A stretch of DNA of 64,000 nucleotides, taken from Dioscorea cayenensis subsp. rotundata (taxonomy: Eukaryota > Streptophyta > Magnoliopsida > Dioscoreales > Dioscoreaceae). Position 1 is the first letter of the stretch. Each line of letters starts with the position of its first letter. The stretch is from positions 23,225,868 to 23,289,867 of the forward strand of contig NC_052488.1 of assembly GCF_009730915.1 (NCBI RefSeq), given 5' to 3'. The notes under the pieces were generated by a model. That model was given only the letters and a program-made list of their open reading frames with translations. It ran no database searches and was not told the DNA's origin. Position numbers and translations under genes: made by a program. Shown piece after piece: positions 1 through 64,000 of the stretch.

Positions 1-1810
1 TAGATGTCAATGAAATCTCATGTTGAATCATTCTTTGTCTTTCATTACGTCGTTTTGCCAAACATGTAGTGATCATGAGTGTCATTACGTACATATAACA
101 TATGATCATAACGCAATATAGCCGAAGTTGTTTAAGCTTGGTCATGTTGTCAAAATCTAAAAGTTAACAATAACACATATATTAATTCTCCACGTCTTAA
201 CTAAAAAAATGAAAATAACTTGAAAAGAAAATCTAAAAATTATTTATAAAAACACATGTAGAGAAAAACATTAATATTGAAGTAACTTAAGACAATTGCA
301 TAATCAATATATAGAAGCACAACAAAAAAATAATTCATGTGGGAATATATATAATTATTATATTTATAACTTGTAATATATATAAACAGAGGATGATGTT
401 TGCTTAGTCATTAATAGAGAATGATTTGGTGGATCTCTTAAACTCAAATTGGTAGATGATCCTTGTCCTGTTGCCTTACTTTATTCACAATAAACAGAGC
501 ATTTATTAAAAAAAAAACTAAAAACTAAAAATAAAATCATGCTAGAGTGGTTCCAACACAAAAGTCACAGAGATTGACATACCATAATAAATACAATAGC
601 ATGACATTTGTTTGCATTGTATGACTATGTCACTAAAGTTGTATAAATTGAACTCATAAATCATTCCCAGTAACTTGAAATAAAATTAATAATAATAGTT
701 AACATTATCACAATTGATGGTCTTCAAGAACATGGTTGCTTATCATTTCTCTTTCACTAAAAAACCAAGCATTGTAATGTAGACCAAAACATCAGTTTAT
801 TGAATGCAATAGGCATGGTTATTCAAGTGGTACAATCTAAAAGTTTTTAAGTTTGAAAATTTATCAGCCAATCCAAGAGATGCATTCAACAAACATTCTT
901 GTGAACAACAAATGGAAAAAGTGGATATTGCTATGACTTATTTGTATTTTTTTTTGGGATTAATACAGAGTGAGTAATAGGATTAATACTTCTTAAGATA
1001 AACATAGAGTGAGTGTTAGGATTAATACAGGAAAATTTGAGCATTTTAAATTAAATAATTCGTAGAGTAATCAGCCAACAAAAGATGCTAAATGATTACT
1101 TGCATCATTTTCAAGAACCTTTATCCAAGACATAAGAGAAAAAAGAAAAAATAAAGAAATCCTTCACTGAGAAAAATTGAAGATCTTTGTTATCTCCACA
1201 AATGGCTCACAATCAGAAACCATAAAAAGATCCAATACATCAAAGTTTGCACGCCAACACAAAACCAAATTTTGTCCCAAGATCCGGATCAGATGATCAA
1301 CATTAAAAAAAAACAAAAAAACAACTCAAACAACAAGGTTAAAGATCAGACCCCAAAAACAATCAAAAACAGATCTGTTGGATCAAAACATAGAAAAAAA
1401 GCCAAGATCCATTCAAAGCAAAAAGAAAGAATCCAGATCTTTAGAGAAAAACCAACTAGTATTTCGTTAAATAGTCGTTGGTCGTTTGCTACTCACCGTT
1501 CACTCAACAGCCTCGACGATTGCGATTTTTCTCCACAGTCGCCCCGTCGATCGTGATCTCTCTCCAGCTCCACAGCCACTTGAATGATCTAGAGAGAAAG
1601 GAGAGAAATATTTGTTCAAGGGCACTATGGTCATTTTGCATGTCAGTAATGAAGAAACCCCCCATTTTTTAGGTCATTGTGAATACCCCATCATAACCCC
1701 TTCACTCTTTCCCTCAATACTCTCCTACTCCCATTACTCCACATCCAAACAAAGCCTTACCCAATGTAAGGAGTCATTCACATTCCACTCCTCCAAACCA
1801 AACGCCCCCT
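1..1810. other. Intergenic DNA outside the inverted repeat
   Basis: AT-rich sequence with no reading frame that resembles a known protein. A pyrimidine/purine-mixed, less AT-rich patch at about 1478-1620 could be a first exon read on the minus strand, with a donor-like GTGAGT near 1490, but no partner exon was found. The last 130 bases (about 1680-1810) are C-rich on this strand and end in a sequence resembling the edge of a short DNA transposon. The inverted repeat starts immediately after, at 1811. Confidence 0.5.
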
Positions 1811-2141
1811 TGGGCTCAAGTTGAAGCATTTTTATTGATTTTCATAAGTCATATAAAACAGAGAATTTAAAGGCAGACAAGGGTGGGAAACTGGGAATTG
1901 GGAAAGGCTACCGTGTGGGAGTGACTCTATCCTGAAATAGGAGTGAGTAATGGCTTTTCTTTCATTTATAAGACTGTGTGCCACACCGCCTCAGCCATAC
2001 TTGTTGTACAGCACAACCACATTAATGACACACCCTAATCAACCCCAATTCAATTCGATGCCATATTACGCCCACTGCCTACCAAGTTATAGCTGTTTTC
2101 ATCACACATCCACTGATCCACACACACACATATATATTTAA

Positions 2142-2163
2142 ATATATATATATATATATATAT
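2142..2163. repeat. (TA)n microsatellite
   Basis: A TA dinucleotide tract follows a short CA tract. The mirror tract in copy B lies at about 46926-46952 and has a different length, so it is a length-variable marker between the two copies. Confidence 0.85.
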
Positions 2164-3706
2164 CTATGGTGTATAAGCAGAGTACTACTGAATGGTGGAG
2201 CGTGGAATGTATCACTGATGCCAAACAATACAATTTTAAACTAAGTGCTTCAGGTAAGTTACCCAGAGAATTCAGTGATGGGGTCCTGATTTTTTTGTTT
2301 AGTTTTTAGTACAGCTATGTTTCTTCTCATTGATCTTAGTTTCTTCTCATTGATTTTACTCTTGCTTGCAAAAAAATATATGCTGCAGCGGCCAGTACTG
2401 TGTGCATGCGTTAATCTACAAACCAATTTATTTAGCATTGCTTCTACTAATTAAGGCTTCTATGAATTGGGTGACCCTTGCTGCTTCAGTTCATGTTTTA
2501 ACTTAAGAAAGCCATAATACATCATGTTATTTAAGAAGCATTTTTTTTGCAAGTATCTTTATCAATTTGTGGGGAGAGAGTCAGGTGCAATGCAAATTAG
2601 TTTAGTCTGCCAAAATTAGTTTTCTATTTCAAGTCCCAAATGTCATGAAGGCGTGATTTTCAGCTTTCCAGTTTCCAGTGGTGTGTGATGAATGATGATT
2701 GATTCTGGTTTGTTGTGCTTGTGCCATGCAAAGGAGTTTTCTCAAGGTATTTATTGACCATGGGCACCATAAATACTCAATGCCTAGGATTGCTCAACAA
2801 GCCTTGAGTATCCTTTTCATTTTATTTATTATCTCTCTTGTCATAATGTGTTTAATCATAAACAGCAACATCAACAACAACGACAACAACAATAAGCTGC
2901 AGACTTGATAAAACATATATACCTCAGCTTGTCCCTTATGTTAAAAAATATTAGAGAATAATTCTCTATTATTGTTAAATACTCTTTCCATGAAATTAAA
3001 TATTCTAATTATGACAATATATATTTTTCTCATATAATAAATATTTTAAATCTCTATAAATTAGGATTGAAATAATTTTTTTTTTCATTTTTAGATTATT
3101 TAATCCATGTATAAAAATATTACATTTATGTATTTTATTTAATAAATGAAAACACTAACATTTTAAGAACCCCTCTATTAGCTTTTGTTGAATAGCTCAA
3201 CACTCATTATATCTCTTATTGGCATATCTTACCTCTACACTTCTCAATAAAATGATGTTTCCCAACAAAAAATTTGTCACATTACTAGAACTGGCCTCAT
3301 CCTTCTTGTCCGTGCCTCTTTCTAAATACTTTTAGTTTGAAGCTTTTTCCTCTGTTGTTGTGTACCTCATCAATCTTTTTCCCACTCTCATCCTCCAACA
3401 TATATAAATCACATCATGAGCTTGTTCTTCTTACAAAACCCAATTTTGATCATTTTCATGTTTTTGATATCCACTATTTTTTTGTTAGTTACGTGATAAA
3501 CTCATCACTGTTCTGTCCGTCTTAGGAGAAACTAATAAAAAAAATATTTATGAATAATTATTATTAATTTTTTTTTTGTTTTTTTATTTTTTTTTATAAA
3601 AATGGATGAATCACTAATATAGACCTCCAGGCACACCATTCAATCATTGAAAACATAAGCATTTTACATACACCGCTATTAGCTTTCTTTCAGGCCCACA
3701 TGCACC
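2164..3706. other. NPF8 upstream region, copy A
   Basis: No gene was recognised. The region is AT-rich and collinear with 45393-46925 in copy B. A poly-T and TGGATGAATCACTAAT-like stretch at about 3570-3625 resembles the 3' tail of the local LINE family on the opposite strand and may be an old 5'-truncated copy. The sequence just before the start codon (TTTCTTTCAG at about 3684-3693) looks like a splice acceptor, so the 5' UTR of the transporter may be spliced. Confidence 0.4.
3401..3409 (+). promoter_or_regulatory. Candidate TATA box for NPF8 copy A
   Basis: TATATAAAT lies about 300 bp upstream of the start codon. It would fit a transcript with an untranslated leader, possibly spliced at the acceptor-like site near 3693. 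The equivalent site in copy B is shortened by four bases and no longer reads TATATAAA. The assignment rests only on the motif. Confidence 0.3.
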
Positions 3707-4239
3707 ATGGAAGAACTTGAAGGTAAGTACACCAAAGATGGAACAACAGATATCTCAGGGAAGGCTGCTATCAAGAAGAATACGGGGAACTGGAGGGCTT
3801 GCCCTTATATACTAGGTATAATTTATTGATTTATTTTCGATTATAGTTTGTCAAGTTTCTTCTCCTTAAATTAATATCATCACAAGTTTATTTAACAAAC
3901 ATCATGTGAATTATACAAAGCCTTTCAATGCTTTTTCCACAGCAAATGAATGTTGTGAAAGATTGGCATACTATGGCATGAGCACCAATTTGGTGAACTA
4001 CATGAAAGACCGGCTCCACATGGCGAATACCACAGCAGCAAATAATGTGACCTATTGGTCAGGAACATGCTACATAATGCCTCTCCTCGGCGCTTTTGTT
4101 GCCGATGCCTACTGGGGAAGATACAGGACCATTGCCACCTTCATGATTATCTACATATTTGTAAGAATTCATGCAGTACTATATATTAATATATACTGTC
4201 ATAATTATATTCTTCAAATATATTAATTGTTGTACATGC

Positions 4240-4270
<31 letters not shown>

Positions 4271-4859
4271 TTTACTATATGTTTTGTACGCATGCAGGGT
4301 TTGGCGCTGTTATCAATGACAACATGCATAAATGGGCTAAAGCCATCTTCGTGTAATGGTGGTGATGTCTGCCACCCAAAACAGGTGCAGAGCGCCGTTG
4401 TGTTCGTAGCTCTTTACCTGATTGCATTAGGGACCGGAGGCATCAAACCGTGCGTCTCTTCCTTTGGTGCGGATCAGTTTGATGAATCTGATCAAAGTGA
4501 GAAGAAGAGCAAGAGCTCCTTCTTCAACTGGTTCTATTTCACCATAAATATTGGTGCTCTTATTGCCTCCTCGGTGCTGGTATGGATCCAGATGAATGTG
4601 GGCTGGGGATGGGGGTTTGGTATCCCAGCAATAGTAATGGCCATTGCAGTTATCAGCTTCTTTTCAGGGACTCGGTTATACAGGCATCAAATGCCCGGAG
4701 GAAGCCCGCTCACTCGTATGGCCCAAGTTATTGTATCTGCAATCAGGAAAACTCATGTTGAGGTGCCTGCTGACAAATCTCTTCTTCATGAGATCAATGA
4801 TAATGGATCTGCTATACAAGGCAGTCCCAAGCTAGAGCATACTGATGAGTTCAGGTTAG

Positions 4860-4891
<32 letters not shown>

Positions 4892-5855
4892 CTAATACTA
4901 GACTTGAAATTATAATTTGATTTTTTTACTAGTACTGGATTCTTTTCTAGCCTTTTCTATAACATATTAACATGCATATCTGTCCCCGCTGCAAGCAAGG
5001 TGCCTAGACAAAGCGGCTGTGGTGACACAAAGGGACCAAAGCAAGGGTGGTAGGGTCAGCCCGTGGAGACTCTGCACTGTGACTCAAGTAGAGGAACTCA
5101 AAAGTGTAGTGCGTCTTCTACCGATATGGGCCACGGGCATCATTTTCTCAACTGTTTATAGCCAGATGAGCACCATGTTCGTCCTCCAGGGCAACACTCT
5201 GGATCCACATATGGGTCCCAGTTTCAAGATTCCCTCAGCTTCACTCTCCCTCTTTGATACCGTCAGTGTCATCTTTTGGGTGCCGGTGTATGATAAAATC
5301 ATAGTCCCCCTGGCACGCAGGTTTACAGGTCGTGAGAGAGGATTCACGCAGCTAACCAGGATGGGGATTGGCCTGGTGATCTCTGTTTTCTCCATGCTTG
5401 CGGCTGGGATCCTGGAGTTTGTCAGGCTACGCATTGTGGCGAGGGATAAGTTATATGATTCCAAGGACTATGTCTCAATGACCATACTGTGGCAAATTCC
5501 TCAGTATTTCATAGTTGGGGCAGCCGAGGTGTTCACTTTCGTTGGGCAGTTGGAGTTCTTTTATGACCAGGCACCAGATGCCATGAGGAGCATGTGTTCA
5601 GCTCTGTCTCTTACCACCAATGCACTGGGCAATTACTTGAGCTCACTTCTTGTTACCCTAGTGATTGCCATCACAACCATGAACGGGCGCCTTGGGTGGA
5701 TCCCTGACAATCTCAACCGTGGACATCTTGACTACTTCTACTGGCTTCTGGCCATCCTCAGCCTTGTCAACTTTGGGGTGTATCTTCTCATTGCCAAGTG
5801 GTACACCTATAAGAAGACGGTCCAGACCTCACTACCACACGAGGCAGCCCCATGA
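3707..5855 (+). CDS. NPF8: NPF8-type proton-coupled peptide/nitrate transporter (NRT1/PTR family), copy A, intact
   Basis: Four exons (3707-3815, 3943-4160, 4298-4854, 5000-5855), all with GT-AG introns and consistent phases, sum to 1740 nt and encode 579 residues, normal for this family. Recognisable landmarks are the ExxER proton-coupling motif ([10 protein letters not shown]) at the start of exon 2, DAYWGRY, the segment [65 protein letters not shown], and near the end [14 protein letters not shown] and [16 protein letters not shown]. These match plant PTR1/PTR5-like members, which are 12-span membrane proteins importing di- and tripeptides with protons at the plasma membrane or tonoplast. 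The start is chosen because the protein begins MEELEGKY followed by [10 protein letters not shown], as in the family. The substrate is inferred from subfamily only. The neighbouring PHT4 gene is convergent. An intact reading frame here contrasts with the frameshifted copy B. Confidence 0.95.
4240..4271. repeat. (TA)n microsatellite in NPF8 intron 2
   Basis: A TA tract sits between exons 2 and 3. A second tract at about 4858-4887 starts immediately after the intron 3 donor. Both differ in length from their mirror tracts in copy B (about 44838-44860 and 44229-44246). Confidence 0.8.
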
Positions 5856-6021
5856 TGATATCACATTTAGTATTTACAATAGAGAAAACACACGCTGTTA
5901 TCCCTATGAACAAGCAAGCAACATTGGAAATTTACATTGGCTGCACATGCTGGGCAAGAGAATATGTTGACTTGATCTTATTTCTGCCCTGTTTTATGTA
6001 TTTGGTTGTTGGAACTTATTT

Positions 6022-6092
6022 TTTTTTTTTTTGAATAAAGTGGATAAACCACTAATTTATTAAAAAGAAGAAAACAGAGGAGTACAGTAGAA
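6022..6092 (-). mobile_element. Very short 5'-truncated LINE tail, private to copy A
   Basis: A 71-bp insertion is flanked by a 16-bp direct repeat (6006-6021 and 6093-6108, beginning TTGTTGGAAC). On the minus strand it reads as a LINE 3' end: GTGGTTTATCCACTTTATTC followed by a run of A. Copy B has the uninterrupted site with one copy of the repeat (about 36399-36415). Target-primed reverse transcription with severe 5' truncation explains the structure. The tail matches the ends of the larger LINE copies in this window. Confidence 0.85.
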
Positions 6093-6285
6093 TTGTTGGA
6101 ACTTATTTGATTCATTGATCATGCCCGAAATTCATTAAACAAAAAAGCGTGCAGCTTGAACAGCTCACCCCAATTTAGATGTTGGTAATATAAAATTTAC
6201 AATAATATATATATATATATAGATATATATGACTATATGACAATTATAATACCTGGGAATGGCAAAGAATGTTTACAAAAAAAGA

Positions 6286-9200
6286 TTAATAGAAAACTTG
6301 CTCCCCGGTGGCAAAGAGATTCCAGAAGATGGTGGTGATGAAGTAGAGGGCTGAGGTGAGTGTCAGGAAGGCCTGAAAGGAGCCCAACCACTGCACGAAG
6401 TAGCCGGTTCCTATGGTGCTGATTATTGCAGCAAGTGTACCAACAGAGTTTGTAATCCCTACCAAGGAGAGGATGCGATTAGTTAGCCAACAATAAATAT
6501 GAACATCAAACTATTTAATAGCATCAAACAGGTAATGGTAAGTTCTAACATACCATGAAGGAATCCTGCATACCGCGGTGCAATATCCTGGTAAAAACAA
6601 AGGGGGTAAAGTTTGAACATCATAATAACAAAACTAACAGAACGAATTATGTTGTATTGTGACATTTCAACTCTAACATGAGGGTCATGTTCACATCATA
6701 AAGGATAAAGAAATGGCAAACTTCTCAAGATCGAGAATAAGTAATGTACATAAAGTAGAAATGGTAGACATAATATTTACCTGCATGTTGAGCAGGAAGC
6801 CAGCCTGGCTGAAAGAGCTGAAGCTCAACGCAACAGTCATTAAAAACGCTGCTGCATTGGGAGTTTGAGCGTATTTCAAGCACAACAATGCCAGTGCGGG
6901 CCCAATGAAACCAATTGACTGTCACATTCATACACCGGGATCAAAAATAATGTCAGTTAACTATTTACATTCAACCCAATAATGAGCAACATAAATATGG
7001 TCCTGCTCTTCAAGACCCAACAACTAGAAAAGCTTTATTCAAACAGTTTATAATTTTCAATGCGAAATATCTTGGCAGAGTAACTTTCGAATAAGTGAAT
7101 AAACCACCTTGTTATTAGCTTAAAAAAAATTACCTGCATGATTTTGCGAACTCTAGTTACAGGATAGCCAGAAGCAATTAGAGAATCAGAGGCGGCTCCA
7201 GCTATGTAACCTGATATGGCCATCATACCCCAAGGCACAGCACTAAACCATGCGGCTTGTTTAAGATTCACATTATATACCTATAACAGCAAGAAACGAT
7301 TGAGCATTATGTTGAAAGACAAAAGTAGTGCACTTTTCAAGTGGAGTATTGATGCTTACAGTCTTGAAGTACACAGGCATCCATGAAAGAAGCACAAAGT
7401 AGCCCTGCATCCAAGTTTAATTAATATCAAAATTTCAGTTATAAAAGTTTAAGTTGTTCTTTTTCATAAATATCAACCTAACTCTAGCACACAAACTTGC
7501 AACCAAAGTTTTATAACTATGGCATGTCTGCAAAATGTTCACTCAAGAGCAGCACAAAACAGAATGACGTAGTTATCGATAAGGAAAGCCTTTTATAAGA
7601 AAAGCGTAACTGAGTGACTTATTATCCAAATTTAGAAGGATAAGAAAAGCGTTTTTGTTGATAAATTGAACTCACCCAGTTGTTGGTAACATTGGCAAAG
7701 ATGATAGCCCATGTAGGCAGCTTGGACAGCAAATGGCGAAGAGGTGGAAATTTGGAGCCGCTGGAAGAAGAGACATCTGTCTTCCCAGCTCGGATCAATT
7801 GCAACTCATAAGTGCTGATCAGAGGACTGTCTCCAGGATCATTTGTGACCCCATTTACCCAGAGAGATAGCCACATAAACCCAAGTGACGCAAACAGAGA
7901 AAATGCCCCAGCAAGTCCAATGCTTGACATTATGACAGGTGTTGCCAAGAAACTTATAACATTTCCTAGGTGAAACCCAGCCATTGATAGGCCCACCGCG
8001 CTTGCTCGTTCATGGCAAGGAAACCAACTGTATGTTGACAATCAAAAATCCAAAAATTGTCATCATTCGGATGTTATGAACAAAGTGGCCATTTAACAAG
8101 GAGTTGAATTGTTAGCACATGAACTTTACCGGGATAAGAGTGTGTTCATGGAAGGCAAGGCAACACCTTCGGCAAGGCCAAACAGAGCACGGACTGCCAG
8201 AAGCATCGCGGTGGAGTGGTCAGCAGCCCATGGAGTGAGGAAAGTGGCAAGGGACCAGAGAGCCACCCCCCATGCCATCACTCTCTTCCCGCCGTATCTG
8301 TCTGCCAGAGCTCCACCAGCGACAGATGAGAACAGATATCCCCACAGAAACGAAGACTGCAGCCATGAAAACTCAATAACATTTACTTAGCCCGCGTCAA
8401 TGCTAAAATACAACTGATATCTCGTTACCAATTTAACTGTTATCATTCTACTTGAAATAAAATTATATGTATTAAAAAAAAATCGCTATTCGCCATCCAG
8501 GTTGGGACCCATTTTGATTGGAATGCCAAAAAAATCAAAATCAAAGAAAAACACAATATGCTCATTTTTTTTAATTAAGTATTCATTGAATAGGGTGGTA
8601 TCACACTGTTGAGCGTACAATTACGCATCAAAACAAATAAAGTGGTCTACGTAGGAAAGACAGCGAAAGAGGAGTAGGTGAATTGCCTCCAAAGCATATA
8701 TTAGTTGTCTTTTTGGTGCAGATGGGTTAGGTATGCATCTCCTCTTAAATCAACATACCCACCATTCATGATTTGGACAACAAATTTAAATAAAATAAAA
8801 TAAACAAAGAAGAAATGATTACTCATAAAACAAAAGACGATCGAATTACTAGCGGATTTTCTTATAAATTAAATAAAAAGAGAAAATTATGCCATTTATG
8901 AAAACACGGCCATTAGTGGTGGTTGAACAATATGAACAAGAATAAGAATAATAAACAGTAATTAACAATTAACCAATTGATATTTAGTGGTGGCATACTG
9001 GCATGAGAGGTGGAAAAGGAGCTGACCTGGACGATCCCCAGGAAGGAGCTGGACCAGCCATATTTGGCGGCGAGGGGGACCACGGCGACGGACATGACGA
9101 CGCGATCGGCATTGCAGAGGCACATCACCAAGGACACCAAAGCCACCACCTTTGCTCTCTCCGGGATCCGGATTGCTTCTTCTTCCCTACCGATCCCTCC

Positions 9201-9563
9201 CGCCCCTGCACCGCATATCACAACTCTCGCCGCCTTTTCACGCCTCCTTTTCTCCTCTACTCTCTCACCTAATACAAACCCAAAGCCACCGTTGCCGTTG
9301 CATGCGCTACTGCCACTGCTAGTACTGCTACTGGAACAAGTTCCACCTTGATTCTTCCACGGCACTCTGTCACAAATTCTGCTGATGATCCGAAGCCTAG
9401 ATCCTCCATGACGAGAATTTGAGGACCCGATCGAACCATTCGATATATTATAAGGAGAAGAGATCCAAGAAGAAGAAGAAGAAGAAAAAGAAGAAGGACG
9501 TGAACAATGAGAAGAATGGGAAGGGAGAACGGATTTCGCTGGCGTGGGTGACACCACCTCCAT
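6286..9563 (-). CDS. PHT4;5: Plastid PHT4-type anion/phosphate transporter (PHT4;5-like), copy A, intact
   Basis: Eight exons on the minus strand: 9027-9563, 8130-8356, 7676-8027, 7360-7404, 7134-7280, 6781-6918, 6554-6587 and 6286-6458. GT-AG borders and phases agree, and the total is 1653 nt or 550 residues. The first roughly 120 residues are Ser-rich with basic residues and few acidic ones, as in chloroplast transit peptides. The major-facilitator core follows: CNADRVVMSVAVVPLA, SSFLWGYLFSSVAGGALADRYGGKRVMAWGVALWS, GLAEGVALPSMNTLLSRWFP, FANVTNNWGYFVLLSWMPVYF, NLKQAAWFSAVPW, RKIMQSIGFIGP, and NMQDIAPRYAGFLHG. These are typical of the SLC17-related PHT4 family, which moves phosphate, ascorbate or other anions across plastid membranes; PHT4;5 is the closest match from memory. 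The substrate is not determinable here. The protein ends ATGEQVFY. Confidence 0.93.
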
Positions 9564-9718
9564 CGGTTGAGATGGGAGATCAACTCGCAGAAATGATATA
9601 TATATATATATATATAGAAAGAGTTTTATTGGATACAAATATATGTCTGACGGAGAGGGACGGGAGGTTGTTGGTTTGGTTGCGGGGGTTTGGTGGGGTC
9701 AAAGAAGCAGAAAAAAGT

Positions 9719-9728
9719 CTATAGATAG
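9719..9728 (-). promoter_or_regulatory. Candidate TATA box for PHT4 copy A
   Basis: On the minus strand CTATCTATAG lies about 156 bp upstream of the start codon. It is conserved at 32724-32733 in copy B. The leader between it and the start contains a TA microsatellite (about 9596-9616) whose length differs between copies. Motif evidence only. Confidence 0.35.
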
Positions 9729-10583
9729 GCAGGGTTGGTGGCGAAGGAGCAAAAGCCTCACGACTCATTTGGACGTCTTTAGATAAGTTTTTAGGGAGAT
9801 TTGAGTGCCAATATCCGCTGCGAGAGATCCCAACGACGACACCCATGACCCAACCAACCCTCGCATAGTCGCATGTCAATGACGCCACGTTGCTTTTACT
9901 TCTGCTGCCAGATGGATCCCACCAGAGCGCGATGACCGAGTGTTCGGTGTGTGTAAACTGTGAAGAGTGAAGACTCCTCAACAACAACACTGCTGATGTA
10001 ACACCAACGTGGCATGGGACCTTTAAGCCACTATTCTTAACTCTATAATAATAATTAAGCAATGCTTTCTGTGACTGTGCCTCGGCAAATCATCCATGAA
10101 TCTCCAGCGTGCTCGTGTGTAGCTCGTGACATAAACAAACCATTGTATTCCCTATCTTTGTTTGCTAATTGCTACCGAGGGCGAGGGGTTCATCTCTCTT
10201 TTGTTCACGATTTACACAAATTAGCAGGCAAGACTCACGTGGTAGCGGCTCAATCCTCGAGTCAGATCAGCAAACATTGTTGTTTTCCTACTAATTATTC
10301 TCGTCACGAAATTATGCCTCATCCCATCCCATCCCATCCTATCCTATCTCTTTGTTCACGTTCAATTTCCTTCCAAAAAACTATCATCTGCATTTCATAT
10401 TATTTCCAGCGGTCTCATTTTACTGTTCTATCCCATCACTTCCCTGTTAATCCCAAACCCAATCAAGTACAAGTGTACAACCAACAAACCAATTTTCATT
10501 TATTTTCCTCTGTTTACTGGCAGCCAAGTCATAAATCTTATTTTATTTTAAAAAATAAATAAACCATATTAACAAAATATAAT
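9729..10583. other. PHT4 upstream region, copy A
   Basis: A less AT-rich promoter-like stretch contains several ACGT-type cores (for example CACGTTG near 9888 and CACGTGG near 10238). Reading frames through it are not protein-like. It is collinear with 31878-32723 in copy B, where the frames break differently, which supports it being non-coding. Confidence 0.45.
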
Positions 10584-10594
10584 TTGACAACCAT

Positions 10595-11703
10595 GCAGAG
10601 TTTTTTTCTTTTGGTCAGTGGTTCTGAAAGGTTTACTTGCTTTTAGAAGCTGTGTCACGGTTAGTGTTAACCCTGGCACGGAAACTTTGTTCTGGAAGGA
10701 CCGCTGGCTCAACGGTCGTGCACCCATGCATCTTTGGCCGGATGAGTTTTTAGCTTCGTCAATGCAGAACGCTTCGGTTGCTGACTTGATGCATCTTCTT
10801 GATTGTCAGCCGTTTGCAAATGATCTTGAGATCTCAACGCTCATTCTGATTCGGGCTCCTTCCTCTGTTCCTGCTAGGGATTTGAGATCATGGAGTCTGA
10901 CTACAAATGCTTCCTTCATAGTCAAATCCTTCTACGACCGACTCAATGATGGCGGGCTCCGTTGTTCGAGTGCAAAATTCTTTTGGAAAGGGCCTTGCCC
11001 TAGGAAAGTCAATATCTTCAACTGGTTGGCGTGGAAGAAAAAAATCTTTACACTTGTAAATCTGGCCAAGCGTAGATGTAACAGGCTCCCGACTGACACG
11101 TGTGTGCTCTGTCACGCAGCGTCGGAATCGGAGGACCATCTATTTCTTCAATGTCGGTTTGCTACTGAGGTGTGGGCGAAGTTAAATGAGGCTTGTCAAC
11201 TACCGGCACTTCCTTGCTCGATGTCAATTCTTTGGGAGGGCTGGAGATCTGCACTGTGTCCTGCTTCGCGGATGCTTGGGGTCTGGGTGATCAAAGCTTT
11301 TGTGTAGTCCATTTGGCTTGCGAGAAATGATGTTATTTTTGTTGATAAATGTGTGAATCCGCTTGGTGTCTTTCTGAAGACTGACCAACTCATTCTATCT
11401 TGGTACTCTGTAGCTCCGGACGGATTGAGATCGACACTTGACGATTCCATCTCCTCCATTCGGCGCAGCTTAGAGTTCACTAGACCTCAATCTGAGGTGG
11501 CAGAGGCTGCTTTGACGACAGAGGAGGTTATGGATGTTACCGTGGGGTAGAGCTTTGTTTCTTTGTGGGTCAGGAGGAGACCCGTCGTTCCTCCCATTTT
11601 GTTGTGCTCTTTTATGGCTCCACATCTAGTGGGCTTCTATTGTATCTATTCTACTTTTATTTATGAATGTGGTATATCCACTTTTTCAAAAAAAAAAAAA
11701 AAA
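10595..11703 (+). mobile_element. 5'-truncated L1-type LINE, shared by both arms
   Basis: The insertion is flanked by an 11-bp target duplication, TTGACAACCAT (10584-10594 and 11704-11714), and ends in a run of A. It holds the 3' end of a LINE ORF2, including a zinc-binding reverse-transcriptase C-terminal domain with the series FFWKGPCPRKVNIFNWLAW, CVLCHAASESEDHLFLQC and FATEVW, ending ISSIRRSLEF and VMDVTVG. The frame is interrupted by a stop at about 11307. The mirror copy at 30758-31866 has the same boundaries, so this insertion predates the split of the two copies. Confidence 0.9.
10618..11550 (+). pseudogene. LINE ORF2 C-terminal fragment (zf-RVT domain)
   Basis: The frame open at 10618-11307 contains the LINE zinc-binding domain seen downstream of plant reverse transcriptases, with Cys and His ligands in CVLCHAASESEDHLFLQC. 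A stop after AFV separates it from the last segment at 11353-11550. No reverse transcriptase or endonuclease core is present because of 5' truncation, so the fragment cannot mobilise itself. Confidence 0.85.
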
Positions 11704-11714
11704 TTGACAACCAT

Positions 11715-13756
11715 TAGATAACTATGAGTGATGGGTGAATGACAATACTGTATAAATATATTATAAAAAATACTACATAAGCACAATAAACTCACGGTTT
11801 ACCAGATCCCCTATAAGAACTAAGAAGAACTGAATTCTTCATCCCTCCAGAATTGTAAAATTATTTTTGAAATTGTGGTCATCGATATATCATCTCGACG
11901 CATACAGTAAGTCTTTTATTACCCCCATGTTAACCTGCTCAACATGTAAATCCCTAAGAGATCGTTAAGTCCACCGCACTTTATCTCAGATCTTTGACAT
12001 CCCTTTGTAGGGAGACGCTTTGTCGCCATTTGTCAATATATATATAATTAATTAATAATAATTGTAATCAACAGCAAAAAGAAATACAAATTAATGTTAA
12101 ACTCTGATGGATATTAACCAATGTAATGAACATCTAAACTACCTGCAGCAAAAACCACCGGTTCGAGAGGAGCGCAAGTACAATTCTGTTCTAGGCTGTG
12201 TGAACTATAGATCAACAAGAATCATAGCTTCACTTCAAATGCAATCCATTTGGAGCAATTGGTGGCAATAAGCTGATATATTCAAAACAACATATGGCGA
12301 CCAAATTTTCTTCTACCTAGGGAACACGACAAAGACAGCCAAAACTTCAATAAAATTGCTTCATATGTAGTATTCAATAAAGAACCAAGACCTTCAAGGA
12401 AGAAAAAGACAGTGAGATGCTGAATGAGTAAAACTGATGACCGAGGAACCACATCAGTTCCCAGATCATAGAGATTTCCTACTGATCTTCCCTATTGCAG
12501 TGCGCCTATCTAATGTAAAATGGTCAGAGCCGAAAACTGTTATGATCCCAATACGATCTCCGAAAGATTAACAGGATGAGAAAATTTTCTCTAATGATGA
12601 AGATTTAGGGGAAGGAAATTAAATAATTACAAAATGGCAAAAATAATTATGTACTCTAAAAATAACTTGCTATCCAGCGAAAGCAGTGTTACAAATGCCT
12701 GCAGGCACTCATGTGATTCTGAACAATTAATTAGGACACCAGAAAGCAGCCAAACTTCCAAGAGTAAATCAAGTTGGATAAAGAGAACAGTCTATACACT
12801 ATAAATCAATAATCTTAATATAGAACCAATTCTTAAAAGAGAAGGCATTATGTAGCGCTAATATAACGTAGATGTAGGAACAAGCTTAACATGAAGTACC
12901 TCCAGATAAGCTGAGTAACAAGTAAAAGAAATTAGATAAATAATCAGACATGTTTGAAGACTCACTAATACAAAGTATTGTTAAAAGAACTAAAGCAAAT
13001 GACGACTAAAAGTCCAGCCAAAGATAAAGGAGGAACTTTAGCTACGTACACTGTTGAGAAAAGCAATCCATTGACCAAGAAAGAATGTGTCTCCAGGGGT
13101 GAAAAATTATTCAAGGGATACCAGAAACCAAGTAATGATTAAGTTGATAAGCTTTACATCAATGACAGAATTTTGAATATGGAAAAGAATAAAGCACAGA
13201 GAAACAGAAAGTAATCAGGTGATCAACATAATGTACATGCCCGAAATGTATGAAATCAAATAAGCTAACTAGAATGCAACAAATTTTGAATATAAAAAAT
13301 TCAATTAGTGTAGTAATATGATATATTGTGTTAAAATACAGGCATCTGCACAAGCAAAACCAAAATTCATTGCATGGAACATGCCAACTAGATTGATTTT
13401 CATATTTATGAATAAACAGAAGCATGCTAGAAACAGCTCATCTTTCAAGGGATAAAGATATTAAAATTTGCAGGACAACGCACTAACTTAACAAGTAGAA
13501 AATAGAATAGAGAATCAGTTTAGAAAATAATATCATTAAAAAAATAATAGCATGTGGCTCATGTTCTGAAGTGCCCATGCTTGATATCAGCAACAAGAGT
13601 TCTCACACTGGTGGTGGGCTAATAAGTAAAAAATGGCCATTGACCATAGGGACATATCCCCTAATATTAAGCTAAAAAAAATTGCATTAAAAAATAGAAC
13701 AAGTGGGGGTTCTCGATGTTTTCATTCCAATCTATACTATGATTTCATAGCACTCG

Positions 13757-13794
<38 letters not shown>

Positions 13795-14963
13795 AGCATT
13801 ATTACTGTGTTTAGCATTCAGATAGCATATTTACTTGGTATGACCTTCAATCACCAACGCCATTGTTGTTTTTCGTTTCAAAAATAATCTCTTGTTAAAT
13901 CTATGTTTAACTAAAGATAACCCAAATTTTTTAAGACTAGTTTAATTTTAAAATAAAACTAAGTTTAGAATGTTTATTTTCTATTAGGGCTAAAAAATGT
14001 TTAGTTTATAAATATTAGCATAGTGTTAGTTCTTTGCAATAATTAGGAGAGATATTTGAGTAGATAACTCTTTAATATATATTGAGTAATTTAAAAGCTC
14101 TTGTTTTGTTTTGAATATGCAATATGATATTATATCTCTAATTATACTCTCGTAAATCGCTAATGTTCATAAGCTACAGTGACAGTAAAACGTCATCTTC
14201 TTGTCGAATATTAACTAAAAAGTGTAGCAGGAGTTGATTTATCGTAAATACAAACAAGACAAGCAATCATGTGGTGGTCCTTACCTCCACTAAATGCCTC
14301 GACCCCAAAATTTAATTGAAATCAAATTATAAAATCTATAAAAACAAAGCAAAGTGATTAGAGAAACCTAATCCAAACCGTGCAAATTGAGAATGATCAC
14401 CAGAAGGACTTCCAATGACTGGCTCAATTTGCAAACCCCACGATCACCGATTCACCAGCTCCCCCTTGTGAGAGTAGGATTCTAATGTCTTGGTCCAATC
14501 TCAGAGGATTAGAGCAAACTCCAGCGGGGAAATTTGGGGATTTTCAAATGAATGACCAGAAGTGGAAAGGGAGGGAGAACAAGAAGTGAAAGTTTTTTTT
14601 AGAGAAAATGCCGCCCAAAAAAGTATTCGGCCAATTGGGCCAGGGATCCATTAGTCCATTATACTTAGAGTCCATACATAATTTTAATTTTTTCAGGTTT
14701 TTTTAATAAAATGAATAAAACACATTTAATTTAAATTTTAAAACTTAATTATTCAAAAAAAAAAATTAAAACTTAAGAATAGGGTGAACAAAATAAGGAA
14801 AGTGCAATTGGCCTGGACTTATCCTGTACTGTATTTTGTTATGAATGAATATCATCTATCCATTTTTTTTAAAAAATAAAATAAAATAAGAAAAGTGGTT
14901 ATGGAGAAGAGACATGAATTTAAAAAAAAAATGCAAAATGTGCACACCAATAGTGGAGATGGA
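11715..14963. other. Intergenic block shared with copy B; possible relict spliced transcript
   Basis: No protein-coding frame was recognised. The block is collinear with 25805-30746. A non-AT-rich stretch at about 14360-14620, read on the minus strand, resembles an untranslated first exon followed by a GT and a T-rich intron, and other exon-like islands occur near 14290, 13340, 12690, 12500 and 12160. A (TA)n tract lies at about 13758-13791. LINE-tail-like sequences occur near 14695-14720 and 14845-14870, the latter being the empty site of the LINE inserted in copy B. Confidence 0.4.
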
Positions 14964-15658
14964 TGGATCCAGTGGCGGAGCTAGAAGTTAAAAGTTAGGG
15001 GGGCAAATTAAAAAAAATTAATTAATTAACTAATTAAAAATTTTATGTTTTTAAAATTTATTTATATGATAATTTATAGTTTAGTTTATAAAAATCATAT
15101 ATTTAAAAAACTCTACTTATATAAATTAATTTGTAAAAAAAATTAAAAACTAAAACATAGAGTTAAAAAAATGCTACACAAAGTAATTTATAAAATATTA
15201 ATAAATCAAATAATAAATTTTTGATAATATTTTTTAAAAAAATAATATGTTTTAGATTAATTTTTTTTTGTTAACAAAAGTGACAATGCTGTATAGATTT
15301 GGGCGTGTGCTGGGATGAAATTTAATTATATAATTCACGCACTCTCAATCGGGGATGAAGAGCTTGGGTTATAAACCAACACTCACAACCGATGTCGACC
15401 CGTTATCTTTATTGCTTTTAATAAGTTTTGAACTAGAGATCTCATCAAGTACTATTAGACTATAAGCCCTTTTGATTGTTTTAAACTATATTTATTAATT
15501 TGTAAAAAAAATTAATTTTTTAAAAAATAAAAATAAAAAACAATAGAGAGATGATTTTAAAAAATAAAAATAAAAAACTTAGAAAGAGAGAGATAGGGGT
15601 GGAAGAAAGAGAATAAAAAAACTAATTAGAGAGAGAGAATTAAAGAGAGAAAGAGAAG

Positions 15659-15697
<39 letters not shown>

Positions 15698-15810
15698 CGG
15701 CCAGGCGAGGGGGAAGGGGGCGGCCGGAGAGAGAGAGTGTGGAAAAAGGGAGCAAGAGAGAAGGGGGAGGGGGGCCGCCGGCGGCAGGGGAAAAGTGATA
15801 CACATATTAT
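14964..15810. other. Segment private to copy A
   Basis: At 14963 the match to copy B stops, and at 15811 it resumes with 17504 of copy B. The 0.85 kb between is therefore an alternative to the 8.3 kb at 17505-25804. It begins GTGGCGGAGCTAGAAG followed by a run of G, a sequence type often found at the edge of plant transposon fragments, then AT-rich DNA. It ends in a GA-rich tract and a GC-rich patch. No coding content was recognised. Confidence 0.6.
15661..15694. repeat. (GA)n microsatellite
   Basis: A perfect GA tract of about 32 bases sits inside a longer purine-rich region (15590-15790). Confidence 0.9.
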
Positions 15811-15971
15811 ACAAGAGAACCAGGGAATAACTTGGTTCGGGAGAACTTCAAATTATACACATATTATTATTATTATTATGCATTTTTTTTATTATTTTTA
15901 TGGTTGGAAAAGTGATTCAAAGGAAAGCAAAAGCAAGACAAATTAAGAAAAAAAAAAAATTTTGTGATTAG
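15811..15971 (+). repeat. Inner end of the inverted repeat, left side
   Basis: The sequence starting ACAAGAGAACCAGGGAATAA matches the reverse complement of 17325-17504, including an ATT/AAT trinucleotide tract and the CTTTGAATCACTTTT segment. The two copies flank the first assembly gap. They could be the innermost part of the two arms, or the terminal repeats of one element spanning the gap. Confidence 0.8.
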
Positions 15972-16324
15972 TAATATGATTCTATCTTGGATTTCTGCAG
16001 ATTCAGACTCCCACCAATTGGAAGTCTTAGAGGGTAATCAGATGATCAAGCGTTTCTTAAACTTCCTCAGTTCCAGATCTACTGACCACACCGGAGATCT
16101 GACGCCCAATCCGATTCAGGAGTAGTTCGCTTTTTTCTTCACGAAATTTGACCTGGCTCCATACTACCGACTGCACGGCCTACATCGCTTCTCTCTTCCT
16201 CCACCTGCTTTCTACGTGCCTCGCTCTCCTCATCTCTCAGTGAGGATAGCAGTCTCTAGCTTTGCTTTGTCATTGCCTTATCTTTCTAGTTTGCTTTCTC
16301 CGCCCCTTTTTAATAAATTTGTTA
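15972..16324. other. Unassigned sequence before gap 1
   Basis: About 350 bp of mixed composition with no match elsewhere in the window and no recognised gene. It ends at the run of N. Confidence 0.5.
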
Positions 16325-17324
16325 NNNNNNNNNNNNNNNNNNNNNNNNNNNNNNNNNNNNNNNNNNNNNNNNNNNNNNNNNNNNNNNNNNNNNNNNNNNN
16401 NNNNNNNNNNNNNNNNNNNNNNNNNNNNNNNNNNNNNNNNNNNNNNNNNNNNNNNNNNNNNNNNNNNNNNNNNNNNNNNNNNNNNNNNNNNNNNNNNNNN
16501 NNNNNNNNNNNNNNNNNNNNNNNNNNNNNNNNNNNNNNNNNNNNNNNNNNNNNNNNNNNNNNNNNNNNNNNNNNNNNNNNNNNNNNNNNNNNNNNNNNNN
16601 NNNNNNNNNNNNNNNNNNNNNNNNNNNNNNNNNNNNNNNNNNNNNNNNNNNNNNNNNNNNNNNNNNNNNNNNNNNNNNNNNNNNNNNNNNNNNNNNNNNN
16701 NNNNNNNNNNNNNNNNNNNNNNNNNNNNNNNNNNNNNNNNNNNNNNNNNNNNNNNNNNNNNNNNNNNNNNNNNNNNNNNNNNNNNNNNNNNNNNNNNNNN
16801 NNNNNNNNNNNNNNNNNNNNNNNNNNNNNNNNNNNNNNNNNNNNNNNNNNNNNNNNNNNNNNNNNNNNNNNNNNNNNNNNNNNNNNNNNNNNNNNNNNNN
16901 NNNNNNNNNNNNNNNNNNNNNNNNNNNNNNNNNNNNNNNNNNNNNNNNNNNNNNNNNNNNNNNNNNNNNNNNNNNNNNNNNNNNNNNNNNNNNNNNNNNN
17001 NNNNNNNNNNNNNNNNNNNNNNNNNNNNNNNNNNNNNNNNNNNNNNNNNNNNNNNNNNNNNNNNNNNNNNNNNNNNNNNNNNNNNNNNNNNNNNNNNNNN
17101 NNNNNNNNNNNNNNNNNNNNNNNNNNNNNNNNNNNNNNNNNNNNNNNNNNNNNNNNNNNNNNNNNNNNNNNNNNNNNNNNNNNNNNNNNNNNNNNNNNNN
17201 NNNNNNNNNNNNNNNNNNNNNNNNNNNNNNNNNNNNNNNNNNNNNNNNNNNNNNNNNNNNNNNNNNNNNNNNNNNNNNNNNNNNNNNNNNNNNNNNNNNN
17301 NNNNNNNNNNNNNNNNNNNNNNNN
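16325..17324. other. Assembly gap of exactly 1000 N
   Basis: A run of exactly 1000 N is a conventional placeholder for a gap of unknown size between contigs. Reading frames crossing it are meaningless. Confidence 0.99.
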
Positions 17325-17414
17325 CAATTACTAAACACATAATTTTCTTTTCTTAATTTATCTTGCTTTTGCTATCCTTTGAATCACTTTTTCCAAACAT
17401 AAAAATAATTACGC

Positions 17415-17453
<39 letters not shown>
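17415..17453. repeat. (AAT)n microsatellite
   Basis: About 13 units of a trinucleotide tract. The counterpart in copy A near 15862-15880 is much shorter. Confidence 0.85.
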
Positions 17454-17504
17454 TGTGTATAATTTGAAGTTCTCCAGAACCAAGTTATTCCCTGGTTCTC
17501 TTGT

Positions 17505-17864
17505 GTCATAGTCTAACATTTGTCCCTTAACAACAACATAAAAAAATAACAACATTATATTGGGACACATATCAAATGATAGAGGAGAGGCCAGATTTTC
17601 AGTCTATTGGCGTCGGGTCACCTTCGTGGGATGTTAAAGTGCTCGGGTGTCGGCGTGGGCTCCACGAGTTCAATCCCCATCTCGCGAGGTGAGGGCAGCG
17701 GTCGGTGGTGGCGGCTCCCACGTGTTCGTCCCGCAGGTTCGGGCTTGTCGCCTTACTCAATTATTGATAGAGGAGAACCGGTGAATAAACTGGTTTTATA
17801 ACCATACTAAATAATTTCGAATAATTTATGTAAGGGTCATGCTAGCACAAAACCATAATATTTA
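17505..17864. other. Copy-B-specific flank left of the transposon block
   Basis: Contains a GC-rich patch (about 17607-17760) with no convincing protein. Absent from copy A. It ends in AATATTTA (17857-17864), a possible target duplication of the element that follows. Confidence 0.4.
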
Positions 17865-18235
17865 GGGAAAATTATTTTTTACCCCCTAACAATTTAAAAA
17901 ATTCCCAGACAACCCCTCTGAGTTTTGAATTTGCCGGACAACCCTTTCTTTTTTGTTTCACTTCATTTTTTCCCCTTTCAGCTAATTCCGTCTAATTCAT
18001 TTGATTGAATTCCATTTTTACCCTCAACAATGGTGGAAAAAAGCACATCATCTTTTTTAAAATAACCCAGTTTTTTCACATCTTTCAAATATTTTTTGAA
18101 AGACCTTGAAAGCCCTCACCACGGATCTCCGGGTGGCGCTTCGACCATTTTCATCACCATCATTACATTGCTATGGGTTCTTCGGGTTTGCCTTGACGAT
18201 GAAGTCGGTGGGAAAGGCTCGGCCTTGAAAAGGAA

Positions 18236-18434
18236 TGTAAAAGTGAAGAATGAATTATATACTATCATTGATAAAGATGAACATATATATATACAGAGAA
18301 AGATCTGTGCATCCCTACAAATCGATGGCGATTAGCAACAAATCAGGCTGTTAACTATAAATTAGTGATTACAATAGTATATACAAAATCTTCTATTCTT
18401 AATATAGAAGATACGGAAGATTAATTTCCTAACA
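18236..18434 (-). repeat. 3' LTR of Copia-1
   Basis: Pairs with 23097-23293. About ten differences and a TA-tract length change are visible by eye, so the insertion is not very recent. Confidence 0.93.
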
Positions 18435-18834
18435 CCCCTCCTCAGAGTTGGACGGTGGATATCTTGTACTCCCAACTCACGAACCATAGGAATAAAGATC
18501 TCTTTTTCCCAGAGGTTTGGTTAGAACATACGCGATTGATGTCGAGATCTTACAAACTTTTGTTGTTATGGAGCCATCTTGAATTTTATCTCTTATATAA
18601 TGACAATCCATTTCAATGTGCCTTGTGCGTTCATGAAAATCTTGGATTATTTTGCAATATGTAATGTTGCTCTATTATCATGATACAATTGATGAGGTTC
18701 TTGTTGTAGGATTCCCCAAATCTACGAGCAAATCCAGAACCCAAGATAACTCCTGACAAGCTCCTGCCATTGCGCGTGATACGCTTCAAGCGAAGAAAGT
18801 GAGACGGGTTTTACGCGTTTTGATTTCCATGAAA

Positions 18835-21655
18835 TCAATGAAGGGCCAAGAAAGACACGGTATCACGTGGTTGATCTCCTAGTCGTGAGCAACACTGCTT
18901 GATCCGAGTCATAATAAGCTCGAAGTTTAAGATCACTCTTTGAGCGAAGAATAAGCCTTGACCAGGTGCGCCTTTTAAGTAACGAACAACTCGAAGGGCT
19001 GCCTCCATATGGAGCTTCCTAGGTTGATGCATAAATTTGCTAAGAATATGAACAGAATACATGATATCTGGTCTTGTGACAGTAAGGTATATCAACCTCC
19101 CAACTAATCTTCTATATTGGCTTGGATCTTTAAGCAAGTCACTATTATCAGATAATTTCAGACCTCGCTCCATAGGGAGTATCAGCAGTGCACCCAATAA
19201 TCATGTATCCTTAATAATCTCTAGAGCATATTTGCGTTGGGAAGCAAAGATTCCATTCCTAGATGAGGAAATTTCAATGCCAAGAAAGTATTTTTAATTC
19301 ACTCAAGATCTTTGAGGCGGAAATGGTCATGCAGAGATTTCTTAATTGTAGCAATACTAATTGGATCATTTCCAGTAATCAGAATTTCATCAACATAAAT
19401 TAGAATAGCAGTGAAAGACTTGCCTTCTCTTTTAGTGAACAAAGAATAGTCGACTTTGGATTGCACATATCCAAATGATCAAAATAGCCTCACGAGAATT
19501 TTTGAGAACCATTGAGCGCTAGGGCACATTTCGGGACCATAGAGATTTATGGAGTCAGACAAAAATAAATGTTCCCTCCCCGTCTTGAAGCCCGGTGGAG
19601 ACATATAAATTTCTTCATGAAGATCACACCATGGAGGAAGGCATTATTGACATCAAGTTGGTGAAGAGACCAACCATGAGTAGCGGCGAGACAAGCAAGT
19701 AGCTGGATCGAAACAAGTTTCGCGATGGGAGAGAAAGTGTCTTGATAATCCACACCCTCAATTGTGTAAAACCCTTGGCCACTAATCGTGCTTTGTATTT
19801 GTCAATGGAACCATCAGATTTGTGCTTGATTTTTGTAGACCCAACGACGACCCAATGGGTTTCTTGCGGAAGGAAGAGGCATCAAAGTCCAGTGCCATTG
19901 ACTCGGAGAGCCTCCATTCGAGTTGCATGGCACTTTGCCACTCAGGATGAACTGCAGCCTCATAATAACCACTGGGTTCTGTTTGTTGACTAATTTGAGC
20001 AACAAAAGAATGATGTGCAGGTAGATAGCGGTGATATGAAACATAATTGGCCAGTGGATGGTGGGTACCTTTGGTCGGGACCTGGAGTTAAGGAGGTTGA
20101 TTGATTAGAGCAAACATGTGAGCAAATGTAATCAATGAGCTTTCTTGGAGGACGGTGTGGCGGCTGGAGGCGACGGAGGAGCGGCTGAGGTTTAGATGTA
20201 GATGGGTCAAAGGAAAGAAGAGGCAGTTCGGTGAGAGAGAAATCGAGAGCAGGGAGGAGAGGAAGAAGTATTCGGAGATGCGGTGAGGGAGAAGGAGAGG
20301 TTGTAGGAGACTGAGGCGGAGTGATTATGGGTGGAGTTGAGATTTTTGGACGACGAGCATAAGTGTGAAGGATGGGTGGGGCTTGTGGTGATGATGGAGC
20401 TGGTGAGATTGGGAGAGGAGAAGAAGAAGTCGCGAGGGGATTGGACTCGAGAAAAGTGGGTCGATGGTGTGTCGTGGGCCACCAAAGGGAATTGGGCCGA
20501 GTATTAGTGGAAGGTGTGATAGTAGAATTGGTCTTGGTCAACTTATAAGGAAAAATGGATTCATGGAATATGACATCACGGCTAATGAAAAACTTTTTGG
20601 TTGATAAATTAAACAGTTTGTAAGCTTTTTGGCCGACAGGGATAGCCGGCCAATTGAAGGAAAAGAGCGATGGTCAAACTTATGGGAAGGATGGACATTA
20701 GTAGCATAGGCTAGACACCCAAAAACACGGACATGAGAAAAAGAAGGTGACCTTGAGTAAAGAAGTTCAAACGGAGTTTTGAAAGAGAGAATCGGAGAAG
20801 GGAGTCGCTTGATGATATGGATAGCAGTTAAAACACATTCTCCCTAGAATTGAGTAGGGAGTTGGGATTGGAATTTCAAAGCTCGAGCAACTTGTAATAT
20901 GTGACAATGTTTGCGTTCCACAACCCCATTTTGTTGAGGTGTGTAAACACAAGAATGTTGAAAGATGACACCGTGATCATTAAAAAGAGCAGTGAGGAGA
21001 AATTCTCCACCATTGTCACTTGAAAAGTTTTGATCGAGAATCAAATTGAGTGAGAACATAAGCGAAAAACCGTTTTTAAAAGATATTGTGCTTCATCTTT
21101 TGTGCCGCATCAAGAAAAATCCATGTAAAAGCGTGTATAATCATCAACAATGGTAAGAAAGTAATAAGCACCGAGAAAAAGAAGGGTGTGATAACGACCC
21201 CCAAATGTCACAATGAATAAGCTCAAAAGGTTTTATAGAAGAAATAATACTGGTATTGAAAGGTAGACGACTTTGCTTAGCCAAAGGACAAATAGGACAA
21301 GCATTATTTGACTCAACAGAAAAATTCAAAAAGTTCTTGGCAAGGAACCTCAGACGAGATGGTGAGACATGGCCAAGCCGATTATGCCAGGTCGATGGGT
21401 GAGATGGTGAGATTGCGGGGATCGATCGGTTTGAGGATGAGGAGATATCCTGCTTTCTAGTGCCATCAAATAATACAATCCGTCACATTGTTTACCCAAA
21501 CCAATCGTCCTCCTCGTAGCCAGATCCTGCAAAATACACCAATAAGGAAAGAGCGTCACGGAACAATTCAAGCCTCTAGTCAAGTCGACTCCACGGACAT
21601 CAAGTTGACTTTGAATGTGAAAGCACAGATAACACATCATGCGAGATAATATCAC
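18835..21655 (-). pseudogene. Copia-1 pol remnant (integrase, reverse transcriptase, RNase H)
   Basis: Read from high to low coordinate. The integrase region shows CPLAKQSRLPF, HCDIWG (about 21220), SSDNGGEF and YTPQQNGVVERKH (about 20900-21020). A Pro/Ser/Thr-rich linker follows (about 20200-20540). The reverse transcriptase shows YQDTFSPIAKL and QLDVNNAFLHG (about 19620-19750), and then YRRLVGRLIYLTVTRPDI and ALRVVRYLKG (about 18960-19150). These are in several frames separated by stops and indels, so no full polyprotein can be made. Confidence 0.9.
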
Positions 21656-21926
21656 GAATTTAGAGGCAAAGATCCTTTCGCAACAATATTTGCCCTTTCT
21701 CCGCTAGAGCAATATCTTGGTGATAATGAGCAATTTGTATATGTGTGCAATAACTTAGATGAAGAAGTAATGTGGTTTGTCGCCCCACTATCAATAATCC
21801 AATTGTGGGGAAGTGACGATGGACAAACTCGGCTTTGTTATCGCATTCACTTTAGAACTAGAGCCTTCACCTTGATTATTGAGAAGTGACAAAAAGTCGT
21901 TTGAGTTGGGCTTCGGACAAAAGCAG

Positions 21927-23016
21927 CTAGCAGCCTACCTTCATCTTTCGGCTTGATGCCTCAGAAACATGGTTAGCCGAATGAATATCTCTATTTGAAT
22001 TTTGGCTAAAATTCTTCTTTGATTTTGGGTGGCCTGGTGGATATCCATGTAGCTTAAAACACTTTTGGGCCCAATGGCCCAAATCTCCACAATATTTGCA
22101 TATAGGGCGACCTCTTCCGGAACCATGACGTCGATCTTTATCTTGGCGTCCTATGAATTCTCGTGCTTGAGGAGGAGATCCATTAAAACTTTGTAATTGT
22201 TGCTCAGTTCTTATTGTTGTAGAAGGAGTCGTCTTGCTGTGAATTGCTGCCATAGCTGCGGTGCTAGTACTTGAATCGCCGAGTGAGATCACCGAACTGA
22301 GGATGCGCTGCTTTTCTTCTTGGGTGACTAGTGAGTAAGCTTGTCGGATTGAGGGCAAAGGATTCATCAAGAGGATTTGACCTCTAATTGCATTATAAGT
22401 CTCATTCAAACCCATCAAGAATTGCATCAGTTTTTGTTGATCTGCTTGTGTTCCATATGAAGCATCTGAATATGTGGCCAATTCATCCCATAAGCTCTTC
22501 AGTTTGGTATAGTAAGCAGAGATAGAGAGTTGTTCTTGTCGAAGAGAAGCTATATCTCGTTGAATCTCAAAGATTCGAGGTGCGTTTCTTTGAGAGAATC
22601 GCTCACGAAGATCCTCCCAAACTTCATGAGCAGTGGGATAATATATCACACTGTCTGCAATTTCTGGATCAAGAGTATTGATGATCCAAGAATGGACCAG
22701 GTCATTGCACCGAGACCAAACGAAAGATAGCCTTCGTGGATTAATTTCTTCTAAAAGGAGCTTTGATAGAACCATTAATGAACCCGAGTTTGTTTTTGGA
22801 GTTTAAGGCCAGCGTCATAGCCCGTTTCCAACCAGAGTATTTGTCCCCATTCAAGGATTTGGAGACTAGAATCATACCTGGATTGTCTGAGTGGTAAGTG
22901 AAATAAGGATTTGAGAAATCTGCCTTCAAGGAATCTGCAGAAATTTCAAAAGTGCCACTTTTCTTGACAGGATAAGCAGGATGAGAAGATGGTGGAGGCA
23001 AATCTTCACCGGCCAT
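21927..23016 (-). pseudogene. Copia-1 gag (UBN2-type with zinc knuckle), interrupted
   Basis: Starts MAGEDLPPPSSHPAYPVKKS at 23016, 69 bases downstream of the primer-binding site. The first segment carries the usual NGDKYSGWKRAMTLAL gag head. A frame change near 22741-22775 is followed by 282 residues with the UBN2 gag core and a CCHC zinc knuckle, CKYCGDLGHWAQKC, near 22090. The knuckle binds retrotransposon RNA in virus-like particles. The frame change separates head from core. Confidence 0.88.
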
Positions 23017-23096
23017 GATGATTGAAAAAAAGATGCTACACGAAAGATTAAAGTGCAGCGATGATGAGTCAGGATCTTAGTCTCGCTCTGATACCA

Positions 23097-23293
23097 TGTA
23101 AAAGTGAAGAATGAATTATATACTATCATTGATAAAGATGAACATATATATACAGAGAAAGATCTGTGCATCCCTACAAATCAGTAACTGATTAGCAACA
23201 AATCATGTTGTTAACTATAAATTAGTGATTACAATAGTATATACAAATCTTCTATTTTTAATATGGAAGATACGGAAGATTAATTTCCTAACA
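23097..23293 (-). repeat. 5' LTR of Copia-1
   Basis: Pairs with 18236-18434 and abuts the primer-binding site on its low-coordinate side. Confidence 0.93.
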
Positions 23294-23602
23294 AGGAAGA
23301 GGCCGACAAAAATCGATATACTAATGAGAGATGTGTTGTACTTTAGAGAATCGAAGAAATCGGACGAACGAAAGGAGGATGAGGAGGGGGAAGATATTTG
23401 GTGTTTTGTAAGAGAGGAAGGAACGATTTAGAACTTATGTTGATCCCCTTGGAGATTCTTAATTGGTATGTGTGTCTTTTTTTTAATTCAAATTCATCCG
23501 ATTTATGTCGATTCTTTTTGTATGGATAAATTTGAAATTGTCGGAATGTTTATCATGTGGTTGATTGCACAAACTAGGATTGATAAAAGAAAACAAGGTA
23601 AT

Positions 23603-24010
23603 TTAAACAAAAATAACTATTGTTAAATAGAAACCAAGACTATTAAACGGAAACGCGATACCTTAAAACAGAAACTCGAATTATTAAACAGAAACAAGAT
23701 AACTTAAACAAAAACCTATTCTTAAACGTATAAAGTGTATTCGCAAACAAAAACTAAAACTATTAAACAAAAATTAGTAAACTTAATCAGATACGCATTA
23801 ACATATAATGTAAAACTATTGAAACCCAACAAATTAAAAGTAAAACATTTAACAATGCGCTCTAACATAATCGGATAAACAAAAATGAGTAAATTAAACA
23901 GTAATCGAGACTGTTAAACAAAAACGTGTTAGCTTCAACAAAAACCCGGATTGATAAACAGAATTAAAATAACTTAAACAAAAATAACTATTATTAAACA
24001 TAAAACGTTA
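23603..24010 (+). repeat. Degenerate 20-bp periodic repeat array
   Basis: The core TTAAAC recurs at 23603, 23623, 23643, 23663, 23684, 23704, 23722, then 23763, 23783, and 23894, 23914, 23934, 23954, 23974, 23994, i.e. almost strictly every 20 bases. The unit consensus is roughly TTAAACARAAACNNGAYTAN. Individual units are diverged. No coding frame runs through it. It lies in the candidate DNA transposon, so it may be subterminal transposase-binding repeats. Confidence 0.85.
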
Positions 24011-24417
24011 AAATTTATCTTTATGTTTAATGTACTTCTAATTTCGGAAGAAAATATTAATTGGAATCTACAAGATTTAAAAGAGTACTGGTAAAATAGT
24101 CTAAAGTTTATAGAACAAGAATTAATCCATGGTAAAATAGTCTAGAGATTTATCCATATATCCATAAAAAGGTGATTCTTTTATGTTCTAATTCACTAAA
24201 GTTCTTATTCCAAGATATTTTCTTTTAAACATTATTTTAAGCATTTATTAAAAAAGACCAATTGAATTTGAGTTTAAGTTTAATTTTTATTTTTAATCCA
24301 ATAATTTCTAAAGAGTTTTGGGATCTAAATTAATCAAAATATAATATATTATTGTACTAGTAGCTTAACTTAGTTTGCTTCCACTTAATAGTGTATGTTT
24401 GTGTATAACTAACCTAA

Positions 24418-24600
24418 TTTCCGCTTAAATAACCCAGTTTCTGCTTTAGTAACCCAGTTTCCGTTTAAAATTGTATGTTTGTGTTAAACGCTACTGTGTA
24501 ACTTAAACATGAACCAATATTATTAAACATAAACAAATTTTTTTAAACAGAAAATACCTAAGTTACACGAAAACACATATATTTTAACAAAAACATACTT
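24418..24600. repeat. Second block of the 20-bp repeat, with orientation switch
   Basis: At about 24418-24475 the unit occurs in reverse complement (TAACCCAGTTTCCGTTTAAA and a sister unit 20 bases before). From 24484 it is forward again (TTAAAC at 24484, 24503, 24523, 24543). This inverted arrangement links the block to the 23603-24010 array. Confidence 0.75.
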
Positions 24601-25368
24601 TAATCTAAAGTTTTCTCATAATTCATCTCTGTCTATCTCCTATGCAACTACATTCTCCCTCTCCATTGTCTCTTCAACCAGAAACTTAGTATGATTCTCC
24701 AAGTTCTCACCTTCCTCACTCTTCTCCTTCTCCTTTTCCAATGCCACTAGCTCCTCAACCTCTCCAACGATCTCCACGACCTCTTTCTCCTCAACCCCAA
24801 CACCAGCAGAGCTTGTCTACAGATCCAACTCTCCACCAACGGAGTCCTCTAAAGGGTTCTCCGACTTCAAACCATTGATCTTTGTGTCTATCGTTTATTG
24901 CCGCCAAAAAAATAAAACAACAAGGCAAACACCCATAAATCCAAGAAACAATTGAGGTCCACTCCGGCGATGGTGCACTTCCGTCGAACTCCCACGCTGT
25001 CGCCGGCGGATCTAGGTGTCTCCACCGTGACTCCGATCTCTAGATCGGATTTGCCAACCCAACCCAAGATCTCACAGATTCCAAATGGAACGAGCAAACA
25101 TGCCAAAAAAAGACAACCAAGACTCCGATTAGAAGAAGACCTTTCTTACAAGTAGATAAAAGCCCGTATTAAAAAAAAAAGATTGCGCTAGTAAATGAAG
25201 GTCATTGTTGTCAAAAAAAAATTCCCACCCAACTTCGTTTAGTCACTTTAACGACTTGACGGGTTTAAAAATAAGTGGAGAGAAAAAGAGGGTTTTTTTG
25301 GGGATACCAAAATTAGAGAGGGGAAAATGTATATAAACGAAACTTTCAAGGGGTATTTGGCAATTACC
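24601..25368. other. Non-coding right part of the candidate DNA transposon
   Basis: A C/T-rich stretch (about 24650-24860) and a region around 24890-25150 have short frames with no recognised domain. The plus-strand frame near 24691 starts with a Leu-rich run but stops soon after. Nothing here is supported as a gene. Confidence 0.4.
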
Positions 25369-25376
25369 AGTATTTA

Positions 25377-25804
25377 ACTGGTTTATCCATAATAATAACA
25401 GATAACCTCACAAAGCGAGGTTGAAATAAAATTTTTACTCCAATCGGATCCATTGACCATCTACTATTCAATCGCCCTTTTGCTTCATTTTTGAAACTTT
25501 TTCAATCAATCTCGTCATTTGATGCTTTTATAAAAGTTAGATTTTCATATAAGTGGGAGCCTGCTATTAGCCTAAGTGCACTTGAGAATCTTGTTATTAA
25601 AGCTATTTACTAAAATGTTTGATTTAAATATAACAACGATATTTTCACTACAACGTAATAACTTTTAATTGAATTATTTCTAAAATCAATCATAAATTTT
25701 TGTAACACCGAATGTGAAGAGAGCCAAATTTGAGGATATGATCATTAAAATAAAATAAAAAAACCTTAATTTTGTGGTTATCAATGATGAGTGTTTTGAC
25801 TCAA
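25377..25804. other. Copy-B-specific AT-rich flank
   Basis: No gene was recognised. Homology with copy A begins at about 25805, in the sequence GATCCATACATCTCCACTAT. Confidence 0.5.
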
Positions 25805-25935
25805 GTGATCCATACATCTCCACTATTGGTGTGCACTTTTTGCATTTTTTTTTTAATTCATGTCTCTTCTCCATAACCACTTTTCTTATTTTATTTTATT
25901 TTTTTTAAAAAAATGGATAGACTATATTCATTTAT

Positions 25936-27609
25936 TTCAATGCCATAAAATCCTCCCATTCATTTTTCCAAGGGATTCTCAATATTAAATATTAACCTTT
26001 AGGTGAACATTCATGGTAGATAACCACCATATAGGGGGGAGATGCAGGGCGACGTTCGTCTTTGCTTCTCGTCGGACGGATTAGGTTTCTTTGCTCCAGT
26101 TGGTATCTTGTCTTCCGCTCATGATGAAGTCAAAGGTTTTCCCTGGATGTTTGGTGATGAGGCGGAGGAGGAAAATGGGATGTTGGTTTTGTTGGAGCAA
26201 TTTCTTTGGGAAGAGGAGGAGATGATGTATCATCAAGTGGCTCCAGGTGATGATAGTGAGTTGTTGCTTTTGATGACGGCAGTGGTTGAGCTTTGCTCCC
26301 ATACTGGCAATCAAGGTAGCTTGGTAGAGGTCCGACCGGCAACGGTGGAGCCTGGCTCTCATGCCGGAGTTGAAATGCTGTCGTCCCAAATGTCTGAGCG
26401 TCGACTTGCTGGGCATTGCGTACTGCAGGGAAGAGCTGTTAAACAGAAGCGGGTATGGTCTGAGGCGCAGTGGGTGAGCGGATCGAGGGATGGAGCCATG
26501 GAGGAGCATATGTTCACTCATGATATCCCACCGGAGGAGATGGGCAAGCAAATGAAGGAGTGTGCTCGCCCTATCGTTGTTCTTCTTGGTAAGAAAAAGA
26601 TGAGAAAAAGAGTTGGGATTCAAGGGAAGATTAGATTATCGTCGTGGGATAAGGGGCAGGTCGAGCTTAGCTCCCGCCCGGTCGAACTGGGGACGTGGTC
26701 GGTGTCGGGTGACCTTCTTAGTGGCACTTCGACGAAGGATATTGTGGTGGAGCTCTGCTCCCACAGGGATCAAGCAACGGTGCAGGTTCATCGGAGGTCG
26801 CCGGGGAGTTGGACCGATGGTCAACGTAATGCTCGGGGGGGGGGACCCATTGGTCGTGCATGGGCTCAGATGCCTGAACGAGATGGGCTGGCACGTTTGG
26901 CGGCTCGATCGTCGAGAGCTCGACGTGTCTAGCATTGGGTGGTCCGTAATCCGATAGAGACAGGTGGCAGCTCTAAGGTGTCCAAGGTTTCTCCTAGCCT
27001 TGCGGATGAACAGCGGGGAAAGATTTCTCACGTGAGACTTATGCTGGCTAAACGGGGGGCCGCATGTGATGCTGGGAATGTTGGGTCCCGTGTTCTGACG
27101 GACCCAATTATTTGTGTGGTTTCGGATTGGATCCTGGGCCAAGTCAGTTCGGCCCAGAATGTATTGGAACATGGAGATCCCTTGCTTCTTTGTGATGTGG
27201 GCCGTAATGTGGGCCAAGCACATGGGATTAAAACTGATGAGGGGATTGCTTGATCCAGTGAATTTGGGCTTGAACATGGGCCTGCTAGTGGGCTATTTAT
27301 TGAAAAGGAAGTCGACGACAAAGTTAGAGAGAAGGTTGATGAGATCATCACCTCTATTCGGAGGAGCTTGGAGTTCTTGGGGCCCAACTGTGTGGTTCGT
27401 GGTGCGACCTAGCCTGCTGAGGAGGTTCACGACACGGTCGAGGGATAAGTGCCTTGTTGCATATGGCCTTGAGGAGGGTGGTTGTTCCTCGCTTTTTGTT
27501 GGTCTTTAGTTGTACCTTTTGATTGGGGTTTCGGTTGTATCCTTACCACATCTAGTGGTAGGTGTTATTTTTATTAATATAGTGGTTTATCAACTTTTTC
27601 CCAAAAACC
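25936..27609 (+). mobile_element. LINE-type insertion private to copy B, with unusual body
   Basis: The 1674-bp insertion is flanked by a 14-bp direct repeat starting CTATATTCATTTA (25922-25935, 27610-27623). Copy A has the empty site near 14841-14862. The 3' end resembles the local LINE family: CCACATCTAGTGG, then a TTAATATAGTGGTTTATCAAC tail (split here across 27560-27592) and a coding end SIRRSLEFLG. The body is not a reverse transcriptase. It holds a GC-rich open frame (26042-26932) of unknown type. This may be a non-autonomous LINE made of an ORF1-like part joined to an ORF2 terminus. Confidence 0.75.
26042..26932 (+). CDS. Unknown 296-residue frame within the copy-B LINE-type insertion
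   Basis: An open frame starts MQGDVRLCFSSDGLGFFAP and ends SRARRV. It is GC-rich compared with its surroundings. The segment VELCSH occurs twice (at about residues 82 and 238) with related surroundings, suggesting internal repetition. Acidic at first (EEENG, EEEE) and basic later (KKKMRKR). No zinc knuckle, endonuclease or reverse transcriptase motif was seen. It may be LINE ORF1-like, a captured gene piece, or non-functional. Overlapping frames on the other strand are shadows of the same composition. Confidence 0.4.
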   Translation: MQGDVRLCFSSDGLGFFAPVGILSSAHDEVKGFPWMFGDEAEEENGMLVLLEQFLWEEEEMMYHQVAPGDDSELLLLMTAVVELCSHTGNQGSLVEVRPATVEPGSHAGVEMLSSQMSERRLAGHCVLQGRAVKQKRVWSEAQWVSGSRDGAMEEHMFTHDIPPEEMGKQMKECARPIVVLLGKKKMRKRVGIQGKIRLSSWDKGQVELSSRPVELGTWSVSGDLLSGTSTKDIVVELCSHRDQATVQVHRRSPGSWTDGQRNARGGGPIGRAWAQMPERDGLARLAARSSRARRV

Positions 27610-27623
27610 CTATATTCATTTAT

Positions 27624-28669
27624 AACAAAACACAGTACAAGATAAGACAAGCCCAATTGCACTTTCCTTATTTTGTTCACCCTCTTCTTAAGTTTTAAAT
27701 TTTTTTTTTTGAATAATTAAGTTTTAGAATTTAAATTTAATGTGTTTTATTCATTTTATTAAAAAAACCTGAAAAAATTAAAATTATGTATGGACTCTAA
27801 GTATGATGGACTAATGGATCCCTGGCCCAATTGGCCGAAATACTTTTTGGGCGGCATTTTCTCTAAAAAAAACTTTCACTTCTTGTTCTCCCTCCCTTTC
27901 CACTTCTGGTCATTCATTTGAAAATCCCCAAATTTCCCCGCTGGAGTTTGCTCTAATCCTCTGAGATTGGACCAAGACATTAGAATCCTACTCTCACAAG
28001 GGGGAGCTGGTGAATCGGTGATCGTGGGGTTTGCAAATTGAGCCAGTCATTGGAAGTCCTTCTGGTGATCCTTCTCAATTTGCACGGTTTGGATTAGGTT
28101 TCTCTATTCACTTTGCTTTGTTTTTATAGATTTTATAATTTGATTTCAATTAAATTTTGGGGTCGAGGCATTTAGTGGAGGTAAGGACCACCACATGATT
28201 GCTTGTCTTGTTTGTATTTACGATAAATCAACTCCTGCTACACTGTAGTTAATATTCGACAAGAAGATGACTTTTTACTGTCACTGTAGCTTATGAACAT
28301 TAGCGATTTACGAGAGTATAATTAGAGATATAATATCATATTGCATATTCAAAACAAAACAAGAGCTTTTAAATTACTCAATATATATTAAAGAGTTATC
28401 TACTCAAATATCTCTCTTAATTATTGCAAAGAACTAACACTATGCTAATATTTATAAACTAAACATTTTTTTAGCCCTAATAGAAAATAAACATTCTAAA
28501 CTTAGTTTTATTTTAAAATTAAACTAGTCTTAAAAAATTTGGGTTATATTTAGTTAAACATAGATTTAAAAAGAGATTATTTTTGAAACGAAAAACAACA
28601 ATGTCGTTGGTGATTGAAGGTCATACCAAGTAAATATGCTATCTGAATGCTAAACACAGTAATAATGCT

Positions 28670-28700
<31 letters not shown>

Positions 28701-30746
28701 TAGCGAGTGCTATGAAATCATAGTATAGATTGGAATGAAAACATCGAGAACCCCCACTTGTTCTATTTTTTAATGCAATTTTTTTTAGCTTAATATTAGG
28801 GATATGGCCCCTATGGTCAATGGCCATTTTTTTACTTATTAGCCCACCACCAGTGTGAGAACTCTTGTTGTTGATATCAAGCATGGGCACTTCAGAACAT
28901 GAGCCACATGCTATTATTTTTTTAATGATATTATTTTCTAAACTGATTCTCTATTCTATTTTTCTACTTGTTAAGTTAGTGCGTTGTCCTGCAAATTTTA
29001 ATATCTTTATCCCTTGAAAGATGAGCTGTTTCTAGCATGCTTCTGTTTATTCATAAATATGAAAATCAATCTAGTTGGCATGTTCCATGCAATGAATTTT
29101 TGGTTTTTGCTTGTGCAGATGCCTGTATTTTAACACAATATATCATATTACTACACTAATTGAATTTTTTATATTCAAAATTTGTTGCATTCTAGTTAGC
29201 TTATTTGATTTCATACATTTCGGGCATGTACATTATGTTGATCACCTGATTACTTTCTGTTTCTCTGTGCTTTATTCTTTTCCATATTCAAAATTCTGTC
29301 ATTGATGTCACGCTTATCAACTTAATCATTATTTGGTTTCTGGTATCCCTTGAATAATTTTTCACCCCTGGAGACACATTCTTTCTTGGTCAATGGATTG
29401 CTTTTCTCAACAGTGTACGTAGCTAAAGTTCCTCCTTTATCTTTGGCTGGACTTTTAGTCGTCATTTGCTTTAGTTCTTTTAACAATACTTTGTATTAGT
29501 GAGTCTTCAAACATGCCTGATTATTTATCTAATTTCTTTTACTTGTTGCTCAGCTTATCTGGAGGTACTTCATGTTAAGCTTGTTCCTACATCTACGTTA
29601 TATTAGCGCTACATAATGCCTTCTCTTTTAAGAATGGTTCTATATTAAGATAATTGATTTATAGTGTATAGACTGTTCTCTTTATCCAACTTGATTTACT
29701 CTTGGAAGTTTGGCTGCTTTCTGGTGTCCTAATTAATTGTTCAGAATCACATGAGTGCCTGCAGGCATTTGTAACACTGCTTTCGCTGGATAGCAAGTTA
29801 TTTTTAGAGTAAATAATTATTTTTGCCATTTTGTAATTATTTAATTTCCTTCCCCTAAATCTTCATCATTAGAGAAAATTTTCTCATCCTGTTAATCTTT
29901 CGGAGATCGTATTGGGATCATTACAGTTTTCGGCTCTGACCATTTTACATTAGATAGGCGCACTTCAATAGGGAAGATCAGTAGGAAATCTCTATGATCT
30001 GGGAACTGATGTGGTTCCTCGGTCATCAGTTTTACTCATTCAGCATCTCACTGTCTTTTTCTTCCTTGAAGGTCTTGGTTCTTTATTGAATACTACATAT
30101 GAAGCAATTTTATTGAAGTTTTGGCTGTCTTTGTCGTGTTCCCTAGGTAGAAGAAAATTTGGTCGCCATATGTTGTTTTGAATATATCAGCTTATTGCCA
30201 CCAATTGCTCCAAATGGATTGCATTTGAAGTGAAGCTATGATTCTTGTTGATCTATAGTTCACACAGCCTAGAACAGAATTGTACTTGCGCTCCTCTCGA
30301 ACCGGTGGTTTTTGCTGCAGGTAGTTTAGATGTTCATTACATTGGTTAATATCCATCAGAGTTTAACATTAATTTGTATTTCTTTTTGCTGTTGATTACA
30401 ATTATTATTAATTAATTATATATATATTGACAAATGGCGACAAGCGTCTCCCTACAAAGGGATGTCAAAGATACAGATAAGTACGGTGGACTTAACGATC
30501 TCTTAGGGATTTACATGTTGAACAGGTTAACATGAGGGGTAATAAAGACTTACCATGTGCGTCCAAGATGATATATCAATGACCACAATTTCAAAAATAA
30601 TTTTACAATTCTGGAGGGATGAAGAATTCGGTTCTTCTTAGTTCTTATAGGGGATCTGGTAAACCGTGAGTTTATTGTGCTTATATAGTATTTTTTATAA
30701 TATATTTATACAGTATTGTCATTCACCCATCACTCATAGTTATCTA
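27624..30746. other. Intergenic block, mirror of 11715-14840
   Basis: No protein was recognised. Read on the plus strand it shows the same exon-like islands as copy A: about 27860-28110 followed by a GT and T-rich intron, a short island near 28160-28185, and others near 29110, 29760, 29900 and 30300. A (TA)n tract lies at about 28673-28700. Confidence 0.4.
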
Positions 30747-30757
30747 ATGGTTGTCAA

Positions 30758-31866
30758 TTTTTTTTTTTTTTGAAAAAGTGGATATACCACATTCATAAAT
30801 AAAAGTAGAATAGATACAATAGAAGCCCACAAGATGTGGAGCCACAAAAGAACACAACAAAATGGGAGGAACAACGGGTCTCCTTCTGACCCACAAAGAA
30901 ACAAAGCTCTACCCCACGGTAACATCCATAACCTCCTCTATCGTCAAAGCACTCGCCACCTCGGGATCGAGGTCTAGCGAACTCTAAGTCGCTACCGAAT
31001 AGAGGAGATGGAATCGCCAGCGCCGATCTCAATCCGTCCCGAGCTACTAGAGTACCAAGATAGAATGAGTTGGTCGGGTCTTCGTAAAAGACACCAAGCC
31101 GGATTCACACATTTATCGACAAAAAAATAACATCATTTCTCAAGTCAAATGGACTACACAAAAAGCTTTGATCACCTGCACTCCCAAACATCCGCTGAGC
31201 GAGACACAGCAGGTGATCTCCAGCCCTCCCAAAGAATTGACATCGAGCAAGGAAATGCCGCTAGTTGACAAGCCTCATTTAACTTCGCCCACACCTCAGT
31301 AGCAAACCGACATTGAAGAAATAGATGGTCCTCCGATTCCGACTGCAGGTGATGAGCACACACGCATGTCGGTCGGAGCCTCAGTACATCTACGCTAGCG
31401 ATTTACAAGTGTAAAGATTTTTTTCTTCCACGCCAACCAGTTGAAGATATTGACTTTCCTAGGGCAAGGCCCTTTCCAAAAGAATTGTGCACTCGAACAA
31501 CGGAGCCCGCTATCATTGAGTCGGTTGTAGAAGGATTTGACTATAAAGGAAGCATTTGTAGTCAGACTCCATGATCTCAAATCCCTAGCAGGAACAGAGG
31601 AGGAGCCCGAATCGGAATGAGCATTGAGATCTCAAGATCATTTGCAAACGGCTGACAATCAAGAAGATGCATCAAGTCAGCAACCAAAGCGTTCTGCATA
31701 GACGAAGCTAAAAATTCATCCGGCCAAAGATGCATGAGTGCACGACCGTTGAGCCAGCGGTCCTTCCAGAACAAAGTTTCCGTGCCAGGGTTAACACTAA
31801 CTGTGACACAGCTTCTAAAAGCACGTAAACCTTTCAGAACCACTGACCAAAAGAAAAAAATTCTGC
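30758..31866 (-). mobile_element. 5'-truncated L1-type LINE, copy B mirror of 10595-11703
   Basis: Flanked by ATGGTTGTCAA at 30747-30757 and 31867-31877, the same target duplication as in copy A. It carries the zf-RVT fragment in pieces (31172-31843) with additional frame breaks relative to copy A, for example near 31363-31395. Confidence 0.88.
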
Positions 31867-31877
31867 ATGGTTGTCAA

Positions 31878-32723
31878 ATTATATTTTGTTAATATGGTTT
31901 ATTTATTTTTTAAAATAAAATAAGATTTATGACTTGGCCGCCAGTAAACAGAGGAAAATAAATGAAAATTGGTTTGTTGGTTGTACACTTGTACTTGATT
32001 GGGTTTGGGATTAACAGGGAAGTGATGGGATAGAACGGTAAAATGAGACCGCTGGAAATAATATGAAATGCAGATGATAGTTTTTTTGGAAGGAAATTGA
32101 ACGTGAACAAAGAGATAGGATGGGATGGGATGGGATTGGATGAGGCATAATTTCGTGAAGAGAATAATTAGTAGGAAAACAACAATGTTTGCTGATCTGA
32201 CTCGAGGATTGAGCCGCTACCACGTGGGTCTTGCCTGCTAATTTGTGTAAATCGTGAACAAAAGAGAGATGAACCCCTCGCCCTCGGTAGCAAACAAAGA
32301 TAGGGAATACAATGGTTTGTTTATGTCACGAGCTACACACGAGCACGCTGGAGATTCATGGATGATTTGCCGAGGCACAGTCACAGAAAGCATTGCTTAA
32401 TTATTATAGAGTTAAGAATAGTGGCTTAAAGGTCCCATGCCACGTTGGTGTTACATCAGCAGTGTTGTTGTTGAGGAGTCTTCACTCTTCACAGTTTACA
32501 CACACCGAACACTCGGTCATCGCGCTCTGGTGGGATCCATCTGGCAGCAGAAGTAAAAGCAACGTGGCGTCATTGACATGCGACTATGCGAGGGTTGGTT
32601 GGGTCATGGGTGTCGTCGTTGGGATCTCTCGCAGCGGATATTGGCACTCAAATCTCCCTAAAAACTTATCTAAAGACATCCAAATGAGTCGTGAGGCTTT
32701 TGCTCCTTCGCCACCAACCCTGC
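31878..32723. other. PHT4 upstream region, copy B
   Basis: Mirror of 9729-10583. No gene was recognised. An open frame beginning at 32393 runs through the promoter and leader into exon 1 of PHT4 only by chance. The copy A frame breaks in this part. Confidence 0.45.
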
Positions 32724-32733
32724 CTATCTATAG
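32724..32733 (+). promoter_or_regulatory. Candidate TATA box for PHT4 copy B
   Basis: CTATCTATAG lies about 176 bp upstream of the ATG at 32909 and is conserved with copy A. A long (TA)n tract (about 32837-32871) lies between it and the start and is longer than in copy A. Confidence 0.35.
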
Positions 32734-32832
32734 ACTTTTTTCTGCTTCTTTGACCCCACCAAACCCCCTGCAACCAAAACCAACAACCTCCCGTCCCTCT
32801 CCGTCAGACATATATTTGTATCCAATAAAACT

Positions 32833-32872
<40 letters not shown>

Positions 32873-32908
32873 ATATCATTTCTGCGAGTTGATCTCCCAT
32901 CTCAACCG

Positions 32909-35900
32909 ATGGAGGTGGTGTCACCCACGCCAGCGAAATCCGTTCTCCCTTCCCATTCTTCTCATTGTTCACGTCCTTCTTCTTTTTCTTCTTCTTCTTC
33001 TTCTTCTTGGATCTCTTCTCCTTATAATATATCGAATGGTTCGATCGGGTCCTCAAATTCTCGTCATGGAGGATCTAGGCTTCGGATCATCAGCAGAATT
33101 GGTGACAGAGTGCCGTGGAAGAATCAAGGTGGAACTTGTTCCAGTAGCAGTACTAGCAGTGGCAGTAGCGCATGCAACGGCAACGGTGGCTTTGGGTTTG
33201 TATTAGGTGAGAGAGTAGAGGAGAAAAGGAGGCGTGAAAGGGCGGCGAGAGTTGTGATATGCGGTGCAGGGGCGGGAGGGATCGGTAGGGAAGAAGAAGC
33301 AATCCGGATCCCGGAGAGAGCAAAGGTGGTGGCTTTGGTGTCCTTGGTGATGTGCCTCTGCAATGCCGATCGCGTCGTCATGTCCGTCGCCGTGGTCCCC
33401 CTCGCCGCCAAATATGGCTGGTCCAGTTCCTTCCTGGGGATCGTCCAGGTCAGCTCCTTTTCCACCTCTCATGCCATGCCAGTATGCCACCACTAAATAT
33501 CAATTGGTTAATTGTTAATTACTGTTTATTATTCTTATTCTTGTTCATATTGTTCAACCACCACTAATGGCCGTGTTTTCATAAATGGCATAATTTTCTC
33601 TTTTTATTTAATTTATAAGAAAATCCGCTAGTAATTCGATCGTCTTTTGTTTTATGAGTAATCATTTCTTCTTTGTTTTTTTTTTTATTATTTAAATTTG
33701 TTGTCCAAATCATGAATGGTGGGTATGTTGATTTAAGAGGAGATGCATACCTAACCCATCTGCACCAAAAAGACAACTAATATATGCTTTGGAGGCATCC
33801 ACCTACTCCTCTTTCGCTGTCTTTTCCCTACGTAGACCACTTTATTTGTTTTGATGCGTAATTGTACGCTCAACAGTGTGATACCACCCTATTCAATGAA
33901 TACTTAATTAAAAAAAATGAGCATATTGTGTTTTTTTCTTTTGATTTTTGAAATTTTTGGCATTCCAATCAAAATGGATCCCAACCTGGATGGCGAATAG
34001 CGTTAATACATATAATTTTATTTCAAGTAGAATGATAACAGTTAAATTGGTAACGAGATATCAGTTGTATTTTAGCATTGACGCGGGCTAAGTAAATGTT
34101 ATTGAGTTTTTCATGGCTGCAGTCTCGTCTCTGTGGGGATACTTGTTCTCATCTGTCGCTGGTGGAGCTCTGGCAGACAGATACGGCGGGAAGAGAGTGA
34201 TGGCATGGGGGTGGCTCTCTGGTCCCTTGCCACTTTCCTCACTCCATGGGCTGCTGACCACTCCACCGCGATGCTTCTGGCAGTCCGTGCTCTGTTTGGC
34301 CTTTGCTGAAGGTGTTGCCTTGCCTTCCATGAACACACTCTTATCCCGGTAAAGTTCATGTGCTAACAATTCAACTCCTTGTTAAATGGCCACTTTGCTC
34401 ATAACATCCGAATGATGACAATTTTTTTGGATTTTTTTGATTGTCAACATACAGTTGGTTTCCTTGCCATGAACGAGCAAGCGCGGTGGGCCTATCAATG
34501 GCTGGGTTTCACCTAGGAAATGTTATAAGTTTCTTGGCAACACCTGTCATAATGTCAAGCATTGGACTTGCTGGGGCATTTTCTCTGTTTGCGTCACTTG
34601 GGTTTATGTGGCTATCTCTCTGGGTAAATGGGGTCACAAATGATCCTGGAGACAGTCCTCTGATCAGCACTTATGAGTTGCAATTGATCCGAGCTGGGAA
34701 GACAGATGTCTCTTCTTCCAGCGGCTCCAAATTTCCACCTCTTCGCCATTTGCTGTCCAAGCTGCCTACATGGGCTATCATCTTTGCCAATGTTACCAAC
34801 AACTGGGTGAGTTCAATTTATCAACAAAAACGCTTTTCTTATCCTTCTAAATTTGGATAATAAGTCACTCAGTTACGCTTTTCTTATCAAAGGCTTTCCT
34901 TATCGATAACTACGTCGTTCTGTTTTGTGCTGCTCTTGAGTGAACATTTTGCAGACATGCCATAGTTATAAAACTTTGGTTGCAAGTTTGTGTGCTAGAG
35001 TTAGGTTGATATTTATGAAAAAGAACAACTTAAACTTTTGTAACTGAAATTTTGATATTAATTAAACTTGGATGCAGGGCTACTTTGTGCTTCTTTCATG
35101 GATGCCTGTGTACTTCAAGACTGTAAGCATCAATACTCCACTTGAAAAGTGCACTACTTTTGTCTTTCAACATAATGCTCAATCATTTCTTGCTGTTATA
35201 GGTATATAATGTGAATCTTAAACAAGCCGCATGGTTTAGTGCTGTGCCTTGGGGTATGATGGCCATATCAGGTTACATAGCTGGAGCCGCCTCTGATTCT
35301 CTAATTGCTTCTGGTCATCCTGTAACTAGAGTTCGCAAAATCATGCAGGTAATTTTTTTTAAGCTAATAACAGGTGGTTTATTCACTTATTCGAAAGTTA
35401 CTCTTTTTTTTTTTTTTTTGGCCAAGATATTTCGCATTGAAAATTATAAACTGTTTGAATAAAGCTTTTCTGGTTGTTGGGTCTTGAAGAGCAGGACCAT
35501 ATTTATGTTGCTCATTATTGGGTTGAATGTAAATAGTTAACTGACATTATTTTTTATCCCGGTGTATGAATGTGACAGTCAATTGGTTTCATTGGGCCCG
35601 CACTGGCATTGTTGTGCTTGAAATACGCTCAAACTCCCAATGCAGCAGCGTTTTTAATGACTGTTGCGTTGAGCTTCAGCTCTTTCAGCCAGGCTGGCTT
35701 CCTGCTCAACATGCAGGTAAATATTATGTCTACCATTTCTACTTTATGTACATTACTTATTCTCGATCTTGAGAAGTTTGCCATTTCTTTTATCCTTTAT
35801 GATGTGAACATGACCCTCATGTTAGAGATGAAATGTCACAATACAACATAATTCGTTCTGTTAGTTTTGTTATTATGATGTTCAAACTTTACCCCCTTTG

Positions 35901-36226
35901 TTTTTTTACCAGGATATTGCACCGCGGTATGCAGGATTCCTTCATGGTATGTTAGAACTTACCATTACCTGTTTGATGCTGTTAAATAGTTTGATGTTCA
36001 TATTTATTGTTGGCTAACTAATCGCATCCTCTCCTTGGTAGGGATTACAAACTCTGTTGGTACACTTGCTGCAATAATCAGCACCATAGGAACCGGCTAC
36101 TTCGTGCAGTGGTTGGGCTCCTTTCAGGCCTTCCTGACACTCACCTCAGCCCTCTACTTCATCACCACCATCTTCTGGAATCTCTTTGCCACCGGGGAGC
36201 AAGTTTTTCTATTAATCTTTTTGTAA
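32909..36226 (+). pseudogene. PHT4;5: PHT4;5-like transporter, copy B, frame broken in exon 2
   Basis: Exons mirror copy A: 32909-33448, 34123-34348, 34455-34806, 35078-35122, 35202-35348, 35579-35716, 35913-35946 and 36042-36226. Exon 1 has one extra Ser codon. Exon 2 is 226 nt instead of 227. It has a one-base loss within its first 12 bases, a one-base loss in a G run at about 34206-34210 (five G here, six in A), and a one-base gain at about 34303 (GGCCTTTGCTG against GGCCTTGCCG). The net shift leads into stop codons, so membrane segments after the first would be lost. Exons 3-7 are clean. In exon 8 an extra T changes the end from GEQVFY to GEQVFLLIFL. Either a recent null copy or uncorrected sequencing error. 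Confidence 0.9.
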
Positions 36227-36547
36227 ACATTCTTTTGCCATTCCCAGGTATTATAATTGTCATATAGTCATATATATCTATATATATATATATATTATTG
36301 TAAATTTTATATTACCAACATCTAAATTGGGGTGAGCTGTTCAAGCTGCACGCTTTTTTTTTTTTTGTTTAATGAATTTCGGGCATGATCAATGAATCAA
36401 ATAAGTTCCAACAACCAAATACATAAAACGGGGCAGAAATAAGATCAAGTCAACATATTCTCTTGCCCAGCATGTGCAGCCAATGTAAATTTCCAATGTT
36501 GCTTGCTTGTTCATAGGGATAACAGCGTGTGTTTTCTCTATTGTAAA

Positions 36548-36889
36548 TCAAAGACTCCACCCAAAGAGAATATCACACTCTCCAAAAAACACAAAATGAA
36601 AATATTATTTTTTAAAGAGAAAATGCATAGACACACGTTCATTTCAAGCACTTACATACTATTAAAAGAAACAAAACAGATAAAAACAAAAACTCCAAGT
36701 GTTCACAGCAACCTACACGTTGCTTTATCAGATAAAATAAAGCATGCTTACCCTCTCCACTCATAACTACTTTGACTGACTCAAAATTCAAAATTATTCA
36801 ACTTAAATTCTAACCAAACTAACAAGGCTTGAGTCCATCTTTAGCTACTCTTCAATTCAGACTTGAGTTGCTAGCTTCTCCAGCCTTCA
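36548..36889 (-). repeat. 3' LTR of Copia-2
   Basis: Compared by eye with 42900-43243 it shows about six substitutions and one 2-bp indel in roughly 342 bp, which indicates a recent insertion. On the minus strand it starts TGAAGGC and ends CTTTGA, an atypical 3' end for an LTR (usually CA). Confidence 0.93.
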
Positions 36890-38386
36890 ATCTCCTCCTT
36901 GGACTCAAGCTGTCCATTCCAAGCCTCATTCTGAGTATCTCAAATTTGAATTTACTCAAAGGCTTAGTGTATATATCAGCTAATTGCTCTTCAGAACAGC
37001 AAAACACCACTTTAATTTCTTTATTCTCTTCAAAGTAACGAACAACATGGTATTTAACTTTGATGTGCTTGGTCTTACTATGAAAAACTGAATTCTTTGC
37101 TATCGAAATAGCTGCACAATTATCACATAGGATAAGAGTAGCTTCAGATATATCAAAGCCAAGATCAGCCATCAGTTTTCTTAGCCAAACATCCTGTTTC
37201 ACTGCTTCAGATACCCCAATATACTCAGCTTCAGCCGTTGATTGAGCTACTGGACCTTGCTTTTTTGAGTTCCAAGTGATCACTCCAGTCCCAATAGTAA
37301 AGCAATTTCCAGAAATACTCTTCATTTCTTCATCATTTCCAGCCCAATCACTGTCCGAAAAACCAATAAGATTTACTGAATTTGTTCTACCATAGTATAT
37401 GCCATAATCAACTGTTCCTTTAATGTATCGAAGAACTCTCTTTGCTGCTTGAAAATGCCTCTCTGTTGGATTTTGCATGAATCGAGACAAGTAATTCACA
37501 GAGAACACAATATCAGGTCTTGTGCTGCAGAGATATAATAGACTCCCAATCAAGCTTCTATACATTCTCCCATTTACTTGAGGTGTACCATCCTCCTTGA
37601 AGAGTTTTTCTCCAACTGAAAATGGTGTACTGACTGGCTTGCTATTTCCCATACAGAATTTGGATAAGAGTTCTTCTGCATACTTCTTTTGATGTAAAAA
37701 TATTCCAGTCTCCATTTGCTTCACCTCCATTCCCAAGAAGAATGACATCCTCCCAAGATCACTCATCTCAAAAGTTGTCTTCATGCTCTCTTTAAACTCT
37801 TCAACCTTTGATTCTTTGCTGCCTATTAATAAAATATCATCCACATACACTGAAACAACTAATAAGTCTTCACATTCACTTCTTTTCACATACAATGTTG
37901 CTTCAGTTTCACTTCTCATGAACCCAATGTTCAATAGATGAGAGTTCAATCTGCTATACCAGGCTCTGGGAGCCTGTTTTAAGCCATAGAGTGCCTTCTG
38001 AAGTTTGTAGACCTTTGTTTCTTCACCTGGCTTCTCAAAACCTTCTGGTTGATGAATATAGAGGTCTTCATTTAGATACCCATTGAGGAAGGCTGATTTT
38101 ACATCCAATTGATAAACATACCAACCTTTGTGAGCAGTGATAGCCAACACCAATCTGATAGTATCTAGCCTTGCCACAGGTGCGAAGGTATCAAAGAAAT
38201 CCACTCCAACTTCCCCGTGAATAGCCCCTTCACAACTAGCCTTGCTTTTGTGCTTGTTTTACAGTCCCATCTCGCATTCAATTTTAATTTGAAAACCCAT
38301 TTGACACCTAACACCTTCTTTCCAACTGGTCGTGTCACTAGTATCCATGTATCACTTTTCTCAATCATTTTAAGCTCCTCCTCCAT
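36852..38386 (-). pseudogene. Copia-2 reverse transcriptase and RNase H
   Basis: A 450-residue frame (38204-36852) carries FDTFAPVARLDTIRLVLA, QLDVKSAFLNGYL, LYGLKQAPRAWYSRL, the catalytic YVDDIL, SLIGSLLYLCSTRPDI and, for RNase H, GFSDSDWAG, STAEAEYIG and LCDNCAAISIAKN, ending ADIYTKPLSKFKFE. The start of the domain (KVLGVKWVFKLKLN, KARLVVKG) lies in another frame at 38386-38165, so a frameshift near 38200 separates them. The active-site Asp pair is retained. Confidence 0.93.
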
Positions 38387-38545
38387 TGCATTTCTCCATG
38401 CATCTCGATTTTTAAAGCTTCAAAAACAATTTTCGGGGTTCCAATGATGCCAAGTTACAACGAGCATATATGTCTTCCAAACTTCTAAAAACCTCTAGAT
38501 GACACCTCATCATTATTATCTTCTCCAATTTCTTCTTCAAGCTCT

Positions 38546-39448
38546 TCATCTTGAACATTTTTGGACACCTTGCATATGCATTGGATGTTCAACAAACTGA
38601 TGTTCAGCTTCAACTGTCATTGTATTATCATTTTCCCAGTTCCATACTTGATCTTCATCAATTCTCACATCTCTGCTAACTATGATTTTATAAGAGAATA
38701 CATTGTAGATTCTATAGCCCTTGGTCACTGAGCTATAGCCTACCAGAATACCCATCTCTGCTCTTTTATCAAGCTTCTTTCTCCTCTCCTGTGGAACATG
38801 AATGTAACACACACTACCAAAGATTCTGAGATGATTTACCTTTGGTTTGTAGCTTGTCCAAGCTTCATAAGGTGTAAGATTGTTTAGTGCCTTGGTACTT
38901 AACCGGTTCTGCAAATAGACAGCAGTATTCACTGCTTCAGCCCAGAAAAACTTTGGCATTTTCTTCTCAAAGAGCAAGCATCTTGACATGTTCAACACTG
39001 ATCTGTTCTTCCTCTCACTCACACCATTTTGTTGAGGTGAGTATGGAGCTGAGAGCTGATGTAGGATGCCATTCAACTGCAAAAACTCCTGAAATTGGTT
39101 TGATAAGAACTCAGCACCATTATCTGATCTCAAGGTTTTGATCTTGAGATCAGATTCATTCTCAGCCAATGCTTTTAATTCCGTAAACTTCTGAAAAGCT
39201 TCAGACTTTAGCCTCATAAAATGCACCCATGTGAACCTGCTAAAATCATCAATGAATAGAATGAAATACTTACTTCCATTCAATGATTCAATGTGCATAG
39301 GTCCACATATATCAGTGTGAACCAACTCAAGCTTCTTTGTTGCTCTTCTAATTGGTTGCGCAGGGAAAGGAAGTCTATGTGATTTCCCTTCTTCACATAC
39401 AGTGCATGAGCCTCTTCTTGTGTTCATGTTTGGCATGTTGATCACCAT
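38546..39448 (-). pseudogene. Copia-2 integrase
   Basis: A 300-residue frame with the integrase catalytic core: CTVCEEGKSHRLPF (end of the HHCC zinc finger), ELVHTDICGPM, LRSDNGAEFLS and YSPQQNGVSERKNRS, giving the D, D and E catalytic residues. The first zinc-finger part (LWHRRYGH) lies just upstream in another frame or behind an in-frame stop and adjoins the nested solo LTR at about 39512. Confidence 0.92.
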
Positions 39449-39512
39449 CTAAGTGTCTTTCATCAGCTTAAGAGTATCAAGACTACAATGGCCATACCTC
39501 CTATGCCACAGC

Positions 39513-41448
39513 TGTAATGTTTGTAAAAATTTCTTTTTCTTCATCTTTGACTGGGTTGACTAGGTGTTTGGTGAGTGGGCCCCAATGTTTGTTTCATTGC
39601 CTTAATTTCCGGATCTTGCCTGATTGTGGATTATTGGTTTTTCCTGTTTTTGATTAGTGGAGGCTTTTAATTGAGTTTATGGGTTGCTTTTATAGGCTTA
39701 GTTGTGCAACCAATCTTCTTGCTCTCCAAACTCTCTTACCCTTAAAACAACTCAACCTTGGCCGAATTTTGGTGTCATTTTCTTTTCTCTTTATGCTTGG
39801 TTTTTGAGTGGAACTTGTCACCAACAAGCTTAGAGGTAAGCTTGTTATTTTCTTCAGAATTCTGAATTTTTTATTGTCTTGTTTTATTTGTTTTGTTAGT
39901 GCCAAACATGTATGTTTATCTCTTGTGTTGTTGGTTCTTGAATCTTGGGTATGTTTGTTCATATCTTATAGCTTGGTGTTAAGCTTAATCCTTATCTTGT
40001 TAAAACTTTGTTTAAATATTTTTAGCATGTAAATCTGAGAATTTAGTTGAGCATGTTTTTTTTCATGTCATGGAGTGTTTTTATTCGGTTGTTAAGTGGA
40101 GTGGTAATTAAGCAACTAGAGTATTGTTTCTTGGTTTTCTTTGTGAATATATACATATATATATAATCATGCCTTAACGAGGTTCTTGACTGAAAATTTC
40201 TGAATTTTAGTAACCTGAAAATCATGCTATTATGATTTATTTTTGTGGTTATTATTTGTTTGGTTGGGTTTTGGAATTTTAAATTATAGATTTAAAGAAA
40301 CTTATATATTCAGATTCATGAGTTAAGTTTGATTTTAATCTTGGAAAGTTAATTGGGCTGGTGTTATGTTTAAAGCTTTCTTGGAGCATTTTATTTGCCT
40401 AGCTAATTTCCTTGTGTAAACCTTTAATAGCTATGAACTCTTTTATTTGTTGTATTAGCTTGGGCTATAGTTGTAATTTAGGCCCGGCCCAAGTTTTGTA
40501 ACCTAAGTTAGATTATTCTGTCTGGGTAGATCTATACCGAGCTGTAGTTCGCGGGACTTGGTGAACCCAACTCTATAGCTCGGAGCCAGGTAGGCTCTCG
40601 CACTGTGTATTCCGTATTTCTGGCAATAATTATTATTTAATTATTGCATTGTTTAATAATTTTATTTATTTATTTATTTGAGTGGTATTTATGGTTATTT
40701 ATTTATTTTCTTATTTGTATTATTTATTCAGTAATTCCTCTGTCTGTATTCCGTAGTTTCTGTTGTTTTTAGTACATCTCCATTTCTGGCTCGCCCAGCT
40801 AGGAGGAGTAAGTCCTAGCCATGTGCATATGTTTTTCCGTAGTAGCGCTTACCCCCGATCATGCGCTGAAGATCCGGCTACTGACTGATATTCTATTCTG
40901 CTCGTCCGACTTCATAGTCAAGATCCACCTGTCGCTCGTTGATTGCGTATTAGCCATGGAGATGTATTTCGCTGCTTTTCGTGTTTTTGGATTATTCCCA
41001 AGATTCTCGCGTATTTTCACGTGATCTCCGTATGAAGCATGAGCTATTATTCCGCAATATCCGCTATATGTTGATTTCCCGCGATCCCATCGGGCCCTTG
41101 TGGCTCATGCACTCGCGATCCCATCAGAAAGTGTCGAAAAGTCGATTGTCCTGCGCTATCGATATCTTGTTATTACCTTCTTGAGAGTGTAAGACTTGTA
41201 TTCCGATCGTATTTTGTAATTCTGTGAACCTGGGTTGTATTTATATTCCTCAGAGGGTCTGCTAAAGTCCGTACTTGCAGTATTTCGGGCTTCCAAAGAT
41301 CCCATTTGTGCTTTTGTGTTCTGCTCATATCCGCTGTTAGGGGCTGACTCGACCGCTTTTTAGCTGAGGCCTTGCACCCAGTGGGGTCCAGTCCCATTGG
41401 ATGCGGCCGATCTGTCCGCGGTCCCGGCTGTGGGGCTGGGACGTGACA
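39513..41448. mobile_element. Nested solo LTR (or short non-autonomous LTR element)
   Basis: A 1936-bp insert begins TGTAATGT and ends GTGACA, i.e. TG...CA ends on both strands, with a perfect 5-bp target duplication ACAGC (39508-39512, 41449-41453). Joining the flanks restores the Copia integrase motif LLWHRRYGH, which confirms the borders. No coding domains are inside. On the minus strand it begins TGTCACGTCCCAGCC, similar to LTRs of plant Ty3/Gypsy elements. Size and lack of an internal domain suggest LTR-LTR recombination. Confidence 0.88.
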
Positions 41449-41459
41449 ACAGCAAGGTT

Positions 41460-42003
41460 TCATCCATGCTTCCATACAGACTTATCCTTCCAATTTAAAG
41501 GAAAACTATGGCTTGACATCTCAACTTCCATTAGTTTTCCACCTTCTTTATCAAAAACTTCACACAGTTTATCATGAAAATTAAATGATAAACCAGCTTC
41601 AAGTAATTGGCCTACACTTACCAAATTTTGGGAGATTTCAGGTACAAAAAACACATTGAGTATTTGCTTTTTACCTCCTGGTGTGTTGTGTGTTGATGAG
41701 AACAACACCTCTCCCCTCCACAGCAACATAGCTTCCATTGCCTATCTTCACTTTAGATTTGTAGCTTCGATCCAATTCCTTGAAACTCTCAAGATCTCCA
41801 CACATGTGATGAGTGCACCCACAATCCAGCAACCAGCTTCTCTTGCATTCACTTCCAGAATTTTCCTTCTCAAAGGCCATAAACATCATCTCTTCATCAC
41901 GTTCCACTTCTTCAGCCACCTGAGCTTTTGGTTGTTGTTGATCAGTCTTGCACACCTTCTCAATATGACCAAATTGCTTACATTTCCTACATTGGACACT
42001 TGG
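41460..42003 (-). pseudogene. Copia-2 zinc knuckle and protease region
   Basis: Two frames (41955-41671 and 41738-41460) cover the protease. The usual aspartic motif D-S/T-G appears as SWLLDCGCTHHM, with Cys in the second place. Downstream VPEISQNLVSVGQLLEAG is the normal Copia pre-integrase segment. Upstream, CRKCKQFGHIEKVC (about 41961-42003) is a CCHC knuckle. A stop between the frames near 41700 and the nested insert at 41448 break the polyprotein. Confidence 0.88.
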
Positions 42004-42069
42004 TCTAAACCAACAGAAATTTTGAGAGTGATTTGTTTGTTTGCAATGTGGACAAGGAGGAAATTCCCT

Positions 42070-42870
42070 TCACTTCTTCACATAGGTATTGCTTTGACTC
42101 CCATCATGCACATTTAGCTTCTTTGTAGTCCCTGTAAACTTCCCAACTGCCTTTTTGAATGTTTTCTTCTGAAACTTAGTCTTCTCAGCAGCCACCAATG
42201 CGGTCTCACCTTGCTTTCCTCTAAACTCCTTCTCATCTTTTCTCATGTTTTGTCTTTGCTCCATAGCTTGAAAAGAACTCACCAATTCACCAACGCTCAT
42301 CACTGTAAGGTCTTTGGAATCTTCTAAGGATGCAATTTTATGCTCAAGCCTCTCAGGCAAGCTAACTAGTACCTTCTCCACTACTCTTTGGTCTGTGAGC
42401 TCCTCTCCAAGTAGACGAACCCGGTTAACGACATTCATTACTCTGTCAGCAAACTCCCTGACAGTTTCTCCATCCTTCATCCGCAACATTTCAAACTCTC
42501 TTCTCAAGTTGAGAACTTGAACTCTTCTGGCCTTCAAGTCACCCTCATACTCCTCCTTGAGTTTGAGCCATGCTTGTTTGGCTGTATCACAAGTCATAAG
42601 TCTTGTAAACTTCTCTTCACTCACTGCTGAATGAATTACAGTGAGAGCCTTGTACTTCTTGGTTGTAGCTTCAACATGACTCTTCTTCTGTGCAGCTGTT
42701 GGGTGCTCTAGAAGAATATCAACATCATCATCCTTCTCTATAGCATCCCACAGGTCATATGCTTTCAAGTATGCCTTCATCTTCACCTCCCAAGCTGAAT
42801 AGTTTTGACCACTAAACACCGGATCCTTAGATACAAAACTTGATGAGTCTCCCATTTCCACAGCCTCCAA
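42070..42870 (-). CDS. Copia-2 gag (UBN2 type)
   Basis: A 266-residue frame starts MEAVEMGDSSSFVSKDPVFS and contains the gag head FSGQNYSAWEVKMKAYLKAY and the UBN2 core with AWLKLKEEYEGD, FEMLRMKDGETVREF and VLVSLPERLEHKI. It starts 15 bases inside the primer-binding site in minus-strand order. Gag assembles the particle in which reverse transcription takes place. A stop after NTYVKK precedes the zinc knuckles, so the element has lost the gag-pol connection. Confidence 0.9.
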   Translation of the reverse strand: MEAVEMGDSSSFVSKDPVFSGQNYSAWEVKMKAYLKAYDLWDAIEKDDDVDILLEHPTAAQKKSHVEATTKKYKALTVIHSAVSEEKFTRLMTCDTAKQAWLKLKEEYEGDLKARRVQVLNLRREFEMLRMKDGETVREFADRVMNVVNRVRLLGEELTDQRVVEKVLVSLPERLEHKIASLEDSKDLTVMSVGELVSSFQAMEQRQNMRKDEKEFRGKQGETALVAAEKTKFQKKTFKKAVGKFTGTTKKLNVHDGSQSNTYVKK

Positions 42871-42899
42871 AGATCAATGCTTAAAGCTCTGATGCCAAT

Positions 42900-43243
42900 T
42901 CAAAGACTCCACCCAAAGAGAATATCACACACTCTCCAAAAAACACAAAATGAAAATATTATTTTTTAAAGAGAAAATGCATAGACACACGTTCATTTCA
43001 AGCACTTACATACTATTAAAAGAAACAAAACAGATAAAAACAAAAACTCCAAGGGTTCACAACAACCTACACGTTGCTTTATCAGAGAAAATAAAGCATG
43101 CTTACCCTCGCCACTCATAACTACTTTGACTGACTCAAAATTCAAAATTATTCAACTTAAATTCCAACCAAACTAACAAGGCTTGAGTCCATCTTTAGCT
43201 ACTCTTCAATTCAGACTTGAGTTGCTAGCTTCTCCAGCCTTCA
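42900..43243 (-). repeat. 5' LTR of Copia-2
   Basis: Partner of 36548-36889. Its outer edge (43243) is 22 bases from the NPF8 stop codon of copy B, with the target duplication between. Confidence 0.93.
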
Positions 43244-43265
43244 GTAAATACTAAATGTGATACCA

Positions 43266-45392
43266 TCATGGGGCTGCCTCGTGTGGTAGTGAGGTCTGGA
43301 CCGTCTTCTTATAGGTGTACCACTTGGCAATGAGAAGATACACCCCAAAGTTGACAAGGCTGAGGATGGCCAGAAGCCAGTAGAAGTAGTCAAGATGGCC
43401 ACGGTTGAGATTGTCGGGGATCCACCCAAGGCGCCCGTTCATGGTTGTGATGGCAGTCACTAGGGTAACAAGAAGTGAGCTCAAGTAATTGCCCAGTGCA
43501 TTAGTGGTAAGAGACAGAGCTGAACACATGCTCCTCATGGCATCTGGTGCCTGGTCATAAAAGAACTCCAACTGCCCAACGAAAGTGAACACCTCGGCTG
43601 CTCCAACTATAAAATACTGAGGAATTTGCCACAGTATGGTCATTGAGACATAGTCCTTGGAATCATATAACTTATCCCTCCCCACAATGCGTAGCCTGAC
43701 AACCTCCAGGATCCCAGCCGCAAGCATGGAGAAAACAGAGATCACCAGGCCAATCCCCATCCTGGTTAGCTGCGTGAATCCTCTCTCACGACCTGTAAAC
43801 CTGCGTGCCAGGGGGACTATGATTTTATCATACACCGGCACCCAAAAGATGACACTGACGGTATCAAAGAGGGAGAGTGAAGCTGAGGGAATCTTGAAAC
43901 TGGGACCCATATGTGGATCCAGAGTGTTGCCCTGGAGGACGAACATGGTGCTCATCTGGCTATAAACAGTTGAGAAAATGATGCCCGTGGCCCATATCGG
44001 TAGAAGACGCACTACACTTTTGAGTTCCTCTACTTGAGTCACAGTGCAGAGTCTCCACGGGCTGACCCTACCACCCTTGCTTTGGTCCCTTTGTGTCACC
44101 ACAGCCGCTTTGTCTAGGCACCTTGCTTGCAGCGGGGATAGATATGCATGTTAATATGTTATAGAAAAGGCTAGAAAAGAATCCAGTACTAGTAAAAAAA
44201 TCAAATTACAATTTCAAGTCTAATATTAGTATATATATACATATACTAACCTGAACTCATCAGTATGCTCTAGCTTGGGACTGCCTTGTATAGCAGATCC
44301 ATTATCATTGATCTCATGAAGAAGAGATTTGTCAGCAGGCACCTCAACATGAGTTTTTCCTGATTGCAGATACAATAACTTGGGCCATACGAGTGAGCGG
44401 GCTTCCTCCGGGCATTTGATGCCTGTATAACTGAGTCCCTGAAAAGAAGCTGATAACTGCAATGGCCATTACTATTGCTGGGATACCAAACCCCCATCCC
44501 CAGCCCACATTCATCTGGATCCATACCAGCACCGAGGAGGCAATAAGAGCACCAATATTTATGGTGAAATAGAACCAGTTGAAGAAGGAGCTCTTGCTCT
44601 TCTTCTCACTTTGATCAGATTCATCAAACTGATCCGCACCAAAGGAAGAGACGCACGGTTTGATGCCTCCGGTCCCTAATGCAATCAGGTAAAGAGCTAC
44701 GAACACAACGGCGCTCTGCACCTGTTTTGGGTGGCAGACATCACGACCATTACACGAAGATGGCTTTAGCCCATTTATGCATGTTGTCATTGATAACAGC
44801 GCCAAACCCTGCATGCGTACAAAACATATAGTAAAATATATATATATATATATATATAGCACGTACAACAATTAATATATTTGAAGAATATAATTATGAC
44901 AGTATATATTAATATATAGTACTTCATGAATTCTTACAAATATGTAGATAATCATGAAGGTGGCAATGGTCCTGTATCTTCCCCAGTAGGCATCGGCAAC
45001 AAAAGCGCCGAGGAGAGGCATTATGTAGCATGTTCCTGACCAATAGGTCACATTATTTGCTGCTGTGGTATTCGCCATGTGGAGCCGGTCTTTCATGTAG
45101 TTCACCAAATTGGTGCTCATGCCATAGTATGCCAATCTTTCACAACATTCATTTGCTGTGGAAAAAGCATTGAAAGGCTTTTGTATAATTCACATGATGT
45201 TTGTTAAATAAACTTGTGATGATATTAATTTAAGGAGAAGAAACTTGACAAACTATAATCGAAAATAAATCAATAAATTATACCTAGTATATAAGGGCAA
45301 GCCCTCCAGTTCCCCGTATTCTTCTTGATAGCAGGCTTCCCTGAGATATCTGTTGTTCCATCTTTGGTGTACTTACCTTCAAGTTCTTCCAT
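43266..45392 (-). pseudogene. NPF8: NPF8-type transporter, copy B, frameshifted in exon 3
   Basis: Mirror exons are 45284-45392, 44938-45155, 44251-44808 and 43266-44121. Lengths equal copy A except exon 3, which is 558 nt instead of 557 because an A run has five instead of four bases (T run at 44354-44358 on this strand). The frame then ends after [11 protein letters not shown], before the second half of the protein, which stays open as a separate 278-residue frame. Substitutions against copy A include Ala to Pro near residue 21, Gly to Arg in NGRDVCHP, Arg to Gln in GTQLY, Phe to Val in LEVVRL, Ala to Gly in IVGRDK and Ile to Thr in LVTAITT. The motifs [17 protein letters not shown] and [14 protein letters not shown] remain. 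A single homopolymer base is also the commonest long-read error. Confidence 0.9.
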
Positions 45393-46925
45393 GGTGCATG
45401 TGGGCCTGAAAGAAATTAAAGGCAATAGCGGTGTATGTAAAATGCTTATGTTTTCAATGATTGAATGGTGTGCCTGGAGGTCTATATTAGTGATTCATCC
45501 ATTTTATAAAAAAAATAAAAAAACAAAAAAATTTAATAATAATTATTCATAAATATTTTTTTTATTAGTTTCTCCTCAAGACGGACAGAACAGTGATGAG
45601 TTTATCACGTAACTAACAAAAAAATAGTGGATATCAAAAACATGAAAATGATCAAAATTGGGTTTTGTAAGAAGAAGAAGCTCATGATGTGATTTATGTT
45701 GGAGGATGAGAGTGGGAAGAAGATTCATGAGGTACACAACAGAGGAAAAAGCTTCAAACTAAAAGTATTTAGAAATAGGCACGGACAAGAAGGATGAGGC
45801 CAATTTTAGTAATGTGACAAATTTTTTGTTGGGTAACATCATTTTATTGAGTAGTGTAGAGGTAAGATATGCCAATAAGAGATATAATGAGTGTTGAGCT
45901 ATTCAACAAAAGCTAATAGAGGGGTTCTTAAAATGTTAGTGTTTTCATTTATTAAATAAAATACATAAATGTAATATTTTTATACATGGATTAAATAATC
46001 TAAAAATGAAAAAAAAAATAAAAAATATTTCAATCCTAATTTATAAAGATTTAAAATATTTATTATATGAGAAAATTATATATTGTCATAATTAGAATCT
46101 TTAATTTCATGGAAAGAGTATTTAACAATAATAGAGAATTATTCTCTAATATTTTTTAACATAAGGGACAAGCTGAGGTATATATGTTTTATCAAGTCTG
46201 CAGCTTATTGTTGTTGTCGTTGTTGTTGATGTTGCTGTTTATGATTAAACACATTATGACAAGAGAGATAATAAATAAAATGAAAAGGATACTCAAGGCT
46301 TGTAGAGCAATCCTAGGCATTGAGTATTTATGGTGCCCATGGTCAATAAATACCTTGAGAAAACTCCTTTGCATGGCACAAGCACAACAAACCAGAATCA
46401 ATCATCACACACCACTGGAAACTGGAAAGCTGAAAATCACGCCTTCATGACATTTGGGACTTGAAATAGAAAACTAATTTTGGGAGACTAAACTAATTTG
46501 CATTGCACCTGACTCTCTCCCCACCAATTGATAAAGATACTTGCAAAAAAAATGCTTCTTAAATAACATGATGTATTATGGCTTTCTTAAGTTAAAACAT
46601 GAACTGAAGCAGCAAGGGTCACCCAATTCATAGAAGCCTTAATTAGAAGCAATGCTAAATAAATTGGTTTGTAGATTAACGCATGCACACAGTACTGGCC
46701 GCTGCAGCATATATTTTTTTGCAAGCAAGAGTAAAATCAATGAGAAGAAACTAAGATCAATGAGAAGAAACATAGCTGTACTAAAAACTAAACAAAAAAA
46801 TCAGGACCCATCACTGAATTCTCTGCGTAACTTACCTGAAGCACTTAGTTTAAAATTGTATTGTTTGGCATCAGTGATACATTCCACGCTCCACCATTCA
46901 GTAGTACTCTGCTTATACACCATAG
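45393..46925. other. NPF8 upstream region, copy B
   Basis: Mirror of 2164-3706. No gene was recognised. The TATA-like site of copy A is shortened here (near 45691-45700). A (TA)n tract at about 46926-46952 closes the region. Confidence 0.4.
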
Positions 46926-47280
46926 ATATATATATATATATATATATATATTATTATATATGTGTGTGTGTGGATCAGTGGATGTGTGATGAAAACAGCT
47001 ATAACTTGGTAGGCTGGGCGTAATATGGCATCGAATTGAATTGGGGTTGATTAGGGTGTGTCATTAATGTGGTTGTGCTGTACAACAAGTATGGCTGAGG
47101 CGGTGTGGCACACAGTCTTATAAATATGAAAGAAAAGCCATTACTCACTCCTATTTCAGGATAGAGTCACTCCCACACGGTAGCCTTTTCCAATTCCCAG
47201 TTTCCCACCCTTGTCTGCCTTTAAATTCTCTGTTTTATATGACTTATGAAAATCAATAAAAATGCTTCAACTTGAGCCCA

Positions 47281-47530
47281 AGTGTGTGGATCCAAATTTG
47301 AGCCCAATGTGCAGCTCACCTTGCTGCTGTTACTGTTAGAGAAAGCAGAGATTGAAGAAGAATTTAGTGGATTTTTGGCGTGTGCAGAGACACCTGCCCT
47401 CACAAAATTTATCACTCGCGTCTGCATCTCGGGTTTTACAACAATTCCCTCAGGATACAACAAAATTCCAAAATCATATTTTGCAAAAAAATAATGATCT
47501 ACATGGAGAACTTTTACTATATTTAAAAAG
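47281..47530. other. Copy B contig end beyond the repeat
   Basis: No match to the sequence left of 1811. A minus-strand frame enters here from the N run and is not recognised. Ends at gap 2. Confidence 0.5.
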
Positions 47531-48530
47531 NNNNNNNNNNNNNNNNNNNNNNNNNNNNNNNNNNNNNNNNNNNNNNNNNNNNNNNNNNNNNNNNNNNNNN
47601 NNNNNNNNNNNNNNNNNNNNNNNNNNNNNNNNNNNNNNNNNNNNNNNNNNNNNNNNNNNNNNNNNNNNNNNNNNNNNNNNNNNNNNNNNNNNNNNNNNNN
47701 NNNNNNNNNNNNNNNNNNNNNNNNNNNNNNNNNNNNNNNNNNNNNNNNNNNNNNNNNNNNNNNNNNNNNNNNNNNNNNNNNNNNNNNNNNNNNNNNNNNN
47801 NNNNNNNNNNNNNNNNNNNNNNNNNNNNNNNNNNNNNNNNNNNNNNNNNNNNNNNNNNNNNNNNNNNNNNNNNNNNNNNNNNNNNNNNNNNNNNNNNNNN
47901 NNNNNNNNNNNNNNNNNNNNNNNNNNNNNNNNNNNNNNNNNNNNNNNNNNNNNNNNNNNNNNNNNNNNNNNNNNNNNNNNNNNNNNNNNNNNNNNNNNNN
48001 NNNNNNNNNNNNNNNNNNNNNNNNNNNNNNNNNNNNNNNNNNNNNNNNNNNNNNNNNNNNNNNNNNNNNNNNNNNNNNNNNNNNNNNNNNNNNNNNNNNN
48101 NNNNNNNNNNNNNNNNNNNNNNNNNNNNNNNNNNNNNNNNNNNNNNNNNNNNNNNNNNNNNNNNNNNNNNNNNNNNNNNNNNNNNNNNNNNNNNNNNNNN
48201 NNNNNNNNNNNNNNNNNNNNNNNNNNNNNNNNNNNNNNNNNNNNNNNNNNNNNNNNNNNNNNNNNNNNNNNNNNNNNNNNNNNNNNNNNNNNNNNNNNNN
48301 NNNNNNNNNNNNNNNNNNNNNNNNNNNNNNNNNNNNNNNNNNNNNNNNNNNNNNNNNNNNNNNNNNNNNNNNNNNNNNNNNNNNNNNNNNNNNNNNNNNN
48401 NNNNNNNNNNNNNNNNNNNNNNNNNNNNNNNNNNNNNNNNNNNNNNNNNNNNNNNNNNNNNNNNNNNNNNNNNNNNNNNNNNNNNNNNNNNNNNNNNNNN
48501 NNNNNNNNNNNNNNNNNNNNNNNNNNNNNN
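47531..48530. other. Assembly gap of exactly 1000 N
   Basis: Second placeholder gap, the same length as the first. Confidence 0.99.
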
Positions 48531-49177
48531 GGAAGTTATTACGTATTGCTGTGGAAAAAAAACTATGGTATAATATATTGAGACAACACTCTTTACTCAC
48601 CTGCTTCTAATGGAATAGCTGAAAAGGGAAAATAGAACTCTTAGCGATGTGGCGATGAAGTGCTATGTTAATTAGTTCGAAGGCGCTCCCACAATTTATG
48701 GGGAGAAGCCATTTTGATCAGCCTTGTCATATTCAAAATAGAATTCCTTTTAAGAAAAACCTGGTAAAACTCCTTGAATTATGGAAGTGATATGCACCTA
48801 ATTTAAAAATATCTTAAGGTTTGGGGTTGTTTCGTTAGCAAAGGTACTATTACCTGATTCTAAAAAGAGAAAAATTGGTCCCAAAACTTTTGATTGTATG
48901 CTAATTGGATATACTTTGAATAGTGCTGCATATAGATTCATGGTTGTTAAGAGTGACATTATGAACCTAATACTATTGTGGAGTCTAAAAATGCAGATTT
49001 TTCGAACATATTTTTCCTTTTGAAATCATGTGTTGATAATATCGCACATTCACTATATATTACTAGCTACAGATTCAGCAAATGTTGATGCTTCTGATTT
49101 TGAATTAAGGAGTAAAAGGACTAGGAAAGAAATATAGTTTTTGGAAATGACTTCATTACATTACTTGTGAGGATGTT

Positions 49178-50003
49178 TTGAAAGAAGCTATTAATAGTGA
49201 ATTAGAGTCAATATTATCTAATCATACTTGGGAATTAGTAGACCTTCCACCTGGTTCAAAAACTATAGGTTGCAAATGGATTTTTAAGAAAAAACTTAAA
49301 CCTGATGGGTCTATTGATAAATATAAAGCTAGATTAGTAGCCAAAGGATATTCTCAAAAGAAAGACATTGACTACTTTGACACTTATGCTCCTGTTACTA
49401 GAATTTCTTCCATTCGAATTTTAATTGCATTAGCTGCTATTAACAATTTAATTATTCATCAAATGGATGTTAAGACAGCTTTCTTAAATGGAGATCTCGA
49501 AGAAAAATTTATATGGATCAACCCGAAGGGTGTGATTCCTAACAACAAGCATAAGGTATGCAAAACTTATGAAATCTTTTTATATGGGCTCAAACAAGCA
49601 CCAAAACAATGGCATGAAAAATTTAATCATGTTTTAGTTTCCAATGGTTATTTTATAAATGAATCTGATAAATGTATTCAGCAAATTTTTAACAATGTGG
49701 GTGTTATAATTTGGTTTATATGTAGATGATATGCTTAGCTTTTTGGTACTCGTTAGAAATAGTAGTTGAGATGTCAGAATTTTCTTGCATCTAGAATTTG
49801 ACATGAAGGACACGGGTGAAGCACATTTTATTCTTGGAATTAAAATTTCTAAATCAGATGATGGAATAATGCTTTCACAAGAAAATTATGTTAAAAAAGT
49901 ATTAAAGAAATATAATCAATTTAATTGCAACCTGTCTCAACTCCATATGATAGTGCTTTTCATTTTAAGGAAGAATAAAGGGGTTAGTGTTTCTCAAAAA
50001 TGA
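49178..50003 (+). pseudogene. Copia-3 reverse transcriptase remnant
   Basis: The first frame (49178-49729) holds SNHTWELVDLPPGSKTIGCK, YKARLVAKGYSQKKDIDYFD, TYAPVTRISSIRILIALAA, QMDVKTAFLNGDLEE and LYGLKQAPKQWHEKF. It breaks just before the catalytic YVDD, which appears out of frame (LYVDDML) near 49720. A second frame (49785-50003) continues with MKDTGEAHFILGIKI. Frameshifts make it inactive. Confidence 0.9.
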
Positions 50004-51249
50004 ATATGCACAAGTAATTGTAGTTTAATGTATTTGATGAACTGCACTGCTCCTCGACATTACTTATGCAGTTTGCAAATTGAGCAGATATACACATAGA
50101 CCAAATAAGGACCATTGATTGCCCCGATCGATATTAAAATATTTGAAAGGAACTATTAATTTTTTGGACTAATGTGATTCGGTTTTCCCGCAGAGATTTT
50201 GAAGGGTATAGTGATGCTAATCGGATTTCTGATTCGGATGAAACAAAAGTCAACCAAAGTGGATTTATTTTTCACTTTAGGAGGGCTCGCAGTGTGTCTT
50301 GAAGTCTTCAAAACAAACTTTGCGACAAAGAAATTAACAATGAGTCTAATTTGTCAGCACTTGAGAAAATAGGCAATCAAGGAATGGATTAGGAATTTCC
50401 TCACGATGTTCCTCTTTGAAGAAACCACCCCCTTTCTCGGTTTCAATTCATTGTGATAGCATGCAGTCGCTATGCATGTAGCCAAGAATAAATCATATAA
50501 TGGTAAAAGTAGGCATATATGTTTAAGACATAATATTGTGAGGCAATTGTTTGAAGATGGAGTGATATCACTAAACTATGTAAGATCATAGGTAACCGGG
50601 CTCGATCCTTTTAACTCAAAGCACTAGGTAGAAAAACTAGTGTGTGAGACATCGAGGGAATGGGATTGTTGCCTATAACAAAATTCAACAATGATAGTAA
50701 CCCAACCTGTGTAATTAGTAAATCTAAGAAATAGGTTCATATGGGTAAAAACAAGTCATTGGTTGTTTGGAGATACATATCTATTTCTTATCCCTTCCTA
50801 TGGTGTATAGTGTAATCGCAATGCGTAAAAGGATGAATTTGATTCTTAATGAATTCCATAGTTCAATTTTGAATGGTGTATTTAATCGCAATTTTACACC
50901 GATGGATTCACCCATATAAGTGTGAAAGTGAGTCGCTTTTTCTACGAAAAAACTCACCCAAGTTTTTCTAGAGCACTTATGAATTCCCTGTGCTTTGGAG
51001 CATGGTCGAAAAGGTGCCAACCCGATTAGAGTTGCTCAGATTTTAAGAAGGTAATGTGATTTATGAGACGATTGATTTACAACAAGGAATGCTGGTTCAT
51101 AGAAATTTTTATTTCACCAAGTTCATGTAAGTCACTTCTTATATATTCTAGGAATTAGTTCATAGCCCCCAAGGCACTAGTTCTGATGCATTATCTTCAT
51201 TTGTTCCGTTTCTTTTTCTTCTATCTAAATATTTTGAAATGGGGGGGAT

Positions 51250-51470
51250 TGTTAGAGGGCCCATATTCTTTAGGCCCATATTTGTTTCAAAACATTCCCT
51301 ACTAAGGTTTTAATACCACATTGCTCTCACAAGAAATTTATCTACTTTATATATAAGACTATTCATTATCCTTTAACATCGCTTTTAGTGGTTATGTTTC
51401 TCTACGCCAGCAGTGCAGTGGGTGCAAATTTCGTTGTTTAGATCGAAATTAGCTTTAGAAATTCAACGCA
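51250..51470 (+). repeat. Probable 3' LTR of Copia-3
   Basis: Begins TGTTAGAGGGCCC directly after a purine tract. The right end is uncertain; a CA occurs near 51469. No second copy is available in the window. Confidence 0.5.
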
Positions 51471-51813
51471 TGATGCGGACATGAATGCACCCGATTTAGT
51501 GGGTGCACTACATAATGGGTTTTTACCTTTTTACCCCTTTCAAAGAAATTTAATTTTTGCGCCTTTTCTTGTTCGGGCCTCTTCAGACCGCAATAAGGAG
51601 GCGAATTTGTTCTTAAGAACAGTGCTCTTGCGCGCCTCAATCTACCTGTGTTCTGTTAACCCGTTCCTGTTTTTTTCCAACAGTCTCAACTTCATTGGGT
51701 CTTCCAAATGACCCATACACGGACGGAGTATAGGGCCACGCTAATTTTACCTGGATGAAGACACCGGAGCTATATAACCACCTACAAGAGAATTGTTGCC
51801 CCTTCTTTTATCA

Positions 51814-52290
51814 GAGTCATTTAACTCAAAGTAGCCCACTTTTTTATTAAACCAAATGGCCCTAGGGCCATTTTAATTATCAAAATGGCCCTAGGACCAT
51901 CACATCACGCATGTGGGTGACGTGATATCGACGCGTACCGACTCAACGCTAATGCGGCATTTTTTTAAATAAAAAAATTTTTGATTTTTCATTTTTAACC
52001 CCTGAATTGTTTTATAATCAATAAGTTGGCTTATTCTTGGATTTTTTTAACCAAATTTTTTTAAAAATTTTTATTAAACTTTTAAAAATTTATTAAACTT
52101 TTTAAATAATTTTTTAAAATATATAAGTGTGTTTTTAATTTAAATCCCTTTATTTGTTTTATAATTAACAAATTATCTTTTCTCTTTGATTATTTAACCC
52201 AAATTTTATTTAAAAAAATTATGCACTTTTTTAATTTATTAAATAAATTAATTTTAAAGAATATATTTGAATATGAAAACACAAATTTTA
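51814..52290 (+). repeat. Left terminal inverted repeat of the Mutator-like element
   Basis: Matches the reverse complement of 52711-53187 along its whole length with scattered differences. The outer 180 bases are GC-richer, the inner part is very AT-rich. Confidence 0.92.
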
Positions 52291-52602
52291 AAATTACATG
52301 TCTTGAGGGTTTGTAGTACTGCAAATGCAAACATTAACCCATATGTGTTATGCCCTCATTGGTTGACTGTAATGTCATATAGACAAACTTATGCTCCATG
52401 TTTTCATCCGGTACCGAGTTCACAATTTTGGCAACCTGTACCTGGGCCAAAAATGGTTTCACCTGTTGGTCGACGTACTGCTGGCCGACCAAAGATCAGA
52501 CGTAAACGAATGCATATGGATAGAAACCCTGATCATAGTAGACATAATTTATGCTCTATATGTAAACAACCCGGTCATTATAGAACTACTTGCCCTAGGT
52601 AA
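52267..52602 (+). pseudogene. Transposase C-terminal fragment with CCHC zinc knuckle
   Basis: The end of this 111-residue frame reads GRRTAGRPKIRRKRMHMD followed by CSICKQPGHYRTTC (C-x2-C-x4-H-x4-C). An AGRPKxxR basic stretch followed by a knuckle is typical of the C-terminus of MuDR/MULE-type and related FAR1-like transposases. The DDE catalytic core is missing. The first 20 or so residues come from the terminal repeat. It could also be a captured host gene piece. Confidence 0.75.
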
Positions 52603-52710
52603 GGGAGAAATATATTATGTAACTTTACTTTATATTTAAATGCAATTATGCTTTTTAATTTCAAATAATTTTAAATTTTATTATTGATTTAACGATTTAA
52701 TTAAAAAATA

Positions 52711-53187
52711 AATTTGTGTTTTCATATTCAAATATATTCTTTAAAATTAATTTATTTAATAAATTTAAAAAATACATAATTTTTTTTAAATAAAATTTGG
52801 GTTAAATAATCAAAGAGAAAAGATAATTTGTTAATTATAAAACAAATAAGGGATTTAAATTAAAAAAACACACTTATATATTTTAAAAAAATTTATTTAA
52901 AAGTTTAATAAATTTTAAAAGTTTAATAAAAAATTTTTAAAAAAAAATGGTTAAAAATACCCTAGAATAAGCCAACTTATTGATTATAAAACAATTCAGG
53001 GGTTAAAATGAAAAAATCAAGAGTTTTATTTTAAAAATGCCACATCAGCGCTGAGTCAGCGCCCAGTCAGCATATCACATCACCCACATGGGTGATGTGA
53101 TGGTCCTAGGGCCATTTTGATAATTAAAATGGCCCTAGGGCCATTTGGTTTAATAAAAAAAAGGGGGGGATACTTGGTTAAATGGCC
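52711..53187 (-). repeat. Right terminal inverted repeat of the Mutator-like element
   Basis: Partner of 51814-52290. Confidence 0.92.
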
Positions 53188-53395
53188 CTTTTATCAATGT
53201 TGTAGTGTCTTTATGTAGTTATAGTGTCCTCTTCCCACTTTTGGTAGACTCAATGTAATTTCATTTGTATCTATTTCGTAATCCTATTTTCTTTTCCCAT
53301 AATTTATTCTCTCCATAAAGTGTGGCTCACCCACTTTATCTATATACACACATAGAGATACATGTAAATTGCTTTATAACAGATAAATGTGAAGT

Positions 53396-53790
53396 GTTAT
53401 GTTCTAGTTTTGAGGGATTTAAACCCAATTATATTACTTGTTGAGAAATAGAACAATGATCTAAAGAGAAAATCAAAAGCAATCACACAAAAAAGCCATG
53501 AGATTTAACGAGGTTTGGCAGGTATACCTACGTCCTCGGGAGTGGAGCGGCTGTCGATTCTCTTATTAGAAAATTAATTAGGGTTACATATTACATGAAT
53601 ATATATATATATATATATAAACCCTACCCGGTACAATTTATCAAAATACCCCTGTACCGTACCGCTTGGGCTTTGCACCCGCATGCACCCCCAACCCATC
53701 TCGGTACTTCCCCCCAATGGGAAGATGTTGTCACTCCGCTCAAACATCTGCCCGTTCACCATGTATATGAGCCATATACAACATTACTTA
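53396..53790. repeat. Probable LTR remnant of a Copia-type element
   Basis: The stretch GATTTAACGAGGTTTGGCAG followed by CTACGTCCTCGGGAG (about 53500-53545) resembles a sequence found in LTRs of many plant Copia elements. No coding region or target duplication was identified. Borders are not defined. Confidence 0.35.
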
Positions 53791-54568
53791 TAAGAGAATA
53801 CATGCAAATTCTCTCTTTCTATAGAGGTGTATATCTATGTGATTTTGGGGACAAAAGTTGATAAAACCACATTTATTAGAAGAAAAAATAATAATAAAGT
53901 ACAACTACTAAGAGCGGCATAAAGGAAGTATAAAAAAGTCCACTAATCTTGGAGCAAACAAAACTAAAGAGAAAAAAAGAATCTATGAGACATTTTTCTA
54001 ACAAATATCAATTTTTCCATACTTATCCAAATAATAGCTAATAACTTCAAAAATCCTATTTAAGCCTATATCCCATTTTTAGAACTTTAACAAATTTATA
54101 GCTTTTTATATCATTAAATTTGTCAAACATTAAACCCTACATGCATCTATGGGCACAATGCTTAAACCACTTGAACATGCAAAACTCCAACGGCCTGGTT
54201 CAAGCATTAATGGGATATAATAATAACTGTGGCCTGAAGGAGGGCCCAAAATATATCAAGCATTCAGATTGAGGAGAATTATAGCTAAGAATATGGAGGT
54301 GATTCCATATAAGCTCTAGGCTAGCAGCCCACAAACCTTCCATTGTATCAGTCAAGATAGATCTTTTAAGATGGTTGATGAAGGCCTGCGAAAAGCCAGA
54401 CTTTACCTTCTTTTATTGTTATTATTGTTTTTCTTAGAATGATAGTATATATATTTACATACATTGTGTATACTTTTTATGTGCATACTCTAAATGTACA
54501 CCACTTTTATATATTTATATGGGTTGCTTTGCCATAATGAAGACATATTTCTCTTATATTATCTATCA
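53791..54568. other. AT-rich DNA, possibly including a 5' LTR
   Basis: No gene was recognised. The last 100-150 bases before the TGGTATCAGA at 54569 should be the 5' LTR of the following Copia remnant, but I could not match them to its 3' LTR. Confidence 0.35.
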
Positions 54569-56740
54569 TGGTATCAGACGTCAGGCGACCTCACTGCATT
54601 CCCTCCAAACTTCAATCCGGATTGCCGTCTCTTCTTCATTATTGACGAGAAAAACCCTCATGTCCCATTTGTACAATCCGGCATAGCGTCTTTCTCGCCA
54701 AATCTTCTTTGCTTGTCCAAGCTACGGCAACTTCCCGTACCTCTCGTTGTCTCTTCTTCACTTGTCCAAGCTCCAATGAGAGGAACCATCCTACTCTCAC
54801 AGAGGCCCGAGAGAGCCACATTGCACCAAGGCTCTGTCATTTGCCCTAAACCTTGTCGACTTCATCAGCTTGCCAGTGTCATAGGTCTCGATCGCCACCA
54901 TCTACAGCTTCCACCAGATCTGACCATCACCAGGTGACGCTACACCAAGTGTGATCAGCATCACCGTTACGATCATCGCCAGGTGGAGCTGCACCCAGGT
55001 GGGATCATCACTACTGTTCAACTCGCCACCGACCGGAGCCAACCACCACCACCATTTATTCCATTTGACCAAATTCACAAAACCCTCAAAACCTTGGATA
55101 ACGAGGTTAAATTAATCATTATTATATTCTCTGTAACAGTGATAGAGATTGAAAAACAAAAATGACCTCCTTTTCATCTTCTCCAAATTTCCTTGCTCCC
55201 GTGGATGACAAACTCAATTCTCCAATTACAAAAAATGGTTTACTACCGTTCGTATTATCTTACTTGGCTTGGAGTTGCTTGACCATGTTGATGGTACTTC
55301 TTCCAAGCCTTCTAAACCGGACCCATCATGGACTCTAGCTGATCATTATACCATGGCATTTATTTGTCAATCTTATAAGGTTGATATTCGTATGGAGATT
55401 GGAAATCTTCCCGCTGCTCGTGCGATGTGGGAACACTTGACTTATATGTTTGAGCATTTTAGCTCTGCTCGACCGTATACCATTTTGCAGGATATTACTC
55501 ACCAATAGCAACATGAGCGCTCTGTCAGGGAGCATGTCACCAAGTTGCATTCTTTGTGGAGGCAAATTGATCCTTCGGAGGTGTCTACCTGCTTGACATT
55601 GAAATGTTGCAAAATTCGCACTCAGTCTTGCCAAACATAGCTCACTTTTGAGTTCTTGATGTGTCTTCATCCTGACTTTGAAACTGTTCACAATTAGTTA
55701 CTCAATCGTGACCCTCTATCTTCCTTCATTTGATGATGTTGTTCGCAGTGTCATTGCTGAGGAAATTCATACCTCTCACCAAACTTTCTGGTCCTTTGTT
55801 CTCTGATCCAACCAAGTATCATTAGGTAGTAGGCGCCATACAATATATCGCTCTTACTCACCCTGATCTCTCTTTCTCAGTCAATAAGGTGTGCCAATTC
55901 ATACATCAACCAACAAAGACCCATTGGTATACATAAAATGAATCCTTCAATATCTCAAGGGGACCTCTGGTTATGGTTTATTTTTCAAGCATGGTTCTAC
56001 CTACCATCTTCAGGCATTCTATGATGCGGATTGTGCTGGTTGTCATGATGATCGCAAGTCCACAAGAGGCTTAGCAATTTTCTTAGGAAATAACCTTATC
56101 TCATGGAGTTCTTATAAGCAACGAACAGTCTCCCGATCTTAAACCGAAGCAGAATACAAGGCGCTTGCAAATACCTCTTCTGAGCTCATGTGGTTCCAGT
56201 CCCTTTTCTCCAACATTGGCCTAGCTCTCTCATCTCCTCCAATCCTTTGGTGTGTTAACCTTGGTGCCACACTACCACCTACCTCTCCGCAAACCCTATA
56301 TTCCATGCTCGAACGAAACATGTTGAGATTAATTTTCACTTTGTTCATAACAAGGTAGCTCGTCGCGACCTTCAGGTTTAATTCATCACCACTCAAGATC
56401 AACTTGTGGATATTATAACTAAACTGTTAGCCAAGTCTCTGTTTGAGTCTCTTCGGTCCAAGCTAGCTACGAGTCGCTTCCCGACTTTAGCTTGTGGTGG
56501 TGTATTAGAGAATATCCATCGCATCTTCCATATCTCCCAAATATATAAATAATATTATAGAATATCCATAACATCTTCCATATCTCTCAAATATATATAT
56601 GATATTTTACAATTGGCATATGATCCCTTAGATTGATAATTTCTTTATATAGTGGTGGCTATATTTACATACGTGTACATCTTTATATACGTGTAATTTT
56701 ATGGAGATTAATATAGAGAATTTTATTTGTTTTAGCAACG
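54569..56740 (+). mobile_element. Internally deleted, decayed Copia remnant (Copia-5)
   Basis: A primer-binding site TGGTATCAGA lies at 54569-54578. A UBN2-type gag remnant follows (55159-55580; SYKVDIRMEIGNLPAARAMW, EHVTKLHSLWRQID). The sequence then passes almost directly to RNase H (about 55950-56430; LQYLKGTSGYGLFF, TEAEYKALAN out of frame), so protease, integrase and most of reverse transcriptase are deleted. A likely 3' LTR starts TGTATTAGAG at 56501. Many stops. Confidence 0.75.
55269..55508 (+). pseudogene. Copia-5 gag fragment
   Basis: Carries the UBN2-type sequence WTLADHYTMAFICQSYK and MWEHLTYMFEHFSSARPY, stopped at DITHQ. The homologous reading continues after the stop with QHERSVREHVTKLHSLW. 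Confidence 0.75.
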
Positions 56741-56973
56741 GGGAGCCATGATATGTGCTCATTGCAAAAGACCTTATTCACCATGTTTCGGATTTGGACG
56801 TACATCCTTCACATGGGACAAATAAATCTTACCACTAAACTATACTATGATTGGCAATAATCAAGCTCCTTACCACTAGACTATGCTATGCTAGTGCTTG
56901 CAATAATCAAGCTAATTAAAACTGGAATAAATACTCTCAAGCTCCTTATATAGTGGACAGAAAAGGTATATAT

Positions 56974-57285
56974 TGTTAGAATTGGAAGATAGGAAGAAGA
57001 GACAGAGTTCTCATAGAGATACCAAGGTTACTGAGAAGCAAGATACACTATATTGAAGCTAATAGAAACATAAAGCAAAGATTCAAATATAAAGACTCCT
57101 AAGTTGACTCAGTCCCTGACACTAAACACAAACATCAAAAGAAAGACAAAAGACAAAAGATAAAAAGTATAAAGTTAACATCCAACCTCAACCCAGAAAT
57201 TCTTGAGTTGTCCAATCGAATTCCAGCAGGATCTTTGACAAGTAAACGGTCAGCGCTTCAGAGGTATAGAGTAACTATTCTAACA
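56974..57285 (-). repeat. 3' LTR of Copia-4
   Basis: Pairs with 61333-61655. Several A-run length differences and substitutions are visible. Confidence 0.93.
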
Positions 57286-57293
57286 TACTCCCC

Positions 57294-58730
57294 TTACTCT
57301 AAACCTCTGACACACAGTTCATCTCTAAACTGTTTGAATTTGTAATTGGGTAATCCTTTTGTGAAGACATCCGCCACTTGGTCGTGAGTGTTGCAGTGAA
57401 CAATACTAATAACTTCATCTTTTATCATATTATGAATGAAGTGGTATCGGGTGTCGATATGCTTCGTTCGACTATGATGAGTAGGATTTCGAGCTATGGA
57501 GATGGACGAACTATTATCACATCTGATGATTATAGGGAGCTCCTGCTTCTCATTCATGTTTGCCAAGAGGCGACCCAACCAAACAGCTTCACAGGTAGCG
57601 GATGAAACTGATATGCATTCGACCTCGGTGCTCGATAGTGCGCTACAGCTTGTTTCTTTGAACACCAAGCTACCGCCCCCGAACCAAGAGAAAAACCCAT
57701 CCTATTCTCGCTCCGTCGATCGATCTGACGAGCCTCCCCAATCACTGTCGAAGTATCCAAAGAGAACGAACTCTTCATTCTTTGTATAATGGATTCCATA
57801 TCCAGTGGTGCCACTCACATATCGCAGAATTCTCTTCACTGCTTCATAATGATGCTTCGTTGGTGTTTGCATGAAACGAGCTACAACTGAAATAGCATGT
57901 ATTATGTCCAAACGAGTGTGAGTTAAGTAGAGGAGATTCCCAACGATCTTCCTGTACTTGGATCCATCTATTTTCCCTGAATTATCTTCAGAGTGCAACT
58001 TCTCATTGAGATTTATTGGGCTAGCGATGGGATTACAATGTAACATCCCAGTTTTGCTCAGAATATCCTCTGCATATTTTCCTTGTGTAATGAACAATGT
58101 ATCCTTGCATTATAGCACCTCTAACCCAAGAAAGTATTTCAATTGTCCCAAGTCTGACATCTCAAACTCCTTTATCATATTCTCTTTGAATTGCACCAGC
58201 ATTTCTTCAGAACTGCTCATATATATTATATCATCCACGTATAGGAACAGCAGCAGGATTTTGGTGTCGGTCTTGACTCTTCTATAGCATGTTGGTTCAT
58301 TAGCACTCCTTACGAACCCCAGTTGATGGAAATGAGAGTCTATTCGACTGTACCAGGTTCGTGGAGCCTGTCGGAGGCCGTAAAGAGCTTTGTTTAGCAT
58401 GTAAACTTTCTCCTCTTGTCCTTCAATGATGAACCCCTCTGGTTACTTCACGAAGACCTCTTCCTTTAACTCCCTGCTAAGAAACGCATTCTTAATGTCA
58501 AGTTGGTGAATCTTCCACCCCCTTTGAACACCTATAGCGAGGAACAAACACACAGTCTCAATTCTAGCGACTGGGGAGAAGATCTCATCGAAATCCACTC
58601 CTTCTATCTGTCTATATCCCTTTGTAACGATTCTTGCTTTCTTTCTCAGCATGGTTCCGTCTGGGTTAAATTTGGATTTGAACACCCATTTTAATCCGAT
58701 GGCCTTCTTCCCCTCAGGTAAAGTTAACAA
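57294..58730 (-). pseudogene. Copia-4 reverse transcriptase and RNase H
   Basis: In minus-strand order: KKAIGLKWVFKSKFNPDGTM, FDEIFSPVARIETVCLFLA and QLDIKNAFLSRELKEEVFV (58730-58443); LYGLRQAPRTWYSRIDSHF and the catalytic LYVDDIIYM (58400-58110); YRKIVGNLLYLTHTRLDIIH and GYFDSDWGG (58097-57702); and RNase H end with STEVECISVSSATCEAVWLG, IIRCDNSSSISIARNP and VADVFTKGLP (57668-57294). At least four frames are involved, so no polyprotein is possible. Confidence 0.92.
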
Positions 58731-58971
58731 CTCCCAAGTGTTGTTCCGAGATCGCCTCCATTTCTTCTTTCATAGCAGTGAGCCAGCCTTCATTCTTTAC
58801 AGCATCATCAAACGAAGTTGGATCTGCAGCTGTTAAGGCGAAAGAGCAGGTATCATATATCTCAATTAGGTTTCTATACCTTGTCGGAGGGTTGTCATCT
58901 TCAGACATACTCTGAGAGACCACTGGTGAAGATGTGTTCAAATCTTGAGACGACATCATCCGTTTATCAGT

Positions 58972-60158
58972 TTAATCGTGCGGTGGAGGATTTATAAACT
59001 GATCAATGGGATGCACATCATCCACGATGTTAACGGGCACATAGTTCATTGTATTAGGGACAACATTCTTTGACCAATCCCAGCGTTTTTCTTCGAAGAA
59101 TTTCACGTCCCTGCTGACTTGGACACGCCTCGTGAATGGGTCGAAGATCTTATAGGCCTTTGCGTTCTCGCAGTAGCCAATGAAAACCCCAGGAGTGGTC
59201 TTTGAGTCAAATTTCTTTCTTTGCTGTGATTCAACTAAAGAGTGAGTTAAACAACCAAAGACTTTGAAGTTGTTCAAGGTTGGCTTAGATCCAGTCAACA
59301 TTTCATAGGGTGTTATATCTTCAAGAGCTACCGTCGGAGCTTGATTAAGAATGTAAACCGCCGTGCATACTGCTTCGGCCCAAAATTTTGTCGGCATAGA
59401 TGTCTCCTTCATCATTGTGCGTGCCATCTCAGTCACAGTCCAGTTCTTCCGTTCGGCGACTCCGTTTGCTGTGGAGATCGTGGAGCGGTGAGCTGTTGCT
59501 GGATTCCTGCTAGTTCACAGAATAATTTGAACTCCTTGGACTTGAATTCGCCACCGCGATCGGTGCGGAGATTTTTCAGTGGCAATGATAGCTATTTTTC
59601 GACCAAGAGTTTGAAGAGCTTGAATTTCTCCAGCGCATCAGATTTCCTCTTAAGGAAATAGACCCAGCTGTAGCGTGAGTGGTCATCCGCTAGTAAGAAG
59701 AAGTAACAATTTCCACGGAGAGAGGCAGTTTGCATCGGGCCTACTAGGTCGCCATGAATTAACTCCAGCGGTACCGTTGATCTCCCTGCATGGCCGGTGG
59801 GAAAGGATATGCGAGCTTGTTTTCCCAACAAGCATGATTCACATGGTTTAATACTTGAGATGACCAGCAAGCCAACAATCATCCGCTTTTCTCCCAACAA
59901 TTGTAGACTCTTCTGGTTCAGGTGGCCATATCGCTTGTGCCAAAGATCAAATATCACAGCTTCATTTCGTGTAATATTTGCTGATCCAACGTCATCAGCT
60001 TCAAGAGGAAACAACCGATGAGAAGTCATGCATACCTGTGCAATCTTAGCTTTAGTCTTGGCATCCTTAATAACACACTCTTCTTCAGAGAACTCAACAA
60101 AGTAACCAGAGCTCATCAGCTGACCATCGCTCAACAAGTTGTGCGCTAGATGAGGCAC
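58972..60158 (-). pseudogene. Copia-4 protease end and integrase
   Basis: The frame 60158-59592 holds MPHLAHNLLSDGQLMSSGY, LWHKRYGHLNQKSLQLL, CESCLLGKQARISFP, LELIHGDLVGPM and DDHSRYSWVYFLKRKSDA. The central catalytic Asp segment (LRTDRGGEF-like) and the Glu segment are in another frame near 59440-59580. The C-terminal part (59436-58972) has FWAEAVCTAVYILNQAPT, YEMLTGSKPTLNNFKVFGCL and FIGYCENAKAYKI. Confidence 0.9.
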
Positions 60159-60342
60159 ATATACGCACGCCGATTAGTGTGTTTGTTCTTCCACAATCGA
60201 GCGAAGAACACAGAGCTAATCCCGCCAACTTGCAAGATGTTTCCGCCTCCCTAGCCTAATGGTTTGATTTTGATACTTCCTCCAAGTTTTGAAATAGCAT
60301 TCTATTTCCTGACATATGATTTGAGCATCCTGAGTCAATGAG

Positions 60343-61291
60343 CTACATACCTCCTCTTTCATTCAGTATCTTCACTCGGATGCCATGAATGTAGTCCTTT
60401 ATCGCCCTCCTTGGTGTCTTTTGAGTGCTCTTGACTAGGTTTGCTTCCTTGTTCTTGTAACGACACTGAGATTTTATTTGCCCGTATCTCTTGCACCCAA
60501 AGCATTGTATTCCCTTGTGATGCTTATCTCCTTCGACCACACGAGGTTGGTCTGAGTGCCATCCTCGTCCACGGCCTCTTCATTTGTGAAACCCTCAGCC
60601 TCGACCTCTACCTCCACGGCCACCATGCTCACGAAATAAGGCTCCCTTAACAAACAGTGCCCTCTCCTCCATGTGATCCTGCTCTATATCTAGTCTGCCT
60701 TCGTGACCTCTGAGAGATCCACTCGAGTTCTTCAATGGTGAGAGAACCCGCATCCTCCCGACTCAATGATAGACAACACAACATGGTCTGAATCTTGAGG
60801 GTTAGACTCGGGAGAATCTTCCCTAACAACGGGTCGGATCAGCCTACCTCTCCTGTGGCTCGAATGTGATACACTACAGTTAGCACCATGCTAATGTAGT
60901 CATGTATCTTTTCCCCGTTCTTCATGCGCGTATTCTCGAAGTCCTGTCAATGAGGATGAAGTCGAGTCTCGCATTCTTGGTGCAACCTTGGTATTCTCCT
61001 TTCAAGATATCCCAAGCCTTCTTCGCGTACCTCGTCTATGAGATTCGAATGAGAACCTTGGCATCAAGCGCCTGCTGTATTAGACATAGAGCCTTTGCAT
61101 TTCTCTTGACGTTTCTTCGCTCTCTTGTGCTCATCTTCTTCATCTTCTTTGTATCATTTCTCAACCATTCCCCATAGATCACAAGAGAGAAGGATCATCT
61201 CCATCTTTAGGCTCCATGAGTTGTAACCATCTCCATTAAAGGGAGGGACATTAACCTGAGAAGATCCGATGCCACTCCCATTCGCAGCCAT
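60343..61291 (-). pseudogene. Copia-4 gag remnant with zinc knuckle
   Basis: The gag start MAANGSGIGSSQVNVPPFNG (61291) lies about 28 bases past the primer-binding site. The body is broken by frameshifts. A knuckle-like CFGCKRYGQIKSQC (about 60465-60510) has Gln-Ile in place of the usual GH, so the His ligand may be lost. Confidence 0.8.
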
Positions 61292-61332
61292 CCTTCTTCA
61301 AGGTTGAACTATAGAATTGTCTCTGATACCAC

Positions 61333-61655
61333 TGTTAGAATTAGAAGATAGGAAGAAGAGATAGAGTTCTCACAGAGATACTAAGGTTACATTGAAAAAG
61401 CAAGATACACTATATTGAAGCTAATAGATACATAAAGCAAAGATTCAAATATAAAAAGACTCCTAAGTTGACTCAGTCCCCTGACACAGACACACAAACA
61501 TTAAAAAGAAAGACAAAAAGATAAAAAGATAGAAAAAGCATAAAGTTAACATCCAATGGCAGCCCAGCAATTCTTGAGTTGTCCAATCAAATTCCAGCAG
61601 GATCTTTGACAAGTAAACGGTCAGCTCTTCAGAGGTATAGGTAACCATTCTAACA
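61333..61655 (-). repeat. 5' LTR of Copia-4
   Basis: Partner of 56974-57285, adjoining the primer-binding site. Confidence 0.93.
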
Positions 61656-61660
61656 TATAT

Positions 61661-63407
61661 GTGTAATGGAAAAATAACCAAGCCACGTATGACGCGTGCC
61701 GATGATGGCTCCGTAGCCAATCAATGCGGGTAAGCCATGGTGGTGTGAACTGGTTGGCACGTGACTCAGATGGGGTCGGGTCCCCTTATGTACAGAGCGC
61801 CGTCCCCACTGAGTGTGTGTTCACCTATAAAGTCAAAAATAGGAAAAAGGCAATTGTTTGAAGAGCATGCAATTCAAAAAGGATCCGAGAAGAAGCATTA
61901 TTGGCCGGAACTAGTACTACTGCAGTCAGTGGTAGGGAAGATTGCTAGAGCGTCAAACTCACGAATTAATAAATAAATCGGAGAGAGATGTAGATTTATC
62001 TAATGGTTCTGCTAGGTTGGAAATGTTCCAGAACAGGGATCAATAGCTTTTCATCCATTGATCACGTCCTAATCTGGAGACCAACTGACCACCCATCCAC
62101 CAGTCAACCTTATTCCTCCAATTCGGTGCCTGCGAGACGTGCAAGCAAGCTGAAAGGATGGATCTAGAATCACTGACGCGTGTCAACTGCTGATCACGTG
62201 GCAGGTGGAGTGGCTGACTTAGCGCTAAGGATAACGTTTACCACGACCCGACAGCACACGCGCATAACATCCTCATTCCAATCAAAAACAGAAGTGGAAG
62301 TGGAATAGATGTTGGATGCCGCTTGGATACTTTGCATGCTTTCTGGGTTTTGATTACTTGGTGCAGGGGTGCATGTCACAAGTCACGTCTAGATAAGCCA
62401 ATATTAATCGGATGAATAACAATAATATGCATGCTTTGTGTTTGAGCTGGATGCATGCCAAGTGCCAACTATCAAACATGGCCCTTCCGTCGTCCCATGA
62501 GAATTCATTCCACTCTTCTCTCCATGATAGGCGCCGATTCCGGTGTTTGACGATGGGAACCGTGTGGGACGATAATTCTTCCAAACCTGCCCGCCCTAAT
62601 TTCTGGAAGCTCCTAGGAAAAATACATTTTGGCTGTTGCCAGTATTGGTCAGATTAACCATGCACACAGACTTGTTCAAAAATTTCTAATTGACCGGCCG
62701 AGTATTCTCCACCCACCACCACCACCACCACCACCACCGACAAAAACAATAACAATTTTTGACACTGATCATCACAAATAAATATCAACGACATGTAGAA
62801 ATGGTAAAATAGTTGTCTCAACCCCAACCGGTCAGAATTCAGATGTAAATAAATTAAATTGGGTTGGTGGTATAGAACCAACCCATCCATCCCTTATTCC
62901 ATACCGCGGATTGGGCGTTGGTGGGAACGAATTAAAAAGAAAAAGAGTTCCAAATGACTGCCGCCCAAAGGAAAGAAAGAAAGAAAATTCTCCCGGTTCC
63001 ATCCCGTACGCTTAATAAATTATAACAATGCTTAGCATAAAAAATAAACGGCGTGTTGTCGAAGAATGATATTTGGATAAGGTTGTCTTTTTTTTTTTTA
63101 ATCGTTTAATTGGGAATTAGTTACCGCTGGACTATGTAAATTCTAGTCTTTGTTGTGAACTCTCCACACGTCTTCTTAGATCTCATCTCAACCTCCCCTA
63201 ACTTCCCTATCGCTTCGCTTTTATCTTTCTCATCCTCTCTTTGTGCATTTATCTCTAGATTGGGTGTATATATACATACACACATATATGCGTCTCTCTT
63301 CCAAACAAACTCAAATTAAACAACACTTTCCAGTTATCCTTAATTTATTTCTTCTCCTCCTCAATTTCCATCCATATACACACACACACATATATATATA
63401 TATATGT
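61661..63407. other. Intergenic and upstream region of the right-edge gene
   Basis: No gene was recognised. A CCA/ACC trinucleotide tract lies at about 62711-62738. Pyrimidine-rich sequence at 63150-63250 and TA/CA tracts at 63270-63290 and 63376-63405 precede the start codon and look like a promoter and leader. Confidence 0.45.
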
Positions 63408-64000
63408 ATGGTGGATTTACAGCGGAAATCAAGGAAGATGGCAACGCCGGAAATATCAGCTAGATCAGCCAGATTGCCGTCGGACAAGTCCCACCTCTCC
63501 GTCCCTTCCTCATCACCCGTAGAAGACGCATCCGCAACCGCCGCTTATGAGCTTCTACCTCCGCCTCCCAGAGCTCGCCAGCCTCTGGAACGCTCAAAAA
63601 GCTTTCCCGGAATGGAGAAACGAGACCATCTTAAAACCAGCTTTTGCAGGCCCTTGAAATCACGTTCCGGTTCATCTCCATGGGTCTTTCAGACCCGAGG
63701 CCTTATTCCAACCACGGTGAATGGAAGCGGAGGCTCGAGTCCCTCGCCATGCACGAAGTGGAGCTCATCGCCCCTCATCTGCGAGGATGAGGAGGAGGGG
63801 TGGTAGTGGCGCGCCGATCGTGGAACTCAGGTCGCCATCCGGTGTGCTGACAAGAGATAGGAGCTCCCAGGAGGTCTGGCAGGTCCCCGGAGCAAGCCCA
63901 GTGGTAAGCCGAACCAGCGAGGAAAGCTTACTACCAAGGCTTTGCAACGTGGGAGAAATCCGAGGGCATTGCTTCCAGGATACTATTAAACATCGAGTGC
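63408..64000 (+). CDS. Unidentified gene, 5' part, runs off the window
   Basis: The frame begins MVDLQRKSRKMATPEISARS (ATG at 63408, alternative ATG at 63438). It is Ser/Pro-rich, and codon use is GC-rich compared with the region. A 5'-ward in-frame ATG at 63243 lies in leader-like sequence and is less likely. The frame stops at 63806. In another frame, from about 63730 to the edge, the sequence is open and plausible: GAPIVELRSPSGVLTRDRSS and LLPRLCNVGEIRGHCFQD. So either an intron (a GTGAAT donor occurs at about 63717) or a one-base frameshift lies between. I do not recognise the family. The soluble, low-complexity N-terminus gives no function. Confidence 0.55.

Follow-up and report, generated by a model that had tools for sequence, protein, structure and literature searches.

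The stretch of DNA analysed here, 64,000 nt long (C18:23225868-23289867; hereafter the window, in which negative positions denote upstream DNA), contains a large inverted repeat with transporter genes in both arms, and the question it raises is whether the second arm is a true inverted duplication or a contig of the other haplotype that was placed beside the first. Most likely, the inverted repeat is an assembly artefact and of low biological interest. The parts of three reports on false duplication available to us (PMC8081667, PMC9516828, PMC7203741) describe separate haplotype contigs that were wrongly placed in a primary assembly; the marks reported are haploid-level depth and, in two of them (PMC9516828, PMC8081667), a gap separating the copies and a raised number of erroneous k-mers. 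Genome-wide searches were run on the whole assembly (584,211,761 bases, 2,249 sequences).

Scaffold layout and collinearity of the two copies

The 324 kb surrounding the window consist of nine contigs (the outer two cut by the stretch) and eight gaps, each of exactly 1000 N. The parts that fall in or reach into the window are:

1..16324, plus strand: contig A (c5), first copy of the locus, starting at window -1422 (C18:23224445)
16325..17324, unstranded: scaffold gap between A and B, exactly 1000 N
17325..47530, minus strand: contig B (c6), second copy of the locus, inverted, most likely the other haplotype
47531..48530, unstranded: scaffold gap on the far side of contig B, exactly 1000 N
48531..64000 and on to window 79614, minus strand: contig C (c7), inverted copy of the right end of contig c0

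With the 1,422 bases upstream of the window, contig A measures 17,747 bp. The earlier note had placed contig B between two gaps of exactly 1000 N (16325-17324 and 47531-48530) and had described the repeat as collinear in reverse complement, and both descriptions hold. Five blocks, the first beginning at 1809/47282 and the last ending at 15975/17327, are collinear between A and reverse-complemented B and amount to about 13.3 kb per side:

A 1809-5877 and B 47282-43244, inverted: 97.4% identity
A 5872-6021 and B 36548-36399, inverted: 99.3% identity
A 6093-14852 and B 36414-27612, inverted: 96.9% identity
A 14844-14969 and B 25932-25807, inverted: 94.5% identity
A 15788-15975 and B 17526-17327, inverted: 82.8% identity, microsatellite-rich

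A chance match is excluded by E-values of 0.0 in the two main blocks. The homology edge previously set at 1811/47280 was not borne out, B 47529-47277 matching window -1420 to -1168 at 85.5%. This upstream match sits beyond one insert that is private to A:

-1167 to 1808, unstranded: A-private insert of 2,976 bases, with matching inverted ends GGGGGCGTTTGGTT / AACCAAACGCCCCC

The insert is transposon-like, and its right part makes up window 1..1808. The edge at 1809/47282 is thus where this insert ends in A, not a duplication breakpoint, so the junction tests that had been proposed at 1811 and 47280 would be misleading.

Discrete inserts apart, the alignment of B to A stops no more than 1-2 bases short of either end of B, and B has no sequence outside the homology with A. 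Its left end (17327) corresponds to A 15975, and A extends 349 bases further. At the right end of B, about 195 bases (window 47334-47527) are a genome-wide repeat: 38 of the 40 matches listed, from 40 of 81 candidates that were scored, lie almost wholly in these last bases of B, and in several cases the repeat occurs in pairs about 5 kb apart, which suggests that they may be LTRs. Of the right-end stretch, only about 57 bases (47277-47333) are found in A and B alone. It seems that A and B both break within one repeat that they share, where a real duplication could also break, which makes the coinciding ends (window -1422 and 47530) weaker evidence than at first sight; the idea that they prove an assembly-graph bubble by themselves has lost weight on account of this repeat.

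For contigs c1-c4, no mirror partner was seen within the 324 kb around the window. Contigs c1 and c3 have about 10 kb in common in direct orientation (84%), likely a repeat. Rfam (gathering threshold) and tRNA scans gave no matches.

Transporter genes and divergence between A and B

Two genes per arm had been reported; the count is right, and both B copies are frame-broken. The four copies are:

3707..5855, plus strand: NPF/POT (PTR2) transporter, copy A, intact, 579 aa
43266..45392, minus strand: NPF/POT transporter, copy B, with an extra A in exon 3 and a stop after 263 of 579 aa
6286..9563, minus strand: PHT4/sialin-like MFS transporter, copy A, intact, 550 aa, 8 exons
32909..36214, plus strand: PHT4/sialin-like MFS transporter, copy B, with three single-base indels in exon 2

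The NPF/POT gene of contig A has four exons (3707-3815, 3943-4160, 4298-4854, 5000-5855) and a PTR2 match with an E-value of 1.9e-123, and the nearest solved structure to its last exon is NRT1/PTR family 6.3. The 550-aa MFS protein at 6286..9563, which we take to be a PHT4 member, has an MFS match (E 1.5e-46), and its nearest solved structures are sialin and vesicular glutamate transporters. In its B copy, translation ends after 205 of 550 aa and the region of the stop codon is altered too. With short matches and simple repeats set aside, a 2-kb query from the NPF region found A, B (96%) and then only matches of 77% over at most 570 bases in the whole assembly. The suspicion that gene number may be overstated by two here is supported: there is probably one NPF/POT and one PHT4/sialin-like gene, and the extra copies are probably not real.

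Between A and B, divergence is about 0.7% in coding sequence (25 of 3,391 aligned bases in the two genes) and about 1.5% in most non-coding sequence (127 of 8,537 bases outside coding sequence and outside A 11060-12000). The two long A/B stretches (12,859 aligned bases) contain 249 mismatches, 97 of them within A 11000-11999; the dense cluster at A 11060-12000 lies mostly in a LINE remnant with a 239-aa open frame in A. By a column-by-column count, synonymous sites differ at 1.4% (11 of 801) and non-synonymous sites at 0.54% (14 of 2,586), with some of these 14 differences in indel-shifted stretches, and the ratio is 0.39. Divergence and ratio fit what is expected for alleles or for very young paralogues.

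Of the 43 one- or two-base indels in the two long stretches, 29 are extra bases in B and 14 are extra bases in A; 15 of the 43 are inside homopolymer runs of four or more. In a comparison over longer stretches, mismatches and gap openings between A and B number 126/73 and 39/23.

A second inverted contig pair and the Hs1pro-1 copies

Contig C repeats the arrangement. Positions 51024-77380 of c0 correspond to c7 31084-4768 in inverted orientation (26,955 aligned columns, 92.8%), which places the c0 partner at window -188976 to -162620, that is 163-189 kb upstream. The homology ends at the last base of both contigs (distance 0 to each right end), and the first 4.77 kb of c7 are absent from c0. 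There are 707 mismatches and 888 gap openings between c0 and c7, and the differences are dominated by one-base indels, unlike those of a direct duplication inside c0, where mismatches and gap openings number 93/14 and 224/62. This tandem duplication (c0 1046-12680, C18:22986913-22998547; about 4.3 kb, 94% and 86%) is contained in one contig and apparently real, and it gives the local pattern for a duplication of that kind.

Hs1pro-1 is the recognised gene of this second pair. Its full-length copies at 95% or more number five in the assembly (c0, c7, C660, C2126 and C10), C660 and C2126 being unplaced and C10 being another large sequence, with a copy at 97%:

C18:23051730-23053418: Hs1pro-1 on c0
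C18:23289010-23290705 (window 63143 on): Hs1pro-1 on contig C
63180..63806, plus strand: frame-broken piece of Hs1pro-1 on contig C
C10:606150-607812: Hs1pro-1
C660 and C2126: one Hs1pro-1 copy each

On c0 the gene is one open frame of 564 aa in which both Pfam halves are matched; on contig C it is split, the longest pieces being 208 and 182 aa. Over 1.7 kb of coding sequence, c0 and c7 differ by 6 mismatches and 16 gap openings; the extra bases are in c7 in 12 of these openings and in c0 in 4. All three recognised genes (NPF, PHT4-like and Hs1pro-1) thus have an intact first copy and a second copy broken mostly by one-base indels, and erroneous sequence, judged indirectly through gene frames, appears to be in excess in B and c7 compared with A and c0. 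With so few substitutions, the closely spaced one-base indels in coding sequence resemble errors of a poorly polished consensus more than decay, as far as can be judged from the sequence, and the frame-broken second copies are open to misreading as young pseudogenes. An open frame with no Pfam match spans 341 aa in c0, against no more than 240 aa in c7. Open frames of retrotransposon remnants, some longer in c7 and some in c0, were excluded from the gene count.

Five Hs1pro-1 copies are more than two haplotypes of one locus can supply, so some recent duplication may be real. For a control gene on contig c2 (n=1), the assembly contains one full-length copy plus five partial matches at 89-92%, and redundancy is therefore not everywhere.

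When the first 13,386 bases of c8 were compared with c0, a continuation of the mirror was not found, only weak repeat-like matches of 60-74%. One inverted c8/c0 match near the mirrored position (423 bases, 73.5%) was rejected as continued mirror; it occurs at two places in c0 at 64-74%, with no good matches nearby, and looks like a repeat family. The first 3,386 bases of c8 (C18:23306482-23309867) have two more collinear copies at 83-88%, on unplaced C506 and C304, which is a further sign of redundant contigs.

Origin of the second copies and their private insertions

Very probably, judging from the assembled sequence, A and B are alternative-haplotype contigs that escaped purging, the second having been placed inverted in the scaffold; this would be a heterotype false duplication. 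That B holds what an allelic contig of the same locus would hold, as the earlier note proposed, is strongly favoured, short of proof, because B is contained in the homology with A, the neighbouring contig pair is likewise inverted, and the indels are of consensus type. The plant would then be heterozygous, and the assembler would have put out two contigs for the one locus, A and B, one per haplotype. Contig B would have slipped through redundancy removal, and in scaffolding, strong proximity between alleles combined with a poor orientation signal may have put B beside A, inverted, between fixed-size gaps.

As described in the available parts of the Vertebrate Genomes Project report of 2021 (PMC8081667) and of Ko et al. 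2022 (PMC9516828), heterotype false duplications resemble A and B in having diverged copies with a gap between them, genes counted twice and an excess of sequence errors. They differ in that the second copy here is inverted and that the case is known from the assembly itself. B is also a contained copy of A, like the haplotigs treated by purge_dups (Guan et al. 2020, PMC7203741, in the parts available), and contig C overlaps the end of c0 in the manner of its heterozygous overlaps; unlike haplotigs removed by that program, the contigs here remain in a chromosome-scale scaffold. Gene counts and duplication claims based on the assembly would be inflated here, NPF and PHT4-like appearing twice and Hs1pro-1 twice on the chromosome.

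The foremost alternative, which we consider very unlikely, is that an inverted segmental duplication really took place recently; it would span at least 14-30 kb and might run from c0 to c5, with a near-identical collapsed middle. An inverted segmental duplication or palindrome would likewise have inverted arms with genes and introns in common, synonymous divergence is low, and a large palindrome is expected to have a central gap. Two inverted contig pairs lie in mirror order on one chromosome, an order that a large inverted duplication would also give if its middle had been collapsed. No junction is crossed inside any contig, however, B has no unique outer flank, and the differences between A and B are rich in indels, those in the second copies being of consensus type. 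The homology edges are contig ends, gaps or a transposon border, which would be by chance if the duplication were real; moreover, the mirror is not continued by c8, and a palindrome leaves the second gap at 47531 unexplained. The extended version, a young duplication of about 205 kb per arm carrying NPF, PHT4-like and Hs1pro-1 with the second copies decaying by frameshift, is just as improbable.

It is marginally less likely still that B comes from another real locus, as a homeologous or translocated copy, and was misplaced beside A. Hs1pro-1, present on contig C and c0, is near-identical on C10 and on two unplaced contigs, giving more than two copies, which would suit such an origin; for the NPF region, however, only A and B match at 96% or more, with the next long match at 77%, and B has no flanking sequence that points elsewhere.

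The insertions that distinguish the two copies are discrete, as had been noted, but they do not sit on one side: A has at least three, and B has 16.7 kb of them. Besides the 2,976-base insert they are:

6006..6092, unstranded: A-private small insert of about 71 bp, with poly-T and a 16-bp flanking repeat TTGTTGGAACTTATTT
14970-15787: A-private block of 0.8 kb, opposite an 8.3-kb B block of other sequence
17527..25806, unstranded: B-private 8.3-kb block, containing a copia element
18235-23293: the copia element inside this block, LTRs 94% alike, target-site duplication TTCCT
25933..27611, unstranded: B-private 1.68-kb insert with flanking repeat AATGAATAT (9 bp, up to 14 bp)
36548..43243, minus strand: B-private copia-type LTR retrotransposon of 6.7 kb, 5-bp target-site duplication TTTAC

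The LTRs of the 6.7-kb element (42900-43243 and 36548-36889) are 98% alike, and its empty site is present in A near 5872-5877. From its sequence, the small insert in A would be a LINE/SINE-type retroposition, and the 1.68-kb insert in B is perhaps of LINE type. Dating of the insertions from LTR divergence was dropped, B having consensus-type errors, among them the dense cluster opposite A 11060-12000. The right end of c4 matches a copia element of B at 94%.

Insertions with target duplications, together with about 1% substitutions, indicate that A and B derive from different molecules. A chimeric fold-back (palindromic) read, giving an inverted copy of the same molecule, would produce inverted arms around a gap, and palindromic chimeric sequence is known among false duplications (PMC9516828, in the part available), but its probability is practically nil and we regard it as ruled out, the arms being non-identical with private insertions and target-site duplications on both sides. 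If A and B are allelic, the contig pair provides useful transposon insertion polymorphisms with their empty sites.

Contig C contains repeats of its own. Copia-type retrotransposon remnants with RVT_2 and SH3_retrovirus matches are located at 49151-49729 and 57294-60173. At 51840-53160, in the part of contig C that c0 lacks, two inverted arms of about 450 bp each are 91.7% alike, and they may belong to a transposon with long terminal inverted repeats.
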